A stretch of DNA of 64,000 nucleotides, taken from positions 62,001-126,000 of the forward strand of contig NZ_VFSU01000021.1 in the NCBI RefSeq assembly GCF_006385875.1. Direction: 5' to 3'. Origin of the DNA: Sandaracinobacter neustonicus. Lineage in GTDB: Bacteria; Pseudomonadota; Alphaproteobacteria; Sphingomonadales; Sphingomonadaceae. How positions within the stretch are numbered: position 1 is the first letter of the stretch; each line of letters begins with the position of its first letter. The notes beneath the pieces were generated by a model. The model did no database searches and had not been told where the DNA came from. It saw only the letters and a program-made list of their open reading frames with translations. The position numbers were made by a program, and so were the translations under genes. Positions 1 to 64,000 of this stretch are shown in pieces.

Positions 1-2232
1 AAAGACGGCCCGGCCGAGATCGCCGAAAGCTTTCAGGACAGCCGCCCCATCGACGTGACGAAACATGGCTGGAAGCCGGGCGCGCCCAATGTGGTGGCGA
101 TCGTCATGGATGATGTGGGCTTCGCCGATCTGGGCTGCTTCGGCTCGGAAATCCCCACGCCGCATATCGACGCGCTGGCGGCGCGCGGCCTGCGCTATGC
201 CAATTTCCGCACCACCGCCATGTGCAGCCCCACCCGCGCCGCCTTCCTGACCGGCCTGAACCACCACAATGCCGGGATGGGCTGGCTGGCCGACGTCGAC
301 GCGGGCTACCCCGGCTATCGCGGAGACCTGACGCACGAGGCCGCGACCATCGCCGAAATCCTGGGCGACGCGGGCTGGAACCGCATGCTGGTGGGCAAAT
401 GGCATGTGAACTCCGCCCATTCCAATGGCGCCAATGGCCCTTACACCAACTGGCCCACCAGCCGGGGGTTCGAACGCGCCTATTGGTTTCAGGGCCATTC
501 CACCGACTTTTTCCGCCCCAGCGAATTGTTCGACGGCGTCGCCCCGGTGGAGCCACCCACCACGGACGATTATTATGTGATGGACGATCTGACGGACCGC
601 GCCATCAGCTATGTCGGCACCCAGAAAGCGCTGGAGCCGGACCGGCCCTTCTACCTGCAACTGGCCTTTCCCGGCGTGCATTCCCCGCTGCAGGTGCGGG
701 GCCGCGAACGCGACCGCTTCAAGGGCCAATATGACAACGGGTGGGATGCCATCCGCGCCGCCCGGCTGGACAAGCAGAAGGCGCTGGGCATCATGCCCGC
801 CGACACGAAGCTGCCGCCGCTGAGTTCCAGCGCGAAGCCATGGGCGGACATCCCCGCCGCCGAACAGGCGCTTTATGCCCGCTACATGGAAATCTACGCG
901 GCGATGCTCGCCAATCTGGACAGCAATGTCGGGCGGCTGATGCAGCGGCTGGAACAGCTGGGCATCGCCGACAACACGATGGTGCTGCTGTTTTCCGACA
1001 ATGGCGGGTCGGCCGAAGGCACCGAAACCGGCACGCCCAACGTGTTCGCTGCCGCCTATGGCCGCCCGGTGCCGGTGGCCGAGGCGCAGAAGCTGATGGG
1101 CGTGATGGGCGAAGACCCGACCTTCCCGCACTATCCCATCGGCTGGACCAACGCCTCCAACACGCCCTATCGCCTCTATAAGCAATTCACCCATCTGGGC
1201 GGCGTGGCGGACCCGCTGATCGTCAGCTGGCCCAAGGGTCAGCCCGACGCCGGAGCGGTGCGGCAGCAGTTCGTGCATGTGATCGATCTGATGCCCACGA
1301 TATTGGACGTAACCGGCGTGCCCGCCCCCACCACCCGCAACGGCGTGAAGCTGAAGCCGGTGCAGGGCAAATCCATCGCCCCCACCTTTAAGGCGGCGCA
1401 GGCCCCCACCCGCACCGAGCAATATTTCGAGCTGGGCGGCCACCGCGCCTATTATGCCGCGCCCTTCCGGCTGGTGACGCGCCACGAACGCGGCCGCCCC
1501 TTCACGGAGGACAAGTGGGAGCTGTATGACCTCTCGAAAGACCCGAACGAGCTGAACGACCTCTCCGCGCAACTGCCGGAGAAAGTGGCCGAACTGGCGG
1601 GCAAATGGCGCAGCGCGGCTGAAGCCAACAACGTGTTCCCGCTGGACGACCGGCAAATGGTGATCCGCATGGTGCAGGACAGGCAGGGGCGCGGCATCCG
1701 CGCCAAATGGGACCTGCGCCCGCCCATCGAGCGCCTCTCCCGCGAAGTCGCGCCGATCTGCTGCGGCCTGCCGCACGACATCATCGTCGATTGCACCGTG
1801 GAAGGCGACGGCGTGCTGGTGGCCCACGGCAGCCAGCCCGCCGGATATACCCTCTATGTGAAGAACGGCCACCTGTTTTACGAGCAATCGCTGCTGCCCT
1901 GGCGCGTGGTGATCGACGGCGGGCCGGTGCCGCAGGGCAAGGCCGAACTGCGCTACAGCCAGACGATGAAAAGCCGCCCCTTCATCGGCACCGGCGCGCT
2001 CTACGTAAACGGCCAGAAACGCGCCGAACAGGCGCTGGAGCACGCCCTCTTCTCCACCAGCTACGATGGCTTCTCGGTGGGCGCAGACCTCGGCAACCGC
2101 GTCTCCCCGGCCTACACCGCCCCCTTCCCCTTCGCCGGCTCCATCGAACGCGTGCGGATCGACGTGGACAACAGCGCACTCAGCCCGCTGGAGACAATGC
2201 GCTTTCTGAACGCAATGACGCTGCGGGTTTAA
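1..2232 (+). CDS. Arylsulfatase (sulfatase family), 5' end outside the window
   Basis: The reading frame is open from the first base of the window, so the GTG at 55 is probably not the true start and the N-terminus is missing. The protein begins with the metal-binding stretch NVVAIVMDDVGFADLG, followed by the sulfatase signature CSPTRAAFLTG. The Cys of CxPxR (codon 223-225) is the residue converted to formylglycine in this family. A second metal-site motif, LLFSDNGGS, follows, and the C-terminal part continues well past the catalytic domain, giving over 740 residues. The family hydrolyses sulfate esters, often in the periplasm, but no signal peptide can be seen because the start is absent. 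It is Cys-type, so it needs a formylglycine-generating enzyme; one is encoded at 34.8 kb. The substrate cannot be told from sequence. Confidence 0.9.
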   Translation, partial: KDGPAEIAESFQDSRPIDVTKHGWKPGAPNVVAIVMDDVGFADLGCFGSEIPTPHIDALAARGLRYANFRTTAMCSPTRAAFLTGLNHHNAGMGWLADVDAGYPGYRGDLTHEAATIAEILGDAGWNRMLVGKWHVNSAHSNGANGPYTNWPTSRGFERAYWFQGHSTDFFRPSELFDGVAPVEPPTTDDYYVMDDLTDRAISYVGTQKALEPDRPFYLQLAFPGVHSPLQVRGRERDRFKGQYDNGWDAIRAARLDKQKALGIMPADTKLPPLSSSAKPWADIPAAEQALYARYMEIYAAMLANLDSNVGRLMQRLEQLGIADNTMVLLFSDNGGSAEGTETGTPNVFAAAYGRPVPVAEAQKLMGVMGEDPTFPHYPIGWTNASNTPYRLYKQFTHLGGVADPLIVSWPKGQPDAGAVRQQFVHVIDLMPTILDVTGVPAPTTRNGVKLKPVQGKSIAPTFKAAQAPTRTEQYFELGGHRAYYAAPFRLVTRHERGRPFTEDKWELYDLSKDPNELNDLSAQLPEKVAELAGKWRSAAEANNVFPLDDRQMVIRMVQDRQGRGIRAKWDLRPPIERLSREVAPICCGLPHDIIVDCTVEGDGVLVAHGSQPAGYTLYVKNGHLFYEQSLLPWRVVIDGGPVPQGKAELRYSQTMKSRPFIGTGALYVNGQKRAEQALEHALFSTSYDGFSVGADLGNRVSPAYTAPFPFAGSIERVRIDVDNSALSPLETMRFLNAMTLRV

Positions 2233-2260
2233 GAGCGGGCGCCGGCCGGCATTTGCCTCC

Positions 2261-2790
2261 GGCGGCCCGGGCTCTGCCCGGGACCCGGCAGGGGCGTGAC
2301 GCCCCTGCACCCCCGATGTTTTTATAGCCCCTCCTCCTTTAGGGGAGGGGTTGGGGTGGGGGCTATCCGCTGGGCGCAAGGTTGGGGATTTGATTGCCTG
2401 CGGCGCTTTGGGACATGCCCCGCCCACCTCTTCCCACGTCGCCCCGGACTTGATCCGGGGCCCAGCTTTCCACCCGCAACGTTGCCGAAGAACAGCTGGA
2501 CCCCGGATCAAGTCCGGGGTGACCGTGGTGGTTGGTGGAGAGGTTGGTGGGCTTCTCAGGGGCCTTCGACAAGCTCAGGCTGAGCGGGTGGTGAGGCGGT
2601 GGTGGATCAGCCCCAGCGTCGCTCCCCTCTCTCCAACTCTCTCCCCAACGGGGAGAGAGAGCCTCCGTAGCGCCGCAGGCAATGGAATCTGATCACCCGC
2701 ACGGCGCTGGAGTTGGGCCGCGACACAAATGTTGAGGGTGCAGGGAAATCATTTCCCTGCCGGGTTCCAAGGGCAGAGCCCTTGGCCTTC
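2261..2790. repeat. Intergenic mosaic repeat, copy A (full set of modules)
   Basis: No gene is seen between the sulfatase and alr. The stretch holds, in order: a perfect 21-nt hairpin at 2288-2308 (arms GCAGGGGCGT and complement around a central G); a pyrimidine/purine-rich module (AGGGGAGGGGTTGGGGTGGG); the 15-bp end ATTGCCTGCGGCGCT; a pair of REP-like palindromes (CCCCGGACTTGATCCGGGG near 2443 and its partner near 2500); the module CCTTCGACAAGCTCAGGCTG; an AGAG-rich hairpin; the opposite 15-bp end; a 21-nt hairpin at 2740-2760 (arm GCAGGGAAAT); and a CCAAGGGC/GCCCTTGG hairpin at 2767-2785. The same modules recur at about ten other places in the window. Confidence 0.9.
2393..2683. mobile_element. 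MITE-like unit with 15-bp inverted ends, copy A (291 bp)
   Basis: The unit starts with ATTGCCTGCGGCGCT and ends with the exact inverse AGCGCCGCAGGCAAT. Inside are a pair of REP-like palindromes, the CTTCGACAAGCTCAGGCTGA module and a CTCTCC/GGAGAG hairpin. It has no coding capacity of its own. Calling it a non-autonomous element is an inference from the matching ends and the other copies at 8.1, 13.6, 17.3, 37.1, 44.8, 49.7 and 58.3 kb. Confidence 0.6.
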
Positions 2791-2876
2791 CTGACTTGCT
2801 TCCTCCCTTCATCTCATCCCCAAATCCCCCCACCCGGCTTGCGCCAACAGCCCCGATCCGCGAAAGCTACCGGGCC

Positions 2877-3911
2877 ATGCCGACCGCCCCTGCTCCCTTG
2901 CGCCTTCGGTTGAACGCCTCGGCGCTGGCGGCGAATTTCCGGGATCTGGCCACGCGGGCCGGGGTTCCGGCTTATGCGGCGGTGAAAGCGGACGCCTATG
3001 GGCTGGGCGCGCAAGAGGTTGTGCGGCGGCTGAAACCGCTGAACCCAGCCGGGTTCGCGGTGGCGACATGGCCCGAAGCGCTGGCGCTGGGCCGTGCCGA
3101 TCTGGATATGCTGATTCTGCACGGCTTCACCACCGATTGCGCGGCAGCCGCTGCGGCCCTGCCCCGCGCCCGGCCCGTTCTCGCCACCACCGCGCAGATC
3201 GCGGCGTGGGCCACCGCCTTTCCCGGCCGCATGGCAGACCTGATGGTGGAAACCGGCATGAACCGGCTGGGGATCGACCCGGCCGACATCGCCGCCGCCA
3301 TCGCCGCCATCCCCATCCACACGATCCACAGCCACCTCGCCTGCGCCGACGAGCAGGGCCACCCGCTGACGCTGCGCCAGCTGAACATCTTCCGCGCCAT
3401 CGCCGCCGCCACGCCCGCACACAGCCACGCCCTCGCCAACAGCGCCGGGATTCACTGGGGCCGCGCCTTCAGCTTCTCCGCCGTGCGCCCCGGTCTCGGC
3501 CTCTATGGCGGCCAGGCCCACCCGGACGCCACGCCCCACCATGTGGTGACACCCGAAGCCCGCATCCTGCAAATCCGCACCGTGCCCGCCGGGCAAAGCG
3601 TCGGCTATGGCGCGACATGGACAGCCCCCACAGACAGCCGCATCGCCATCCTGAACATCGGCTACGCCGACGGCATCTGCCGCGCCACCGCCCCCAAATT
3701 GCAACTGCACGCCGGGCCGCAACCAATCCCCGCCGTCGGCCTCATCTCCATGGACATGATCGCCGCCAACGTCTCCAACCTCGACCTTAGCGAAGGCGAC
3801 TGGCTCAGCCTCGACTGGCACCTCCCCACCCTCGGCCCCGCCACCGGCATCTCCCAGTACGAACTCCTCACCCGCCTCGGGCCCCGCTTCGAACGGGTGT
3901 GGGAGATATAA
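2877..3911 (+). CDS. alr: Alanine racemase
   Basis: This PLP enzyme interconverts L- and D-alanine and supplies D-Ala for peptidoglycan. The N-terminal barrel carries AAVKADAYGLG, where Lys37 would bind PLP. The C-terminal domain has SVGYGATW with the presumed second catalytic base Tyr244, then NIGYADG and the SMDMI motif. I chose the ATG at 2877 because it puts the conserved LRLRLNASAL strand right at the N-terminus. An upstream ATG at 2796 in the same frame would add 27 low-complexity residues read out of repeat DNA. The 344-residue length fits the family, if a little short. It stands alone, between two repeat-rich intergenic regions and convergent with the cysH operon. Confidence 0.93.
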   Translation: MPTAPAPLRLRLNASALAANFRDLATRAGVPAYAAVKADAYGLGAQEVVRRLKPLNPAGFAVATWPEALALGRADLDMLILHGFTTDCAAAAAALPRARPVLATTAQIAAWATAFPGRMADLMVETGMNRLGIDPADIAAAIAAIPIHTIHSHLACADEQGHPLTLRQLNIFRAIAAATPAHSHALANSAGIHWGRAFSFSAVRPGLGLYGGQAHPDATPHHVVTPEARILQIRTVPAGQSVGYGATWTAPTDSRIAILNIGYADGICRATAPKLQLHAGPQPIPAVGLISMDMIAANVSNLDLSEGDWLSLDWHLPTLGPATGISQYELLTRLGPRFERVWEI

Positions 3912-3912
3912 G

Positions 3913-4098
3913 GCAGGGGCTCTGCCCCTGCACCCCGGCAGGAGGGTGACCCTCCTGCACCTCCATAAGTTTTGGGAAGAGGCCCCCGTGAAGCAACATG
4001 CGGGCCAAACCGTTCTGTGACGGGGGCCTCTTCCCAAAACTTCGGGGGTCAAGGGGCGTCACGCCCCTTGTGGGGGTGCAGGGGGCAAAGCCCCCTGC
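3913..4098. repeat. Cluster of 19-21-nt perfect hairpins between alr and cysH
   Basis: Four short palindromes are packed between two convergent genes: 3913-3931 (GCAGGGGC, loop TCT), 3938-3958 (arm GCAGGAGGGT, central G), 4050-4070 (arm CAAGGGGCGT, central C) and 4078-4098 (GCAGGGGGC, loop AAA). All keep the same size and an outer GC-rich clamp while the inner stem differs. They surround a longer inverted repeat annotated separately. Confidence 0.85.
3967..4042. terminator. Long inverted repeat, possible bidirectional terminator
   Basis: Two 23-base arms, 3967-3989 and 4020-4042, are perfect inverse copies separated by 30 bases. The arm begins AAGTTTTGGGAAGAGG. It lies midway between alr and the end of the cysH operon, so transcripts from both sides would fold it. 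The A/T pairs at the base leave a short T-run on each strand, but it is not a classical short-loop terminator. The function is inferred. Confidence 0.5.
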
Positions 4099-4108
4099 CT
4101 TACGTCTC

Positions 4109-4852
4109 TCAGAACACCGGTTCGTGGTCGGCGTCCGGGGCTTTGTGGATTCCGCATTCGGATTTGTCCCAGCCGCGCCAGCGGCCTGCGCGCGGGTCTT
4201 CGCCGGGTTGCACGCGGGAGGTGCAGGGGGAGCAACCGATGGATGGGTATCCGTCTGCGACGAGGGGGTGTGGCGGCAGCTGGTGGGTGGCGGCGTAGTC
4301 GCGCAGCTTGTCGTTGGTCCAGTCGTGCAGCGGGTTCAGTTTCAGCCGTTTGTCCTGTGTTTCGAACAGGCTGAGCTGGGCGCGGGCGCGGTTCTGATGC
4401 GATTTCCGGCCGGAGACCCAGAGGTTGAATGGTTGCAGGCCGCGATCGAGCGGTTCGACTTTGCGGATTTCGCAGCAGCCGTCGGGGTCGTAGGACCAGC
4501 GCAGGCGCTTCGGGTCTTTCGCGTCCAGCGTGGCCTGATCCGGGTGCAGCCAGCGCACGTCTGAGAGGCGCAGGTGGGCGGAGAGGTCTTCGGCGTAGCG
4601 CAGGGTTTCCGGGAACAGCCAGCCGGTTTCCACGAACAGCACCGGCACGTCGCGGCGGATTTGCGAGACCATGTGCAGCAGCACCGCCGATTCGGCCCCG
4701 AAGGAGGACACGACGGCGACATCGCCGAAGGCCGGGTCCGTCAGGGCGTCGGCCAGCGCGCGGGCACTGTCCGCGCCATAGCGGGCGGAGAGGGCCGGAG
4801 CGTCTGCCGCGTGCCACAGGGGGCTTTCGGGGATTTGCGCGGCGAGGCTCAT
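4109..4852 (-). CDS. cysH: Assimilatory APS/PAPS reductase (iron-sulfur APS-reductase type)
   Basis: This enzyme reduces activated sulfate to sulfite in assimilatory sulfate reduction. Visible motifs are VVSSFGAESAVLLH (nucleotide binding), VLFVETGWLFPETL, and the C-terminal ECGIHK with catalytic Cys233. In addition there is a Cys126-Cys127 pair (DGCCEIRK) and Cys207-x-x-Cys210 (GCSPCT). Those two pairs ligate a [4Fe-4S] cluster in APS reductases and are absent from E. coli-type PAPS reductase, so adenylylsulfate is the likely substrate. The ATG at 4852 overlaps the stop of the DUF934 gene in an ATGA junction; a longer open frame upstream is only read-through into that gene. It is the last gene of the cobA-DUF2849-cysI-DUF934-cysH operon. 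Length 247 aa is normal. Confidence 0.92.
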   Translation of the reverse strand: MSLAAQIPESPLWHAADAPALSARYGADSARALADALTDPAFGDVAVVSSFGAESAVLLHMVSQIRRDVPVLFVETGWLFPETLRYAEDLSAHLRLSDVRWLHPDQATLDAKDPKRLRWSYDPDGCCEIRKVEPLDRGLQPFNLWVSGRKSHQNRARAQLSLFETQDKRLKLNPLHDWTNDKLRDYAATHQLPPHPLVADGYPSIGCSPCTSRVQPGEDPRAGRWRGWDKSECGIHKAPDADHEPVF

Positions 4853-5247
4853 TCGGGCTTGTCCGCCGGGTGGCGCAGCGCCCATGCCGGTTGCGCTGCG
4901 TCTGTTGCGCGCTGATAGACGTAGGGGAAGCGCGCCAGCGTGGCAGCGGCGACTTGCACGTTCACCGGCCGTTCGGGCGCGAGCGACGAGAAGCCGGAGC
5001 GCTTGAGGGCGATCAGCTGATCCACCGTCAGGTCTCCGATGGCGCGGATATCGCCGGTGAAGCCCTGTTCGCGCAGGATGCGGGCCGACGAATAGCCCCG
5101 GCCGTCGCGCCATTTCGGGAAGCTGAGGCCGATCACCTTGTGGTTGCCGAGCCCCGCGTGGGTGCGGACATCGTCTTCCGGGGCCAGCACCACATCGGGT
5201 TCGGCGGCCAGAAGGGCGCGCTCGTCGATGGCGAAGAGATCAACCAT
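4849..5247 (-). CDS. DUF934 family protein of the sulfite-reduction operon
   Basis: A 132-residue soluble protein with the family's conserved core, LGNHKVIGLSFPKWRDGRGYSSARILRE, in which the FPKW-DGR-YS residues are the recognisable part. DUF934 proteins are almost always encoded between cysI and cysH in proteobacteria. They are thought to assist sulfite reduction, but no biochemical activity is established. The gene overlaps the cysI stop by eight bases at its start and the cysH start by four at its end, so all three are translationally coupled. No signal peptide or membrane segment is visible. Confidence 0.88.
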   Translation of the reverse strand: MVDLFAIDERALLAAEPDVVLAPEDDVRTHAGLGNHKVIGLSFPKWRDGRGYSSARILREQGFTGDIRAIGDLTVDQLIALKRSGFSSLAPERPVNVQVAAATLARFPYVYQRATDAAQPAWALRHPADKPE

Positions 5248-6868
5248 AGACCGCCTCCTTGAAGGGGGCGACGCCGATGCGGCGATAGGTGTCGAGGAAG
5301 CGCTCGCCGGGTTCGCGGCGGCTGAGATAGGCGTTGGTCAGCTTCTCAACTGCGTCTGCGACACCGTTTTCATCGAAGCCGGGGCCGATGATCTGGCCAA
5401 GGCTGGTGTCTTCCGCGCCGGAGCCGCCGAGCAGGAGCTGGTAATTTTCCACCCCCTTCCGGTCCACGCCGAGGATGCCGATGTGCCCGGCATGGTGGTG
5501 GCCGCAGGCGTTGATGCAGCCGGAAATCTTGATCTTCAGCTCGCCGAGCTCCGCCTGCTTCGGCGCGAGCCGCTGCGCGATATCCTGCGCCACCGGGATG
5601 GAGCGGGCGTTGGCGAGGTTGCAATAATCAAGCCCGGGGCAGGCGATGATATCGGTTGCGAGATCGAGGTTGGCGTCCGCCAGCCCGATGCGGCGCAGCT
5701 CTTCCCACACCGCCTTCAGGTCGGTTTTGCGCACATGCGGCAGCACGAGGTTCTGCGCATGCGTCACGCGGATATCGTCGAGGCTGTAGCGCTCGGCGAG
5801 GTCGGCGATGGCCTCCATCTGCTCGGCGGAGGCGTCTCCGGCGATACCCTCCACCGGCTTCAGCGAGATGTTGGCGATGGCGTAGCCCGGCGCCTTGTGC
5901 GGGGCGACCTGCTGCTTCACCCACAAGGCGAAATCGGGATCGGAGAGGTCGATCTCGTCCGACAGGCCGGTTTCGAAGGCGGGTGGGGCGAAGAAGGCGC
6001 GGATGCGCTCCACCTCGGCCTGCGGCGCGTCGATGCCCAGCGTTTTCACATGCAGATGTTCGGCTTCCACCTGCCGCGTGAATTCGGCAGCGCCCAGCTC
6101 ACTCACCAGAATCTTGATGCGCGCCTTGTAGATATTATCCCGCCGCCCATAGCGGTTGTAGACGCGCAGGATGGCCTCGCAGTAGCCGAGATAATCGCTG
6201 AGCGGCAGGAATTCGCGGATCACCGGCGCGATGATCGGCGTGCGGCCCATGCCGCCGCCCACATAGACGCGGAAGCCCGCTTCGCCCGCGTCGTTCCGCA
6301 CCAGTTGCAGGCCGATATCGTGCAGCTTCATCGCCGCGCGGTCCGTTTCGGTGGCGATGATGGCGATCTTGAACTTGCGCGGCAGATAGCTGAATTCCGG
6401 GTGGAAGCTGGACCATTGCCGCAGCAGTTCCGCCCAGATGCGCGGATCGTCCACCTCCCCGGCAGCGGCACCGGCATATTGATCCGAACTGATGTTGCGG
6501 ATGCAGTTGCCGCTGGTCTGGATGGCGTGCATCTCCACCGTGGCGAGGTCGGCGAGGATGTCTGGCGCTTCCTCCAGCCGAATCCAGTTGTACTGGATGT
6601 TCTGCCGGGTGGTGAAATGGCCATAGCCCTTGTCATACCGCCGCGCGACATGCCCCAGCATCCGCATTTGCGCGGACGACAGCGTGCCATAGGGAATCGC
6701 CACCCGCAGCATATAGGCGTGCAACTGCAGATAGAGGCCGTTCATCAGCCTGAGCGGCTTGAAATGATCCTCGTCCAGCTCGCCGGACAAGCGGCGCTGC
6801 ACCTGATCGCGGAATTCGTCGACGCGCGCGTCGACGACCGCCTGATCGATCTCGTCATAACGATACAT
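5240..6868 (-). CDS. cysI: Sulfite (nitrite) reductase hemoprotein
   Basis: This siroheme and [4Fe-4S] enzyme reduces sulfite to sulfide by six electrons. The four cluster cysteines are visible as Cys410 and Cys416 (ACPGLDYC) and Cys451 and Cys455 (SGCINACGHH). The ferredoxin-like half-domain motif HFTTRQNIQYNWI and the conserved TSGNCIRNISSDQYAG lie in the N-terminal half. At 542 residues it is a single-subunit type, and no flavoprotein cysJ is nearby, so electrons may come from ferredoxin; that is inference. Context favours sulfite over nitrite, because it sits between cobA, which makes the siroheme precursor, and DUF934-cysH. The upstream DUF2849 gene ends immediately before its ATG. Confidence 0.93.
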   Translation of the reverse strand: MYRYDEIDQAVVDARVDEFRDQVQRRLSGELDEDHFKPLRLMNGLYLQLHAYMLRVAIPYGTLSSAQMRMLGHVARRYDKGYGHFTTRQNIQYNWIRLEEAPDILADLATVEMHAIQTSGNCIRNISSDQYAGAAAGEVDDPRIWAELLRQWSSFHPEFSYLPRKFKIAIIATETDRAAMKLHDIGLQLVRNDAGEAGFRVYVGGGMGRTPIIAPVIREFLPLSDYLGYCEAILRVYNRYGRRDNIYKARIKILVSELGAAEFTRQVEAEHLHVKTLGIDAPQAEVERIRAFFAPPAFETGLSDEIDLSDPDFALWVKQQVAPHKAPGYAIANISLKPVEGIAGDASAEQMEAIADLAERYSLDDIRVTHAQNLVLPHVRKTDLKAVWEELRRIGLADANLDLATDIIACPGLDYCNLANARSIPVAQDIAQRLAPKQAELGELKIKISGCINACGHHHAGHIGILGVDRKGVENYQLLLGGSGAEDTSLGQIIGPGFDENGVADAVEKLTNAYLSRREPGERFLDTYRRIGVAPFKEAVYG

Positions 6869-7144
6869 TTAGTGCCAGTCCTGTCCTTCTCGCGCGAGGT
6901 CGGCGCGGACTGTGGGGCCAAAGCTGCGGATACGCTCACGAATTTTCATCGGCCGCCAGCGGCCATCCACCTTGTCGGCATCGATCAGCGCCAGATCGCA
7001 CACCCGTTCCGCCGGGGTTTCGCGCGCGATCAGCGCCTCGCCATCCTCCACCGCAACCGCGTCGTCGATGGAGAGGCTCCAGCCGCTGCCGTTCCACCAC
7101 AGCACGTCGCCGCGCAGCAGCTCGTTCGCCGTCAGCAGTTTCAC
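6869..7144 (-). CDS. DUF2849 domain protein
   Basis: A 91-residue protein beginning VKLLTANELLRGDVLWWNG and ending in a basic tail (RERIRSFGPTVRADLAREGQ). I chose the GTG at 7144 because it overlaps the cobA stop in a GTGA junction and removes a long glycine/arginine-rich extension that is merely cobA read in another frame. DUF2849 proteins have no known function but are repeatedly found next to cysI in alphaproteobacteria. That position suggests a role in sulfite reduction or its regulation. Its stop codon directly abuts the cysI start. Confidence 0.85.
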   Translation of the reverse strand: MKLLTANELLRGDVLWWNGSGWSLSIDDAVAVEDGEALIARETPAERVCDLALIDADKVDGRWRPMKIRERIRSFGPTVRADLAREGQDWH

Positions 7145-7920
7145 CACGGCACATACTCCTGCAATTCGCGCACGGCGTCGCGCGCCATCACATCCTCGGC
7201 ATCGGCCAGCGCCGCCACCCGGCCCACCACCAGAACCGCCGGGCTGCGCACGGCTTCGCGCGCCACCACATCGCCCAGTTCCGCCAGCAGCGTGCGAACC
7301 GCCCGCGCACCTGGCAACGTCCCACGCTCCAGCACGGCCACCGGCATGTCCGGCGACACGCCGTCCGCCATCAGTTTCTCGGCAATCGCCCGCGCCGTGC
7401 TCACGCCCATATAGATCACAAGCGTGCGCCCCGGCCCGGCCAGACCGCGCCAGTCCTGCTCTTTCAAACCCTTGCAGGCCCCCGCCACGAACGTCACCGC
7501 GCTGGACAGCGCCCGGTGCGTCAACGGCAAGCCCGCCTCCGCCGCGCAGCCCAGCGCCGCCGACACACCCGGCACCACCTCGCAACGGATTCCCGCCGCG
7601 CGCGCCGCCTCCAGCTCCTCGCCGCCGCGCCCGAACACGAACGGATCACCGCCCTTCAGCCGCACAACCTTCAACCCCTCGCGCACCAGCCGCACCAGCA
7701 AGGCGTTGATTTCGCCCTGATCCATCGTGTGCCGCGCCCGGCTCTTCGCCACGCTGATCCGCCGCGCATCAGGGCGGGCCAGCGCGAAAATCCCCTCGCC
7801 CACCAGCCCGTCATGCACCAGCACATCCGCCGCGCCGATCAGACGCGCCGCCTTCAGCGTGAGCAAATCCGGATCCCCCGGACCGGCACCCACAAGCCAC
7901 AATTGCCCTGACTGTTCCAT
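7141..7920 (-). CDS. cobA: Uroporphyrinogen-III C-methyltransferase (SUMT)
   Basis: This enzyme transfers two methyl groups from S-adenosylmethionine to uroporphyrinogen III to give precorrin-2, the precursor of siroheme and cobalamin. The diagnostic N-terminal VGAGPGDPDLLTLKA, the VRLKGGDPFVFGRGGEE loop and PGVSAALGCAA are all present. At 259 aa it is a stand-alone SUMT, without the dehydrogenase/ferrochelatase half of E. coli CysG. As the first gene of the operon with cysI it most likely feeds siroheme synthesis. Upstream lies a repeat-rich region; no clear promoter was recognised. Confidence 0.94.
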   Translation of the reverse strand: MEQSGQLWLVGAGPGDPDLLTLKAARLIGAADVLVHDGLVGEGIFALARPDARRISVAKSRARHTMDQGEINALLVRLVREGLKVVRLKGGDPFVFGRGGEELEAARAAGIRCEVVPGVSAALGCAAEAGLPLTHRALSSAVTFVAGACKGLKEQDWRGLAGPGRTLVIYMGVSTARAIAEKLMADGVSPDMPVAVLERGTLPGARAVRTLLAELGDVVAREAVRSPAVLVVGRVAALADAEDVMARDAVRELQEYVPW

Positions 7921-8029
7921 GCCGCCGCTGATGCGCGCGTTGCACGCATCCCGCCAGATGCGAAATCTTGGGGAGGGACAAAAATCGCTATTGCGGCTGG
8001 GTTTGGGTGGGGTGGGGTTGTGTTGCCTC

Positions 8030-8400
8030 CGGCGGCCAAGGCCTTTGCCCTTGGAACCCAGCAGGGAAATGATTTCCCTGCACCCTCAATATTGGCGTTG
8101 CGGCTTATCTCAAGCGACGTTTGTGTGATCAGATTCGATTGCCTGCGGCGCTACAAAGCCCTCTCCCCCTGCAAGGGGGAGAGATGGAGAGGGGGTGTTA
8201 CCGTCGGGCCTGATCCGCAACGGTTAAACTCGCAAAGCGAAAGCGCCGCAGGCAATAAACTCCACCCGCGCGCCCGCAACGCCCCCGCCCAACAGTCGCT
8301 ATAAAAACATCGGGGGGTGCAGGGGCGTCACGCCCCTGCCGGGTCCCGGGCAGAGCCCGGGCCGCCGGAGGCCCCCAACCCCAACGCCCACACCACACCC
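8030..8400. repeat. Intergenic mosaic repeat, copy C (short form)
   Basis: The 554 bases between cobA and the divergent penicillin-binding protein gene contain no convincing ORF. They hold a CCAAGGCCTTTGCCCTTGG-like hairpin near 8036-8055, a 21-nt hairpin at 8061-8081 (arm GCAGGGAAAT), a short MITE-like unit, a 21-nt hairpin at 8319-8339 (arm GCAGGGGCGT) and a CCCGGGCAGAGCCCGGG hairpin just after it. Compared with copy A, the flanking modules are inverted in order and strand, and the REP-like pair is missing. Confidence 0.85.
8138..8256. mobile_element. MITE-like unit, copy C (119 bp)
   Basis: Perfect ends ATTGCCTGCGGCGCT (8138-8152) and AGCGCCGCAGGCAAT (8242-8256) bracket a short interior with a CTCCCCCTGCAAGGGGGAG hairpin. 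The interior lacks the REP-like pair and the CTTCGACAAGC module present in copy A. Confidence 0.6.
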
Positions 8401-8474
8401 AAAATCCACCCCGCATGCGATCAGGCGTGCATCCCGGCATTTGCGAAGCTCGCCTGCCGCGCTAAAGGCGGAGG

Positions 8475-10973
8475 ATGGATGCCGTCACCCCAGAGGCTGA
8501 CGCCCCCGTTCCCGGCCTGTTTGCCAAGGCCCGGGCGATGGTGGGGCGGGTGCCCCGGAAAGCCCTGATCGCTCTTGGTGTGTTGTTCGCGCTGGGGGTG
8601 GCAGGGCTGTTGCTGTTGTGGCTGCTGGTGGGGCGTGGGCTGCCGGATGCGGCCAGCCTTGCCAATTATCAGGCGCCGTTGCCCACCACCCTGCGCAGCA
8701 CCGATGGCGCGCCGTTCCACAGTTTCACGCGGGAGAGGCGGGTTTATCTGCCTTATTCCGAGATTCCGCCCGCCGTGGTGCATGCGGTGATCTCGGCGGA
8801 GGATAAAACTTTCTTCAGCCACTCCGGTCTCGATTACGCCGGGATCCTGACTGCGGTGATCACCAACATCGAGTCACTGGCGAGTGACAAGCGCCCGGTG
8901 GGGGCCTCCACCATCACCCAGCAGCTGGCGAAGAACCTGCTGCTCACCAACGAAGTCACCATCGGCCGCAAGCTGCGTGAGGCGATTCTGGCCAAGCGGA
9001 TCGAAAGCCAGTTCACCAAGGAGCAGATCCTTGAGCTGTATCTGAACGAAGTGTTTCTCGGCCGGAATGCCTATGGGGTGGAAGCAGCCTCGCAAAGCTG
9101 GTTCGGCAAGCCGGCGGCCGAACTTCGGCCCGAGGAAGCGGCGTTTCTGGCCGGGCTGCTGAAGGCCCCGTCCAACTATAACCCGCGCACCAACTACCAG
9201 CGCGCGCTGGAGCGGCGGAATTATGTGCTGGGCGAGATGGCCAACAACGGCTTTATCTCCCAGCAGCAGGCGGTGGTGCTGAAGGCGTCGCCCATCGTCA
9301 CCACCACAGGCGGGGTGGCGAACCGGCAGTCTGCCATTGGCGGCTATTTCATCGAGGAAGTCCGCCGCCAGCTGATCGACAAGTTCGGCGAGGATGCCGA
9401 ATCCGGGCCGAACAGCGTCTATGCGGGCGGGCTCTGGGTGCGCACCACCATCGATCCGGTGATTCAGGCGGCTGCCGAAAAGGCGCTTCGCAGCGGCCTG
9501 CTGCGCTATGATGCCGGGCGCGGCTGGCGCGGGCCTGCCGCCAGCATCGATCCGGGCGAGGGCTGGGAAAACCGCCTGCGCGCCGCGCCGGTGGGCGCGG
9601 GCGTGCCGGAATGGAAGATCGCTGTGGTGCTGGGCAAGGATGGCGCTGGCATGACGCTGGGCTTTGCCGATGGCTCCAAGGGTCGGCTGGCCAACGGCGA
9701 CGCGATGCGGGCGCGCAACGGTGCGCCCGCATGGCAGCAATTGAAGGCAGGGGATGTGATCCCCGTCGCGCAGATTGCGGGCAGCAGCTATGGCTTGCGG
9801 CAGATTCCCGAAGTGTCCGGCGCGATGGTGGTGCAGGATCCGCAGACCGGCCGGGTGCTGGCGATGGTGGGCGGCTTCGACGTGAAGGGCTCCAGCTTCA
9901 ACCGGGCGACGCAGGCGATGCGGCAGCCGGGGTCCAGCTTCAAGCCGTTCGTCTATGCGGCGGGGCTGGACAATGGGATGACGCCCGCCTCCATCGTCTC
10001 TGATGCGCCCTATTGCGTCTATCAGTCGCGCAGCCTTGGCACCAAATGCTTCCGCAACTTCTCCGGCGGCTATGCCGGGGCGCAGACGATGCGCTGGGGG
10101 CTGGAGCAATCCCGCAACCTGATGACGATCCGCATCGCCTATAACAGCGGTATGGACAATGTGGTGAAGCTGGCGAAGGATCTGGGCATCGGCGATTACC
10201 AGCCGGTGCTGGCAATTGCGCTGGGCGCGGGCGAAACCACGCCGATGCGACTGGTGAACGCCTATTCCATGCTGTTGAACAACGGCAAGGCGGTGGAGCC
10301 GGTGCTGTTCGATCTGGTGCAGGATAGAAACGGTAAGGTGCTTTATCGCGCCGATCCAAGGCCGTGCGAGAATTGCAATGCCGCCAACTGGCAGGGGCAG
10401 GCCATGCCCCGCCCGCGCGACACCCGGCGGCAGGTGATGGACGCCCGCACCGCCTATCAGACGACGCACATGATGGAGGGCGTGGTGCAGCGCGGCACGG
10501 CGGCCGTGCTTCGCTCTCTGGATGTGCCCATCGCCGGGAAAACCGGCACTACCACCGGGCCGAAGGATGTCTGGTTCGTGGGCGGCACGCCGACGATCGT
10601 GGCGGGCCTCTATATCGGCCATGACAAGCCCCGGAATCTGGGCGGGCTGCAGGGCGGCACCTTCGCCGCGCCGATCTGGAAGCAATTCTATACAGAGGCG
10701 TTCAAGGACAATCCGCAGGAGCCCATGCCCTTCCTCGCCCCGGCAGGTGTGCGCATGGTGCGGATCGACCGCCGCTCCGGCCGCCGCGTCTATGGCGCAT
10801 GGCCGTCCGCCGATCCGAAATCGGCGGTGATCTGGGAAGCCTTCAAGGCCGAGAGCGAACCGCGCCGCATCTATCGCACCGCCGATGATCTGAAGGCGCT
10901 GCAACCCGCCACCCCCAAGGCAAGGGTGAAATCCGACAGCGACTTCCTGCGCCAGCAGGGCGGCATCTATTGA
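8475..10973 (+). CDS. Class A penicillin-binding protein (transglycosylase/transpeptidase)
   Basis: A bifunctional peptidoglycan synthase anchored in the inner membrane. After a short cytoplasmic tail, a membrane anchor spans roughly residues 34-53 (ALGVLFALGVAGLLLLWLLV). The GT51 domain follows with the catalytic Glu109 in SAEDKTFFSHSGLD and the GASTITQQLAKN motif. The transpeptidase domain has SSFK (nucleophile Ser487, Lys490), the SRN motif and KTG at 689-691. An OB-like insert (residues ~340-440) marks the PBP1a subgroup. The 832-residue length is typical. The stop overlaps the TTG start of the next gene. mrcA/ponA would be the usual name, but I leave it open between the 1a and 1c branches. 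Confidence 0.93.
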   Translation: MDAVTPEADAPVPGLFAKARAMVGRVPRKALIALGVLFALGVAGLLLLWLLVGRGLPDAASLANYQAPLPTTLRSTDGAPFHSFTRERRVYLPYSEIPPAVVHAVISAEDKTFFSHSGLDYAGILTAVITNIESLASDKRPVGASTITQQLAKNLLLTNEVTIGRKLREAILAKRIESQFTKEQILELYLNEVFLGRNAYGVEAASQSWFGKPAAELRPEEAAFLAGLLKAPSNYNPRTNYQRALERRNYVLGEMANNGFISQQQAVVLKASPIVTTTGGVANRQSAIGGYFIEEVRRQLIDKFGEDAESGPNSVYAGGLWVRTTIDPVIQAAAEKALRSGLLRYDAGRGWRGPAASIDPGEGWENRLRAAPVGAGVPEWKIAVVLGKDGAGMTLGFADGSKGRLANGDAMRARNGAPAWQQLKAGDVIPVAQIAGSSYGLRQIPEVSGAMVVQDPQTGRVLAMVGGFDVKGSSFNRATQAMRQPGSSFKPFVYAAGLDNGMTPASIVSDAPYCVYQSRSLGTKCFRNFSGGYAGAQTMRWGLEQSRNLMTIRIAYNSGMDNVVKLAKDLGIGDYQPVLAIALGAGETTPMRLVNAYSMLLNNGKAVEPVLFDLVQDRNGKVLYRADPRPCENCNAANWQGQAMPRPRDTRRQVMDARTAYQTTHMMEGVVQRGTAAVLRSLDVPIAGKTGTTTGPKDVWFVGGTPTIVAGLYIGHDKPRNLGGLQGGTFAAPIWKQFYTEAFKDNPQEPMPFLAPAGVRMVRIDRRSGRRVYGAWPSADPKSAVIWEAFKAESEPRRIYRTADDLKALQPATPKARVKSDSDFLRQQGGIY

Positions 10974-12325
10974 GCACGGACGACCGCGCCTTCCTCGGCC
11001 ACCCCAAGGGGCTGGGCTATCTCTCGTTCACCGAGGCGTTCGAGCGCTTTTCCTATTATGGGATGCAGGCGCTGCTCGTGCTCTACATGGTGAAATATCT
11101 GCTGCTGCCCGGCAATTTCGAGCGGGTGTGGCTGCTGAAGCCGCTGCAATCGCTGTTGGGCGGGCTGGAAGGCCAGCCGCTGGCGAGCGCCATCTTCGGG
11201 CTTTACGCCAGCCTCGTCTATCTCACGCCGATTGCAGGTGGGATGATCGCAGACCGCTGGCTGGGCAAGCGGCTGACGGTGCTGGCGGGTGCGATCACAA
11301 TGGCGGTCGGCCATTTTCTGATGGCGTTCGAACCGGCCTTTCTGCTGGCGCAGCTGTGCCTGATCGTGGGCACCGGGCTGTTCAAAGGCAATATCGCCAG
11401 CCAGGTGGGGGCGCTCTATGGACCGGAGGACAACCGCCGGGCGGACGCGTTCCAGATCTTCTATCTGGGCATCAACGCAGGCGTGATCGCCGCGCCGCTG
11501 ATCGTGGGCACGCTGGGGGAAACCAAGGGCTGGCACTGGGGCTTTGGCGCGGCGGGCATCGGCATGGTGATCGGGCTGGCCATCTATGTGGCCGGGCAAA
11601 AGTATCTCGGCCCGGAACCGGCGCGGGTGAAGGGCGCGGCGCGGCCGAAGCTGACGCCCACGGAATGGCGGCAGACGCTGGGGCTGCTGATGCTGATCCC
11701 GGTGCTGGCGATTGCGGTGGTGCCCAACCAGCAGATTTTCAACGCCTATCTGCTGTGGGGCGATGGCGCCTTCGATCTGCAGTTCCGGGGCACGCAACTG
11801 CCCACCACATGGCTGATCACGCTGGACGCCATCGTCTCCGTCTCGTTTCTGGCCGGGGTGGCGCTGTTCTGGCGCTGGTGGGCCATCAACCACAAAGAGC
11901 CGGACGAAGTTGGCAAGCTGCTGATCGGCAGCCTGTTCAGCTTCGCAGGGATGATGGCGCTGGTGGCCGCCGCCGTGCAGGGCGAAAGCGGGAAGATCGG
12001 GCTGGCGCTGCCGGTGCTGTTCCATGTGCTGAACTCCATCGGCTTTGCGCATATGATGCCCGTATCGCTGGCGCTGTTCGCGCGGCGCGCACCCGCCAGC
12101 CTGAATTCCACGGTGATCGGGCTTTATTATCTGTGCCTTGTGGGCGGCAACGCGCTGGTCGGCTGGATCGGCGGCCTGTTCTCCACCATGTCGCCCGTCT
12201 CCTTCTGGCTGATGCACGCGGGCTTTGCCGTGGTGGGCGGCGTGGGCTTCCTCTTGTTCCGCCTGCTGGTGTGGAACCGCGGCGGCGCAGGAAAAGGCTT
12301 GCCCGAAGCCATCCCTGCCCCCTAA
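10970..12325 (+). CDS. POT-family proton-coupled oligopeptide transporter
   Basis: A major-facilitator inner-membrane protein that imports di- and tripeptides with protons. The N-terminal signature FTEAFERFSYYGMQALLVLYM includes the ExxER proton-coupling motif of the family. A second family stretch, IFYLGINAGVIAAPLIVGTLGE, is also clear. About 12 hydrophobic segments are spread over 451 residues. The start is taken as TTG at 10970, overlapping the upstream TGA by four bases, because no later in-frame ATG would preserve the signature. The coupling to a cell-wall synthase gene hints at recycling of wall peptides, which is only inference. Confidence 0.9.
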   Translation: MSTDDRAFLGHPKGLGYLSFTEAFERFSYYGMQALLVLYMVKYLLLPGNFERVWLLKPLQSLLGGLEGQPLASAIFGLYASLVYLTPIAGGMIADRWLGKRLTVLAGAITMAVGHFLMAFEPAFLLAQLCLIVGTGLFKGNIASQVGALYGPEDNRRADAFQIFYLGINAGVIAAPLIVGTLGETKGWHWGFGAAGIGMVIGLAIYVAGQKYLGPEPARVKGAARPKLTPTEWRQTLGLLMLIPVLAIAVVPNQQIFNAYLLWGDGAFDLQFRGTQLPTTWLITLDAIVSVSFLAGVALFWRWWAINHKEPDEVGKLLIGSLFSFAGMMALVAAAVQGESGKIGLALPVLFHVLNSIGFAHMMPVSLALFARRAPASLNSTVIGLYYLCLVGGNALVGWIGGLFSTMSPVSFWLMHAGFAVVGGVGFLLFRLLVWNRGGAGKGLPEAIPAP

Positions 12326-12337
12326 ACGCCCCCCATC

Positions 12338-13466
12338 ATGCGTGCAGAAGCCCAGAATTACGTCGACAAAATCGAGCAGGCGCTTGCCCTGCTGAGGAGG
12401 TTTCTTTGACTGGGATCGCGCCCTTCAGAAACTCGATCAGCTAAACCACCGCGCAGAGGATCCCACGCTGTGGAACGATCCCCGCGCCGCGCAGGAATTG
12501 ATGCGCGAACGCCGCAAGCTGGATGAAGCGATCACCGCCACGAAGAAGATCGAATCGGAACTGCGGGGAACCGTGGAGCTGATCGAGCTTGCCGAAATGG
12601 AAGGCGATGAGGCTCTGGCGGACGAAGGGGTGAAAGCCCTGTCAGAGCTCGCCGAGAAGGCCGAGCATGACAAGGTGGAGGCGCTGCTCTCCGGAGAGGC
12701 GGACGGCCTGTCTGCCTTCATCGAAATCAACTCCGGCGCGGGCGGCACCGAAAGCCAGGACTGGGCCGAGATGTTGCAGCGCATGTATATGCGCTGGGGC
12801 GAGCGGCGCGGCTTCAAGGTGGAGCTGATCGACTATAACGCGGGCGAACAGGCCGGGATCAAATCCGCCACCATGCTGCTGAAAGGCGAAGGCGCGTTCG
12901 GCTGGGCCAAGACGGAATCGGGCGTGCACAGGCTCGTGCGGATCAGCCCCTATGATTCCTCGGCGCGGCGGCACACCAGCTTCTCCAGCGTCTGGGTCTA
13001 TCCCGAAATCGACGATTCGATCGAGATCGAGATCAAGGAATCCGATTGCCGGATCGACACCTACCGGGCCTCCGGCGCGGGCGGGCAGCATATCAACACC
13101 ACCGATTCGGCGGTGCGGATCACCCACCTGCCCAGCGGCATCGTGGTGGCCTGCCAGACGGAGCGGTCGCAGCACAAGAACCGTGCCACCGCGTGGAAGA
13201 TGCTGCGCGCGCGCCTCTACGAAGCCGAACTGCAACGCCGCGAGGCGGAAGCGAACGCGGTGAACGCCACCAAGTCCGACATCGGCTGGGGCCACCAGAT
13301 TCGCTCCTACGTGCTGCAACCCTATCAGCTGGTGAAAGACCTGCGCACCGGGGTGACGAGCACCTCCCCCGGAGACGTGCTGGACGGCGCGCTGGACCCG
13401 TTCATGGCCGCCGCGCTGAGCCAGCGGGTTACGGGGGAAAAGGCTGACGTCGAAGATGTCGATTAA
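12338..13466 (+). CDS. prfB: Peptide chain release factor 2, with programmed +1 frameshift
   Basis: RF2 recognises UGA and UAA stops and triggers peptide release. The reading frame is split: codons 1-23 run from 12338 to an in-frame TGA at 12407-12409, and the rest continues in the +1 frame from 12408, giving about 375 residues. The shift site AGGAGGTTTCTTTGAC has the internal Shine-Dalgarno-like AGGAGG and the slippery CTT-TGA-C of classical prfB autoregulation. The GGQ loop ([19 protein letters not shown]) and the stop-recognition loop, here SPYDS where E. coli has SPFDS, are intact. An ORF caller that ignores the shift would start at 12498 and lose about 53 residues. The gene begins 12 bases after the POT transporter stop. 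Confidence 0.96.
12389..12410 (+). promoter_or_regulatory. prfB programmed +1 frameshift site
   Basis: The Shine-Dalgarno-like AGGAGG (12395-12400) lies three bases before CTT-TGA-C (12404-12410). When RF2 is scarce the ribosome slips forward one base at the TGA and completes RF2; when it is plentiful, translation ends. This is the known autoregulatory mechanism, seen here directly in the sequence. Confidence 0.95.
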
Positions 13467-13496
13467 GGGCGCTGGCGGTTTTTTTGCCTCCGGCGG

Positions 13497-13690
13497 GCAG
13501 GGAAATGATTTCCCTGCACCCTCTAAATTGGCGTTGTGCTCTCGCCCCACACACGCGCGCGTGGCGGAGTTTGATTGCCTGCGGCGCTGGGGCTTGCTCG
13601 CGCCGCAGGCAATAACCTCCTCTCTCAGCCCGACCTCCGATTGGGAACCCAATATCGAGGGTGCAGGGAAATCATTTCCCTACCAGGGGA
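13497..13690. repeat. Intergenic mosaic repeat, copy D (minimal form)
   Basis: This 263-base gap between prfB and scpB contains two copies of the GCAGGGAAAT hairpin in opposite orientation (13497-13517, and 13662-13682 with one end base changed). Between them is the shortest MITE-like unit in the window. A GGGGGCGGCGCCCCC hairpin lies near 13696-13710, just before scpB. Confidence 0.85.
13574..13613. mobile_element. Minimal MITE-like unit, copy D (40 bp)
   Basis: ATTGCCTGCGGCGC and its inverse GCGCCGCAGGCAAT are separated by only about a dozen bases, so the two ends form a nearly continuous hairpin. It shows that the ends alone can be maintained, or that this is a deletion derivative. Confidence 0.6.
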
Positions 13691-13729
13691 GTTTGAGGGG
13701 GCGGCGCCCCCTCAATTCAGGTCGCCCCA

Positions 13730-14314
13730 ATGCCCGCTGACAACTACGCCCGCCGGGTGGAGGCAGTCCTCTTCGCCGCCGCCGAACCGCTGACGCCTGC
13801 CGACATCCGCACCTATGCGGGCGAGGGCGATCTGGGCGCGGCGCTGGAAAGCCTGACGGCCGATTATGCGCCGCGCGGTGTGAATCTGGTGCAGCGCGGC
13901 GGTCGCTGGCTGTTCCAGACCGCGCCGGATTGCGCCACCGTGCTGGAGCGTGCGCGCGAGGTGCCGCGCAAGCTGGGCCGCGCCGCGCAGGAGGCGCTTG
14001 CGATCATCGCCTATCATGAGCCGGTCACCCGTGCCGAGATCGAGGAAATCCGTGGGGTGCAGACGGCGCGTGGCACGCTGGACACGCTGATGGAGGCGGG
14101 CTTTATCCGCCCCGCCGGCCGCCGCGAAACGCCGGGGCGGCCGATGCAATATGCGACCACGCCCGCCTTCCTCGCGCATTTCGGGCTGGAAACGCGGCGC
14201 GATCTGCCCGGCCTCGCCGAACTGAAGGCCGCCGGGCTGCTGGAACCGCTGCCCGATCCGGCGGAGGACGAAGATGAGGCCGCCGCACTGGCATCCGACG
14301 CATCAAGCGACTAG
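13730..14314 (+). CDS. scpB: Segregation and condensation protein B
   Basis: ScpB is the winged-helix kleisin partner of the SMC-ScpAB condensin complex that compacts and segregates the chromosome. The family's RRVEAVLFAAAEPLTPADIR N-terminus and the central EALAIIAYHEPVTRAEIEEIRGV, with TLDTLMEAGFIRPAGRRETPGRP, are clear. An acidic tail (DPAEDEDEAAALASDASSD) ends the 194-residue protein. In most relatives scpA lies immediately upstream; here prfB and a repeat block occupy that position, so scpA must lie elsewhere. Downstream the tat genes follow after 46 bases in the usual alphaproteobacterial order. Confidence 0.93.
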   Translation: MPADNYARRVEAVLFAAAEPLTPADIRTYAGEGDLGAALESLTADYAPRGVNLVQRGGRWLFQTAPDCATVLERAREVPRKLGRAAQEALAIIAYHEPVTRAEIEEIRGVQTARGTLDTLMEAGFIRPAGRRETPGRPMQYATTPAFLAHFGLETRRDLPGLAELKAAGLLEPLPDPAEDEDEAAALASDASSD

Positions 14315-14360
14315 ATAGGCAATTCCGCGCCTGCGCGCGCGACACCGGGAGTTTGAAACC

Positions 14361-14588
14361 ATGGGTAGCATGAGCATCTGGCACTGGGTCATCGTGGCCA
14401 TCGTCGTCATGCTCCTCTTCGGCAAGGGCCGCATCTCTGAGATGATGGGAGACCTGGCGAAGGGCATCAAGAGCTTCAAGAAGGGGCTGGCGGAGGAAGA
14501 AAACGCCATCAACGCCCCGCCGCCTGCGCAGGTGACGCAGAATCCGGCACCGCAGCCCACCACCGTTCAGGATCAGGCGCCCCGCTGA
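14361..14588 (+). CDS. tatA: Sec-independent translocase subunit TatA
   Basis: A 75-residue inner-membrane protein that oligomerises into the twin-arginine translocation pore for folded proteins. It has the single N-terminal transmembrane helix ([15 protein letters not shown]), the [23 protein letters not shown] amphipathic helix and a flexible Pro/Gln-rich tail. The first gene of a tight tatA-tatB-tatC cluster. Confidence 0.95.
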
Positions 14589-14609
14589 GGCGCCTGACCG
14601 GACCCATCC

Positions 14610-14948
14610 ATGTTCGAGATCGGCGGAACCGAGCTGCTGTTGATCGCGGTCGTCGCGTTGATCGTGATCGGCCCGAAAGACCTGCCCAACGCGCTGCGCG
14701 TGGTGGGCCGCTACACCGGCAAGGCCCGCGCCATGACGCGCCACCTCCGCTCCGGCTTCGACGAGATGATGCGGCAGGCCGAGCTGGAGGAAATGGAAAA
14801 GCAATGGGCGGAGCATAACCGCAAGATCATGGCGGAAACGCCGACCATGCCGGATTACCAGCCCGCCCAGAGTCCGGCGGAAACGCCTGCGCCCGAAGCG
14901 CCCGCCGCCGAAGATTCCACCCCGCAAGACCAGCAGCCGCTGCCATGA
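14610..14948 (+). CDS. tatB: Sec-independent translocase subunit TatB
   Basis: TatB with TatC forms the receptor for twin-arginine signal peptides. The N-terminus MFEIGGTELLLIAVVALIVIGPKDLPNALR has the membrane helix with its conserved Glu and the GPKDLP hinge. An amphipathic helix follows, and the tail is rich in Pro, Ala and Glu. The last four bases overlap the tatC start (ATGA). Confidence 0.95.
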   Translation: MFEIGGTELLLIAVVALIVIGPKDLPNALRVVGRYTGKARAMTRHLRSGFDEMMRQAELEEMEKQWAEHNRKIMAETPTMPDYQPAQSPAETPAPEAPAAEDSTPQDQQPLP

Positions 14949-15733
14949 TCCCCGACATCGACGACAGCAAGGCCCCGCTGATCGATCATCTGATCGAGCT
15001 GCGCACGCGCCTGCTCTGGTCCGTCGGCGCGATCCTGATCGCCTTTTTCATCTGCTTCGCCTTCGCGGAACAGATTTTCGCCCTGCTGGTGCGCCCGCTC
15101 GCCGCCGCCGGGCAGGATCGGGTGATCTTCACGCAGGTGTTCGAAGCCTTTTTCGTGAAGGTGCGCGTGGCCTTTTTCGGCGCGCTGATGCTGAGCTTCC
15201 CCGTGGTCGCCACGCAGATGTGGCGCTTTGTGGCACCGGGGCTGTACCGGCAGGAAAAGACGGCGCTGCTGCCGTTTCTGGCCGCCACCCCCTTCCTGTT
15301 CGTGGCCGGGGCGAGCTTCGCCTATTTCGTCGCCATCCCCACCGCGCTGAAGTTCCTGCTGGGCTTTCAGGGCGATCTGGGCAACAGCGGCGTCAGTCAG
15401 GAGGCGCTGCCCTCCGTCGGACAATATCTCAGCTTTATCATGCAGTTCCTGTTCGCCTTCGGGGTGGCCTTCCTGCTGCCGGTGCTGCTGGTGCTGCTGA
15501 ACCGCGCAGGCATCGTTTCCCGCGAGCAGCTGGTGGCGTTCCGCCGCTATTTCATCGTCGTCGCCGTGGTGATCGGGGCCATCTTCACCCCGCCGGATGT
15601 GGTGTCGCAGCTGCTCCTCGCGGTGCCGCTGGTGCTGCTCTATGAAATCAGCTTGATCACCATCCGCTTCACCGAACGCCGCAAAGCCAGCGACGAAACA
15701 TTGCCCGCCACGCAGGACAAGCCCGCCGAATGA
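14945..15733 (+). CDS. tatC: Sec-independent translocase subunit TatC
   Basis: The polytopic receptor of the Tat system, with about six membrane helices over 262 residues. The N-terminal DSKAPLIDHLIELRTRLLWS contains the conserved HLxELRxRL motif that contacts the twin-arginine signal, and the FxxFxVRVAFFGALMLSFPVVATQMWRFVAPGLY block is typical. Its stop overlaps the start of gabD by four bases, so the dehydrogenase may be co-translated with the tat genes. Confidence 0.95.
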   Translation: MIPDIDDSKAPLIDHLIELRTRLLWSVGAILIAFFICFAFAEQIFALLVRPLAAAGQDRVIFTQVFEAFFVKVRVAFFGALMLSFPVVATQMWRFVAPGLYRQEKTALLPFLAATPFLFVAGASFAYFVAIPTALKFLLGFQGDLGNSGVSQEALPSVGQYLSFIMQFLFAFGVAFLLPVLLVLLNRAGIVSREQLVAFRRYFIVVAVVIGAIFTPPDVVSQLLLAVPLVLLYEISLITIRFTERRKASDETLPATQDKPAE

Positions 15734-17169
15734 ACCTCGCCCGTCCCGAACTGCTGCGCGGCGCAAACCTGATCGCAGGCCGCTGGATCGAGGGCGACGC
15801 GAACGGCATCGCCGTCACCAACCCGGCCACGGGCGAGACGCTGGCGCATGTGCCGAAACTGGGCCGCGCGGAAGCCGCCGAAGCCATCGCCGCCGCCGCT
15901 CAAGCTATGCCTGCGTGGGCCGCGCAGACGGCGAAAGCCCGCAGCATCATCCTGCGCCGCTGGTTCGACCTGATCATGACCAATCAGGAGGATCTGGCGA
16001 AGATCATGACAGCGGAACAGGGCAAGCCGCTGGCCGAAAGCCGGGGCGAAATCGCCTATGCCGCCAGCTTCATCGAATGGTTCGCCGAAGAAGGAAAGCG
16101 CGCCTATGGCGACGTGATCCCGCCGCACGCGGCCGACAAGCGCATCCTCGTGCTGAAGCAGCCGGTGGGCGTGGCGGCCGCAATCACGCCGTGGAATTTC
16201 CCCGCCGCGATGATCACCCGCAAGGCCGGTCCGGCGCTCGCCGCCGGCTGCCCGATGGTGGTGAAGCCGGCCAGCGCCACGCCGTTGTCCGCCGTCGCGC
16301 TCGCCATCCTCGCGGTGGAGGCCGGGCTGGATGCGCGCCTGCTCTCCGTCATCACCGGCAGCGCCTCGGCCATCGCCGCCGAATTCACCGCCAACGCCAC
16401 CGTGCGCAAGCTCAGCTTCACCGGCAGCACGGAAATCGGCAAGCAACTCTATGCCGCCGCCGCGCAGCATGTGCAGAAAATCAGCCTGGAACTGGGCGGC
16501 AACGCTCCCTTCATCGTGCTGGATGACGCCGATCTGGACGCCGCCGTGGAAGGGGCGATCCAGTCCAAGTTCCGCAACGCCGGGCAGACCTGCGTCTGCA
16601 GCAACCGCATTTATGCGCAGGCCGGAATCCACGACGCCTTCGTCGCCCGCCTCGCCGAACGGGTGAAACAGCTGAAAGTGGGCGACGGCGCGGCACCCGG
16701 CACCGACATCGGCCCGATGATCGACATGGCGGCAGTCGAGAAGACCGAGGAGCATATCGCCGACGCCGTGGCGAAAGGCGCAACCCTGCTGACAGGCGGC
16801 ACCCGCATGGGCGGCACCTTCCTTGCCCCCGCGCTGCTCTCGGGCGTCACCGCCGAAATGGCGGTCGCCCGTGAAGAAACCTTCGGCCCGCTCGCCCCGG
16901 TGTTCCGCTTCGAAACAGACGCAGACGCCATCGCCGCCGCCAACGCCACCGAATTCGGCCTCGCCGCCTATTTCTACGGCCAGAACCTCAGCCGCGTGTT
17001 CCGCCTCGCCGAAGCGCTGGATTACGGCATGGTGGGCATCAACACCGGCCTCATCAGCACCGAAGTCGCCCCCTTCGGCGGCGTGAAGGAATCGGGCGTG
17101 GGCCGCGAAGGCTCAAAATATGGGCTGGATGAGTATCTGGAGACGAAATATCTCTGCATCGGGGTTTGA
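15730..17169 (+). CDS. gabD: NAD(P)-dependent succinate-semialdehyde dehydrogenase
   Basis: An aldehyde dehydrogenase of 479 residues that oxidises succinate semialdehyde to succinate in the GABA shunt. Visible are the cofactor-binding AAITPWNFPAAMITRKAGPALAAGC, the general-base Glu in LELGGNAPFIVLDDADLD and the nucleophile Cys in FRNAGQTCVCSNRIY. The TCVC doublet after the active site and the GMVGINTGLISTEVAPFGGVKESG C-terminus are characteristic of the SSADH branch. It overlaps tatC by four bases. Related semialdehyde dehydrogenases (glutarate semialdehyde) cannot be fully excluded. Confidence 0.88.
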   Translation: MNLARPELLRGANLIAGRWIEGDANGIAVTNPATGETLAHVPKLGRAEAAEAIAAAAQAMPAWAAQTAKARSIILRRWFDLIMTNQEDLAKIMTAEQGKPLAESRGEIAYAASFIEWFAEEGKRAYGDVIPPHAADKRILVLKQPVGVAAAITPWNFPAAMITRKAGPALAAGCPMVVKPASATPLSAVALAILAVEAGLDARLLSVITGSASAIAAEFTANATVRKLSFTGSTEIGKQLYAAAAQHVQKISLELGGNAPFIVLDDADLDAAVEGAIQSKFRNAGQTCVCSNRIYAQAGIHDAFVARLAERVKQLKVGDGAAPGTDIGPMIDMAAVEKTEEHIADAVAKGATLLTGGTRMGGTFLAPALLSGVTAEMAVAREETFGPLAPVFRFETDADAIAAANATEFGLAAYFYGQNLSRVFRLAEALDYGMVGINTGLISTEVAPFGGVKESGVGREGSKYGLDEYLETKYLCIGV

Positions 17170-17234
17170 TGCTCCCGCCGCCGGATGGCGGCAAACGCGG
17201 GACTGTTGGCGGACGGCGGCTCGCATAGACTGAG

Positions 17235-17660
17235 GGGGCTCTGCCCCCTCAACCCCCGGCAGGAAGCCGTGCTCCCTGCACCCACATGAGTAGGTTAATC
17301 GTTGAGGTTGTGCTGGCGGGGGAGTGATTGCCTGCGGCGCTAGTTGGGGATTGTTCCACCCACGTCTTCACACGTCACCCCGGATCAAGTCCGGTGTGAC
17401 GGTTGTGGGGGTTGGGAGGGTGTTGGGTTTGTTCAGGGGCCTTCGACAAGCTCAGGCTGAGCGGGTTGAGAGGTTGGGGGGGCGGGGAGGTTGGTGGGTC
17501 ATACCTAGCGTTGCTCCCCCTCTCTCCAACGGGGGGAGAGAGAGTCTTCGTAGCACCGCAGGTATTTAAAGTGGATCGCCCGCACCGCGCTGGAATTCAG
17601 GCGCGACGCAAAGTTAGAGGGTACAGGGAAATCATTTCCCTGCCCGCCGGAGGCAAAACC
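17235..17660. repeat. Intergenic mosaic repeat, copy E
   Basis: The 573 bases between gabD and the peptidase gene contain no convincing gene. Modules present: a GGGGGCTCTGCCCCC hairpin (~17234-17249); a 21-nt hairpin at 17259-17279 with one mismatch (arm GCAGGAAGC); a MITE-like unit with one REP-like palindrome (CCCCGGATCAAGTCCGG near 17379) and the CTTCGACAAGCTCAGGCTGA module; and a 21-nt hairpin at 17622-17642 with one end base changed. The right half shows more base changes than copies A, H and I. Confidence 0.85.
17327..17566. mobile_element. MITE-like unit, copy E (240 bp, decayed right end)
   Basis: The left end is the exact ATTGCCTGCGGCGCT; the right end reads AGCACCGCAGGTATT, with two or three substitutions. 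The interior has a single REP-like palindrome instead of the usual pair. Confidence 0.5.
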
Positions 17661-17742
17661 CCCGGGGGGGCCGCGGTCCAACGCCAGAGCGCTGCGACTT
17701 CACGCTTGCCCCCCGCCGCACCCAGCCGCTAGCGTTCGGGCC

Positions 17743-19809
17743 ATGAAAAAGATCGCTATTGCCGCCATGATCGCCGCCGCTTCGCCTGTGCTGGCTGCCG
17801 AGGACCCTCATCTCTGGCTGGAGGATGTGACGGGGGAGAAGCAGCTGGATTGGGTTCGCGCCCACAATGCGCGTTATCTGCCTGAGCTGGAATCGGTGCC
17901 GGGCTTTGCCGCCTGGCGGGCGAAGGCGGAGACGATTTTGCAGGATCCGCGCCGGATTGCCTACCCGACGGGGGCAAGCCCGAGCGGCGTGACGGCGACG
18001 GAGGTGTTCAACTTCTGGCGGGACAAGGATCATGTGCGCGGCATCTGGCGGGTGAGCCCGCGGGCGGCGTTCGATGCCGGGAAGCCGGTGTGGACCACCT
18101 TGCTGGACATGGATGCGCTGGAGGCGGCGGAGAAGAAGAATCTGCAGTTTTCCGGGGCCAGTTGCTTTGGCGCGGATTATGGGCGCTGCCTTGTGCGGTT
18201 GTCTGTTGGCGGCAAGGATGCGGTGGAAATCCGCGAGTTCGATACTAGGGCGCGGCGGTTCGTGCCGGCTTCGGAGGGTGGCTTTGCCGCGCCGGAGGCG
18301 AAGCAATCCACCGCATGGCTGGACAAGGACCGGCTGCTGATCGCGAGCGCCACCGGGCTGGTGAGCGCGTCTGGCTATGCGCGGGAGGCGCGGCTGTGGA
18401 CTCGTGGCACGCCTTTGGCGGATGCGAAGCTGCTGCTGACGATTCCGGAAGGCGATATGGCGGTGAATCCGGCTGCTTATGGCAGCGGGGCTGGGCGGCG
18501 GGCGGTGCTGATGCAGGCGCTGACCTTCTGGACCGGCAAGCTGCACCATCTGTCGGCCGATGGGGGGCTGATCGCCTCTCCGTTGCCGGATGATGCGGAT
18601 TTCCAGTTCATCGCCGATGTGGGCGACGGGCCGCGCGCCTTTGCCTTGCTGCGCACCGATTTCAACGGGATTCCGAAGGGCAGCCTTGTGTCCTATGCGG
18701 TGCCCGCCAGCGGGGCGATGGGTGCAGTGGAGCCGGTGTTCACGCCCACCGACACGCAGGCGCTCGACGGCGTGGATTCGACCGGCAAGGCCATCTATGT
18801 GAATTTGCTGGACAATGTTTCTGCCAAGCTGGTGCGCTTGCAGCGGCAGGGTGGCAAATGGGCCAGCCGGGAAGTCCCGTTGCCCGCCAACAGCTCATTG
18901 GGGCTGGTGGCGACGGATGACGGCGATACGCTTTACGCCAATGTGGTGGGCTTTACCGAGCCGTCGCGGCTGATGAAGGCCGTGGATGGCGGCACGCCGA
19001 CCGTGCTGGCGACTGCGCCTGCCTTCTTCGACGGATCGAAGTTCGAAGTGGCGCAGCATTTCGCGACCTCGAAGGACGGCACGAAGGTGCCCTATTTCGT
19101 GATCCGGCCGAAGGGCGCGAAGGGGCCGCTGAAGACCTATTACTGGAGCTATGGCGGTTTCGAGATCGCGTTGACGCCCGCCTATCTGCAGCCCGAGGCG
19201 CAGATGTGGGTGGAAGCGGGCAACCAGTTTGTGATCGGCAACATCCGCGGCGGCGGCGAATATGGGCCGCGCTGGCACCAGGCGGCGCTGCTGGAGAAGC
19301 GGCAGAATAGTTATGACGATCTGCATGCGGTGGCCGAGGATCTGAAAAAGACGGGGCTTGCCAGCAAGATCGCCGTGCATGGGCGTTCGAACGGCGGGCT
19401 GATGTCCTCCGTCGCCTATACCCAGCGGCCGGACCTGTATGATGCGGCGCTGGTGGGCGTGCCGTTGGCCGATATGAAGCGGTATCACCTGCTGCTGGCG
19501 GGCGCTTCGTGGATGGCGGAATATGGCAATCCGGACACGAGCGACTGGGAGTTCATCAAGCTCTACAGCCCGTATCAGAACATCCGCAGGCAAGCGAAAT
19601 ATCCGCGCGTATTCTTCTATACCTCCACCAAGGATGACCGGGTGCACCCGGCGCATGCCCGCAAGATAGCGGCCGAAATGGAGGCGCAGGGCCACCCGAT
19701 TTACTATTACGAGAATATCGACGGCGGCCATGCGGGCGTGGCGAATTTGAAAGAGGCGGCTTACCGCTATGCGCTGATGCTGGCCTATCTGAACAAGGAA
19801 CTGAAGTGA
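17743..19809 (+). CDS. Prolyl oligopeptidase family serine peptidase (S9A), exported
   Basis: A 688-residue peptidase that cleaves short peptides after proline. The N-terminus MKKIAIAAMIAAASPVLAAE looks like a signal peptide, so the protein is probably periplasmic. The N-terminal half would form the beta-propeller (for example DPHLWLEDVTGEKQLDWVRAHN). The C-terminal hydrolase domain shows the nucleophile Ser549 in GRSNGG, Asp631/632 in STKDDRVHP and His663 in DGGHAG. Its stop overlaps the GTG start of nadC, although the two are functionally unrelated. Confidence 0.92.
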   Translation: MKKIAIAAMIAAASPVLAAEDPHLWLEDVTGEKQLDWVRAHNARYLPELESVPGFAAWRAKAETILQDPRRIAYPTGASPSGVTATEVFNFWRDKDHVRGIWRVSPRAAFDAGKPVWTTLLDMDALEAAEKKNLQFSGASCFGADYGRCLVRLSVGGKDAVEIREFDTRARRFVPASEGGFAAPEAKQSTAWLDKDRLLIASATGLVSASGYAREARLWTRGTPLADAKLLLTIPEGDMAVNPAAYGSGAGRRAVLMQALTFWTGKLHHLSADGGLIASPLPDDADFQFIADVGDGPRAFALLRTDFNGIPKGSLVSYAVPASGAMGAVEPVFTPTDTQALDGVDSTGKAIYVNLLDNVSAKLVRLQRQGGKWASREVPLPANSSLGLVATDDGDTLYANVVGFTEPSRLMKAVDGGTPTVLATAPAFFDGSKFEVAQHFATSKDGTKVPYFVIRPKGAKGPLKTYYWSYGGFEIALTPAYLQPEAQMWVEAGNQFVIGNIRGGGEYGPRWHQAALLEKRQNSYDDLHAVAEDLKKTGLASKIAVHGRSNGGLMSSVAYTQRPDLYDAALVGVPLADMKRYHLLLAGASWMAEYGNPDTSDWEFIKLYSPYQNIRRQAKYPRVFFYTSTKDDRVHPAHARKIAAEMEAQGHPIYYYENIDGGHAGVANLKEAAYRYALMLAYLNKELK

Positions 19810-20660
19810 TTGACGGGTTCGACCTCGACCGGTTTGTCGAGGCGACGCTGGCCGAGGATCTGGGCGGCGTGGCGGATGCCGCGCGCGACCTGACGGCGAC
19901 GGCCTGCCTTGGGCCTGACGCGCGGCTGGCGGCGGTGCTGGACAGCCGGGATGCCGTGGTGGTGGCGGGGCTGCCGCTGGCCGTGGCGTTCTTCCGGCGG
20001 CTGGACCCGGATTGCCGTGTGGAACTGCTGGTGGCGGATGGCGATGCGGTGGCGGCCGGAACCGATCTGATGCGGGTTGCGGGCAATGCGCGCGCGCTGC
20101 TGGCGGCAGAGCGGTCTGCGCTGAACACGTTGCAGCATCTGAGCGGGATCGCCACGCTGACGCGGCGCTTTGTGGAGGCGATTGCGGGCACCGGCGCGAC
20201 CTTACTGGACACCCGCAAGACGCTGCCGGGGTTGCGGCTGCTGGAAAAATATGCCGTGCGCATGGGGGGCGGCACCAACCATCGCATGGGGCTGTGGGAT
20301 GCACCCATGGTGAAGGATAATCATATCGCGGCGGCGGGCGGCGTGACGCAGGCGGTTTCCGCCTGCAAGGCCGCCGGGCTTTCCAACATCACCGTGGAAG
20401 TGGACCGGCTGGACCAGATCGAGCCTGCGATTCTGGCGGGCGCAGACCGGTTGCTGCTGGACAATATGCCGCCGCCGGAACTGCGCGAGGCGGTGGCGCT
20501 GGTGGCCGGGCGGGTGCCGACGGAGGCGTCTGGCGGGGTGAATCTGCAAACGATCCGCGCGATTGCCGAAACGGGGGTGACGTTCGTTTCGGTGGGGCGG
20601 ATTACCCAAAGCGCGCCTGCGGCGGATGTGGGGATGGATTATTGGGCCGCCGATGTTTGA
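19806..20660 (+). CDS. nadC: Nicotinate-nucleotide diphosphorylase (carboxylating)
   Basis: This enzyme makes nicotinate mononucleotide from quinolinate and PRPP in de novo NAD synthesis. The stretch LNTLQHLSGIATLTRRFVEA, the DTRKTLPGLRLLEKYAVRMGGGTNHRMGL substrate loop and MVKDNHIA are hallmarks of the family. The GTG at 19806 is used, overlapping the preceding TGA. 284 residues is normal. No nadA or nadB lies alongside. The downstream gene begins within the last eight bases. Confidence 0.94.
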   Translation: MIDGFDLDRFVEATLAEDLGGVADAARDLTATACLGPDARLAAVLDSRDAVVVAGLPLAVAFFRRLDPDCRVELLVADGDAVAAGTDLMRVAGNARALLAAERSALNTLQHLSGIATLTRRFVEAIAGTGATLLDTRKTLPGLRLLEKYAVRMGGGTNHRMGLWDAPMVKDNHIAAAGGVTQAVSACKAAGLSNITVEVDRLDQIEPAILAGADRLLLDNMPPPELREAVALVAGRVPTEASGGVNLQTIRAIAETGVTFVSVGRITQSAPAADVGMDYWAADV

Positions 20661-21540
20661 CGCGCCCGATCCGCCTCCGGTGATTGTGGAAGCGCCGCGT
20701 CAGGCGGATACCATCACCGTGACGGCCCCGACGGTGAAGATTCGGGAGCAGGCGCGGGAGTTTGTGGGAGAGGTGATGCCCACCCCGGAAATGGGGCAGT
20801 TCGCGCGCTGGACCTCTCCGGTATGTGTGGGGGTGATGGGTTTGCAGCCCGATATGGAGGCGCGGGTGCGCCAGCGGGTGGCGGCGGTGGCGCGGGAGGC
20901 GGGCGCCAAGGTGGCGGACGCCCCGTGCCGCAGCAATCTGGTGATCGCCTTTGCCGCCAACGGGCAATCCTTCGTGCAGGCGATGCTGCGCCGCCGGTCC
21001 CGCTTGCTATCCCAGCTGGAGCCGCGCGAGGTGAAGGATATCCGCGATGTGCGGCGGCCTGTGGTGTGGTGGCGGGCGACCGCTGTGGGCGACGCGTCCG
21101 GAGTGGAGGCCGGCAGCGGATCGGCGGCGATCTTGGGGGCGCAGAGCGCCGGGTCCGGGGCGCTTGCCAGCCTGTCTCCCTCCACCGTGGCGACGTCGGG
21201 CTATAACAGCTCGCTGATCAGCACGAACCTGGGCATTTCGGTGACGCATGCCTTTGCGGTGGTGGATGTGGAACTGGCGGACGGCAAGCCGCTGGATGCG
21301 GTGGTGGATTATGTGGCGATGGTGACGCTTGCACCGGTGCGGCACCCGGCCGATCCGTCTGCCGCGCCGAGCATCCTGAACCTGTTTGCGGCTGATGGGC
21401 CGCAGGAACTCACCCGCTGGGACAAGGCGTTGATCTCTGCGGCGATGAAGTTCCGGCTGGATCGACCGGCGCGGACGCAGCGCACTGCGATCCGCAATGG
21501 GATTGCGGAGGAATTGGCCGCCGAAGAGGGTGAGAAGTGA
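20653..21540 (+). CDS. Uncharacterised protein
   Basis: I do not recognise a domain. The ATG at 20653 overlaps nadC by eight bases and gives 295 residues starting MFDAPDPPPVIVEAPR; an alternative start 27 bases upstream is less likely. There is no membrane helix or clear signal peptide. The central part has RQRVAAVAREAGAKVADAPCRSNLVIAFAANGQSFVQAMLRRRSRLL, and the Ser/Gly/Ala-rich middle (SGSAAILGAQSAGSGALASL) looks like a linker. The C-terminal part resembles proteins annotated only as hypothetical in sphingomonads. Coding is supported by length, the tight junction and codon pattern. Confidence 0.75.
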   Translation: MFDAPDPPPVIVEAPRQADTITVTAPTVKIREQAREFVGEVMPTPEMGQFARWTSPVCVGVMGLQPDMEARVRQRVAAVAREAGAKVADAPCRSNLVIAFAANGQSFVQAMLRRRSRLLSQLEPREVKDIRDVRRPVVWWRATAVGDASGVEAGSGSAAILGAQSAGSGALASLSPSTVATSGYNSSLISTNLGISVTHAFAVVDVELADGKPLDAVVDYVAMVTLAPVRHPADPSAAPSILNLFAADGPQELTRWDKALISAAMKFRLDRPARTQRTAIRNGIAEELAAEEGEK

Positions 21541-21593
21541 GCCGCGACATTCGCGCCCTTCAACGCTGACGCATCCCGGTTTAAGGCAACATC

Positions 21594-22517
21594 ATGCCGA
21601 GTCGTGCCGATATTTCGCCCGTTCCGCTTTCGTTGGTGGAGGAGAATCTCCCCGAGGCCGCTGCGCGGTTCGGGGACAGTTTCCGGCGCACCGGTTTTGC
21701 CGTGGTGGAGGGGCATGGGATTCCGGCCGACACCATCGGGGCCGCGTGGGAGGCGGCGAAGCGCTTTTTTGCGCTGCCGGACGAGGTGAAGCGGCGTTAC
21801 CATCAGGCGGGCGGGGCCGGGCAGCGGGGTTATACGCCGTTCGGGATCGAGACGGCGAAGGGGGCGAGCCTCTCTGACCTGAAGGAGTTCTGGCATGTGG
21901 GGCTGGACCTGCCGCCGGGGCATCGGTTCGGCGGGATCATGGCCCCCAATATCTGGCCGGACGAGGAGCTGCCGGAGTTTCGCCCGGCGTTGCAGGCGCT
22001 GTTCGGGGCGTTGCAGCAGACGGGACTGCGGGTGCTGAAGGCGATTGCCGTGCATCTGGGACAGCCTGCGGATTTCTTCGAAAGCCCGGTTCAGGATGGC
22101 AATTCCATTCTGCGGCTGCTGCATTATCCGCCGGTTTCGCCACAGGCGGACGCGGTGCGCGCGGGCGCACATGAGGATATCAATGTGATCACCCTGCTGC
22201 TGGGGGCGGAGGAAGCGGGGCTTCAGCTGCTCTCCCGGCAAGGCGAGTGGCTGGAGGTGCCCGCGCCCGAGGGCAGCCTTGTGATCAATGTGGGCGACAT
22301 GCTGCAGCGGCAGACGGGCGGGCAATTGCCTTCCACCACGCACCGTGTGGTGAACCCGCCGGCGGAGCGGCGGCACCTCTCGCGCTATTCCATGCCGTTT
22401 TTCCTGCATTACCGGCCGGACTGGCTGATCGAACCCTTTGTGGAGAATTCGGCGATGCCGCCGATCACCGCGCATGACTTTCTTTTGCAACGTCTGGCCG
22501 AGATAAAGCTTTCATGA
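21594..22517 (+). CDS. 2-oxoglutarate/Fe(II) oxygenase, isopenicillin-N-synthase-like
   Basis: A soluble oxygenase of 307 residues. The N-terminal DIOX_N region includes GFAVVEGHGI. The iron ligands are His193 and Asp195 (GAHEDINVITLLLG) and His250 (THRVVNP). The RYS motif (Arg264, Ser266) would bind the co-substrate carboxylate, and SMPFFLHYRPD follows as in the family. The small molecule it hydroxylates is unknown. The stop overlaps the start of the alkaline phosphatase gene by four bases. Confidence 0.88.
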   Translation: MPSRADISPVPLSLVEENLPEAAARFGDSFRRTGFAVVEGHGIPADTIGAAWEAAKRFFALPDEVKRRYHQAGGAGQRGYTPFGIETAKGASLSDLKEFWHVGLDLPPGHRFGGIMAPNIWPDEELPEFRPALQALFGALQQTGLRVLKAIAVHLGQPADFFESPVQDGNSILRLLHYPPVSPQADAVRAGAHEDINVITLLLGAEEAGLQLLSRQGEWLEVPAPEGSLVINVGDMLQRQTGGQLPSTTHRVVNPPAERRHLSRYSMPFFLHYRPDWLIEPFVENSAMPPITAHDFLLQRLAEIKLS

Positions 22518-24028
22518 AGAAAATCCTGATTCTCGCGGCGCTGGCCGCATCCCCGCTGGCCGCGCAGCCGATCAAGACCACTGCTTCCGAGGAGCCGAGC
22601 TGGAAGAAGGCGGAGGCCGAGATCGCGGCGCGTCGGCAGATTCCCGGCGGCGCGGCGCGGGCGAAGAATGTGATCATCTTCATTGGCGACGGCATGGGCG
22701 TTTCCACCATCGCCGCCGCGCGAATCTATGACGCGCAGAAGCGGGCGAAGGCGGCTGGCGGCAGCTATCCGGGCTTTGAGGGCGGCGAGGAAAATCTGCT
22801 GAGCTTTGAAAAGCTGCCGCAGCGGGCGCTGGTGAAGACCTACAACACCAACGCGCAGGTGCCGGACAGCGCCGGGACGGCGGCTGCGATCACCACGGGC
22901 ACCAAGACGCGGATCGGCGTGCTGGGCATCCGCCCGGGGCAGGGGCCGGACACCTGCAAGACGCCGGACCTGTTCCCGAAGACGCTGGGCGAGATCGCCA
23001 ACGATCGCGGGTTGGGGCTGGGGATCGTGACGACGACGCGCATCACCCATGCGACGCCGGCGGCGGTCTATTCTCATTCCCCCTCGCGGGACTGGGAAGC
23101 GACGGACCGCAATTACCCGGCCGAGGCGCGCAAATCCGGCTGCACGGACATTGCGGCGCAGCTGGTGCAGTTCAAGGGCGGCGCGGACGTGGTGCTGGGC
23201 GGCGGGCTGGCGAAGTTCCGCCCCACCGCCGCGGGCGGCAGCCGCGATGACGGCCGCGACCTGATCTCGGAATGGCAGAAAAGCTGGCCCACGGGCCGCT
23301 TCGTCGATTCGGCCGCGCCGTTCCGGGCGCTGGATCCGGCGGCGCCGGGCAAGGTGTTCGGCCTGTTCAACGCCGACCATCTGGATTTCAACGTGGACGC
23401 GGATCGAGCCAAAGAGCCATCTCTGGCGGAACTGGCGACGTTCGCGGTGAAGAAGTTGCAGGCCGGATCGAAGCGCTCTGGCAAGGGCTATGTGCTGATG
23501 GTGGAGGGCGGCCGGATCGACCATGGTCACCATATCTCCAACGCCTATCGCGCGCTGGACGAGGCATCCGAATTCTCTCGCGCGATCGAGGAGGTGCTGA
23601 AAACCGTGGACCTGCGCGATACGCTGGTGCTGGTGACGGCCGATCACAGCCATGTGTTCACCATGGCGGGCTACCCCCCGCGCGGGAATCCGATTTTGGG
23701 CTTCAATCGGCCCATCGAGGGCGGCGAGGGCGGCAGCCGCACCGATGCGAACGGCGCGGTGGTGGATCAGCTGGGGCGGCCGATGACGACTTTGGGCTAT
23801 ATGAACGGGCCGCTGGAAGTGAAATCGGGCGGCAAGACGCTGAACTCCACCTATCCGCCGACGGACCCGAACTTCTTGCAACCCAAGGCGTTCCTGACGA
23901 ATTCGGAAACCCATGGCGGGGAGGATGTGGCGCTGTTCGCAGGGGGGCCGGGTAGCCCGCTGGCATCCGGCACCATCGAGCAGAACAGCATTTTCCACAT
24001 CATCGCCTCAGCGCTCGGCTGGCGCTGA
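22514..24028 (+). CDS. Alkaline phosphatase, exported
   Basis: A periplasmic phosphomonoesterase of 504 residues with a signal peptide (MKKILILAALAASPLAAQ). The metal-binding FIGDGMGVST motif and the nucleophile Ser119 in VPDSAGTAAAITTGTKT match the PhoA superfamily. Later metal-site stretches are VEGGRIDHGHH, VLVTADHSHVF and ETHGGEDVALFA. Here the residues after the nucleophile are GT rather than the AS of E. coli PhoA. No pho box was recognised upstream, and the start overlaps the oxygenase gene, so phosphate control from this site is doubtful. Confidence 0.92.
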   Translation: MKKILILAALAASPLAAQPIKTTASEEPSWKKAEAEIAARRQIPGGAARAKNVIIFIGDGMGVSTIAAARIYDAQKRAKAAGGSYPGFEGGEENLLSFEKLPQRALVKTYNTNAQVPDSAGTAAAITTGTKTRIGVLGIRPGQGPDTCKTPDLFPKTLGEIANDRGLGLGIVTTTRITHATPAAVYSHSPSRDWEATDRNYPAEARKSGCTDIAAQLVQFKGGADVVLGGGLAKFRPTAAGGSRDDGRDLISEWQKSWPTGRFVDSAAPFRALDPAAPGKVFGLFNADHLDFNVDADRAKEPSLAELATFAVKKLQAGSKRSGKGYVLMVEGGRIDHGHHISNAYRALDEASEFSRAIEEVLKTVDLRDTLVLVTADHSHVFTMAGYPPRGNPILGFNRPIEGGEGGSRTDANGAVVDQLGRPMTTLGYMNGPLEVKSGGKTLNSTYPPTDPNFLQPKAFLTNSETHGGEDVALFAGGPGSPLASGTIEQNSIFHIIASALGWR

Positions 24029-24154
24029 TCCGTCATCTGGCTCGGCGGCGGGTGCGGGGGCATCCTGCGCCCGTTCCTGCGCCTTTCGCTTCCTGAGATT
24101 GTCGCGCAGCGCGGCCTTCAGCCGCGCCTCACGTTCTGTCTTACCACCTGTCAT
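24008..24154 (-). CDS. Small basic protein, uncharacterised
   Basis: A 48-residue frame starting MTGGKTEREARLKAALRDNLRKRKAQERAQ, followed by a Pro/Ala/Asp tail. Short proteins with this helix of alternating Arg, Lys, Glu and Leu are common in sphingomonads, which is the main support. The longer frame from 24307 was cut back to the internal ATG at 24154. It overlaps the last 21 bases of the phosphatase gene tail-to-tail. The function is unknown. Confidence 0.55.
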   Translation of the reverse strand: MTGGKTEREARLKAALRDNLRKRKAQERAQDAPAPAAEPDDGSAPAER

Positions 24155-24390
24155 TAGTCCTGCCTTCCCCACCCCGGGCTTGCTTTCCCGGCCTGCCTTG
24201 GCGATATCCGTTCCCGCGCCACATTCAAGGGTCGGCGGCGACGGGGGATTTGAAGCCCTTCGAAGCCAGTGGAGCAATGGCGTCTCCCAAGCGTAAGCTG
24301 TCGGCATTTTTGCCGCACGGTGTAAAGAATCTTGACAGCGAAGGCGGAATCCCCCGCTGACCGCTGGCTCGGGAGGGGTGCGCGCGGTAA

Positions 24391-26550
24391 ATGCCGGCCA
24401 TGCTGGGAACGATCAGCCTGCTGAGCCATCTGGTGGCCACCATCGCCTTCGCGGTGCTGGGGCTGGCGCTGTCTGTGCGCCGAGCCCCCACGGGCGTGCG
24501 GCTGGCGGTGGCGCTGGCCTCGTTCGTAACCGCTTTCTGGGCGGCGGGGCATGTGCTGGCGGATATCTATGGGCCGGAACAGGTGCCGTGGCTGTCCCGC
24601 GCAGAGACGCTGCGCACGGCGAGCTGGATCGGCGTGCTGATCCTGCTGCAGCGCCGGTCCCTCGGGCTGGCGGAGCGGCCCTCACAATCCTTCGTGCTGG
24701 CGCTGGGGCTGGGCTTCATCATCGCGCTTCAGCTGGCGCTGGATATCATGTTCAACCTGGGCTCCAGCAGCGGATCGCTGACGGATGAGCCGTTCGGGGC
24801 GATGCTGTTCGTGGCCGGGCGGCTGATCCTCGCCATCTCCGGGCTGGTGCTGCTGCACAATCTGTATGTGAACAGCGGCGATGGCGGGGGGCTGTCGTTC
24901 CGCCTGTTCGCCGTGGGGCTGGGGGTGATCTTCGCCTATGATCTGAACCTGTATACGCTGCAGTTCCTGTTGGGGGACATCAACCAGTCGCTGCTGGGGA
25001 TCCGGGGGGCGGTGAACGCACTGGCGGTGCCGCTGATCTATCTGGCGCTGAGGCAGGATGGCGACGGGCGGTTCCACCTTTCGCGGCAGGCGGCGTTCCA
25101 GACTGTCAGCTTCTCCATCATCGGCCTGTATCTGATCGTGATGTCGCTGCTGGCCTATGGGCTGAAGATCACCGGCGGCAGCTGGGGCCAGCTGCTGCAG
25201 GTGACCTTCCTGGCCGCGACGATGATCGCGGGCGTGCTGGTGATGCTGAGCCCGCGCTTCCGCGCGGAACTGCGCGTGCGCATTGCCCGCAACTTCTATC
25301 GTTATCGCTATGATTACCGGGTGGAGTGGCTGCGCTTCATCGACAAGATCGATTCCGCGGAAGCCACGCGCACCGAACTGCCGGTGGCCCCCGTGCGGGA
25401 GCGGTTGATCGAAGCCATCGCCACGGTGCTGGAATGCCCCGGCGGCGCGCTGTTCGAGCCGCTGGACGGCCATGGCTATCATCTGACGAGCCGCTGGCGC
25501 TGGCCCGATCTGGACGTGTCCACCGTGGCGGATTCGGCGGCGTTGACGCTGTATTTCTCCGAAGCCGGGCGGATTGCGGATTTCGACCAGCTGCGCGCCG
25601 ATGCGGCCGCCGGGACCAGCGGCAGCCACGGGTCGCTCACGCTGCCCGCCTGGGCCGCTGGCGACAAATCCATCTGGCTGGGCGTGCCGCTGATCCACCG
25701 CGACACGCTGGCAGGCATCCTGCTGTTGCAGCGCAGCCTCGCCGCGCGCGACCTGAACTGGGAGGATTATGATCTGCTGCGCACGCTGGGGCGGCAATCG
25801 GCATCCTATCTGGCGGAAGCGGAAACGCAGACGCAGCTGGAGGAAGCGCGGCGCTTCGAGGAATATAACCGCCGCTTCGCCTTCGTGATGCACGATGTGA
25901 AGAATGTGGTGAGCCAGCTGGGCCTGCTGGCCCGCAACGCCGAACGCCATGCCGACAAGCCGGAGTTCCGCGCGGACATGATCGCCACGCTGAACGCCAG
26001 CGTTTCGAAGATGACGGACCTGTTGAAGCTGATGGCGCGCGAGCCGGAAGTGCGCGGCGCGGCCGGGGAGCAGCCGGGCGATTATGTGGATATCGCCCGC
26101 ATCCTGACCATCGTTGCGGCGGCGCAGCGGCGGCAGCACAGCGCGCTGGAGCTGGAAGGCGCAGACGGGCAGATTGAAATTCCGGGCGATGGCGGCCGTT
26201 TGGAAGCCATGCTGACCCATCTTGTGCAGAACGCCATCGACGCCAGCGCGCCCGACGCGCCCATCCGCCTGCAGCTGGAGCTGCGCGCGGCAGACGTGAA
26301 GATCAGCATATCCGACAACGGGCATGGCATGTCGCCCGCCTTCGTGCGCGACGAACTGTTCAAGCCGTTCCGCTCCACCAAAGACGGCGGCTTCGGTATC
26401 GGTGCCTTCGAAGCGCGGGAAATCGCCCGCGCCCATGGCGGGCGGCTGGAAGTCGAAAGCAGGCCCGGTGAAGGCAGCACCTTCACCCTAACCCTTCCCC
26501 GCACCGGCAAGACACCGGGACAGACGCTGAAAAAGGTCGTTCGCTCATGA
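24391..26550 (+). CDS. prsK: XrtA/PEP-CTERM system sensor histidine kinase PrsK
   Basis: A membrane sensor kinase of 719 residues from the exosortase-associated PrsK family. The first ~290 residues carry about eight or nine hydrophobic helices; a GAF-like domain follows, roughly 330-470 (AIATVLECPGGALFEPL... GVPLIHRDTLAGILLLQRSL). The phosphoacceptor is His501 in FVMHDVKNVVSQLGLLARNAERH. The ATPase domain has the N box around Asn614 (HLVQNAIDAS), the G box ISDNGHGMSP and FGIGAFEAREIARAHGG. Its stop overlaps prsR by four bases, making a clear two-component operon. The specific name rests on the domain architecture plus the adjoining PrsR-type regulator and the PEP-CTERM protein downstream. Confidence 0.85.
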   Translation: MPAMLGTISLLSHLVATIAFAVLGLALSVRRAPTGVRLAVALASFVTAFWAAGHVLADIYGPEQVPWLSRAETLRTASWIGVLILLQRRSLGLAERPSQSFVLALGLGFIIALQLALDIMFNLGSSSGSLTDEPFGAMLFVAGRLILAISGLVLLHNLYVNSGDGGGLSFRLFAVGLGVIFAYDLNLYTLQFLLGDINQSLLGIRGAVNALAVPLIYLALRQDGDGRFHLSRQAAFQTVSFSIIGLYLIVMSLLAYGLKITGGSWGQLLQVTFLAATMIAGVLVMLSPRFRAELRVRIARNFYRYRYDYRVEWLRFIDKIDSAEATRTELPVAPVRERLIEAIATVLECPGGALFEPLDGHGYHLTSRWRWPDLDVSTVADSAALTLYFSEAGRIADFDQLRADAAAGTSGSHGSLTLPAWAAGDKSIWLGVPLIHRDTLAGILLLQRSLAARDLNWEDYDLLRTLGRQSASYLAEAETQTQLEEARRFEEYNRRFAFVMHDVKNVVSQLGLLARNAERHADKPEFRADMIATLNASVSKMTDLLKLMAREPEVRGAAGEQPGDYVDIARILTIVAAAQRRQHSALELEGADGQIEIPGDGGRLEAMLTHLVQNAIDASAPDAPIRLQLELRAADVKISISDNGHGMSPAFVRDELFKPFRSTKDGGFGIGAFEAREIARAHGGRLEVESRPGEGSTFTLTLPRTGKTPGQTLKKVVRS

Positions 26551-27917
26551 GTACCGCGCCGCAGGCCATCGAAAAGCCCATCCTTCTGGTGGTGGAGGAC
26601 GACGCCGGGCTTCAGCGCCAGCTGCGCTGGGCCTATGAGGATTATGAGGTGGTGATCGCAGGCGACCGGGAAAGCGCGGTGGCGGCGATGCGCGCGCATC
26701 GCCCGGCCGTGGTGACGCTGGATCTGGGCCTGCCGCCGGACGCCGACGGCGCGACAGAGGGCTTTGCCACGCTGGAGGAGATCCTGCTGATGGCCCCACA
26801 CACCAAGGTGATTGTGGCATCCGGCCATGGTGCGCGGGACAGCGCGCGCCGCGCCATCGCGCTGGGGGCGTTCGATTTCTATCAGAAGCCGATCGACATC
26901 GACGAACTGGGCTTTCTGGTGGGCCGCGCCTTCCATGTGGCGCAGATCGAGGCGGAAAACCGCCGTCTGGCCGCCAGCCAGCAGGATGCGCCGCTGGCGA
27001 ATCTGATCACCGGTGCGCCGGAAATGCTGAAAGTCTCCACCATGGTGGAGAAAGTCGCGCCGACCGATGTGTCTGTGCTGCTGCTGGGGGCGTCCGGCAC
27101 CGGCAAGGAAGTGCTGGCGCGCGGGGTGCATCTGTCCTCCCGACGGGCCGACGGGCCGTTCGTCGCCATCAATTGCGGGGCCATCCCAGACAATCTGCTG
27201 GAAGCCGAGCTGTTCGGTTACGAGCGCGGGGCCTTCACCGGCGCGGTGAAAACCACCGAGGGCAAGATCGAACTGGCGCAGGGCGGCACGCTGTTTCTGG
27301 ACGAAGTGGGAGATATTCCGCTGCCGTTGCAGGTGAAGCTGCTGCGCTTCATTCAGGAACGGGTGATCGAGCGGATCGGCGGACGCAAGCCCATCGAGGT
27401 GGACACGCGCATCATCTGCGCGACCCACCGCAATCTGAAGCGGATGATCGCCGACGGCGGCTTCCGGGAAGATCTGTTCTATCGCATCGCCGAAGTGACG
27501 ATCAGCATCCCGTTGCTGCGCGAGCGCGAGGGCGACGCCACGCTGCTGGCCAATCATTTCCTGCACAAGTTCAGCGCTGGGCGGCCGGGGCCTTCGCTGC
27601 GCTTCGGGCCGGACGCGCTGGCGGCGATCAGCCTGCACAGCTGGCCGGGCAATGTGCGCGAACTGGAAAACCGGGTGAAGCGATCGGTGATCATGGCGGA
27701 CGGCACCCAGATCACCGCCGCCGACATGGATCTGGCCGATCAGCCCGAAGCGGCGATCCAGACGCTGCGTGACGCGCGGATGATTTCCGACAGGCGGACC
27801 ATCGGCGCGGCGCTGACAGCGACCAGCGGCAGCATCAGCCGGGCGGCCAAGTTGCTGGGGATCAGCCGGCCGACGCTGTATGATCTGATCCGGGAGCTGG
27901 ATATTCCGCAGCCGTGA
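26547..27917 (+). CDS. prsR: PEP-CTERM-box sigma-54-dependent response regulator PrsR
   Basis: An NtrC-type regulator of 456 residues. The receiver domain has the phosphorylated Asp59 in TLDLGLPP. The PPDADGATEGFATLEEIL insertion right after it is a trait of the PEP-CTERM regulator subgroup. The AAA+ domain shows Walker A GASGTGKE (from ~181), the sigma-54-contacting GAFTGA (from ~228) and GGTLFLDEVGDIPLPLQ. The C-terminal Fis-like helix-turn-helix is ISRAAKLLGISRPTLYDLIREL. It would activate sigma-54 promoters of exopolysaccharide and PEP-CTERM genes on signal from PrsK. No exosortase gene lies in this window. Confidence 0.88.
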   Translation: MSTAPQAIEKPILLVVEDDAGLQRQLRWAYEDYEVVIAGDRESAVAAMRAHRPAVVTLDLGLPPDADGATEGFATLEEILLMAPHTKVIVASGHGARDSARRAIALGAFDFYQKPIDIDELGFLVGRAFHVAQIEAENRRLAASQQDAPLANLITGAPEMLKVSTMVEKVAPTDVSVLLLGASGTGKEVLARGVHLSSRRADGPFVAINCGAIPDNLLEAELFGYERGAFTGAVKTTEGKIELAQGGTLFLDEVGDIPLPLQVKLLRFIQERVIERIGGRKPIEVDTRIICATHRNLKRMIADGGFREDLFYRIAEVTISIPLLREREGDATLLANHFLHKFSAGRPGPSLRFGPDALAAISLHSWPGNVRELENRVKRSVIMADGTQITAADMDLADQPEAAIQTLRDARMISDRRTIGAALTATSGSISRAAKLLGISRPTLYDLIRELDIPQP

Positions 27918-27965
27918 GGCGCTGTGGAGTGTGGGGCTGTAAACGATGCCTCCCCGCCACCACAA

Positions 27966-28160
27966 CGTCACCCCGGATCAAGTCCGGGGTGACGAGTGGA
28001 GGGGTGGGTGGGACACTCCGTCCCAAAGCGCCGCAGGCAATAAGTTCCAGCCTCGCGCCAGGCGGATGGCCCCCACCCCAACCCCTCCCCTGACAGGGAG
28101 GGGCTAAGTAAAAAGTCCGGGGGTGCAGGGGCGTCACGCCCCTGCCGGGGTGAAGGGGAG
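27966..28160. repeat. Intergenic mosaic repeat, copy F (inverted half)
   Basis: After prsR there is a REP-like palindrome at 27966-27993 (GTCACCCCGG and inverse), one MITE end (AGCGCCGCAGGCAAT, 28027-28041) with no partner, the CCCCACCCCAACCCCTCCCC module, and a 21-nt hairpin at 28125-28145 (arm GCAGGGGCGT). The order is the reverse complement of the left half of copy A, so this is a one-sided, inverted copy. A REP-like palindrome so close to the prsR stop may also act as terminator. Confidence 0.8.
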
Positions 28161-28194
28161 GAGCCCCTTCGAAAACCTCTCCGCTCGCGAAAGG

Positions 28195-28728
28195 CTACCC
28201 GTTGGGCAGGTTCAGTTCGCGTTCCGCTTCGGCGATGGCGGCTTCCACGCGGGCGATCAGCTGTTCCATTTCGGCTTCGTCGTCTGCGCTGTTGGTGGCG
28301 GCTGGTTCGGTAGTGGGTGTTGTGGCGCGGGTGGCGGCTTCGTCTTTCAGCCGTTGCCAGATGGTGATGAGGTTGCGGTCCAGCTCGGCCTTTTTGCGCT
28401 CGGTGGGGGATTTGCCCAGTTCGTCCATCAGATGGTCGATCAGCAGGGTGTCGATGGCTTCCAGCCGGGCGAGGTCCGTGGCGGCCCAGGAGGCGGCGAA
28501 GCTGTGGTTGTGCCGCCTGAGCGCCAGCACATCCTCCAGCTTCAGGCCCGAGCGGGAGAGGCCCGCGCCCAGCCCGGATTCGAGCAGGCCGTTCAGAAAA
28601 TGTCCTTCGCGCGTGGGCCGTTGCCCGCGTCGGCGCGCGACTCGGAGCCGGGGGGAGGGATTGGCGAGGGGGAGCCTGTCCCGTTGGGAGCGGCGGCCGA
28701 GTTTCTGGCTGCAAGATTTTTTTGTCAT
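28195..28728 (-). CDS. Small HTH/terminase-like protein, uncharacterised
   Basis: A 177-residue protein (alternative ATG four codons upstream). The core REGHFLNGLLESGLGAGLSRSGLKLEDVLALRRHNHSFAASWAATDLARLEAIDTLL has the layout of the homeodomain-like fold in small terminase-type proteins: a helix, a helix-turn-helix, then 'R..N..F...W..A.....E'. The C-terminal third is acidic with a coiled-coil tendency (EAEMEQLIARVEAAIAEAERELN). No phage genes lie nearby, so a chromosomal DNA-binding role is more likely than packaging. It sits between the prsK-prsR repeat block and a divergent TetR regulator. The assignment is tentative. Confidence 0.6.
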   Translation of the reverse strand: MTKKSCSQKLGRRSQRDRLPLANPSPRLRVARRRGQRPTREGHFLNGLLESGLGAGLSRSGLKLEDVLALRRHNHSFAASWAATDLARLEAIDTLLIDHLMDELGKSPTERKKAELDRNLITIWQRLKDEAATRATTPTTEPAATNSADDEAEMEQLIARVEAAIAEAERELNLPNG

Positions 28729-28855
28729 GCCCGGGAACATAAGATGGGGTTGCGATGTAGGACAGGCTTGAGGTCCTCATCAGCTCGAATTCTAAGACGG
28801 AATTTCAAGCATGGCGTCGAAATGCTTTGAGACAAAGCCGGAAATCGAGTAGTTA

Positions 28856-29470
28856 ATGGCAATGGATATGGCAACGAGTCCGAAAAACCTGCATCCTGCC
28901 AAGGTTGATGGCCGCCGGGAGCGCTCGGCTGCCAGCCGCCGTCAGATTCTGGCAGCGATGATCGACCTTGTGGAATCCGGCCAGCCTTCGCCCACGGCGG
29001 AGACGGTGGCGGCGCGGGCCGGTGTGTCGTTGCGGACGGTGTTTCGCCATTTCGAGGAGATGGAGAAGCTGCATCTGGAGCTTGCGGCCGTGGTGTTCGA
29101 GCGGGTCCGCCCGATTCTGGACCGGCCGATAGAACAGCGCGAATGGCCGGACAGCCTGACCGATGCCATCGCCCGTCGCGCCGAGTTTTTTGAGATGATG
29201 GCGCCGTTCAAGACGGCGATCGACGTGCACCGCCATCGCAGCCGCGCAATCGCCGCGCAGCACCGGCGGATAACGGTGATGAGCCGCGATCTGCTGGCGG
29301 CCTCCGTGCCGTCGCAACTTCTGGCGGACCGGGAGAAATTCGAGCTGCTGTCGCTGCTCTTGTCTCTGGAAGCGTGGCAGCGCCTGCGGGAGCAACAGGG
29401 GCTGACGGTGGAGGAAAGCCGACAGGCGGTTCTGCGGGCTGCGCGGGCGCTGATCGCCTCTGAAGGCTGA
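28856..29470 (+). CDS. TetR/AcrR-family transcriptional regulator
   Basis: A 204-residue repressor-type protein. The N-terminal helix-turn-helix domain is ASRRQILAAMIDLVESGQPSPTAETVAARAGVSLRTVFRHFEEMEKLH, matching the TetR signature with TVFRHF in the recognition region. The C-terminal ligand domain is not assignable. An in-frame ATG at 28862 is an alternative start. It is followed, after 112 bases, by the TIR-TPR gene on the same strand and may regulate it; that is inference. Confidence 0.88.
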   Translation: MAMDMATSPKNLHPAKVDGRRERSAASRRQILAAMIDLVESGQPSPTAETVAARAGVSLRTVFRHFEEMEKLHLELAAVVFERVRPILDRPIEQREWPDSLTDAIARRAEFFEMMAPFKTAIDVHRHRSRAIAAQHRRITVMSRDLLAASVPSQLLADREKFELLSLLLSLEAWQRLREQQGLTVEESRQAVLRAARALIASEG

Positions 29471-29582
29471 TCTGCGGGCGAACACCCTTGACCGTCGCGA
29501 GGAAGCGGCACTGGTGATGCCGTTTGCCTATGCCGCCCGATTCGCCTAGCATCCGGTGCAGCAGGAGGGCGGCGCGAAGCAG

Positions 29583-31493
29583 ATGGCGCGATACGTAGCG
29601 TTCCTGAGTTACAGCCACCGCAACAAGGCTGAGACCGAGTGGCTGCATAAGGCGCTCGAACGCTATGTGATTCCCAAAAAGCTGGTCGGGCGGGAAACGG
29701 CGAAGGGCAAGGTGCCCGCGCGGCTGATCCCGGTGTTCCGCGATCGGGACGAGCTGGCGGTTTCCGCCGATCTGGGCGGGGATCTGCATGGCGCGCTGGA
29801 GAATAGCGAGCATCTGATTGTGGTGGCGTCGCCCGCGTCGGCGCACTCCACCTATGTTCAGGAGGAAATCCGCTACTTCAAATCCCTGCATGGGGAGAAC
29901 CGGGTGTTCGCGCTGATCGTGGGCGGCGAACCCTATGCCTCTGCCATGCCGGGGCGGGAGGAGGAGGAGGCGTTCTCAGTCTCGCTGAGATACCGGCTGG
30001 GGGCGGACGGGCAACTGACGGACACGCCCGCCGAGCCGATCGCGGCGGATATCCGCCCCGGCAAGGACGGGCGGCGGCTGGCGCTGATGAAGCTGATCGC
30101 CGGGATCACCGGGCTGAGGCTGGACGATCTGGTGCAGCGCGAGGCGCAGCGCCGGGCGCGGCGGCTGACATGGATTGCAACCGCAGCCTCCGTGGGGATG
30201 CTGCTGACGACGGGGCTGGCCTTTTACGCCAACCAGCAGCGGGCGGTGGCGGTGGAGCAGCGGGTGATTGCCGAGCGAGAGACGGCGGCGGCGCGGGCTG
30301 CGACCGATTACCTGATCGGCACCTTCGAGCTATCCGATCCGGCGACGGAAAATCCGCGCACTGTCAGCCTGGTGACGATCCTTTCGCGCGGGGCGGAGCG
30401 GGCACGGACGGAATTGCGCAACCAGCCGGAGATCGAGGCGCGGCTGGTGACGGCGGTGGGGCGCGCCTATACCAACCTTGGTCTGCTGGACGATTCCGAA
30501 GTGGCGCTGGCGCGCGCCATGCCCGCGATCAAGCGCGCCGGGCCGGATGGTGCGCCGGCGCTGATCGCGCTCGCCAACAATTATCTGCGAAAGGGCCAGC
30601 CGGAACGCGCCTTGCAGACGCTCAGCAATGCGGATTCGATGCTGGGGCAGGATCGCAAGGAACATGTCGCGCTGCGGGCGCAGCTGGCGGCGATGCGGGG
30701 CAATATCGCCTATATCAACGGCGAGGCCGATCAGGCGCTGGGCTTCTTCGACGAAGCCGTGCGCTTCGTGGCGGCGGAAAAGGATATCGATCCGAAGCTG
30801 AGGGCCGATGTGCTGGAAGGGCGCGGGCGCATCCTCATTGATCTGGGGCGGCTGGACGAGGCGGAGGCCTCTTTGCAGGAAGCCAACCGGCTGTTCCGCG
30901 CCTATCGCGGCGAGCAGCATCTGAACACCGGCTATAATTTCTTCTACCTGGCGCTGGCGGCCTATAATGGCGGCGAATATCAGTTGGCCGAACAGCGGAT
31001 CAGCCGCTCGCTGGCGATCGTGTCGCGCGTGCTGGATAAAACCAACCCGATCCGCGCCGATGTGTTGTCTCTGCAAGGCTCCATCTATCAGGCGGAAGGC
31101 AAGCTGGACCTTGCAGATACGGCCTTGGCAGAGGCGATCGACGCCTATCGCGCGGTGTATAAAGGCCCACATTACAATATCGGAATCGCCGAATTCTATC
31201 GAGCGCAGGTCGCCGAGCAGCATGGTGACCTGCGCGGTGCAATCCGGCATCTGGATGAAGCACAGCGCAACTACGAGGCGAGCTATGGCAAGCGCCACGC
31301 CAATATCGGCGAAGTGCTGGTGACTCGGGCATCCTTGCTGGATCGCACGGGAAATCATGCGCGCGCAGTGGCGGAGTGTGCTGAGGGGATCGAAATGCTG
31401 AACGCGACAATGGGCGCGGACAGCGGCTTCACGAAGGGGCTGAAGGCGACATGCGACGCCATTGGAAAAAAGGGGGTTAACAGGGCGGGCTAA
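29583..31493 (+). CDS. TIR-domain membrane protein with TPR repeats
   Basis: A 636-residue protein with three parts. Residues 1-~130 form a TIR domain: VAFLSYSHRNKAE at the start and RLIPVFRDRDELAVSADLG as the BB-loop region. SAHSTYVQEEIRYFKS carries the Glu94/Glu95 that correspond to the NADase glutamate of enzymatic TIRs. A single membrane helix spans about 195-216 (TWIATAASVGMLLTTGLAFYA). The rest is a series of TPR-like repeats beginning ATDYLIGTFELSDPATENPRT, similar to TPR modules attached to bacterial signalling proteins. With TIR inside and TPRs outside, it could be a sensor with NAD-cleaving or scaffold output. I chose the ATG at 29583 over the GTG at 29556 because the TIR fold starts there; AGGAGG lies upstream. 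Confidence 0.85.
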   Translation: MARYVAFLSYSHRNKAETEWLHKALERYVIPKKLVGRETAKGKVPARLIPVFRDRDELAVSADLGGDLHGALENSEHLIVVASPASAHSTYVQEEIRYFKSLHGENRVFALIVGGEPYASAMPGREEEEAFSVSLRYRLGADGQLTDTPAEPIAADIRPGKDGRRLALMKLIAGITGLRLDDLVQREAQRRARRLTWIATAASVGMLLTTGLAFYANQQRAVAVEQRVIAERETAAARAATDYLIGTFELSDPATENPRTVSLVTILSRGAERARTELRNQPEIEARLVTAVGRAYTNLGLLDDSEVALARAMPAIKRAGPDGAPALIALANNYLRKGQPERALQTLSNADSMLGQDRKEHVALRAQLAAMRGNIAYINGEADQALGFFDEAVRFVAAEKDIDPKLRADVLEGRGRILIDLGRLDEAEASLQEANRLFRAYRGEQHLNTGYNFFYLALAAYNGGEYQLAEQRISRSLAIVSRVLDKTNPIRADVLSLQGSIYQAEGKLDLADTALAEAIDAYRAVYKGPHYNIGIAEFYRAQVAEQHGDLRGAIRHLDEAQRNYEASYGKRHANIGEVLVTRASLLDRTGNHARAVAECAEGIEMLNATMGADSGFTKGLKATCDAIGKKGVNRAG

Positions 31494-31494
31494 C

Positions 31495-31521
31495 TCGACA
31501 TTTCAGCTTATCCGTTATACT
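31495..31521 (+). promoter_or_regulatory. Possible sigma-70-type promoter of the PEP-CTERM gene
   Basis: TCGACA (31495-31500) and TATACT (31516-31521), 15 bases apart, lie about 36 bases upstream of the ATG. The -10 match is good, the -35 and spacing are weak. The gene is flanked by a locally AT-richer stretch. Confidence 0.35.
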
Positions 31522-31556
31522 ATTTCTCAATTCGGAGCATTGAATCGGGGGCAGTC

Positions 31557-32684
31557 ATGCGGTTCGAAAAGGGCATTTTTCTTGCGACAGTCGCACTGTG
31601 GGCAACCTCTGCAGGTGCCTATAATGTCAGCGTAACACCTGATTACGGGCATGTCCTCGTGATCGAAAATACGTTGGATAGCCTCGGCACCACGCCGGAA
31701 GTGCTCTACAAGTCGGACAGTTCCGGCAAGGGCGCGGGCTATGCCGCCAATGTCACCACCACCGGCAGCAGCGTGTTCTTCTCGTCCAGCTCGATATCGG
31801 CTGGCGCGGGCAATGGCTCTGGCTCGCTTGTCGGCGTGACGCTGGACTTCAGTGATCTTGGTGCGGCGCAGATCAACAGCATGACGTCGACGATCTTCCA
31901 GTCGACCTTCGGCTTTTACATGGCCCCGTTCGGCAACAATGTGCCGGTCTGCACCGGCGCGACCTTGCCGACCTGCCTTGGTGCCACCACCGGCGCGGTC
32001 GATTTCGCTGCCATGATCGATGGCGGCTCGTCTGTCCTGCCGCCGGGGATGGCGGGCAGCTATTTTTCATTTGATGTGCTGGTGAACGGGACCACCCAAT
32101 ATTCGATTGGGGGCGGCCTGACCTTGTTCGACAATGGCACCAATCCGCCCGTTCTGCTCAGCTACAGCAACATCAACGGCGTTTTGGGCGCGCTCGACGA
32201 TTTGTCGACAGTGCTGCCCGGCTTCCAGCTGCTGCAGAATGACGGCTACGGCCTGATCTATGGCTGGGACCAGAGCAATTTCACTGTCAACTTCGACACG
32301 CCGATTACCGATTCGGGCAGCATCACCTACCAGATCACCACCAGCACCTTCGGCGACTCGCTGACGGGGGACAATGAATCGAGCCGCTCGATCATCGCCT
32401 TCTCCTGCTTCGCCGATCCGGTGGGCCGGGGCAGCACGCGCGGCTCGCTGATCCCGCTGCTGAGCAATCTGGCAGACCCGACCTGCGACGATTTCCGTTC
32501 CGAAGGGGACCAGAAGCGCGATTATGTGCTGAAGCTGGGCACCATCGACGAGAATGGCAATTTCGGCTTCACCGCGCCGGGCGGGGCAATCCCTGAGCCG
32601 GACACCTGGGCGATGCTGATCATGGGCTTCGGCCTTGTCGGCCTGTCCATGCGCCGGGGCCGGAAGCCCGTGGAAAGCGCCTGA
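31557..32684 (+). CDS. PEPxxWA-type CTERM sorting-signal protein
   Basis: An exported 375-residue protein with a signal peptide (MRFEKGIFLATVALWATSAGA). At the C-terminus is a complete exosortase sorting signal: AIPEPDTWAMLIMGFGLVGL, that is, PEP plus WAM and a membrane helix, followed by the basic SMRRGRKP. The middle is low in Lys and Arg and rich in Ser, Thr, Gly and Asn (GSSVFFSSSSISAGAGNGSG), like other surface or exopolysaccharide-associated substrates. No enzymatic domain is seen. It would be processed by an exosortase encoded elsewhere, and prsK-prsR lie 3.6 kb upstream. Confidence 0.9.
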   Translation: MRFEKGIFLATVALWATSAGAYNVSVTPDYGHVLVIENTLDSLGTTPEVLYKSDSSGKGAGYAANVTTTGSSVFFSSSSISAGAGNGSGSLVGVTLDFSDLGAAQINSMTSTIFQSTFGFYMAPFGNNVPVCTGATLPTCLGATTGAVDFAAMIDGGSSVLPPGMAGSYFSFDVLVNGTTQYSIGGGLTLFDNGTNPPVLLSYSNINGVLGALDDLSTVLPGFQLLQNDGYGLIYGWDQSNFTVNFDTPITDSGSITYQITTSTFGDSLTGDNESSRSIIAFSCFADPVGRGSTRGSLIPLLSNLADPTCDDFRSEGDQKRDYVLKLGTIDENGNFGFTAPGGAIPEPDTWAMLIMGFGLVGLSMRRGRKPVESA

Positions 32685-32731
32685 GCCGAAAAGCTGGTGG
32701 CTGATCGGCCAGTGCCGATCCTGAAATGAAT

Positions 32732-32770
32732 CCGCGCCGCTGGTCTGACCGGCGGCGCGGTTTTCGTTTT
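32732..32770 (+). terminator. Rho-independent terminator after the PEP-CTERM gene
   Basis: A GC-rich hairpin (CCGCGCCGCTGGT / ACCGGCGGCGCGG, with a small loop) is followed by TTTTCGTTTT on the plus strand, about 50 bases after the stop codon. The T-run is only on this strand. Confidence 0.85.
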
Positions 32771-32796
32771 GGGCGGATCAGCCCAATGCAGGCTGG

Positions 32797-34101
32797 TCAG
32801 AAGCGGACGGTGACGTCCGCCCCAACCATGTTCACGCTGCCACGATTTTCCGAACGCAGGGTGCTGGTGATCGCGGCGGGGGTGCCGCTGTAGAAGTCGT
32901 CCTCCCGGTCCAGCGCTTCGGTGGTTACGAACACATGGGCGTAGGAGAAGCGGGTTTCGATGTTGTCGTTCAGCTTCCAGCTTGCGCCCGCCGTCAGCCA
33001 CACCCGGTCTCCGTCGGGCACGCGGCTGGTGCGATAGCGATCCACCGTGGGGGTGGAATCGGTGGCGACTCCGGTGCGGACCGTCCAGCGATCGGACACA
33101 TCATATTCGCCGCCAAGGTGGAAGCTCATGCTGTCGCGATAATGTTGCGGCGAGCTGCTGATGGAGACCCCATCAACCGTTTCGATGCGGATGGCATCGA
33201 ACACGGACCAGTTGGTCCATTCCGCGCTGGCAAGGATGCGGGCGCGTTCGCTGGCCCGGATGGCGGCGGAAAAAGCCAGGCTGTCCGGCAAGGTGATGGG
33301 TGCGCGGGCGTCTGTTTCGCCGTTGGACCCGGCGAGCGGGCCGAGCAGGCCGCTGACGGTGAAGCTGCCCTTCAGCTTGTGCTTCACCTGCGAGCGATAG
33401 TGCAGGCCGACAGCGATGGGGCCGGATTCGAAGCGGCCGCCGATATCCCAGCCGAAGGAGATGTCGTCACCCTTCACCCGCGCGCTGCCGTCTGCCAGCA
33501 GGGGCGAGAGGTTGGGCAGGGCGTTGTTCAGATCCGCTTCGATATATTGGATGCTGACGCCGCCGCCGATGGAGAAACGGTCATCCAGCTTCCACGCCAG
33601 CGAGGGCTGGACATTGTAGGTCTTCACGACGGAGCGGGTGCTGTCATAGCGGCCGAACCAGCCGTCGTCATAATCCACCACCAGCCCGAAGGGGGTGTTC
33701 ACGCCCATTCCGGCCCACAGCCGGTCTGTCAGCTGCATGCTGGCATAGAGGGTGGGGACGATGATCACGGGGTGGAAAGGATTGCCGCCATCGCCGCCGC
33801 CGGTGGCGATCGCGGTGGCAAGGCCGGGCACGCTGCGGGTGGTGCCGCGGTCGCTCTGGCTGGATTGCACGAACAGCAGATGCGCGCCGCCGGTGGCGGT
33901 GAAGCCTTCCAGCTTCGTCATGCCGGCCGGGTTGTACCAGACCGTGGCGGCGCTGTCGGCGATGGCACCTTCCCCCGCAAAGGCGCGGCCAACGCCGCCC
34001 GGAGAGGCTTCGCGCAGGGCAAAGCCAGAGGCGAACGCCGGAGCGGCGAGGAGCGTGAGCGGCAGGGCAGCGGCAAGCGCGCGCGCAAAAAAGTTCGACA
34101 T
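32797..34101 (-). CDS. OmpP1/FadL-family outer-membrane transporter
   Basis: A long-chain fatty acid or hydrophobic-compound porin of 434 residues. The signal peptide MSNFFARALAAALPLTLLAAPAFA precedes the family N-terminus SGFALREASPGGVGRAFAGEGAIADSAATVWYNPAGM, with the NPAGM motif. The remainder is beta-barrel-like alternating sequence and ends in VTVRF with the terminal Phe used for outer-membrane insertion. I used the internal ATG at 34101, since the longer frame from 34194 has no signal-like start. The specific substrate is unknown. Confidence 0.92.
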   Translation of the reverse strand: MSNFFARALAAALPLTLLAAPAFASGFALREASPGGVGRAFAGEGAIADSAATVWYNPAGMTKLEGFTATGGAHLLFVQSSQSDRGTTRSVPGLATAIATGGGDGGNPFHPVIIVPTLYASMQLTDRLWAGMGVNTPFGLVVDYDDGWFGRYDSTRSVVKTYNVQPSLAWKLDDRFSIGGGVSIQYIEADLNNALPNLSPLLADGSARVKGDDISFGWDIGGRFESGPIAVGLHYRSQVKHKLKGSFTVSGLLGPLAGSNGETDARAPITLPDSLAFSAAIRASERARILASAEWTNWSVFDAIRIETVDGVSISSSPQHYRDSMSFHLGGEYDVSDRWTVRTGVATDSTPTVDRYRTSRVPDGDRVWLTAGASWKLNDNIETRFSYAHVFVTTEALDREDDFYSGTPAAITSTLRSENRGSVNMVGADVTVRF

Positions 34102-34248
34102 GTGAGGGGAGCTTTCCAGAAATCCGTTGGCGCGCCCGTTGCCGATCCACCCGTTCCCGGTCAAGCGAGTCGCGACTTTCGGAGGGGTCCCCAAATAGCA
34201 TATGGCAGCCTGTCCGGCGAGGCTGACCCCGCCGGACAGGTCCGCAAC

Positions 34249-34626
34249 CTACATCCGATGCAGCGCGCAGAGCTTGTTGCCGGACGGATCGCGCAGATAG
34301 GCGAGGTAGAGGTTGCCGGTGCTGCCGCTGCGAGCGCCCGGCGGATCTTCGCAGGCGGTGCCGCCCGCCTTCAGCCCGGCGGCGTGCCATGCGTCCGCTT
34401 CTTCCGGGGATTTCATCGCGATGCCGATGGTGGAGCCGTTGCCGCAGGAGGCGGGCTTGCCGTCCAGCGGCTTGGTGATGGCGAAAATGCCGGTGGGGGC
34501 CATCCAGAACACCCGGCCCTTATCGTCTGTGAAGCCGGGGTTCACCCCCAGCACGGCGAAGGTTGCATCGTAAAAGGCCTTGGACGCTTCGATATCGTCT
34601 GCGCCGAGCATGATGTGGCTGAACAT
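34249..34626 (-). CDS. VOC-family (glyoxalase/dioxygenase fold) protein
   Basis: A 125-residue protein with two betaalphabetabetabeta modules of the vicinal-oxygen-chelate fold. It starts MFSHIMLGADDIEASKAFYDATFAVLG and ends LYLAYLRDPSGNKLCALHR, where His4 and the late acidic/His positions fit the metal site of the family. The substrate is unknown; many such single-domain proteins act as lyases or resistance proteins. It is monocistronic as far as can be seen, between fadL and the formylglycine-generating enzyme gene. Confidence 0.85.
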   Translation of the reverse strand: MFSHIMLGADDIEASKAFYDATFAVLGVNPGFTDDKGRVFWMAPTGIFAITKPLDGKPASCGNGSTIGIAMKSPEEADAWHAAGLKAGGTACEDPPGARSGSTGNLYLAYLRDPSGNKLCALHRM

Positions 34627-34774
34627 CTCTCTCTCCCCATCTGGCTCCCCGGATGGGGTCGCCGCGCGCCCTGAATGCCCGCGAACGGCGGCAAAGTCGA
34701 ACTCTCAAGGATGATGAGACGTGCGCGGGTGCCGGGCTGCTCGACACTGCCGCGCCCGGCGCTAATATCCGGTG

Positions 34775-35737
34775 ATGCAAAGCGAGATTCAGCAGGACGG
34801 CCCGCCGCCGGGCATGTTGTGGGTGCCGGGCGGGCAGTTCCGCATGGGATCGGACGTGCATTACCCGGAAGAAGCTCCGGCGCATGCCGTAGAGGTGTCG
34901 GGTTTCTGGATGGATGAAACGCCGGTGACGAACCGGCAATTCGCCGCCTTCGTGGCGGAAACCGGCTATGTGACGGTGGCCGAAGTCGCGCCCAGCGCAG
35001 AGGATTATCCCGGCGCGGACCCCTCCCTGCTGGTGCCGTCCAGCCTTGTCTTCACCCCGCCGCCGGGGCCGGTGCGGCTGGACAACTGGATGATCTGGTG
35101 GGCCTTTGTGCCGGGCGCACACTGGCGGCAGCCGCTGGGGCCGGGCGGGCCGCAGGCTGAGGAGGATCACCCCGTGGTGCATGTGTGCCACGACGATGCC
35201 GCCGCCTATGCGCGCTGGGCGGGGAAATCGCTGCCGACAGAAGCCGAATGGGAATTCGCCGGCTGGGGCGGCAACAGCAGCCATGAATATGCCTGGGGCG
35301 ACGAGCTGGAGCCGGACGGGCGGCATATGGCCAATGTGTTTCAGGGCCAGTTCCCGTGGCGAAACAGCGAAGCGGACGGGTTCGCCCGCACCTCTCCGGT
35401 GAAAAGCTTCCCGGCCAATGCGTTCGGGCTGTACGACATGATCGGCAATGTGTGGGAATGGACGGACGACTGGTATGCTGCCCGCCACGAAGGCCCGCCC
35501 GTCGGCAAAAGCTGCTGCGTGCCCGCCAATCCACGCGGCGCGGCAATGGACGGCAGTTTCGATCCGGCCATGCCGGGCATCCGCATTCCCCGGAAGGTGC
35601 TGAAAGGCGGCTCTCACCTGTGCACCCCGGATTACTGCCGCCGATACCGCCCTGCCGCGCGCCACGCGCAGATGCTGGACAGCGCGATGAGCCATCTGGG
35701 CTTCCGTTGCATCATCCGGCCGTCAAAACCGGCCTGA
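34775..35737 (+). CDS. Formylglycine-generating enzyme (SUMF1/EgtB fold)
   Basis: This oxidase converts the active-site Cys of sulfatases (CxPxR) to formylglycine. The N-terminal MLWVPGGQFRMGSDVHYPEEAP... VSGFWMDETPVTNRQFAAFV and the central SLPTEAEWEFAGWGG and GNVWEWTDDWY are family hallmarks. Near the end KGGSHLCTPDYCRRYRPAARH holds Cys283 and Cys288, spaced exactly like the catalytic Cys336/Cys341 pair of human FGE, so it is a true FGE rather than a Cys-less FGE-fold protein. ATG at 34775 is preferred over the adjacent GTG at 34772. The Cys-type arylsulfatase at the start of the window is a plausible substrate, although the genes are 32 kb apart here. Confidence 0.9.
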   Translation: MQSEIQQDGPPPGMLWVPGGQFRMGSDVHYPEEAPAHAVEVSGFWMDETPVTNRQFAAFVAETGYVTVAEVAPSAEDYPGADPSLLVPSSLVFTPPPGPVRLDNWMIWWAFVPGAHWRQPLGPGGPQAEEDHPVVHVCHDDAAAYARWAGKSLPTEAEWEFAGWGGNSSHEYAWGDELEPDGRHMANVFQGQFPWRNSEADGFARTSPVKSFPANAFGLYDMIGNVWEWTDDWYAARHEGPPVGKSCCVPANPRGAAMDGSFDPAMPGIRIPRKVLKGGSHLCTPDYCRRYRPAARHAQMLDSAMSHLGFRCIIRPSKPA

Positions 35738-35803
35738 CCTAGCTCTATTGCAGATGGCATAGCCCGCTCGCCCTTCGGCATGAGGGGCCCGAAAGGAATG
35801 CCG

Positions 35804-36973
35804 ATGATCGAGAGCAACGCGCCCATGCTGGAGGGCATCCGGATTCTGGATTGCACCGGGGTGGTGTTCGGACCTTATGCAACGCAGATTCTGGCGGATC
35901 TGGGCGCAGACGTGATCAAGGTGGAAGCGCCCGGCATCGGCGACCAGTTCCGCTGGGCCGGCAAGCATGCGAAAACCCCGGGCATGAGCCCCGGCTTCAT
36001 GGGGCTGAACCGGGGCAAGCGCTCGATCGAGCTGGACTTGAAGACGGACGAGGACCGCGCCGCGATGCGGCAGCTGGTGGAAACGGCCGACGTATTCATC
36101 CTGAACGTGCGGGGCAAGGCGGCGGAAACGCTGGGGCTGGATTATGACAGCATCCGCGCGGTGAAGCCGGATATCATCTACGCCCATTGCCTCGGCTTCG
36201 GGGAAGACGGCCCCTACGCCGGGCTTCAGGCCTATGACGATGTGATTCAGGCTATCACCGGCACCACCAGCCTGCTCTCCCGCGTGGATGGCAACCCGGC
36301 GGCGCGCTATCTGCCCAGCCTGATCGCCGACAAGGTGGCCGGGCTGCACGCCGCCTATGCGGTGCTGGCCGCCATCATCCATAAGCTGCGCACCGGTGAA
36401 GGGCAGAAGATCGACGTGCCGATGATGGAGAGCTTTGCCCACTTCATGCTGCTGGAGCATCTGGGCGGGCGTACCTTCGATCCGCCCACCGCGCCCATCT
36501 GCTATTCCCGGCAGATCGACCCGGATCGCCAGCCCTTCCGCACCGCAGACGGCTTCGTCAGCATCGTGCCCTACACAGACGAATCCTGGCCGCGCCTGTT
36601 CGAGGCGCTTGGCAACCCGGTCTTTCTGGAACAGCCGCAGCTATCCACCCGCGCCGGGCGGGCGCAGAATCTGCCGGCCCTCTATCGTGAAATCGCCCGT
36701 CTGACGGCCAGCCTCGGCAGCGCCGACGTGCTGGCCCGCTGCGAAGCCGCCCGCATCCCCGCCATGATCGCCCGCGACATGGCAGACGTGCCGGACGACC
36801 CGCACCTGAACGCGGTGGGCTTCTTCCGCCGCACCGAACACCCGACCGAAGGCGGATGGCTGCAGCTGAAGCCTCCGGTGACCTTCTCCGGCTGGGAAAC
36901 ACCGGGGCCGACACAGCCGCCGCTGCAAGGCGAGCATGGCGCGGAGATCCGGCGGGAGGTTGGGATCGGTTAG
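35804..36973 (+). CDS. CaiB/BaiF-type (family III) CoA transferase
   Basis: A CoA transferase that moves CoA between carboxylic acids. The start is placed at the ATG at 35804 because AAAGGA lies six bases before it; ATGs at 35780 and 35798 are in frame. Family motifs are PMLEGIRILDCTGVVFGPYATQILADLGADVIKVE at the start, SIELDLKT, and GLQAYDDVIQAITGTTSL with the Asp that forms the aspartyl-CoA intermediate. The 389-residue length is standard. The acid substrate cannot be told; no degradation operon surrounds it. Confidence 0.9.
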   Translation: MIESNAPMLEGIRILDCTGVVFGPYATQILADLGADVIKVEAPGIGDQFRWAGKHAKTPGMSPGFMGLNRGKRSIELDLKTDEDRAAMRQLVETADVFILNVRGKAAETLGLDYDSIRAVKPDIIYAHCLGFGEDGPYAGLQAYDDVIQAITGTTSLLSRVDGNPAARYLPSLIADKVAGLHAAYAVLAAIIHKLRTGEGQKIDVPMMESFAHFMLLEHLGGRTFDPPTAPICYSRQIDPDRQPFRTADGFVSIVPYTDESWPRLFEALGNPVFLEQPQLSTRAGRAQNLPALYREIARLTASLGSADVLARCEAARIPAMIARDMADVPDDPHLNAVGFFRRTEHPTEGGWLQLKPPVTFSGWETPGPTQPPLQGEHGAEIRREVGIG

Positions 36974-36994
36974 CGGGGCGGTGGGTTGGCCTCC

Positions 36995-37335
36995 GGCGGC
37001 CCGGGCTCTGCCCGGGACCCGGCAGGGGCGTGACGCCCCTGCACCCCCTGAGTTTTTCTGAGCCCCTCCCCTGCAGGGGAGGGGTTGGGGTGGGGGCCAT
37101 CCGCTTGGCGCGAGGTTCGAGGTGATGGCCTGCGGCGCTTTGGAGCCTGTCCCACCCACCACCCCACCCGTCACCCCGGATCAGGCCCGGCGTTGCTCCC
37201 CTCTCTCCAACTCTCTCCCCAGCGGGGAGAGAGAGCCACGTGGCGCCGCAGGCAACCGAAGCGGATCACTCACACGGCGTTGGAGTTGGGGCGCGACGTG
37301 AATTTTGAGGGTGCAGGGAAATCATTTCCCTGCCC
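36995..37335. repeat. Intergenic mosaic repeat, copy G
   Basis: The 487 bases before the M20 peptidase gene hold the CCGGGCTCTGCCCGG hairpin (~37003-37018), a 21-nt hairpin at 37022-37042 (arm GCAGGGGCGT), the AGGGGAGGGGTTGGGGTGGG module, a MITE-like unit in which the REP-like pair is fused and shortened, and a 21-nt hairpin at 37313-37333 (arm GCAGGGAAAT). A CCAAGGGCAAAGCCC remnant follows. No gene is seen here. Confidence 0.88.
37125..37256. mobile_element. MITE-like unit, copy G (132 bp)
   Basis: Ends ATGGCCTGCGGCGCT and GGCGCCGCAGGCAAC, each with one or two changes from the common 15-bp end. The interior keeps one truncated REP-like arm (CACCCCGGATCAGGCCCGG) joined directly to the CTCTCC/GGAGAG hairpin, as if the middle had been deleted. 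Confidence 0.55.
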
Positions 37336-37460
37336 GCGCGGCGCGCAAAAAAAGCCCAAGGCCGGGTTCCAAGGGCAAAGCCCCGCCCGCCGGAGCCCCC
37401 ACACCGCCCCAAAAAATCCCACCTTGTATCCCCCGCCCCGCACGTGCAGGTTCTTGGGCC

Positions 37461-38855
37461 ATGCGAACCCTGCCCTTGCTCGCGGCCCTGCTTGCCGCCA
37501 CCGCCGCCCCCGCTTTTGCCGCTGACGCCACGGAGCCCGCCTTCCGCGCGCTTTATAAGGAGTTGGTGGAGACCAACACCGTCGTGAACGAGGGCAGTTG
37601 TACCAAAGCGGCCGGGCAGATCGCCGCGCGGATGAAGGCGGCGGGCTTCACGGACGATCAGCTGGTGCAGTTCGCGGTTCCCGAGCATCCGCAGGATGGC
37701 GGCCTCGTCGCCATTCTTCCCGGCACAGACAAGCGCAGCAAGCCGATCCTGTTGCTGGCGCATATCGACGTGGTGGCGGCAAAGCGGGAGGATTGGCAGC
37801 AGGATCCCTTCACGCTGGTGGAGAAGGACGGCTATTTCATCGCGCGCGGCGTCGCGGATGACAAGGCGATGGCGGCGGTGTTCGCAGACAGCCTGATCCG
37901 CCTGAAACAATCCGGGCCGAAGCTGCGCCGCACGGTGAAGCTGGCGCTGACCTGCGGAGAGGAAACCTCTGGCGCGTTCAACGGCGCGGAGTGGCTGGCC
38001 AACAACCGCCGCGAGCTGATCGACGCCGAATTCGCCCTGAATGAAGGCGGCGGTGGCCGGCCGAAGCCCGATGGCACGCCCGAACTGCTGGCGCTGCAGG
38101 TGGGCGAGAAACATTATCAGGATTTCGAAGTCACCGCGACGAACCCGGGCGGCCACAGCAGCCGCCCCGTGCCGGATAACGCGATCTACGATCTGGCAAC
38201 CGCGCTGAAGGCGGTGCAGGCGTATAAATTCCCGGCCCGGCTGAACGACACAACCCGCGCTTTCTTCACGGCCGTCGCGCCCACGCAGCCCGCCCCGGTC
38301 GGCGCGGCGATGCTCGCCATCGCGAAAAATGAAAAGGACGAAGCCGCCGCTGCGCTGCTGTCCGGCGATCCGATGATGAACGCCATGCTGCGCACCACCT
38401 GCGTCGCAACGCAGGTCAGCGCGGGCCACGCCCAGAACGCGCTGCCGCAACGCGCCACCGCGAATGTGAATTGCCGCATCATTCCCGGCGAAACGGTGGA
38501 AACGACCCTCGCTGCCTTGCAAACCGCTATCAACGACCCGGCGATCAAGGTTGCACCCAAAATCAGCCGCAACAAAATCGCGATCCAACCGCCGATGAGC
38601 GCCGCCGTGGTCGAACCTGCCAGGGCGGTGGCGAAAAAGCACTTCCCCGGCGTGCCCGTCCTTCCTACCATGGTGGTGGGCGCGACAGACGGCCCCTTCC
38701 TCTCCGCAGCGGGAATCCCGGTCTATGGCGTTCCGGGCATCCTCTACGAAGCTGACGGCGGCGGGGTTCACGGCCTGAACGAACGAATCCGCGTCTCGTC
38801 CGTGCTGAACGGCCGCGCCTATCTGCACGACCTGATCATCGCCTATGCGAAATAG
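37461..38855 (+). CDS. M20/M25/M40-family metallopeptidase, exported
   Basis: A 464-residue zinc peptidase with a signal peptide (MRTLPLLAALLAATAAPAFAADA), so probably periplasmic. The metal-site motifs are LLLAHIDVVAA, RGVADDKAMAA with the bridging Asp, CGEETSGAFNGAEWL with the catalytic Glu pair, and ALNEGGGG. The dimerisation domain starts near TATNPGGHSSRPVPDNAIYDL. I used the ATG at 37461; the upstream in-frame start would add 52 residues read from repeat DNA. Related proteins act as carboxypeptidases on small peptides. Confidence 0.92.
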   Translation: MRTLPLLAALLAATAAPAFAADATEPAFRALYKELVETNTVVNEGSCTKAAGQIAARMKAAGFTDDQLVQFAVPEHPQDGGLVAILPGTDKRSKPILLLAHIDVVAAKREDWQQDPFTLVEKDGYFIARGVADDKAMAAVFADSLIRLKQSGPKLRRTVKLALTCGEETSGAFNGAEWLANNRRELIDAEFALNEGGGGRPKPDGTPELLALQVGEKHYQDFEVTATNPGGHSSRPVPDNAIYDLATALKAVQAYKFPARLNDTTRAFFTAVAPTQPAPVGAAMLAIAKNEKDEAAAALLSGDPMMNAMLRTTCVATQVSAGHAQNALPQRATANVNCRIIPGETVETTLAALQTAINDPAIKVAPKISRNKIAIQPPMSAAVVEPARAVAKKHFPGVPVLPTMVVGATDGPFLSAAGIPVYGVPGILYEADGGGVHGLNERIRVSSVLNGRAYLHDLIIAYAK

Positions 38856-38880
38856 CGGCGCGTGACGCCACCGCGCGCCT

Positions 38881-39657
38881 TCAGCCGATCGCCTTATACA
38901 GGCTGAAGAAGCTGGTTGCCGTCAGCACGATGCCGACGAGCAGCAGCAGGGTCTTGGCCGGGATTTTCTTTGCGAACCATGCGCCGAAGGGGGCGGCCGC
39001 CACGCCACCGATCAGCAGGCCGGCGGTGACCAGCGTGAAGGCGTGCAGGCCGACGGTGGCGATAAAGGTGATGGAGATGGCCAGCGTCAGCACGAATTCG
39101 GCGGTGTTGACGGTGCCGACGGTTTTGCGCGGATCCGATCCCTGAATCAGCAGGTTGGAGGTGACGACCGGCCCCCAGCCGCCGCCGCCAGAGGCATCGA
39201 GGAAGCCGCCGACGAGACCGAGCGGGGTGACGAGCCTCGGGTCTTTCACCGGCGGCTCGGACGGGTAGGTAAGGGCTTTGTAGAGCAGGTAGAAGCCGAT
39301 GCCGGTGAGGTAGGTCATTACGAAGGGGCGCGCGACGGAGCTGTCAACCGAGCCGAGCACATAGGCGCCCAGCACGCCCCCGATCACGCCGGGGATGGCG
39401 ATGCGGGCGAACAGCTTCCAATCCACATTGCGGTGCAGGATGTGGCTGATGCCCGATGCGCCGGTGGTGAACAGCTCCACCATATGCACGCTGGCCGAGG
39501 CCCGCGCCGGGGGCACGCCCATCACGCTGACGAGCAGGGTGGAGGTGATCACGCCGAAGGCCATGCCCAGCGCGCCGTCCACGATCTGGGCGGCGAAGCC
39601 GATGGCGATGAACGGCAGGATCGCCTGCCAGTCGATGCTTTGTAGAAACTCTGTCAT
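38881..39657 (-). CDS. TSUP-family membrane permease (TauE/SafE-like)
   Basis: An inner-membrane exporter of 258 residues with about eight helices and the two half-repeats of the family (IGFAAQIVDGALGMAFGVITSTLL and GLVGGFLDASGGGGWGPVVTS). TSUP proteins move sulfite, sulfonates or other organic anions; the substrate here is unknown. I took the ATG at 39657, preceded by AGAGAGGTGGA, and rejected the longer frame upstream. It converges with the M20 gene; the stops are 25 bases apart. Confidence 0.9.
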   Translation of the reverse strand: MTEFLQSIDWQAILPFIAIGFAAQIVDGALGMAFGVITSTLLVSVMGVPPARASASVHMVELFTTGASGISHILHRNVDWKLFARIAIPGVIGGVLGAYVLGSVDSSVARPFVMTYLTGIGFYLLYKALTYPSEPPVKDPRLVTPLGLVGGFLDASGGGGWGPVVTSNLLIQGSDPRKTVGTVNTAEFVLTLAISITFIATVGLHAFTLVTAGLLIGGVAAAPFGAWFAKKIPAKTLLLLVGIVLTATSFFSLYKAIG

Positions 39658-39802
39658 TCCACCTCTCTCGCAGCCCCGAGTAGATGGGCTGGGGCCGGGA
39701 TTGGCAACCGGGCCGGGCGAAAGCCTTTCTTTGGGGCGACACATTTCTCTTTTGTTGTGGTTGAGATTGGGAGTCGCGGCCCCCTTCGTTAAACGCCCGC
39801 CC

Positions 39803-41014
39803 TCAGGCCGCTCGGGAAAACCCCAGCCGCGCAATCCGCATCAGCAGCAACCCTGCCAGTCGTGCGCGTTCGCCAAGGCTTTCGACGATCAGATACTCGT
39901 CGGCCGAGTGGATCGCCCCGCCGCGCACGCCAAGCGTATCCACCACGGCAAGGCCCGTGGCGGCGAGGTTGTTGCCGTCGCAGACGCCGCCCGCGTCGCG
40001 CCAGCCGATGGGCAGGCCAAGGTCTGCGCCGGTGGATTTCACCAGTTCGAACAGGCGCAGCTGGTTGGCATCCAGTGGTTTGGGCGGGCGGGCGAAGTTG
40101 CCGTGGCGGTGGGCGGAGACGTCATGCGCGCGGGCGACCGCGGCGATTGCGCCTTCCAGCGCAGCGTGCGCGCGGGTTTCGGCTTCCGGGGTGGCGGGCC
40201 GCATGTTCACGCGCAGCACTGCGCTGTCTGGCACGACATTGTTGGGGCCGCCGCCTTCGATCTTCGCGACGTTCACCTTCAGATCCGGCGCGATCAGCGC
40301 GGACAGGCGCAGCGCGAGGTCAGCCGCGGCGATCACGGCGTTGCGGCCTTTTTCCGGTTCGCGGCCCGCATGCGCGGCGCGCCCGGCGATGTGGATGGCG
40401 AAATTGCCGCTGCCGGGGCGGGCACCGGCCAATGTGCCGTCCGGCAGGGCGGGTTCGAACGTCAGGCCTGCGTCCACCCGGCGCGCGGCTTCCAGCAGCA
40501 GCGGAGCGGAGCCGGGGGAGGAGACTTCCTCGTCGGAATTCAGCACCACTTCATAGCCGAGATCGTGCGCCCATGGGCTGGCTTCCAGCGCTGTCAGCGC
40601 GGCCAGCATCACGGCGATGCCGCCCTTCATGTCGGCCACTCCGGGGCCGTTCAGGATGCCCGGTTCGCGCCAGTCCAACGTCTGGAACGGGTGATCAACC
40701 GGGAAAACGGTGTCGTAATGGCCCGTCAGCAGCACGCGGGTGCGGGCCTGCGGGCGGACGATGAGGTGGAGGTTCTGCCCATGTGCCAGCGAGACGACGT
40801 CGCCGCTGGGCAGCATCTGGCTGGCGTCGGCCGGGTCAAGCGCCCGCACCTCGCCCAACGAGGCGAAGGCGTCGGCCAGCAGCCCGGCGGTGGCGGCGAG
40901 GCCAGGCAGGTTGCGGCTGCCGCTGTTCACCGCGCACCAGCGTTCGACTTGCGCCAGCATGGCGGCGGGATCGATGGTGGCGAGCGCGGCCTGTTCGGCG
41001 GAGGACAGGCTCAC
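39803..41014 (-). CDS. M20-family hydrolase (carboxypeptidase G2/ArgE-like)
   Basis: A soluble zinc hydrolase of 403 residues without signal peptide. LLTGHYDTVFP, GVADMKGGIAVMLAAL, LNSDEEVSSPGS and ALTFEP-like (AGLTFEPALPDG) motifs match the M20 metal sites, and a dimerisation domain follows (ARPGSGNFAIHIAGRAAHAG). The DAGGVCDGNN and HSADEYLIVES stretches are close to the CPG2 branch. The GTG at 41014 is used: it overlaps the upstream stop in a GTGA junction, whereas the longer frame is read-through into the ThDP enzyme. The tight coupling to that enzyme suggests a shared amidohydrolase/decarboxylase-type pathway, not identified. Confidence 0.88.
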   Translation of the reverse strand: MSLSSAEQAALATIDPAAMLAQVERWCAVNSGSRNLPGLAATAGLLADAFASLGEVRALDPADASQMLPSGDVVSLAHGQNLHLIVRPQARTRVLLTGHYDTVFPVDHPFQTLDWREPGILNGPGVADMKGGIAVMLAALTALEASPWAHDLGYEVVLNSDEEVSSPGSAPLLLEAARRVDAGLTFEPALPDGTLAGARPGSGNFAIHIAGRAAHAGREPEKGRNAVIAAADLALRLSALIAPDLKVNVAKIEGGGPNNVVPDSAVLRVNMRPATPEAETRAHAALEGAIAAVARAHDVSAHRHGNFARPPKPLDANQLRLFELVKSTGADLGLPIGWRDAGGVCDGNNLAATGLAVVDTLGVRGGAIHSADEYLIVESLGERARLAGLLLMRIARLGFSRAA

Positions 41015-42678
41015 AAGTCTGCCGCAAGTCTGCGGCCGGGCGCGATCTCGTCCGGATCGACCAGCACATGGATCAACGCCGCCTTGCCCCGGCAGCGTTC
41101 CAGCGCCGGGGCAAATTCGGCGGTGCTGCGCACGGTTTCGCCATGCAGGCCGAAGCTCCATGCGAAGGTGGCGAAATCCGGGTTGGTCAGCCGCGTGGCA
41201 GAGGGGCGGCCGGGATAATCGCGCGCCTGATGCATGCGGATGGTGCCATACTGCCCATTGTCCATCACCACAAACAGCGGCGTGGCCCCTTCATGCGCCA
41301 CCGTCGCCAGCTCCTGCGCAGACATCAGGAAATCGCCGTCGCCTGCCACCACCACCACCTGCCGATCCGGGTGCAGCAGCGAAGCCGCGATCCCGGCGGG
41401 AACGCCATAGCCCATCGCGCCGGACGTGGGGGCCAGCTGCGTGTGCGGCCGGCGGTGCAGGTGGAAGCGGTGCAGCCAGGAGGCGAAATTGCCCGCGCCG
41501 TTGCAGAAAATGGCGTCCGGCGGCAGCTGATCGGACAGGGTACGGATCACGTCGGCTGGGTTCACGCCGGACTGCACGGCTGTGGGGCGGCTCCAATCCC
41601 GGTGCAGCGCCGCCATCTCCGCCACCCAGCGCGTCCGTTCATGCGGCGGCAGCGTGGCAAGCGCCGCCAGCGCCTCCCCGGCGCTCGCCTGCACGGCAAG
41701 CCGGGGCTGCCATGTGCGGCGCAGAGCTTCGGGATCGGCGCAGACGTGCACCAGCGCGCGGGCGGCGAAATCCGGGTCGATCAGCGTATAGCCTTGTGTG
41801 GCGTTCTCGGTGAGGCGCGCGCCCACCACCAGCAGCAAGTCGGCCGATTTCACCGCCGCCAACAGCGCCGGGTTGGCGCCCAGTCCCAGCTCCCCGGCAT
41901 AATGCGGGTGGGCATTGTCGAACCGGTCCTTGCGTCTCCAGCTGGTGACAACGGGCAGGCCAAGCCGGGTCGCGACCAGTTCCGCCATCCGGCTGTCGTC
42001 CGCCGACCACAACGGCCCGCCCAGCAGCAGTATGGGCCGTTCGGCGTGCTCCAGCAGGGCAGAGATGGCCTGGATGGCCCGCTGAGGCGGCGCGGGAGGC
42101 TCCAGCGGGGCGGGGGCGAGCGCCACGCCCGGTGGTGCCTCCAGCGCCAGCTTGTCGTCTGGCAACACCACCACCACGGGGCCGGGGCGACCGGACAGGG
42201 CGGTCGCCAGCGCAGAGGCCATTTGTTCGGCCACGCGCGCAGGTTCGCGCAGGGTGATCACCTGCTTGGCGATGCTGCCGAAGACGCGGTGATAATCCAC
42301 CTCCTGAAAGGCCTCTCGGCCGATCATATCGTCCCCCACCTGCCCCACCAGCAACAGCAGCGGCGTGGAATCCTGCTGCGCGGTGTGCAAGGCGATGGCC
42401 GCGTGGGTGGCACCGGGTCCGCGTGTGACCATGGCGACTCCGGGCAGGCCGGTCAGCTTGGCGGCGGCTTCGGCCATGTTCCCGGCGGCGGCCTCGTGAC
42501 GACAAGTGACAAGGCGGACGGGCACGTCACGCATGGCATCCAGCAAGGGCAAATAGGATTCGCCGGGCACGGCGAAGGCATGAGTGATTCCGGCAGCCGC
42601 GAGGCTTTCCGCGATCAATGTGGAGACCGTTCGGCCCATGCGAAAGGCAAAGCCGCGCAACAGCGCCTTGTCAAGCAT
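41011..42678 (-). CDS. Thiamine-diphosphate-dependent enzyme (acetolactate-synthase-like)
   Basis: A 555-residue protein with the three-domain ThDP layout. The Pyr domain starts GITHAFAVPGESYLPLLDAM with the cofactor-activating Glu. The PP domain has GDGDFLMSAQELATVAHEG... VVMDNGQYG, the GDG...N diphosphate/Mg motif, and there is a central domain between them (RPILLLGGPLWS). It lacks an adjacent small regulatory subunit, so it is probably a catabolic acetolactate synthase, a decarboxylase or a similar carboligase rather than IlvB. ATG at 42678 has AGGGGG just upstream; an ATG at 42639 is possible. The product reaction is not known. Confidence 0.86.
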   Translation of the reverse strand: MLDKALLRGFAFRMGRTVSTLIAESLAAAGITHAFAVPGESYLPLLDAMRDVPVRLVTCRHEAAAGNMAEAAAKLTGLPGVAMVTRGPGATHAAIALHTAQQDSTPLLLLVGQVGDDMIGREAFQEVDYHRVFGSIAKQVITLREPARVAEQMASALATALSGRPGPVVVVLPDDKLALEAPPGVALAPAPLEPPAPPQRAIQAISALLEHAERPILLLGGPLWSADDSRMAELVATRLGLPVVTSWRRKDRFDNAHPHYAGELGLGANPALLAAVKSADLLLVVGARLTENATQGYTLIDPDFAARALVHVCADPEALRRTWQPRLAVQASAGEALAALATLPPHERTRWVAEMAALHRDWSRPTAVQSGVNPADVIRTLSDQLPPDAIFCNGAGNFASWLHRFHLHRRPHTQLAPTSGAMGYGVPAGIAASLLHPDRQVVVVAGDGDFLMSAQELATVAHEGATPLFVVMDNGQYGTIRMHQARDYPGRPSATRLTNPDFATFAWSFGLHGETVRSTAEFAPALERCRGKAALIHVLVDPDEIAPGRRLAADL

Positions 42679-42714
42679 ACCCGCCCCCTGCTAGGGGCCG
42701 CCCCTCCAGAGCGC

Positions 42715-42805
42715 GGAGCGGTGGCCGAGTGGTCGAAGGCGCACGCCTGGAAAGTGTGTATAGGTCAAAAGCCTATCGTGGGTTCGAATCCCACCCGCTC
42801 CGCCA
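42715..42805 (+). tRNA. tRNA-Ser (anticodon GGA)
   Basis: A class II tRNA with a complete 7-bp acceptor stem (GGAGCGG / CCGCTCC), discriminator G and encoded CCA. The anticodon loop CTGGAAA has GGA, reading UCC and UCU. A long variable arm (TGTATAGGTCAAAAGCCTATC) and the T loop GGTTCGAATCC are clear. It is divergent from the ThDP gene and borders a decayed mobile region. Confidence 0.97.
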
Positions 42806-42848
42806 AACATCTGATATAATTGAATAATATATCACATATCACAAATTA

Positions 42849-42870
42849 CCCCCGGATTTCCGGGGGTTTG
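42849..42870 (+). terminator. Probable terminator of tRNA-Ser
   Basis: A short hairpin CCCCCGG-attt-CCGGGGG followed by TTTG lies about 45 bases after the tRNA end, just beyond an AT-rich stretch of about 40 bases. Confidence 0.6.
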
Positions 42871-42975
42871 CGGGCGCAGGCCAACCGGGGCCTGGCCGTG
42901 CGGCGGCGGAGGTTGACGGAAAGAGCCTGGATTCTCTGTGGCGGATTTTGGCGGTTGGGAGTGTGGTGAGGGGCT

Positions 42976-43956
42976 TCAGACGCGTTGCGCGACGACGCCC
43001 ATGAGCCGACGCTGATCAGACCAGGATGGCGCGATGCGCTTCAGGTCCTTCGTGCTCTCGAGATTGAGGTCGGCGGGTGCTGTGCCGTCGAGTAGCGCTT
43101 CCACGATATCGGGTGCCAAGAACGTCAGGCGGAGGATGCGGTCGAGGTATGGGGGTGACAGGCCTTCGACCCTTGCGAGATCGGTGACCGTCAGATTGGT
43201 ATCGGCCGTGAGGCGCTGCCACCAGCTATGACCCAGGGCAATGGCTGCAAGGAACTTAGCGTCGACCAGGCCTGGGGCGGCGCGCTGGCCATTGTCCAGA
43301 ATGAACCGCACCGCGAGCCCGGAGCGCCGGATGCGAGCAGGGATGGTGATATGCATTGCATCCGAAGTGACCGTATCGGCGGGGAGTCCTAGCTCTTTGC
43401 CGAGAGTGGTTGGCTCGAAGGTGAGTTCGACGGCATCTTCCCGCACGGCGACGCGACGGACGATGCGGCCGAGTACAGCCTGCACCGCAAGACCTCGCTT
43501 GCCATCGAGTTTGGCGAGCAGCGCTTCTGACCGGCTCACGATAGATGCCAGGTGTTTGGGGTCAGCCGTCGATGCCCCAAGCTGTCGTGCAATGGCGATG
43601 GGGTCCTTGAGCTGTCCGACAATGGCCTGGAGCACCACCTGCTCCAACTCCCTGGCGGGGATGCGCAGACCATCCAGGCGCTTGTTCCCGTCCCCCTTTG
43701 CAAGCCCATGCTGGAGATGCCGACTGACATAGTAGCGGTAGCGGACCTTCCCCTTGCTGGCGTGGGTGGCAACCAGCGGCCGGCCCTGCTCGTCCACAAC
43801 CTTCCCTGCGAGCAAGCTGGGGTCTTTTGCCGTCGGGCCGAGTTGTGCTCCTTGCATGTTGTCATTGAGTTGGGCCTGGAAGCCGAAGAACACTACTACG
43901 CTACCATCAACACACTGAATGTGGCAGCGTGACTCAAACCAACCAGCCTCCGCCAA
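42976..43956 (-). pseudogene. C-terminal remnant of a large serine recombinase
   Basis: The 326-residue frame matches only the C-terminal portion of large serine recombinases: PSLLAGKVVDEQGRPLVATHASKGKVRYRYYVSRHL (zinc-ribbon-type region), a coiled-coil-like stretch, then DLARVEGLSPPYLDRILRLTFLAPDIVEALLDG, a helix-turn-helix typical of this phage/ICE recombinase branch. The N-terminal catalytic Ser domain (normally 150 residues, plus a recombinase domain) is absent. The first ~30 residues are not recombinase-like and run into the IS5-like remnant. It is therefore a fragment, probably left from an island next to the tRNA gene. Confidence 0.82.
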
Positions 43957-43962
43957 ACCCGG

Positions 43963-44695
43963 CGCGGTTCAGAACGGATAGAGGGTCATCTTCCTGGTCG
44001 GATTGATACACCGGGCCGCAGTGGGGTGGACAACCGGTTGTTTGTGGATGCGATCCTGTGGATGGCGGGTAATGCGGCCCGTTGGCGGGATTTGCCGGAG
44101 GTGTTTGGCAAGTGGAGCGGTGTTCATGCGCGGTTTCGGCGCTGGTCCCATGCGGGTGTGTGGGAGAGGCTTTTCCATACCATGGCCGATACGCCGGATT
44201 TTGAGTATGTCCTGATCGACAGCACCATATCGAAAGTCCACGCTGACGCGACGGGCGCAAAAGGGGGGCTGAAGCTGCCGCGGTCGGTCGGTTATATAGG
44301 GGGCTGACGACAAAGCTGCACGCCGCCGTCGATGCGATTGGCCTGCCGCCGCGCATCCACTCGACGCCGGGCCAATGGGGCGACAGCCCGCAGGCCAAGC
44401 ACTTCTGTCCGGCTTGAAGGGTGTTGGCCACATCATCGCCGATACCGCCTACGATGCCGATCCGTTGCGCGCCTTCATCGCTCACGATGTGCGGGCAACC
44501 GCACAGATCAAGGCCGATCCCCGTCGCGCCAGCGCCCCTACCATCGATTGGAAACTCTACAAGGAGCGACACCAGATCGAACGCTTCTTCAACAAACTCA
44601 ATCGCTTCTGAAGGATCGCCCTGCGATGCGAGAAAACACTCCAAGCCTTCATGGGCTTCGTCCACCTCGCTTGCACCATGAGCTGGATACGATGA
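43963..44695 (+). pseudogene. Decayed IS5-family transposase
   Basis: The frame starting ERIEGHLPGRIDTPGRSGVDNRLFVDAILWMAGNAARWRDLPEVFGKWSGVHARFRRW matches IS5-type (IS427-like) DDE transposases, with the first catalytic Asp in VLIDSTISKVHAD. It then breaks. TGA at 44305-44307 leads into the 0 frame (LTTKLHAAVDAIGLPP), which stops at 44415. The next part is in a third frame (GVGHIIADTAYDADPLRAF, with the second Asp) up to the RHQIERFFNKLNRF signature with its Glu. An in-frame TGA at 44609 there replaces an Arg codon of the usual FRRIA. The last segment RIALRCEKTLQAFMGFVHLACTMSWIR completes the protein. Two frameshifts, one nonsense change and a missing start make it non-functional. Confidence 0.85.
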
Positions 44696-44703
44696 ATGCA
44701 GAC

Positions 44704-45140
44704 AGCGCCTAGGGGAGGGGTTGAGGTGGGGGCCATCCGCTGGGCACCAGGGTGAGGTTATTGCCTGCGGCGCTTTGGGGCTGCCCACCGACCTCTTCGC
44801 ACGTCACCCCGGACTTGATCCGGGGTCGAGCTTTCTTCTCCAGCGTTGCCGAAGAACAGCTGGACCCCGGATCAAGTCCGGGGCGACGGGTGTGGTTGGT
44901 GGGGAGGTTGGTGGGTTTCTCAGGGGCCTTCGACAGGCTCAGGCTGAGCGGGTCGTGGGGGTAGCGGATCAGGCCCGGCGTTGCTCCCCTCTCTCCACCT
45001 CTCTCCAGCGGGGAGACAGAGCCTCCGTAGCGCCGCAGGCAATCGAATCCTGATCACACCCACGGCGCTGAAGTTCAGGCACAACGCAAAGTTAGAGGGT
45101 GCAGGGAAATCATTTCCCTGCCCGCCGGAGGCAAAAACCT
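44704..45140. repeat. Intergenic mosaic repeat, copy H
   Basis: Directly after the IS remnant the mosaic begins abruptly inside the AGGGGAGGGGTTGAGGTGGG module, without the preceding hairpin, so the insertion or a deletion removed its left part. Then come a MITE-like unit with the full pair of REP-like palindromes (~44805 and ~44865), the CTTCGACAGGCTCAGGCTGA module and the AGAG hairpin, and a 21-nt hairpin at 45101-45121 (arm GCAGGGAAAT). No gene is seen before the DUF4167 stop. Confidence 0.88.
44760..45043. mobile_element. MITE-like unit, copy H (284 bp)
   Basis: Perfect ends ATTGCCTGCGGCGCT and AGCGCCGCAGGCAAT. The interior is nearly collinear with copy A, including both REP-like palindromes and the spacer GTTGCCGAAGAACAGCTGG. 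Confidence 0.62.
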
Positions 45141-45189
45141 TCCCGAATAAACCCCAACCCACCCGCAAACGAAGGCGGGCGCGTCAGCC

Positions 45190-45960
45190 TCAGCTCTCCA
45201 CCGTCTCCGCTTCAACCGTCTTGCGCGGGCGGCCGCGGCGGCGGGGCTTGGGCGCTTCGTCTGCGGCAGCGGCCTCTTCCACGACGGTTTCGCGCACCGG
45301 CGCGCCGCCGAAGGCGACGAGGGCGGCTTCGCCGTCTGACAGGGCCTGTTCGGTGGCCTCCGGCGCGACGCGGTCTTCGCGCACACGCTCCGGGCGGCGG
45401 TCCTGCCAGCGCTGGCGGTTGCCGCCGTCCTCGCTGCGGGGTTCATTGCGAGCCTCATTGCGGCCCTCGTTGCGCGACCCGCCGGAGTCGCCACGCTCGT
45501 CGCCGCGATCGCGGTTTTCATAGCGCGGGCGGCGCTCGCCGCGCTGTTCGCGGGGCTGCTGCTCGCGCGGCTGGCGCTGTTGCTGCTCGGCCTCGGGCTG
45601 TTCGTCGCCGTTCTGGCCTTCGGCTTCGTCGCCATCGGCACCCACGGGATCGTCTTCGAACGGATCGAACACGCCGCGGCGGGCGCGCATTTCTTCCTGG
45701 CGGATGCGGCTGTCATTCAAGACGCGGAAATAATGGTCGGCGTGTTGCAGATAATATTCCGAGGCCACCCGGTCTCCGGCCTGATGCGCATCGCGGGCGA
45801 GCTGTTTGTATTTTTCCAGCAGCTGGTGGGCGTTGCCGCGCACCCGCACTTCCAGCCGGTTGTTGGTCTGGCCGCCGCTGGCCATCCCCATCGGGCGCGG
45901 GTTGCTGCCGTTGTTCCCGCCCCCGCCGCGCCGCCTGCGACCATTCTGCCTGTTCTGCAT
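45190..45960 (-). CDS. DUF4167 domain protein
   Basis: A 256-residue protein typical of alphaproteobacteria. The short conserved domain is NNRLEVRVRGNAHQLLEKYKQLARDAHQAGDRVASEYYLQHADHYFRVLND, preceded by a basic Arg/Gly-rich N-terminus (MQNRQNGRRRRGGGG) and followed by a long acidic then Arg/Gln-rich disordered tail. The tail ends PKPRRRGRPRKTVEAE, an AT-hook-like RGRP. The composition suggests nucleic-acid binding, but no function is established. I used the ATG at 45960, since the longer frame adds a non-conserved lead. It stands upstream of prmC but is not obviously co-transcribed; the 344 bases upstream hold no feature I can support. Confidence 0.85.
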   Translation of the reverse strand: MQNRQNGRRRRGGGGNNGSNPRPMGMASGGQTNNRLEVRVRGNAHQLLEKYKQLARDAHQAGDRVASEYYLQHADHYFRVLNDSRIRQEEMRARRGVFDPFEDDPVGADGDEAEGQNGDEQPEAEQQQRQPREQQPREQRGERRPRYENRDRGDERGDSGGSRNEGRNEARNEPRSEDGGNRQRWQDRRPERVREDRVAPEATEQALSDGEAALVAFGGAPVRETVVEEAAAADEAPKPRRRGRPRKTVEAETVES

Positions 45961-46304
45961 GCCCGGATGCCGTCCTTCCAATGTGCAGCTTGATGCGGCG
46001 GCCTGATCCTTCGCCGCCGCCTCGTTTCTAGGCAGATTCCGCCTGATGTGCAGAGGCCCCATGCCTCATGCCGACGCGCCGGAATGTGCCAGCCGCCAAA
46101 GCGTCATGAACCCTAAGATATGCCCATGGGCATATCATCCAGCCTGCCCGTCACACTTGCTGCGTTGCAGCCAGATCGGGCGATCACTCGGCCCGTCTTT
46201 CAAGTATGAGGGAGCAGGCTGGCCGGCCCATGGCCCGGCTGCGCTGCACAATCTTCCTAGACGCTGCGATTCGCCGTGCCAAGCAAAAAGCGGCGGGCGT
46301 GCGA

Positions 46305-47135
46305 TCAACAGCGAATGCGCAATACCCGTGCGCGGCCGCTGAGGTCGGGCACCGTCGTTGCGTGCAGGTGCAGCGCCGCCGCCATCTCCAGCAGGGCCGG
46401 GCCTTGCCCCAGCCCGAATTCGAACAGCGCCACGCCGCCGGGGGCCAGCAGGCGCGGCACTTCGGGCAGCAGGATGCGATAGGGGGCCAGCCCGTCCGGC
46501 CCGCCGAACAGCGCGCTTGCGGGCTCATAGTCCGCGACATCGGGCATCAGCTCTGCCGAATCCTCGATATAGGGCGGGTTGCACAGGATCAGGTCGAACG
46601 GCCCTTCCACGCCTGCCGCCCAGTCTCCGCTGCGGAACGCCGCCCGTGCCGCCAGCCCCAGCCGGGCCGCGTTGCCGCGCGCCACCGCCAGCGCCGCGTC
46701 TGAGCGGTCGATTCCGAACCCCAGCGCCTGCGGCCATTCGCTCAGCGCCGCCAGCAGCAACGCGCCCGAGCCGGTGCCAAGGTCCAGCACATTTGCGGGC
46801 GGGCGCGCGTCAAAATGCGCCAGCGCTTCGGCGATCAGCGTCTCGCTGTCCGGGCGGGGCACCAGCACGTCGCGTGTCACCCGAATCGGCAGGGACCAGA
46901 ATTCCCGCTCGCCCGTCAGATGCGCCACCGGCTCATGGGCGCGCCGCCGCGCCAGCAGCGCCTCGAACGCAGCCTGCGCCGTTGCACCCACCGGCGCACG
47001 GCTCATCAGCATGGGCAAGCGTTCCTCGTCCAGCACATGCGCGAGCAGCAGTTCCGCATCCAGCCGGGGGGTATCACCGGGCAAAGTCGCTGCCGCCGCC
47101 CGCAACAGGGCGTGACGGTCTCCCGCCTCAGGCAT
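46305..47135 (-). CDS. prmC: Peptide chain release factor N5-glutamine methyltransferase
   Basis: PrmC methylates the glutamine of the GGQ motif in RF1 and RF2. The SAM-binding [14 protein letters not shown] and the catalytic NPPY in [12 protein letters not shown] are present, with the family's [24 protein letters not shown] stretch between the N-terminal helical domain and the Rossmann domain. At 276 residues it is full length. The start overlaps the end of prfA by eight bases, the usual prfA-prmC arrangement. The target prfB is 34 kb away. Confidence 0.94.
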
Positions 47136-48210
47136 CCAGCGCAGCCAGCCGCTCCGCCTCGTCCTCGGCGATCAGCGCGGTCACCAGCTCCTCCAGCCCG
47201 CTGCCTTCCATGATCTCCGGCAGCCGGTGCAGCGTCAGGTTGATGCGATGATCCGTCACCCGGCCTTGCGGGTAGTTATAGGTGCGAATCCGCTCGGAGC
47301 GATCCCCCGAGCCCACCATCGCCTTGCGGTCCGCCGAACGCGCGCGCGCCAGCTTCTCCCGCTCCATGTCGTACAACCGGCTGCGCAGCACCTTCAGCGC
47401 CTTGGCCTTGTTCTTGTGCTGGCTCTTTTCGTCCTGCTGAATCACCACCAGCCCGCTGGGCAAGTGGGTGATGCGCACCGCCGAATCGGTGGTGTTCACG
47501 CTCTGCCCGCCGGGGCCGGACGAGCGATAGACGTCGATGCGCAGATCCTTGTCGTCGATCTGCACATCCACTTCCTCGGCCTCGGGCAGCACCGCCACCG
47601 TCGCGGCGGAGGTGTGGATGCGCCCCTGCGCCTCGGTCGCGGGCACGCGCTGCACCCGGTGCACGCCGCTTTCGAACTTCAGCCGCGCGAACACGCCCTC
47701 GCCGTTCACGCCCATCACCACTTCCTTGAAGCCACCCAGTTCGGCGGCGGACGCGCTGATCGTTTCCACCCGCCAGCCGCGCAATTCGGCATAGCGTTGA
47801 TACATACGCGCCAGATCGCCCGCGAACAGGGCGGCCTCGTCGCCGCCGGTGCCCGCGCGGATTTCCAGAATCGCAGGCTTCGCGTCGGCGGAGTCCTTGG
47901 GCAGCAGCTTCAGCGCCAGATTGCGCTCGGCATCAGGCAACTTTGCCTTCAGTTCGGGCAATTCCTCCACCGCCAGCGCCCGCATCTCCGCGTCGCCCGC
48001 CGCATCGGCGGCCAGCGCTTCCAGTTCCGCCAGTTCGCGCCGCATCGCCAACACCTCGCGCGCGGCGTCCGCCGCCGGAGTCAGTTCGGCATAATCCTTG
48101 GAGAGCGCGACGAACTTCGAAGGCTCCAGCGCCGGGTTCGACATCTCCGCCGAAAGCCCCTCATGGCGCTGGATCAGTTGCGCGAGGCGCTGGTCAGGCA
48201 GATGCACCAT
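47128..48210 (-). CDS. prfA: Peptide chain release factor 1
   Basis: RF1 recognises UAG and UAA. The 360-residue protein carries the GGQ loop in [25 protein letters not shown] and the RF1-type stop-recognition tripeptide PAT in [17 protein letters not shown], which distinguishes it from PrfB. No frameshift is present or expected. Its ATG shares one base with the hisS stop (TGATG), and its end overlaps prmC. Confidence 0.96.
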
Positions 48211-49478
48211 CAGGCCCGCGCCTTCAGCCAGCTCACCAGCCCGTCCCGCGACACCGCCTGCTGCTCGCCGCTGGCCATATCCTTCACCGAAACGCCGCCG
48301 CTCGCGATCTCGTCATCGCCCAGAATCAGCGCAAAGCGCGCGCCGGCTTTCGCCGCCCGCTCCATCCGCTTCTTCATATTGCCACGCCAGCCCTGCTCGG
48401 CCGACAGCCCCGCCGCGCGCAGCTCCGCCAGCAGGCCGTTGGCCGCCAGTTCGGCCGCCGCGCCCATCGGCACCACTGCCACATCCAGCGCATCCGCCGC
48501 CGGTTCCGAACACAGCATCATCAGCCGCTCGATGCCGCCAGCCCAGCCCACGGCGGGCGTGTGCGGCCCACCCATGCTCTCGATCAGCCCGTCGTAACGC
48601 CCGCCGCCGATCACGGTGGCCTGCGATCCCAGCGCGTCGCTGACGAACTCGAACGCCGTGTGCCGGTAATAATCGAACCCACGCACCAGCTGCGCGGCCC
48701 GCTGGAAGGCGATGCCACTCGCCTGCAACCCGGCCTGCACGCTTTCGAAGAACGCCCCGGCCTCGCTGCTCATATAGGCATCGATCGACGGCGCGGCGTC
48801 CACCAGCGGGCGATCCTGCGCTTCCTTGGTGTCCAGAATGCGAAGCGGGTTGGTCTCCAGCCGCCGCAAACTCTCCTCGCTCAAGGCGTCTTTGTGCGCG
48901 GAAAAGTGCGCGACCAGCGCTTCACGCCACTTGCCGCGCGTTTCCGCATCGCCCAGCGTGTTCAGCTGCAAGGTCACGCCGCCGACACCCAGTTCCTTCA
49001 ACAGCAGATCGGCCAGCGCGATCAGCTCCACATCCGCCGCCGGTTCCGCCGACCCGATCACCTCGGCATCCAGCTGGTGGAACTGCCGATAGCGCCCCTT
49101 CTGCGGCCGCTCGTAACGGAACAGCGGCCCGTGCGTGACGAGCTTCAGCGGCGCAAACTGCTGCCAGCCTTCGGAGATATAGGCCCGGCAAATCCCCGCC
49201 GTGAACTCCGGCCTCAGCGTCAGCGATTCGCCGTTGCGATCCTCGAACGTGTACATTTCCTTGGAAACCACGTCGGTCGTCTCGCCCAGCGTGCGCGCGA
49301 ACACGCTGGTGAACTCGACCACCGGCACTTCCACCCGGCGGAAGCCGAACCTGCGAGAAACATCGCGGAACGTCCCCACCACATGCTCGAAGCGGGCCGC
49401 CTGTTCGCCGATGAAATCCTGCATCCCGCGCACGGGCTGCGCCTTCTGCACCTTGGCCGGTTTCGTCTCGTCGCTCAT
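48210..49478 (-). CDS. hisS: Histidyl-tRNA synthetase
   Basis: A class II synthetase of 422 residues. Motif 2 region [29 protein letters not shown] (read as [23 protein letters not shown]), the histidine-specific [15 protein letters not shown] and motif 3 [13 protein letters not shown] are clear; the C-terminal anticodon domain follows. The start at 49478 is used; the longer frame upstream adds residues from a tandem repeat. First gene of hisS-prfA-prmC. Confidence 0.96.
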
Positions 49479-49533
49479 GGGCCGCGCGCTTAGCAGCGGG
49501 AGGGGGTGGACGCAAAGATTGGGTGTTTGCGAA

Positions 49534-49577
49534 ACGAAGGGGTTCGAGAACGAAGGGGTTCGAGAACGAAGGGGTTC
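49534..49577. repeat. 16-bp tandem repeat upstream of hisS
   Basis: The unit ACGAAGGGGTTCGAGA is repeated 2.75 times without a mismatch at a strict 16-base period. The last partial unit leads into GAAGGGGttccaCCCCTTC, a small hairpin. It lies about 55-100 bases before the hisS start codon, in its 5' leader or promoter. Confidence 0.9.
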
Positions 49578-49589
49578 CACCCCTTCACC

Positions 49590-50085
49590 GCGGCAGGGGC
49601 GTGACGCCGCTCGCACCCCCTTAGTTTTTAGCCCCTCCCCTGCAGGGGAGGGGTTGGGGTGGGGGCCATCCGCTTGGCGTGAGGTTGAGAGTTATTGCCT
49701 GCGGCGGTTTATGTCGGGGCCTGCGCCACCCACCTCCCCCCACGTCACCCCGGACTTGATCCGGGGTCCAGCTTGTTCTTCTCCAACGTTGCGGGTGAAA
49801 AGCTGGACCCCGGATTAAGTCCGGGGTGACGGTTGCGGATGTGGAGAGGGTGGTGGGTATCTCAGGGGCCTTCGACAAGCTCAGGCTGAGCGGGTTGAGA
49901 GATTTGTGGATCAGGCCAACCGGTGACACCCCCTCTCCATCTCTCCCCCTTGCAGGGGGAGAGTGCTTCGTTGCGCCGCAGGCAATCGAATCTGATCACT
50001 CACACGGTATTTGAGTTTTGACACGACGCCAATTTTGAGGGTGCAGGGACATCATGTCCCTGCCCGCCGGAGGCAAAAAACCCGA
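49590..50085. repeat. Intergenic mosaic repeat, copy I
   Basis: The 656 bases between hisS and the next coding gene carry a 21-nt hairpin whose right arm has decayed (49593-49613), the CCCCTCCCCTGCAGGGGAGGGG hairpin, a MITE-like unit with both REP-like palindromes (~49747 and ~49806), the CTTCGACAAGC module, a CTCCCCCTTGCAGGGGGAG hairpin and a 21-nt hairpin at 50043-50063. In that last hairpin both arms have changed together: the arm is GCAGGGACAT instead of GCAGGGAAAT, and the opposite arm matches the change. No gene is seen. Confidence 0.9.
49694..49986. mobile_element. MITE-like unit, copy I (293 bp)
   Basis: Ends ATTGCCTGCGGCGGT and TGCGCCGCAGGCAAT, matching the common end with one or two changes at the inner side. 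Interior order equals that of copies A and H, except that the right hairpin contains a CTTGCAGGG loop as in copies C and J. Confidence 0.6.
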
Positions 50086-50134
50086 GTGGTGGCCGAGTTC
50101 AAACAACAAAACCGCCGGCCTTCTCACCTCCCCC

Positions 50135-50518
50135 TCAGCACCCCCCGGATCGCCGCCATTCGCTGCGGTCTTGAAACGGGTGCCCGTTCTCCAGCCCTTG
50201 CGCGTCTACGGTGAAGATGCCCTTGGCATCGCGGCGGATGCTTGTCCGCCCGGATCGGCCGCTGCTGCAGCGGTAGGTCACGGTGCCGCTGTCGGCGCTG
50301 TCGGCGATGATGGAAAAGCTGCATTGCGCGCCCGGCCGCCCGCCCATCAGCAGGGCGGCGCTGTCTTGCAGGCACTGGCTGCTGCTGGATTGGCCGCCGA
50401 TGGCGGTCACCTGCCAGGCACCGGGGGCAAAGCCCTGCAGCGCCTTCAGATCGGGCGCGGGCTGGGCCTCCGCAGAGAAGGGCACCAGCATCAGGGGAAT
50501 CGCAAATCTCAACCGCAT
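50135..50518 (-). CDS. Small exported protein, DUF3617-like
   Basis: A 127-residue protein with a probable signal peptide (MRLRFAIPLMLVPFSAEAQ). The layout, with APGAWQVTAIGG, a CLQDSAALL segment, a second Cys (GAQCSFSII), a third (VTYRCSS) and HPFQDRSEWRRSG, resembles DUF3617-type periplasmic proteins of unknown function. It is not in an operon I can define: a 61-base gap separates it from the hslO stop upstream on the same strand. Confidence 0.65.
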   Translation of the reverse strand: MRLRFAIPLMLVPFSAEAQPAPDLKALQGFAPGAWQVTAIGGQSSSSQCLQDSAALLMGGRPGAQCSFSIIADSADSGTVTYRCSSGRSGRTSIRRDAKGIFTVDAQGLENGHPFQDRSEWRRSGGC

Positions 50519-50579
50519 CCGGCCAATCTGGCACAACAGTTGGACAAAAGCATGGCCCGTGCGACGGGATTGCGCCCGA

Positions 50580-51461
50580 TCAGATCTCCAGCAGAAACTG
50601 TTTCGAGCAGAATTCGCAATCCACCGCGATCACGCCGTCGGCGTTGCGCATCTCGGCGCGCTCTTCCTCGGGGAATTGCCCCAGCACGTTGCGGATATGC
50701 TCGACGGAGCAGCGGCAGCCGCGCGAAATGGCGATTTCCGGCAGCACCCGCACTTCATCCTCGTTGAACAGCCGCCACAGCAGCGCGTCCAGCGACAGCC
50801 CGGCATCGGTCAGCTCATCCGGCGTCACCGTCGAGGCCAGCGCTTCCACATGCGCCCAATGCTCCTGCCCGGACTCCACATGCAGCCGCGCCGCGCCGTC
50901 TTCGGCGCGCGGCAGATGCTGCACGATCATCCCGCCCGCGCTCCAGCGCCCGTCGGCTCCGCGATGGGCTGCCAGCCGCACCAGCGTCGGCAGCTGCTCG
51001 CTGTTCTCGAAATAGCCCTGCGCGGCGGCTTCCAGCGTGTCACGCCCCAGTTCGACGATGCCCTGATAGCGCTCGGACGAGGCGGTCTGGTCCAGCGTGA
51101 TCGCCAGATAACCCTTGCCCAGCAGCGCCTCGAGCGAGGCCGAACGCCCTTCGTCCAGCGGTGCGAAGCGGCGGTCCAGATCCTGGCTGGCATAGCCGCG
51201 CAACTCGCCCAGCCGCCAGTCCGCCACCAGCAGCTTCAGCTGGCCGCCCTCGCCCTTGGCCTGAACGGTCAGCTGGCCCTCGTCCTCGCGGAACAGCGCG
51301 CCCAGCAAGGCGGTAAGCACCAGCGTTTCCGCCACGATCCGCGCGACGGGTTCGGGATAGGCATGCGCCGCCAGAATTTCGTTCAGCGTGGAGTCCAGCC
51401 GAACCACCCGCCCGCGCGCCGCGCGGCCGGGAATGGTGAAGCCCAGAATCCGGTCTGCCAT
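50580..51461 (-). CDS. hslO: Redox-regulated chaperone Hsp33
   Basis: Hsp33 is activated by oxidative unfolding and prevents protein aggregation. The four zinc cysteines at the C-terminus are Cys249 and Cys251 (GCRC) and Cys282 and Cys285 (CEFC), in a 293-residue protein. The N-terminal DSTLNEILAAHAYPEPVARIVAETLVLTALLG is typical. The ATG overlaps the argF stop by one base (TGATG). Pairing of argF with hslO is common in alphaproteobacteria, although argD, often part of the cluster, is absent here. Confidence 0.94.
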   Translation of the reverse strand: MADRILGFTIPGRAARGRVVRLDSTLNEILAAHAYPEPVARIVAETLVLTALLGALFREDEGQLTVQAKGEGGQLKLLVADWRLGELRGYASQDLDRRFAPLDEGRSASLEALLGKGYLAITLDQTASSERYQGIVELGRDTLEAAAQGYFENSEQLPTLVRLAAHRGADGRWSAGGMIVQHLPRAEDGAARLHVESGQEHWAHVEALASTVTPDELTDAGLSLDALLWRLFNEDEVRVLPEIAISRGCRCSVEHIRNVLGQFPEEERAEMRNADGVIAVDCEFCSKQFLLEI

Positions 51462-52399
51462 CAGCCCAGCCGCCCCAGCGCCCACAGCAGCAACGCCTTT
51501 TGCGCATGCACGCGGTTGGCGGCTTCTTCCCACACGGCGGATTGCGGGCCGTCGATCACCTCGTCGGTCACTTCCTCGCCGCGATGCGCGGGCAGGCAGT
51601 GCAGGAACAGCGCGCCGGGCGCGGCCAGCGCCATCAGCGCCGCGTTCACCTGATAATCGGCGAAGGCCGCCTGCCGCTCGGCAATGTCGGTGTCGCCCAT
51701 GGAGACCCAGGTGTCCGTCACCACCACGTCCGCCCCGCGCACGGCTTCGGCCGGATCACGCACGATGTGGATGGTCGCGCCCCGGTCCGTAGCTTCCGCC
51801 ACGAAGGCCGGGTCCGGCGAATAGCCGTCCGGGCAGGCGACCGTTACGGCAAAGCCCAGCAACCCGGCCGCTTCGATCACGGAACTGCACACATTGTTGC
51901 CGTCGCCGATCCACGCCCAATGCGTGCCATCGACATTGCGGCCCAACCGTTCCTCCACCGCCAGCAGATCGGCCACCACCTGGCAGGGGTGGGACACATC
52001 CGTCAGCCCGTTCAACAGCGGCACGTCGGCGGCGGCGGCAAAGGCCTCCACATCGGCATGGCGGTTGGCGCGGATCATCACCGCATCCACGAAGCCGGAG
52101 AGCACGCGCGCCGTGTCGCCGATGCTTTCGCCCCGGCCCAGCTGCATTTCGCCCGCGGACAGGGTGATCGTCGCCCCGCCCAGCTGGCGCATGGCGATGT
52201 CGAAGCTCAACCGGGTGCGGGTGGAGGGCTTTTCGAAGATCGCGGCCAGCACATGCCCGGCCAGCGGCGCATCGGCATCGGCCCGGCCCTGCGGCCAGCC
52301 CTTGCGCGCCGCCTTGCGGTCGCGGGCCTGATCCAGCACCAGCCGCAGCCCGCCGGGGCCAAGGTCTGACAGGTTCAGCACATGGCGCACGCCGCTCAT
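51461..52399 (-). CDS. argF: Ornithine carbamoyltransferase
   Basis: This enzyme joins carbamoyl phosphate and ornithine to citrulline in arginine synthesis. The carbamoyl-phosphate motif [11 protein letters not shown], the [13 protein letters not shown] stretch and the ornithine motif [11 protein letters not shown] are complete. I used the ATG at 52399; the longer upstream frame is not conserved. At 312 residues it has the normal length. Followed directly by hslO. Confidence 0.95.
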
Positions 52400-52499
52400 G
52401 CGGAAGCCTTCGCCAGCACGGGCGCGCCAGAGCGCCGGGAAAGAAGGATCAGCTGGGACACGGCCATGGCAACCTCGTTCGGGAACAAGCAGCGGAAAT

Positions 52500-52522
52500 A
52501 AAAAAGGCGGCGAAACGCCGCC
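52500..52522 (-). terminator. Rho-independent terminator of the ABC permease gene
   Basis: On the minus strand the hairpin GGCGGCG-ttt-CGCCGCC is followed by TTTTTTAT, starting about 28 bases after the permease stop. It separates that gene from argF. Confidence 0.88.
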
Positions 52523-52549
52523 TGACCTATTTCGAACCCACATAATGGC

Positions 52550-53389
52550 TCAGGCGCGTAATTTCCACCCCGACTTCAGCAGCGCGTAGGCGAGTGCCCA
52601 CAGCAGCGCGCACAGCCCGCCGACGATCAGTGCCCCCAGCCACACCGGCGCTTCCGCCACACCGATGAACCCGGCGCGGAAACCGTCGATCATATAGAAG
52701 AAGGGATTGGCCCGGCTGACGGCCTGCATCGCCGGCGGCAGCCGATCGATCGCATAGAAGGTGCCGGAGAGCAGCGTCAGCGGCTGCACCACGAAGTTGG
52801 TGACGGCCGCGCCATGATCGAATTTGTCGGCCCAGATGCCCGTCAGCACCCCCAGCAGCCCCAGCAGCAGGCAACCCAACGTGCCAAACAGCAGCACTTG
52901 CAACGGGTTGGCGACACTCACCTGTACCCCCGGCCACAGCAGCATCGCCGCCCACACCGCCAGCCCGACGGCCCAGCCCCGCGTGACGGCACCCGCCACA
53001 TAGCAGGCCAGCAACTCGCCATGGCTCAAGGGCGGCATCAGCACATCGACGATGGTGCCCTGCACCTTGGCAATGATCAGCGACGACATGCTGTTCTGAA
53101 AGGCGTTCTGCGTCATCCCCATGATAATCAGGCCGGGGGCGAGGAAGGTGGCATAGGGAAAGCCCAGCACTTCGCCCTTGGCGCTGCCCAGCGCGAGGGT
53201 GAAGATCGCCAGAAACATCAGCGTGGTGATGGCCGGGGCCCAGATCGTCTGCATCTGAACCTTGAAGAACCGGCGCACTTCCTTCACATAGAGGGTGCGT
53301 ATTCCCAGCCAGTTGACGCCGTCGATCACCGGAACTCCGGGTTCCGGCAGTGTCGGCGCGACAGGTTGGGGAGGAATTTGCGCTTGCAT
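52550..53389 (-). CDS. ABC-2 type transporter permease
   Basis: An inner-membrane permease of 279 residues with about six helices. Features of the family are GIRTLYVKEVRRFFKVQMQTIWAPAITTLMFLAIFTLALG, the FLAPGLIIMGMTQNAFQNSMSSLIIAKVQGTIVDVLMPPLS loop and the late NPFFYMIDGFRAGFIG. Such permeases export polysaccharides, drugs or lipids with an ATPase partner, but no ABC ATPase gene lies on either side. The next gene upstream is divergent gcrA, so its partner must be elsewhere. The substrate is unknown. Confidence 0.88.
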   Translation of the reverse strand: MQAQIPPQPVAPTLPEPGVPVIDGVNWLGIRTLYVKEVRRFFKVQMQTIWAPAITTLMFLAIFTLALGSAKGEVLGFPYATFLAPGLIIMGMTQNAFQNSMSSLIIAKVQGTIVDVLMPPLSHGELLACYVAGAVTRGWAVGLAVWAAMLLWPGVQVSVANPLQVLLFGTLGCLLLGLLGVLTGIWADKFDHGAAVTNFVVQPLTLLSGTFYAIDRLPPAMQAVSRANPFFYMIDGFRAGFIGVAEAPVWLGALIVGGLCALLWALAYALLKSGWKLRA

Positions 53390-53448
53390 CGTTGCCACGC
53401 CGTCTATCGGGGTCGGCCAACTCCCGCAAGCCAGCCGAAAGCAAAACC

Positions 53449-54060
53449 ATGGCCTGGACAGACGAGCGCATCGCTCTCTTGAAGCAATATTGGGAAGAAG
53501 GCCGCTCCGCGAGCCAGATCGCGGAGATTCTGGGCGAAGGCCTGTCGCGCAACGCGGTGATCGGCAAGGCGCACCGCCTCGGCCTCGCGTCGCGCCCCTC
53601 TCCGTTGAAGACCGGCGAGGCGAAGGCCGAAAGCAAGGCCCCGAAAGCGGAGGCGAAACCGGCCGCGCCAAAACCGGCGCCACGCCCCGCGCCGCAACCG
53701 GTGGCGGCAGCCCCGGCTCCGCAACCGGCCCCGACCCCCGTTGTCGCCGCTCCGGTGGCCCCGCCCGTGGCTCCGGCCCCGGCGGCGCTGTCCCCGGGCC
53801 TGCAACCAGCCCCCCGCCCGGCAGCGCCGCGCGGCAAGGGGGAGCGTGTGACCCTGCTCGACCTGAACGACCGCATCTGCAAATGGCCGATCGGCCACCC
53901 GGACGAGCCGGATTTCCACTTCTGCGGCAAGCCGGTGAACCCGGGGTTCCCTTATTGCGGGGAGCATTGCCTGGTGGCGTATCAGGCGCAGATGCCGCGC
54001 CGGGATCGGCCGGGTGGGCCGCCGAGGCCGTTCGGGCCGAACTTGCCGCGCCCCCGTTAA
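53449..54060 (+). CDS. gcrA: Cell-cycle regulator GcrA
   Basis: GcrA binds methylated GANTC sites with sigma-70 polymerase and drives S-phase genes in alphaproteobacteria. The DNA-binding start MAWTDERIALLKQYWEEGRSASQIAEILGEGLSRNAVIGKAHRLGL is nearly the consensus. A Pro/Ala-rich linker (about residues 60-130) separates it from the sigma-interacting C-terminal part, which contains ICKWPIGHPDEPDFHFCGKP and PYCGEHCLVAYQ. The long linker makes it 203 residues. I used the ATG at 53449, and the gene is divergent from the ABC permease. Confidence 0.93.
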   Translation: MAWTDERIALLKQYWEEGRSASQIAEILGEGLSRNAVIGKAHRLGLASRPSPLKTGEAKAESKAPKAEAKPAAPKPAPRPAPQPVAAAPAPQPAPTPVVAAPVAPPVAPAPAALSPGLQPAPRPAAPRGKGERVTLLDLNDRICKWPIGHPDEPDFHFCGKPVNPGFPYCGEHCLVAYQAQMPRRDRPGGPPRPFGPNLPRPR

Positions 54061-54165
54061 CGCAAGGCGTCAACGGGGTAGCCGGCTGTGATTAAGGCGA
54101 AGCCTTAACTCGCAGACTCGGCGAAAGCGCGGCCGGCTGAGTCGGGGGTCTCTACCCCCGGCCAG

Positions 54166-54556
54166 TCCGACGAGTCCGGCTTTGCCGGACCCTTTCTTTT
54201 CTCTTTTCCCCAGCCGGACTCGCGCGACTTGTCGCGCGGCCGGCCTATCCGCGCGCGCCAACGCCGGGGGAGCCTCCAACAACTCCAACAGCTCCTACAC
54301 CCAAGCCGTTGATGTTGCAGTGTTGGATGATGTTCCACGTGGAACAACCGATGTGGTTATCCGGTGTTCCGGGTGGACGGGTCAGCGTTTGATCTCGGGC
54401 GCGGCCGCTGGCGAAGCCAGCGAGTCCGCTAGCGGCGAATCCCGTAGCCACGGGCCGCAGGCATGACCGCGCGCCCGAGCCTGCGCAGGAAACTTAGGCG
54501 AAGCGCCTAGCGTTTGAGGGGGCCAAGAAAAGTCCGGCAAAGCCGGATTCGTCGGA
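54166..54556. repeat. Inverted-repeat frame around the parS-like site
   Basis: The 25-base arms at 54166-54190 and 54532-54556 are inverse copies with one mismatch; each arm also contains a small internal hairpin (TCCGGC-TTT-GCCGGA). Their midpoint is within about 25 bases of the parS-like palindrome. The 678-base region between gcrA and amtB has no convincing gene; it is very GC-rich and holds several other short GC hairpins. Confidence 0.75.
54331..54346. promoter_or_regulatory. parS-like site (ParB-binding palindrome)
   Basis: TGTTCCACGTGGAACA is a perfect 16-bp palindrome that fits the ParB consensus TGTTnCACGTGnAACA. ParB nucleates on such sites, usually close to the replication origin, and spreads along DNA to segregate chromosomes. 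parA, parB, dnaA or gidA/gidB are not in the window, so origin proximity is unproven. Confidence 0.75.
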
Positions 54557-54647
54557 CGGGTTCGTCGGACAAGCCCTCCGCCCCGCCGTCCGGGCCCGCG
54601 GCGAGTCGAGAGTTTGCGCTTTGCGCAAATCTTCGCCGCCTTCGGCC

Positions 54648-54681
54648 AAAAAAATCCCCCCGGTGTTACCACCGGGGGGAG
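54648..54681 (-). terminator. Rho-independent terminator of glnK-amtB
   Basis: On the minus strand a hairpin CCCCCCGGT-GGTA-ACACCGGGGGG (read 5' to 3', 54680 down to ~54656) is followed by ATTTTTTT. It begins about 58 bases after the amtB stop. Confidence 0.9.
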
Positions 54682-54738
54682 GTTGGTTCCTTGGGGAGGA
54701 AATCATGGGCTGCGCCGGTTCACCCGGCGTCGCCGAAC

Positions 54739-56169
54739 TCAGTAATTATAGGCACGCTCGCCATGCTCGCCGAGGTCGAGGCCTTCGCGCTCCACCTCTT
54801 CACTCACACGCAGCCCCGTCAGGGCCTTGGCGATGTAGAAGGCAATCGCAGCGCCGACCGCCGACCAGACGATGGCAACCGCCACAGACTTCAGCTGGAT
54901 CCACACTTGCGGCCACAGGGTGTAGTCGTCCCCGGCAGGCCCGCCCAGCACCGTCAGCATGGTGAAGGCCGTGCCGATGGAGCCGATGATGCCGCCGATG
55001 CCGTGGATTCCGAACACGTCCAGCGAGTCGTCCAGGCCCAGCTTCAGCTTCACCTTCATCACAAAGATGCAGCAGGCGATGGCCGCAATCGCGCCCAGCA
55101 GGATCGCACCGAACGGGCCGGAGTTGCCGGCAGCCGGAGTCACCGCCACAAGGCCGGCGATCGCACCGGAGCAGGCACCCAGCAGCGAGCCGGAGTGGCC
55201 GAGCAGCTTCTCGGTCAGCATCCAGAACAGCACACCGGCAGCTGTCGCGGTGAAGGTGTTGATGAGCGCCAGACCGGCCGAGCCATTGGCTTCCAGCGCG
55301 GAACCCGCGTTGAAGCCGAACCAGCCAACCCACAGCAGGCCGGTGCCGATCAGCGTCATCGTCAGCGAGTGCGGGGCGATCAGTTCCTTCTGATAGCCGA
55401 TCCGCTTGCCGAGAATGATCGCACCAACCAGAGCCGAGACACCCGCGTTGATGTGCACCACGGTGCCGCCCGCGAAGTCCAGCGCGCCCCAGCCGAAGAT
55501 CAGGCCGGTGGAGGCGTCGTCACCGCCCGCATACCACACCATGTGCGCGATCGGGTAATAGACGATGGTCAGCCAGACGAGGGCGAACACCATGAGAGCG
55601 GAGAATTTCATCCGCTCCACAAGGCCACCGACGACCAGCGCCACGGTGATGGCGGAGAAGGTCATCTGGAAGGCGATGAAGACGAATTCCGGAATGACGA
55701 CACCATCGGTGAAGGTGGCGACGTTGGAATCGGCCGTCAGGCCCGACAGGAAGAATTTGCCGCTGGAGATGAACTGGTTGGCGTCTCCGCCGAAGGCCAG
55801 ACCATAGCCATAGATGACCCACATGATCATCGCGAGGCTGGCCACGCCGATGATCTGCGTCAGCACCGAGGCCATGTTCTTGGTGCGGACAAGGCCGCCA
55901 TAGAACAGGGCGAGGCCGGGGACGATCATCATCATCACCAGCACGGTGGCGACCATCATCCAGGCGGTGTCGCCCTTGTTGGGAACGGGATCGGCAGCCG
56001 CCGTTTCAGCCACTGCAGCTGCAACCGGCGCGGCCACTTCGGCGGCCACGGTTGCAGCTTCGGTGGCGACAGCCGCCGCTTCCTGCGCGAACGCGGGATG
56101 TGCCGTGGCAATGCCCGCAATCCCCAGGCCCAGGGCGATCTTGCCCCAGGGCAGGTGTCGCAATTCCAT
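54739..56169 (-). CDS. amtB: Ammonium transporter
   Basis: An inner-membrane ammonium channel of 476 residues with a signal peptide-like start (MELRHLPWGKIALGLGIAGIATAHPAFAQ). An Ala/Val/Glu-rich segment precedes the first core helix, WMMVATVLVMMMIVPGLALFYGGLVR. The family signature DFAGGTVVHINAGVSALVGAI includes the pore His, and HSLTMTLIGTGLLWVGWFGFN and DVFGIHGIGGIIGSIGTA have the other conserved His. Start ATG at 56169 has AAGGAGGGG upstream. It is co-transcribed with glnK, whose stop lies 62 bases before. Confidence 0.95.
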   Translation of the reverse strand: MELRHLPWGKIALGLGIAGIATAHPAFAQEAAAVATEAATVAAEVAAPVAAAVAETAAADPVPNKGDTAWMMVATVLVMMMIVPGLALFYGGLVRTKNMASVLTQIIGVASLAMIMWVIYGYGLAFGGDANQFISSGKFFLSGLTADSNVATFTDGVVIPEFVFIAFQMTFSAITVALVVGGLVERMKFSALMVFALVWLTIVYYPIAHMVWYAGGDDASTGLIFGWGALDFAGGTVVHINAGVSALVGAIILGKRIGYQKELIAPHSLTMTLIGTGLLWVGWFGFNAGSALEANGSAGLALINTFTATAAGVLFWMLTEKLLGHSGSLLGACSGAIAGLVAVTPAAGNSGPFGAILLGAIAAIACCIFVMKVKLKLGLDDSLDVFGIHGIGGIIGSIGTAFTMLTVLGGPAGDDYTLWPQVWIQLKSVAVAIVWSAVGAAIAFYIAKALTGLRVSEEVEREGLDLGEHGERAYNY

Positions 56170-56231
56170 ATGAGACCCCTCCTTGAACAGGCCGGGCTTG
56201 CTGCCCGCCTTGAATATCGAGCCCGGCCGCA

Positions 56232-56570
56232 TCAAAGCGCCGACTCGTTGGTTTCGCCGGTGCGGATCCGAACCGTTCCCGCCACGTCGAAGATGAAAAT
56301 CTTGCCGTCGCCGATGGCACCGGTGTGCGCCGCCTGCTGGATGGCCTCGACAACGCGCGGAGCCAGCTCCGTCGGCACTGCCGCCTCGATCTTCACCTTC
56401 GGCACCAGGTTGGTGGTGTATTCGGCTCCCCGATAGATTTCGGTCTGGCCCTTCTGGCGCCCGAAACCCTTCACTTCAGTCACGGTCATTCCCGAAACGC
56501 CCAGCGCCGTCAGCGCTTCACGGACATCGTCGAGCTTGAACGGCTTGATCACGGCCACGATGAATTTCAC
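56232..56570 (-). CDS. glnK: Nitrogen regulatory PII protein
   Basis: A trimeric PII signal protein of 112 residues that blocks AmtB when nitrogen is plentiful. The T-loop GRQKGQTEIYRGAEYTTNLVPKVK contains the uridylylated Tyr51, and the C-terminal GDGKIFIFDVAGTVRIRTGE is the second PII signature. First gene of the glnK-amtB operon, read from a sigma-54-like promoter 61 bases upstream. Confidence 0.95.
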   Translation of the reverse strand: MKFIVAVIKPFKLDDVREALTALGVSGMTVTEVKGFGRQKGQTEIYRGAEYTTNLVPKVKIEAAVPTELAPRVVEAIQQAAHTGAIGDGKIFIFDVAGTVRIRTGETNESAL

Positions 56571-56630
56571 AGCTGCCGAACCCCCTCTTTCTGACTGGCG
56601 AACGCAAATGCGCCCGCAGCAGGGGTCCCA

Positions 56631-56646
56631 TGCACATCCCGTGCCA
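56631..56646 (-). promoter_or_regulatory. Sigma-54-type promoter of glnK-amtB
   Basis: On the minus strand the sequence TGGCACGGGATGTGCA matches the sigma-54 consensus TGGCACG-N4-TTGCA at all but one position, with the invariant GG and GC at correct spacing. The expected start of transcription is ~56619, about 48 bases before the glnK ATG. Upstream, near 56665-56685, GCATTGGGTGC could be half of an NtrC enhancer site, which is a weak call. Confidence 0.8.
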
Positions 56647-56739
56647 AGTGATTGTCACATTGAGTCGCACCCAATGCAGACTTTCAATTGCCCAAAATCG
56701 CGGCAAGCCGCTCCGGGCAAATTGCCTGATGCCTGATTT

Positions 56740-58149
56740 TCAGGCAGTTCCGCCGACGGTGAGCCCTTCTACCAACAAAGTCGGCTGCCCCACGCCCGCA
56801 GGCACCGATTGCCCGCCCTTGCCGCAGGTGCCGATGCCTTCGTCCAGCGCCATGTCGTTGCCGATGGCCGCGATCTTCTGCATCACCTCCGGGCCATTGC
56901 CGATCAGCGTTGCGCCTTTCACCGGCGCGCCGATTTTCCCATCCTCCACCAGATAGGCCTCGGTGCAGCTGAACACGAATTTGCCGGAGACGATATCCAC
57001 CTGCCCGCCGCCGAAGCTTTTGGCATACAGACCCTTCTTCACGCTTCGCAGGATTTCGCCGGGGTCTTCGGACCCCGCCGCCATGAAGGTGTTGGTCATG
57101 CGCGGCATCGGCGGATGGCGGAAGCTTTCCCGCCGCCCGTTGCCCGTCGCCGCCACGCCCATCAGCCGGGCGTTCATGCGATCCTGCATGTAACCGCGCA
57201 GATAACCGTCCTCGATCAGCACCGTGCGCTCGGTGGGCGTGCCTTCATCGTCCACGCTCAGCGAACCGCGCCGGTCCGGCAGGGTGCCGTCGTCGATCAC
57301 CGTCACGCCGGGGCTGGCAACCCGTTCGCCCACGCGGCCGGAAAAGGCCGAACTGCCCTTGCGGTTGAAATCGCCTTCCAGCCCATGGCCCACCGCCTCA
57401 TGCAGCAGGATTCCGGGCCAGCCCGGCCCCAGCACCACCGGCATCACGCCAGCCGGCGCGGGCACGCTCTCCAGATTGGTCAGCGCCTGCGCCAGCGCGA
57501 GGTCGATCGCGCGTTCCCATTCGCCTTCCTGAAACAGCCGGTCATACAGCTGCCGCCCGCCAAAGCCCCAGCTGCCGGATTCGCGCCGCCCGTCCTTCTC
57601 GGCGACGATCCCCACATTCAGCCGCACCAGCGGCCGCACATCCTTCACCCGCACGCCATCGGCGCGGATGATCTCCACATGGCTCCAGCTGGCCGCGAGG
57701 CTCGCCGTCACCTGCGCCACGCGCGGGTCTTTCGCGCGCGCCACCGCGTCGATCCGCTCCAGCAGCTTCACCTTCTCCGCAAACGGCACCGCCGATAACG
57801 GATCGGCATCGGTATACAGCCGCCGATTGGTGCCGCGCGGCGCATCCGCTGCGGCGACGCCACCATGGCCGGACTTCACCACCGCCACCGTCTCCGCCGC
57901 GCGCCGGATCGCCGCCGCCGAAATCTCGTTCGCATGGGCATAGGCGCTCACCTCGCCCACCACGCCGCGCAAGCCGAAGCCCCGGCTCTGATCGAAACTC
58001 GCCGACTTCAGCCGCCCGTCGTCAAACGCGAAACTCTCGGACGTGGCGACCTGCAGATACAGCTCGCCATCCTCCATCCCGTCGAGCGCCTGCTTCGTCA
58101 GGCGCTCAGCCTCGTGCGGATCGAGTTCGGTGTAGAGAAGCGTGTCCAT
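56740..58149 (-). CDS. tldD: Metalloprotease TldD
   Basis: TldD with TldE/PmbA degrades or matures small peptides in the cytoplasm. The zinc-binding HEAVGHGLEGD (HExxxH type) and the conserved GSSAFSGRVGERVASPGVTVIDDGTLPDRRGS stretch are clear, followed by YMQDRMNARLMGVAATGNGRRESFRHPPMPRMTNTF. At 469 residues it is full length. The ATG at 58149 is used; the frame continues upstream through repeat DNA. pmbA is not in the window. The 170 bases between its stop and glnK hold the glnK promoter. Confidence 0.95.
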   Translation of the reverse strand: MDTLLYTELDPHEAERLTKQALDGMEDGELYLQVATSESFAFDDGRLKSASFDQSRGFGLRGVVGEVSAYAHANEISAAAIRRAAETVAVVKSGHGGVAAADAPRGTNRRLYTDADPLSAVPFAEKVKLLERIDAVARAKDPRVAQVTASLAASWSHVEIIRADGVRVKDVRPLVRLNVGIVAEKDGRRESGSWGFGGRQLYDRLFQEGEWERAIDLALAQALTNLESVPAPAGVMPVVLGPGWPGILLHEAVGHGLEGDFNRKGSSAFSGRVGERVASPGVTVIDDGTLPDRRGSLSVDDEGTPTERTVLIEDGYLRGYMQDRMNARLMGVAATGNGRRESFRHPPMPRMTNTFMAAGSEDPGEILRSVKKGLYAKSFGGGQVDIVSGKFVFSCTEAYLVEDGKIGAPVKGATLIGNGPEVMQKIAAIGNDMALDEGIGTCGKGGQSVPAGVGQPTLLVEGLTVGGTA

Positions 58150-58204
58150 GGGGCGGAGATAGGGGGTTCGGGGGGAAAGGCCAATGGGGGTGGTGGGGCT
58201 GACG

Positions 58205-58545
58205 TTGGAGGCCTCCGGCGGCCCAGGCTCTGCCCGGGACCCGGCAGGGGCGTGACGCCGCTCGCACCCCCTTAGTTTTTCTGAGCCCCTCTCCTTCAGG
58301 GGAGGGGTTGGGGTGGGGGCCATCGGCTTGGCGCTAGGTTGGGGGTTTATGGCCTGCGGCGCTTTTTGTTGTGCGTGTTTTGCCGTTGTGGATCAGGCCC
58401 GGCGGTGACACCCCCTCTCGTACTCTCCCCCTTGCAGGGGGAGAGGGCTGCGGTGCGCCGCAGGCAATCGAAGTGGATCACGCGCGCGGCGCTGGAGTTT
58501 GGGCACGACGTAAATTTTGAGGGTGCAGGGAAATCATTTCCTTGG
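58205..58545. repeat. Intergenic mosaic repeat, copy J
   Basis: Upstream of tldD lie a CCCAGGCTCTGCCCGGG hairpin, a 21-nt hairpin with the same decayed right arm as copy I (58244-58265), the AGGGGAGGGGTTGGGGTGGG module, a short MITE-like unit, a 21-nt hairpin with three changed end bases (58525-58545) and a CCAAGGGC/GCCCTTGG hairpin. No gene is seen. Confidence 0.88.
58349..58468. mobile_element. MITE-like unit, copy J (120 bp)
   Basis: Ends ATGGCCTGCGGCGCT and TGCGCCGCAGGCAAT. The interior matches copy C: a CTCCCCCTTGCAGGGGGAG hairpin but no REP-like pair. Confidence 0.55.
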
Positions 58546-58601
58546 CACGGGTTCCAAGGGCAAAGCCCTTGGCCGCCGGAAGCCGGAGCCTTCCAGAGCG
58601 C

Positions 58602-58790
58602 TTAGTGGTGATCCCCCCCGCCGTCGCCTTCCAGTACGAAGCGGCGGTCGCAGTAGGGGCAGTCGGCGAAGTTGCGCTCGTCGATTTGCAGCCAGATGCG
58701 TGGGTGGCCCAGTGCGCCTTCGTCGCCGTCGCAGGCCACGCGGCGGCTGTGGACGGTGCGGGTTTCGGGCGGGGGCGGGGCGGTGACCAT
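58602..58790 (-). CDS. Small zinc-finger domain protein (zf-CHCC type)
   Basis: A 62-residue protein with the conserved CDGDEGALGHPRIWLQIDE and CPYCDRRFVLEG, giving the Cys-His-Cys-Cys metal site of the zf-CHCC family related to the complex I accessory subunit NDUFS6. It ends in a His/Asp-rich tail (GDGGGDHH). The ATG at 58790 is preferred over a longer frame. The function in bacteria is unknown; it is divergent from the TonB-dependent receptor. Confidence 0.82.
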   Translation of the reverse strand: MVTAPPPPETRTVHSRRVACDGDEGALGHPRIWLQIDERNFADCPYCDRRFVLEGDGGGDHH

Positions 58791-58880
58791 GGCTTTGCCT
58801 GTAACGGCTTCGGGTGCCCGCGAAAAGGGGGGAGACGCGTGTGGGGCAGGCGTGGCCGGGCTGCCACACCCCGGCGGCGT

Positions 58881-58919
58881 CACCGCAGTGCAACACGGGT
58901 GACACCGCACTGCAACATG
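58881..58919. promoter_or_regulatory. Two 17-bp direct repeats upstream of the TonB receptor
   Basis: CACCGCAGTGCAACACG (58881-58897) is followed after five bases by CACCGCACTGCAACATG (58903-58919), which differs at two positions. The 22-base period places both on the same face of the DNA, and the second ends 55 bases before the receptor ATG. This looks like a tandem operator between two divergent genes, but the binding protein is unknown. Confidence 0.5.
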
Positions 58920-58974
58920 ACGGGCGCAGGGCCGCCCCCAACCTTACCAATCCCCGTTTGCGGAGCCTCTCCTC

Positions 58975-61290
58975 ATGAAAAGCCTGTTCCTTCTGGCCGC
59001 CTCCACCATCGCCTTTGTCCCCGCCGTTGCGCAGGAGGCTGCCTCTGTCGATCTGGGCGAGGACATCATCGTCACGGCGCAGAAGCGCGACCAGAAGCTG
59101 GTGGATGTGCCGGTGAACGTGACGGCATGGTCTGGTGAGCAGATGCAGCGTCTGGGCGTGAGCCAGTTCAACGAGCTGTCGGCGTTCGTGCCGGGCCTGA
59201 ACATTCAGGAGCAATCGGCGAACAATCCGGGCTTCGTGATCCGGGGGATCACCTCGGATTCCGGTTCCGCTCAGGAAGCGGCGCGGGTGACGATCTATTA
59301 CAACGGCGTGGACGTCAGCCGGTCGCGCGGGTCTTACTTCGACCTGTTCGATATCCAGCGCGTGGAAGTGGTGAAGGGCCCGCAGGCGACTTTGTTCGGC
59401 ACGGCGGCGGCGGTGGGGGCTGTCAGCGTGATCAGCAACCCGGTCGCCGACCATTTCGAGGCGGATGCGCGGGTGGCGCTGGGCAATTTCAACCAGCGGC
59501 AGATTTCCGGCATGTTGAACGTCGGCAACGAGGTTGTGGGCGCGCGGATCGCCTTTGCGTGGAAGAAGCGCGACGGCGTGGTGGAAAATATCGCCGGGGA
59601 GACGCCCAACGGCACCACCGAGCAGGACGATCTGAACGGGCAGGATCAGCGCGGGGTGCGCATCTCGCTGAAGTTCGATCCCGAAGGGCCGATCCGCACC
59701 GACCTGATCTACACCTATGATGGGCAGCGCAACCCCGGCACCTCGTTCAAATCCGGCACGCTGCCGCCTTATGGCGGCACCACCTCGCCCTACACCTTCG
59801 CCGAACTGGGCGGTTCGCCGGTGGCGGCCAGCGTGTTCGAGCATGACAAGCTGGGCCTGTGGCGCGACGTGCATGATGTGAACTTCACCGCGCGTTATCA
59901 GCCCGACGGCAGCGCCTGGTCCACCGTGCACATCTTCGGCTATCGCAAGTTCGACAGCTATGAAGTGTTCGACGCCGATGGCTCTGGCGCATGGTTCCTG
60001 GAATTCGCCGAGGATTCGAAGGGCGAGCAGTTGAGCCACGAAAGCCGGGTGAATTATGACGGCGGCCGCCTCCGCGCCTTTGCCGGCTTCAACTGGTTCT
60101 GGGAAACCGGCACGCAGGAAGTGCCGTTCAGCACCGAGGAAGGCACTTATCTACAGTGTGTGACGGCGCTTTCGGAACAACTTCCCGATCTAATTCCGGG
60201 GCTGGGCTGCGTGAACCCGGCGGGCGTGGTGACGGCGGCGCAGACGACGTCGCTGCTGACGGGCGGGCTGCTGAAGCAGATCCCCTACAGCTCCACCTTC
60301 CGCAACGGCGGCACCTTTGAGACGATCTCCCTGTTCGCCGATGTGAGCTTTGACGCGACGGACTGGCTGGAGCTGACGGCGGGCGGGCGGTATTTGTGGG
60401 AGGATCGCACCTCCACCTATTTCGCCTATCAGCCCAATTCGGTGCTGAGCCGTGCGCCGCTGCTGCCGTTCGCGGGCACCGGCGGGCAGACCTTCAGCGC
60501 CAGCGGCAGCAACAAGGCGTTCCTGCCGCGCTTCAACGCGCTGATCCGCATGACCGACGGCGTGAACGGCTATGTCACCGTGTCCAAGGGCCGCCGCAGC
60601 CCGGTGATCCAGCTGAACGCGAAAAACACCACGAGCGGGCCTGTCGCCGATCGTACCGACGTGCCCGCCGAAACGGTGTGGAACTACGAAGGCGGGGTGA
60701 AGGCCAGCACCGGCCTGTTCAGCGGCAGCCTGGGCGTGTTTTACCAGACTTACGAGAACTTCCAGGTCACCATCATCGAGAATGGCCAGTCGGTTTCGCG
60801 CAACGCCGGTTCGGCGAAGAATGTGGGCGTGGAAGGCGAAGCCAATGTGCGACCGATGAAGGGCCTGCTGATCTTCGGCAACTTCGGCTGGATCAACAGC
60901 AAGATCGACGACAAGCCGGAAAACGGCATCTTCGCCGGCAACCGCTTCCGCCTGCAACCCGAATGGCAGGCCGCCGGCGGCATCGACGCGCGCTTGCCCA
61001 TGGGCGGCGACATGGAGGCCTTCATCACCCCCACCGTCACCTATCGCTCGAAAATCTATTTCGAAGTGCCCAACAAGGAGGCGATTTCCGAACGGCCCGT
61101 CACGCTGGTGAACCTGCGGGCGGGCTTCACCGGCAAGGATGGCCGCTGGCAGGTGGCGGGCTTCGTTTCGAACCTGTTGGACAAGGATTATATCATCGAC
61201 GCGGGCAACACCGGCGGCGCGTTCGGAACCGCCACCTTCATCCGCGGCAATCCGCGGCTGGGCGGGGTGGAGTTCTCCACCCGCTTCTGA
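58975..61290 (+). CDS. TonB-dependent outer-membrane receptor
   Basis: A 771-residue receptor with a signal peptide (MKSLFLLAASTIAFVPAVAQ). A TonB box-like DIIVTAQKRDQ precedes the plug domain (VPVNVTAWSGEQMQRLG... RGITSDSG... YYNGVDVSRSRGSYFDLFDIQRVEVVKGPQATLFG). The rest is a 22-strand beta-barrel ending GGVEFSTRF with terminal Phe. The plug motif matches the iron-siderophore/oligosaccharide-type receptors common in sphingomonads, but the ligand is not assignable. Tandem direct repeats lie upstream. Confidence 0.93.
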   Translation: MKSLFLLAASTIAFVPAVAQEAASVDLGEDIIVTAQKRDQKLVDVPVNVTAWSGEQMQRLGVSQFNELSAFVPGLNIQEQSANNPGFVIRGITSDSGSAQEAARVTIYYNGVDVSRSRGSYFDLFDIQRVEVVKGPQATLFGTAAAVGAVSVISNPVADHFEADARVALGNFNQRQISGMLNVGNEVVGARIAFAWKKRDGVVENIAGETPNGTTEQDDLNGQDQRGVRISLKFDPEGPIRTDLIYTYDGQRNPGTSFKSGTLPPYGGTTSPYTFAELGGSPVAASVFEHDKLGLWRDVHDVNFTARYQPDGSAWSTVHIFGYRKFDSYEVFDADGSGAWFLEFAEDSKGEQLSHESRVNYDGGRLRAFAGFNWFWETGTQEVPFSTEEGTYLQCVTALSEQLPDLIPGLGCVNPAGVVTAAQTTSLLTGGLLKQIPYSSTFRNGGTFETISLFADVSFDATDWLELTAGGRYLWEDRTSTYFAYQPNSVLSRAPLLPFAGTGGQTFSASGSNKAFLPRFNALIRMTDGVNGYVTVSKGRRSPVIQLNAKNTTSGPVADRTDVPAETVWNYEGGVKASTGLFSGSLGVFYQTYENFQVTIIENGQSVSRNAGSAKNVGVEGEANVRPMKGLLIFGNFGWINSKIDDKPENGIFAGNRFRLQPEWQAAGGIDARLPMGGDMEAFITPTVTYRSKIYFEVPNKEAISERPVTLVNLRAGFTGKDGRWQVAGFVSNLLDKDYIIDAGNTGGAFGTATFIRGNPRLGGVEFSTRF

Positions 61291-61505
61291 TCCTGCGTGG
61301 AAATCATCCCCGCCACCTGCAGTTCGTCGAGCCGGTTATGGCGTTCGTCGAAGCAGGTGGCGACGGACGAAACTGAACCGCTATCGGTCGAGCCGCGAAG
61401 GACAGGCGAAACAGCCTCCTGCAAAAGGGACACATGGTGCTGCCGGGGCCGGTCATCCCCCCTCTCGACCGGGTTCGGCAGCACCCCCCGAACAGGAGAA
61501 TCCCG

Positions 61506-61883
61506 ATGTACGCCCCCTCCAAATCCCGCACCTTCATGCCGCTGGCGCTGATCGCCGCCGTTGCCATGACCTGCCTGCAAGGCGCTGCCTTTGCTGCCGA
61601 AGTTCCGATGCAGCCCGTTCAGAAGACGGTTGCCATTCCGGTGGCCGGGCTGAACCTTGCCAGCCCCGAAGCGCAGGCGAATGTGGACGCGCAGATCCGC
61701 CGCGCCGCCCGCGCCGTGTGCGGGCTGGACAATTACCGCGACCTCCGCGCGCTGGCCGAGCGGCCCGCTTGCGAGAAGGCGGCCATCGCCTCTGCGACGG
61801 CGAAGCGCGACGTGCTGGTCGCCCGCGCGCAGGCCGATCAACTGGCCGGCCGCGCCTCGCGGATTGCCGTGACCGCCGATTGA
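61506..61883 (+). CDS. UrcA family protein
   Basis: A 125-residue exported protein with a signal peptide (YAPSKSRTFMPLALIAAVAMTCLQGAAFA). The conserved UrcA core is VAGLNLASPEAQANVDAQIRRAARAVCGLDNYRDLRALAERPACEKAAIASA, with the two cysteines likely to form a disulfide. UrcA proteins are small periplasmic proteins of unknown function, found mainly in sphingomonads and caulobacters. It has its own terminator. Confidence 0.88.
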   Translation: MYAPSKSRTFMPLALIAAVAMTCLQGAAFAAEVPMQPVQKTVAIPVAGLNLASPEAQANVDAQIRRAARAVCGLDNYRDLRALAERPACEKAAIASATAKRDVLVARAQADQLAGRASRIAVTAD

Positions 61884-61907
61884 TCAGTTACCCAGTCAGT
61901 CCTGACT

Positions 61908-61945
61908 GGCCCGCTCCCCTTGCCGGGGGGCGGGCCATTTCTGTT
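61908..61945 (+). terminator. Rho-independent terminator after urcA-like gene
   Basis: A hairpin with arms GGCCCGC and GCGGGCC, extended by CCCC/GGGG around a mismatch, is followed by ATTTCTGTTTT. It begins 25 bases after the stop codon. Confidence 0.8.
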
Positions 61946-62073
61946 TTGGGGTTGCAGCTTTCGCAAACCCGTCGGCCTTTCGCCTTTATCGATGCCCCTC
62001 TCCACCCGTTCAGGCTCAGCCTGAGCGGAATTCAAGGACGGGCAGGCGATGCCTGTTTGCAAAGGATGGGGGA

Positions 62074-62832
62074 TCAGCCCCGCGTGACGCTGGCGCGGAC
62101 GCTGGCGAGATAGGTGCGGCCGATGCGCAATTGCTGCCCGCTGGCCAGTTCCGCCGTCCAATTGCCCTGCCCGTCATGGGCGAGGCGCATGATCCTGTCG
62201 CGGCGGACGATGGTGGAGCGGTGCAGGCGCAGAAATTGCGCCGGATCCAGCCGGGCTTCCAGCGCGCCGATGGTTTCGTGGATCAGCCAGCTGCGGCTGC
62301 CTGCGTGCAGGCGCATATAATCGCGCTCGGCCTCGATCCGCTCGATGTCTGACACGGCGACACGGGCCAGTTCGCCCCGGTTGGGAACCCAGAATTCCTG
62401 CGCATAGCGCGCGCTGGCAGCGGGCGGCGCATCGGCCGGGGCTTCCGCTGCCATCCGCGCACGCTCCGCCACGCGGGCCACGGCCTTTTCCAGCCGTTCC
62501 GGGGCCACCGGCTTCAGCAGGTAATCCACGGCCGCCGCATCGAAGGCGGCGATGGCATATTGATCGAAGGCCGTCACGAAGACGATGGCCGGGGCGTTGG
62601 TGCGGCCTTCCAGCATATTGGCGACATCGATTCCCGTCATGCCGGGCATGGCGATGTCCAGAAACACGAGGTCCGGCTGCAAAGCCTCGATCAGGCGTAG
62701 CGCGGCTTCGCCATCGGCGGCGGTGCCCACCAGTTGCACGCCGGGCAGGCGGGCGCAGAGAATCTGCATCCGCTCCACCGCGAGCGGCTCGTCATCGACG
62801 ATCAGGGTCTTCAATTGCGTCATGGATGCCAA
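62074..62832 (-). CDS. LytTR-type response regulator
   Basis: A 252-residue regulator. The receiver domain has DDEPLAVERM and the phosphorylated Asp in PDLVFLDIAMPGMTG, with KP in DYLLKPVAPERLEKA. The C-terminal LytTR DNA-binding domain shows RVAVSDIERIEAERDYMRLHAGSRSWLIHETIGALEARLDPAQFLRLHRSTIV. The kinase gene lies 45 bases upstream on the same strand, so they form a two-component pair. The target genes are unknown; the ATG at 62823 is an alternative start. Confidence 0.92.
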   Translation of the reverse strand: MASMTQLKTLIVDDEPLAVERMQILCARLPGVQLVGTAADGEAALRLIEALQPDLVFLDIAMPGMTGIDVANMLEGRTNAPAIVFVTAFDQYAIAAFDAAAVDYLLKPVAPERLEKAVARVAERARMAAEAPADAPPAASARYAQEFWVPNRGELARVAVSDIERIEAERDYMRLHAGSRSWLIHETIGALEARLDPAQFLRLHRSTIVRRDRIMRLAHDGQGNWTAELASGQQLRIGRTYLASVRASVTRG

Positions 62833-62877
62833 GGATTGCCCCGGCTGCGCGCATTGCGCAAGCCATGCCTGCCCGCC

Positions 62878-64000
62878 CTAGGCGCGCACCAGCGGCATCG
62901 TCAGCCGCACCAGCCAGCCCCCGGCGGAGGGGCGGCCGGACACGCAATCGGCGGCGTCGCCGAAGCTCGCCTTCAGCCGCGCCTCCACATTCGCCAGCCC
63001 CACGCCGGTGCCCGCTTCGGCGGCGGTGGCTGGGGCCTCGCCATCGTCGCGCACCCACAGTTCCAGCTTGTCGCCCACCTGATCGGCGGCGATCGTCACC
63101 GTCACGGGCCGCTGGCTGCGCGAGACGCCATATTTGATGGCGTTTTCCACCAGCGGTTGCAGGATCAGCGCGGGCACCAGCGCATCCTCCAGCCCGGCTG
63201 GCACCGCCACCTTCACCACCAGCCGCTCCGGGAAACGCACCTTCTCAATATCCAGATAGAGCAGCTGCAACCGCACTTCTTCGGACAAGGGCACATTCTC
63301 GCTCGCTTCGCGGGTGAGCGAGGCGCGGAAGAAGGTGGAGAGGTTCAGGATCATCTGCTCCGCCTCCTCCGTGCGCTGGCGCATCACGAGGGAACTGAGC
63401 GAATTCAGCGTGTTGAACAGGAAATGCGGGTTCACCTGATAGCGCAGCGCCTTCAGTTCGGCGGATTGCGCCGCCTGCCTGAGTTCAGCGGATTCCCGCT
63501 CCACCCGGCGCACTTTCGCCGCATAAGACAGCGCGACCCACATCACTGCCCATGAAGCGATGAAGAAATACCATTCGATCGCCGTGGAAGAGATCAGCGA
63601 AACCGGGTCCATCGGCGCGCCGCCGCTTTTCTCCATCTCCATGTCCAGATGCTCGGCGATGGGGAAGCCATAGAAGGCGATGTAGTTCACCGTGGCATAG
63701 GCGAAGGCGAGCGGCACCGAGGCGGCAAAGGCGATGGTGAGCAGCTTGCCGGTGCGCACATCGTCGAAGCGGCGCAGCAGCACATAGAGCAGGCCCGTCA
63801 GCGCCATCGCCGCCAGCGTGACAATGGCCCGGCGCAGCAGCATCTCGCCCTGCGCGGGCAGATCGTTCACCAGCGCCCGCGCGGTGGCGAGCACGAAATA
63901 GACCAGCCAGAAGCCGAGGATGGAGACAAACGCCATCTTCGCCGTGGGCCGGTCGGCTGCATCATCCGGGTCTTGGCCGGGCTGGCGCGCGGAGTGCCGC
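62878..64000 (-). CDS. LytS-type sensor histidine kinase, 5' end outside the window
   Basis: The frame is open to the last base of the window and continues upstream of the ATG at 63936 (residues HSARQPGQDPDDAADRPTAK before it). The true start may therefore lie outside, and the annotated end is only a lower bound. The protein has four hydrophobic helices, a membrane-proximal coiled coil and the His_kinase domain with LKALRYQVNPHFLFNTLNSLSSL, where the His of NPHFLFN is phosphorylated. The ATPase part contains LVENAIKYG and GVGLANVEARLKASFGD. It is the partner of the LytTR regulator just downstream. Confidence 0.9.
   Translation of the reverse strand, partial: RHSARQPGQDPDDAADRPTAKMAFVSILGFWLVYFVLATARALVNDLPAQGEMLLRRAIVTLAAMALTGLLYVLLRRFDDVRTGKLLTIAFAASVPLAFAYATVNYIAFYGFPIAEHLDMEMEKSGGAPMDPVSLISSTAIEWYFFIASWAVMWVALSYAAKVRRVERESAELRQAAQSAELKALRYQVNPHFLFNTLNSLSSLVMRQRTEEAEQMILNLSTFFRASLTREASENVPLSEEVRLQLLYLDIEKVRFPERLVVKVAVPAGLEDALVPALILQPLVENAIKYGVSRSQRPVTVTIAADQVGDKLELWVRDDGEAPATAAEAGTGVGLANVEARLKASFGDAADCVSGRPSAGGWLVRLTMPLVRA

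Follow-up and report, generated by a model that had tools for sequence, protein, structure and literature searches.

Repeats of the REP type are usually viewed as small parasites or as 3'-end structures. In mobile insertion cassettes (MICs), inverted ends corresponding to those of an insertion sequence surround passenger genes without a transposase, while the Rhizobium intergenic mosaic elements (RIMEs) of alphaproteobacteria are mosaic palindromic intergenic repeats. The neisserial NIMEs, composed of dRS3 and RS units, are described as intergenic arrays of short palindromes tied to chromosomal rearrangement, alongside minimal mobile elements (MMEs), where different whole-gene cassettes occupy the space between two conserved genes according to strain (PMC3898611). 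For CGTC REPs, dRS3 is given as the counterpart of the CGTC-1 REP; these repeats are reported to lie close to the 3' ends of genes in convergent pairs, at distances mostly under 20 bp in S. wittichii, and to lack a dedicated transposase (PMC3733652). REPINs are described as inverted palindrome doublets able to fold and spread extragenically within one genome (PMC3116915).

The closest known counterparts of the elements described here are the neisserial NIMEs and MMEs and the REP mosaics. NIMEs and MMEs resemble our composites in their intergenic palindromes and in gene content that varies between conserved neighbours, a likeness of description; in contrast to both, the composites are bounded by an inverted two-hairpin frame with genes inside, and occur in an unrelated genus. 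Mosaic palindromic intergenic structure likewise relates them by description to RIMEs. No description of the hairpin-framed family was found within the papers searched, and a search of Rfam returned tRNA as the sole match.

The window is a stretch of 64,000 nucleotides from Sandaracinobacter neustonicus (contig NZ_VFSU01000021.1), whose genome is referred to as G000; G001 to G005 are the sister species compared. A sequence-only reading had proposed that ten of its intergenic gaps carry one series of modules in fixed order. The ordered series was seen again by ungapped repeat finding, by reading of the ten gaps and by a module scan, and a composite of ~530 nt is the common unit, entire or partial, in eight gaps, but gap D holds only the frame with M M' and B is a related four-hairpin element. 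Gap C, taken to be partly inverted, lies wholly in the opposite orientation, and F, taken to be half-inverted, is indeed half a composite, truncated and in the opposite orientation.

Table. Repeat elements in the ten gaps (positions in the window).
Feature	Position	Strand	Module order (scan)	Remarks
Composite A	2255..2787	+	T H G L M N N' P q Q Q' M' R H'	Long form; T 2255-2265, c hairpin 2266-2282, H hairpin 2288-2308
Composite A, inner parts	M 2393-2406; N pair about 2441-2521; M' 2670-2683; H' 2740-2760	+
Element B	3912..4098	.		Four-hairpin palindrome; convergent gene pair; end hairpins of the same kind, no middle modules
Composite C	8025..8372	-		Short form, both ends present; divergent gene pair
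D	13486..13716	+		prfB / scpB gap
Composite E	17230..17654	+	H M N' P q Q Q' R H' T'	One N; left T missing
F	27968..28170	-		N to H'; convergent gene pair
Composite G	36989..37345	+	T H K K' G L M q Q Q' M' R H' T'	Without N N' P
Composite H	44709..45132	+	G L M N N' P q Q Q' M' R H' T'	Left end missing
Composite I	49568..50083	+	K K' G L M T N N' P q M' R H' T'	Long form
Composite J	58211..58583	+	T K K' G L M q M' R T'	Short form; divergent gene pair

The composite is concentric, with an outer frame of hairpins c and H, an inner inverted pair M...M' and a centre of REP dimers. Each frame end consists of a GC-rich cap T, absent in some cases, followed by c and H, and is inverted at the opposite end, giving the overall layout T c H M / N N' P Q / M' H' c' T'; the cap frequently borne by the c/H frame is GCCTCCGGCGG. 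Composites at many sites contain the same long spacers, L and R, and a short form common to nine copies lacks roughly consensus positions 153-318. Inside M M', the modules N N', P' P, P or nothing occur as alternatives, and P dimers are found alone too. The supposed fixed order is not universal: eight of nine G002 frames have the N dimer next to M M', and 30 of 53 G000 frames have it within M M'. The N module resembles REPs, including CGTC REPs, in being a short palindrome present in many copies, intergenic and arranged in inverted dimers; its CGTC tag was read by eye in ACGTCACCCCGG, and the likeness is one of description rather than of published consensus. In contrast to REPs and BIMEs, the REP dimer here forms only the core of a framed unit that is larger.

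The hairpin pattern of H has 256 exact matches in G000, including a few c-type hairpins that share the pattern, and none in the reversed control; G001, G002 and G003 contain 46, 77 and 21. The N core CCGGATCAAGTCCGG has 152 matches (control 0). The family is narrowly distributed in the genomes sampled: the two-hairpin frame pattern matches 159 times in G000 and not once in 384 other sampled Alphaproteobacteria (a set apart from G001 to G005), and the 396 Sphingomonadales searched show a multi-copy T-c pattern solely in G000 and genus g21. On plasmid records, among the matches listed (12 of 16), the composite matched only at query positions 166-284, the N region. The modules are linked rather than scattered: an H is found no more than 650 bp from N in 93 of 105 cases, from M in 152 of 182 and from P in 44 of 61, although many of the stretches counted had been selected for holding N or H. 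Their reported absence from coding sequence was assessed in 36 G000 stretches, many of them picked for N or H, which total 664 kb with 17% called non-coding. It holds nearly throughout for H (130/134 matches non-coding), G (44/44), N (87/88), P (51/52) and Q (52/52), but not for the shorter or looser patterns T, M, q, L and R, with 90 of 177, 19 of 150, 20 of 89, 10 of 45 and 9 of 54 matches in coding sequence.

Hairpin H conserves shape through compensating stems. Across its inner nine free bases, all three inner pairs form in 134 of 138 matches in the G000 stretches, through seven different stems, compared with a mean of 48.9 and a maximum of 63 in shuffles. This test was done without filtering for pairing; a further test on 17 H variants leans to structure, as those variants had been pre-filtered for pairing, and two of its five measures were no higher than in shuffles. 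The two ends of a unit show no excess of matching c hairpins, and their H hairpins are alike in 1 of 52 cases in G000 (14.2 expected), 1 of 9 in G002 (3.3 expected) and 5 of 10 in G001 (4.9 expected, no bias); the unlike H hairpins in G000 may reflect a founder effect. Element B also has a G003 copy in the same gap with compensating stem changes, and further copies in G002, G004, G005 and at other G000 sites; when its alignment was folded, the covariation term came to +0.33 and on balance gave no support.

Comparison of gaps with relatives, which the sequence-only reading had advised, showed A, C, D and F to be without the composite in the sister species compared. The element is absent from gap A in G001 and G003 and from gap C in G001 to G005. 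At gap D, just 12-32 nt separate the DNA matches in G001, G003 and G004, and G002 has a G-rich hairpin instead; gap F measures about 30 nt in S. hominis and holds an N-type dimer in S. sayramensis. These four gaps, and not the gene-cassette sites L128, L129 and L133, carry the evidence of absence; neighbour genes at the TerC site of the L128 cassette differ among species and so offer no empty-site comparison. The sisters are only ~70-85% identical in matched DNA, which makes exact junctions unreadable.

Frames persist in sister species while their contents vary between REP strings and low-GC genes. Eighty-two frame pairs were read in G000 to G003, seven of them element B, with gene cargo comprising GFA, GNAT, ParDE, IrrE/HTH and the 2'-5' RNA ligase family. 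As in MICs, inverted ends enclose passenger genes with no transposase inside, but no insertion sequence with such ends was found here. Eleven cargo genes judged foreign have a GC3 of 0.33-0.71, against host means of 0.825-0.864, and the IrrE-HTH-DUF2188 genes of one cassette have a 79% match on a Sphingomonas insulae plasmid, where frames are absent. The dapE/cupin genes between L131 frames were dropped as cargo because of host-like GC3; a ParE in L132:15442-16983 was left uncounted, its right frame end being judged a false match. Different content is seen at only two orthologous frame sites. Between dnaA and thrS, four species (not strains) have four different framed contents: a GFA gene in G000, a GNAT gene in G003, M N N' M' in G002 and another repeat in G001, with c stems that differ from species to species. 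The second site holds a composite in G000, a ligase gene in G001 and M M' N' in G002, with gaps of 62 nt in G003 and 44 nt in G004; the cap, degenerate in G001, starts 42-45 nt past a shared CATGG in G000, G001 and G002 (by eye).

The proposed movement of composites as complete units was not observed. Among 49 end-to-end copies, the most similar pair is 94.1% identical and the mean is 77%, and divergence at the two ends is uncorrelated across copies (Mantel r=0.005, p=0.43); the best neighbouring blocks reach r about 0.2 (p=0.016-0.06). Such weak or absent co-inheritance of blocks tells against copying as units. Judging from their sequences, the copies are old. Target duplications, which the sequence-only reading had suggested counting, did not appear: direct flank repeats of k=3-6, 8 and 9 show no excess at 36 framed pairs, although old copies could have lost them; in this respect the composites, as they now stand, differ from MITEs of DDE insertion sequences. 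No transposase was recognised in the frame pairs examined, nor any autonomous copy with the same ends among the 82 pairs (0.85 of 3.65 Mb read in G000).

We consider it probable that the composites belong to a family of mobile cassettes, non-autonomous, framed by hairpins and specific to this lineage, the frame being a portal for differing contents. The hairpin frame, filled with REP strings in one copy and genes in another, is the better unit. A trans-acting enzyme, perhaps since lost, would have made the original copies, which would land just past stop codons, chiefly between convergent genes. The ends are likely read as folded single strands, because shape rather than sequence is kept. Once placed, the same frame site could take different contents by species, foreign-looking low-GC genes included, presumably swapped through homologous recombination between frames. 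The concentric order would be the expected trace of nested insertion into palindromes, and amplification in G000 of a single cargo, in which REP dimers and hairpins are strung together, would make that order appear fixed. A broader proposal, which we regard as rather doubtful, is a chromosome-wide cassette system in which shape-recognised single-strand hairpin frames are reusable docking ports behind genes, exchanging content (REP strings, or captured foreign genes including toxin-antitoxin pairs) and steering inversions; the fixed-order mosaic would then be the default filling of the ports.

Concentric order, alternative contents inside M M', N outside M M' in G002, weak block linkage and lone P dimers would also arise if repeat families inserted independently at the centres of older palindromes (frame, M, REP dimer), order being target choice and composites never travelling as units; REP dimers within longer palindromes are reported (PMC3733652). 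Since shared spacers are not expected from independent insertions, the recurrence of L and R at many sites argues against such pure nesting, as does the short form common to nine copies, and we rate it a serious possibility but short of probable. Separate insertion of different complete cassettes at shared hot spots, with no exchange within a standing frame, would agree with the strong 3'-end preference and with the species-specific c stems at dnaA, but the cap at nearly the same distance after CATGG in three species is better explained by one old insertion, leaving this account somewhat improbable.

Composites occupy 40 of 80 sampled convergent gene pairs and 25 of 430 other pairs (p=1.5e-20), a bias that could also mark 3'-end elements under selection, acting as bidirectional terminators or mRNA stabilisers and spreading slowly by gene conversion, with framed genes as accidents. 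Stem compensation agrees with this, as do element B, convergent and near stop codons in 11 of 12 copies with both neighbours known, and genus g21, where in several cases the same ends adjoin stop codons on either side. Yet T-runs, where present, precede the outer hairpin rather than follow it, sister-species gaps lack the element, three of the gaps with composites separate divergent genes, the genes inside frames are unusual in composition and content differs at the same site; the same location bias is recorded for REPs elsewhere (PMC3733652). We therefore find such a role unlikely. Hairpin ends, inverted doublets, missing target duplications and proximity to stop codons would suit REPs moved by an IS200/IS605-type tyrosine transposase (RAYT), and REPINs share the inverted doublets. 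The composites are, however, larger and nested, some with genes, and the PF01797 profile found no gene in G000 or in 10 of 12 genomes searched (E up to 0.1), matching in G001 and G025. The twelve comprised nine with H or multi-copy T-c, G004 and G005 with element B, and G361 without T-c. A RAYT was accordingly rejected as mobiliser in G000, and a RAYT/REPIN system, which would call for a lost or very divergent enzyme, appears very improbable.

Under the favoured cassette reading, palindromic repeats delimit larger units, some with foreign-looking genes, whose content at the same site differs by species. Stem compensation suggests folded-strand recognition without a known transposase, and the dnaA/thrS and second sites are concrete loci for testing content exchange. 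One family would join REP mosaics, gene capture and rearrangement: oppositely oriented copies would permit inversions, and one block is inverted in G000 relative to G001, G003 and G004, with + and - composites at its ends.

The repeat family of the window is genuine and exceeds a REP mosaic; it is best placed as a variant close to NIME/MME and REP mosaics. Its strongest new points are foreign-looking genes inside its frames and the differing contents of one site, and the weakest part of the framed-cassette account is mechanism. In the window (66% G+C, from the 3.65-Mb draft genome, G000), repeat finding, reading of the gaps and a module scan all recovered the repeated module series. The sequence-only reading had placed the same series in about ten gaps; whole or partial composites occupy eight (A, C, E-J), while gap D holds a frame plus the inner inverted pair M M' and gap B a palindrome related to the composites (element B). 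The inversions it saw in C and F stand in part, both composites being oriented oppositely to the others. The frame consists of a GC-rich cap (T) and outer hairpins (c and H). The 21-nt hairpin H has arms GCAGGG and CCCTGC around nine free bases, with ACCC next to it on the right. The G-rich hairpin labelled K/G is the CCCCACCCC-type module, and the closing modules mirror the opening ones.

In 30 of the 53 H-H' frame pairs of G000 shorter than 1 kb, N (a REP with a CGTC tag) lies within M...M'; in 11 of them M M' stands by itself, and in four a P' P dimer, found also as a solitary unit, fills the inner position. N adjoins M M' in 8 of 9 frame pairs of the sister species G002. The part common to the species compared is the frame. 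In another genus (g21) the frame is simpler, a single hairpin with the same cap as in G000, which abuts stop codons of convergent genes in several cases and once is a bare 41-nt palindrome; its outer flank is purine-rich. The two H hairpins of one unit are alike in 1 of 52 cases in G000 (14.2 expected), a bias absent from the sister species G001 (5 of 10; 4.9 expected). By eye, a CGTC-type REP seemingly replaces half of the H stem at mirrored positions in two stretches, as if REPs inserted into hairpins.

A genome-wide search found 256 exact H matches in G000 and none of the reversed pattern, with 46, 77 and 21 exact matches in G001, G002 and G003. In 36 G000 stretches (664 kb, many picked for holding N or H; genes called by a purpose-built simple finder), composites occupy 65 gaps, belonging to 40 of the 80 convergent gene pairs, 22 of the 352 tandem ones and 3 of the 78 divergent ones, an enrichment between convergent genes with an odds ratio of 16 (p=1.5e-20). 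A profile search of these stretches gave 108 non-overlapping matches, merged into 86 units, 49 of which span both ends; nine copies are a short form missing consensus positions ~153-318.

Gaps A, B, C, D and F were compared with relatives, the closest named ones being Sandaracinobacteroides hominis and S. sayramensis (one window gene compared). The proposed presence/absence comparison, made with sister species, showed composites missing from orthologous gaps A, C, D and F, gap by gap. Gap A measures 677 nt in the window; in G003 and G001 the matched coding ends lie 83 and 68 nt apart, and neither interval holds an element. Gap C has none in any of the sister genomes G001-G005. Gap D has none in G001, G003 and G004, and holds a G-rich hairpin in G002; gap F is ~30 nt in S. 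hominis and carries an N-type dimer in S. sayramensis. Element B occupies the same gap in G003 and so may be inherited. Movement of composites as whole units, as earlier proposed, was not supported for recent times: pairwise identity averages 77% (maximum 94.1%), and left- and right-end divergence is uncorrelated (r=0.005, p=0.43), adjoining blocks correlating weakly. Given these values, the shared order and spacers point to a structure of common descent.

Clear gene cargo lies in seven of 82 frame pairs read (53 in G000, 13 in G001, 15 in G002, one in G003; seven are element B); the right end of an eighth case is interrupted. GC3 is 0.33-0.71 in eleven cargo genes, at least ~3 SD under host means (G000 0.825, G001 0.838, G003 0.864) from sets biased by a gene finder trained on high-GC3 frames. 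A cupin gene and dapE between frames of stretch L131 were rejected as cargo, being host-like by GC3. A plasmid of Sphingomonas insulae carries counterparts of the IrrE/HTH genes and of a DUF2188 gene (named from the plasmid annotation), matching at 79.4% (query 301-1544 of 1923), with frames absent around them. There these genes adjoin a TIR-domain gene and lie near a Pycsar effector gene, which suggests a defence region as cargo source. Another framed region encloses AT-rich DNA with repeated GAATTCCGGGGACAG motifs and a putative transposase fragment, apparently nested mobile DNA.

Locations and contents of framed units and related features
Feature	Genome	Location	Content or remark
Cargo	G000		GFA
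Cargo	G003		GNAT
Cargo	G001		IrrE/HTH set
Cargo	G001		ParDE
Cargo	G001		2'-5' RNA ligase family protein
Cargo	G001		110-aa protein, no Pfam or NCBIfam family
Cargo	G001	L129:14233-15015	260-aa protein, no Pfam or NCBIfam family
Eighth cargo case	G001	L137:10875-11522	relative of 260-aa protein (34% identity), no Pfam or NCBIfam family
dnaA/thrS site	G000		frame with GFA
dnaA/thrS site	G003		frame with GNAT
dnaA/thrS site	G002		frame with M N N' M'
dnaA/thrS site	G001		frame with another repeat, adjoining DUF2189 gene
Second site	G001	L130:8290-9670	ligase gene
Second site	G000		short composite
Second site	G002		M M' N'
Element B		window 3912-4098; L110:8591-8785; L170-L180	copies
Single-hairpin frames	g21	L150-L161	stop codons; purine-rich flank
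Half-replaced H stems		L137:11500-11620; L128:13640-13720	CGTC-type REP
AT-rich framed DNA		L128:13643-15583	GAATTCCGGGGACAG motifs
Plasmid match	S. insulae	L212:1-5022	IrrE/HTH/DUF2188 genes
Inverted block	G000	L015:5180-5644 (+); 10745-11180 (-)	bounding composites
Block counterpart	G001	L130:6193-11889	matching genes
Gene right of block	G001	L130:11893-12345	matches a different G000 contig

The dnaA/thrS site (families identified in G003, orthology elsewhere by DNA match) holds a different content in each of four species. Its DUF2189 gene in G001 is present, by eye, in G004 too; in G004 and G005 dnaA and thrS lie on separate contigs, with no frame in the flanks inspected. At the second site, the distance from one matched coding end to the other is 62 nt in G003 and 44 nt in G004. 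By eye, the cap at this site starts 42-45 nt past a common CATGG in G000, G001 and G002, and is degenerate in G001. The simplest reading of these comparisons is a single old insertion whose content was later exchanged; a possible alternative is a hot spot hit by repeated insertions. G001, G003 and G004 share one orientation of a gene block that is inverted in G000, where composites bound it. Because the G001 gene adjoining the block's right end matches a different G000 contig, more than one event is needed.

As to a mobiliser, no PF01797 gene was found in G000, no transposase was recognised within the frame pairs examined, and the target duplications sought were found at none of 36 framed pairs. 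By eye, symmetry extends past the cap in many pairs (TTTT|cap...cap'|AAAA). Among 396 Sphingomonadales, the T-c pattern matches G000 111 times, five of the six g21 genomes sampled 3-21 times each, and five other genomes once, and the two-hairpin frame occurs only in G000 among 385 Alphaproteobacteria, both samples leaving out G001-G005.

Hairpin stems vary in sequence among copies and keep their pairing. With no pre-filter for pairing, all three inner pairs of H form in 134 of 138 matches within the G000 stretches read (shuffle mean 48.9, maximum 63), 30 of 39 in G001 (17.6, 22) and 24 of 24 in G002 (10.0, 18); these matches repeat a small number of types (for G000, 15 distinct ones, 11 fully paired), with seven different inner stems in G000. 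In 17 hand-picked H variants pre-filtered for pairing, 96.1% of cells pair and double changes number 24 vs 7.4 in shuffles, which are not exceeded in changed pairs (4 vs 3.0) or pair types (8 vs 8.3). From such stems we infer that the conserved property is shape, as DNA or RNA; template-switch correction of palindromes would produce the same pattern. For element B, an alignment of 12 copies from five species has double changes at 12 of 55 predicted pairs, and the covariation term of its fold (+0.33) gives no net support; in that predicted fold the first hairpin pairs with the last and four separate hairpins are not formed. The element is ~190 nt long with four hairpins and compensating stems, and convergent genes flank 11 of the 12 copies with both neighbours known.
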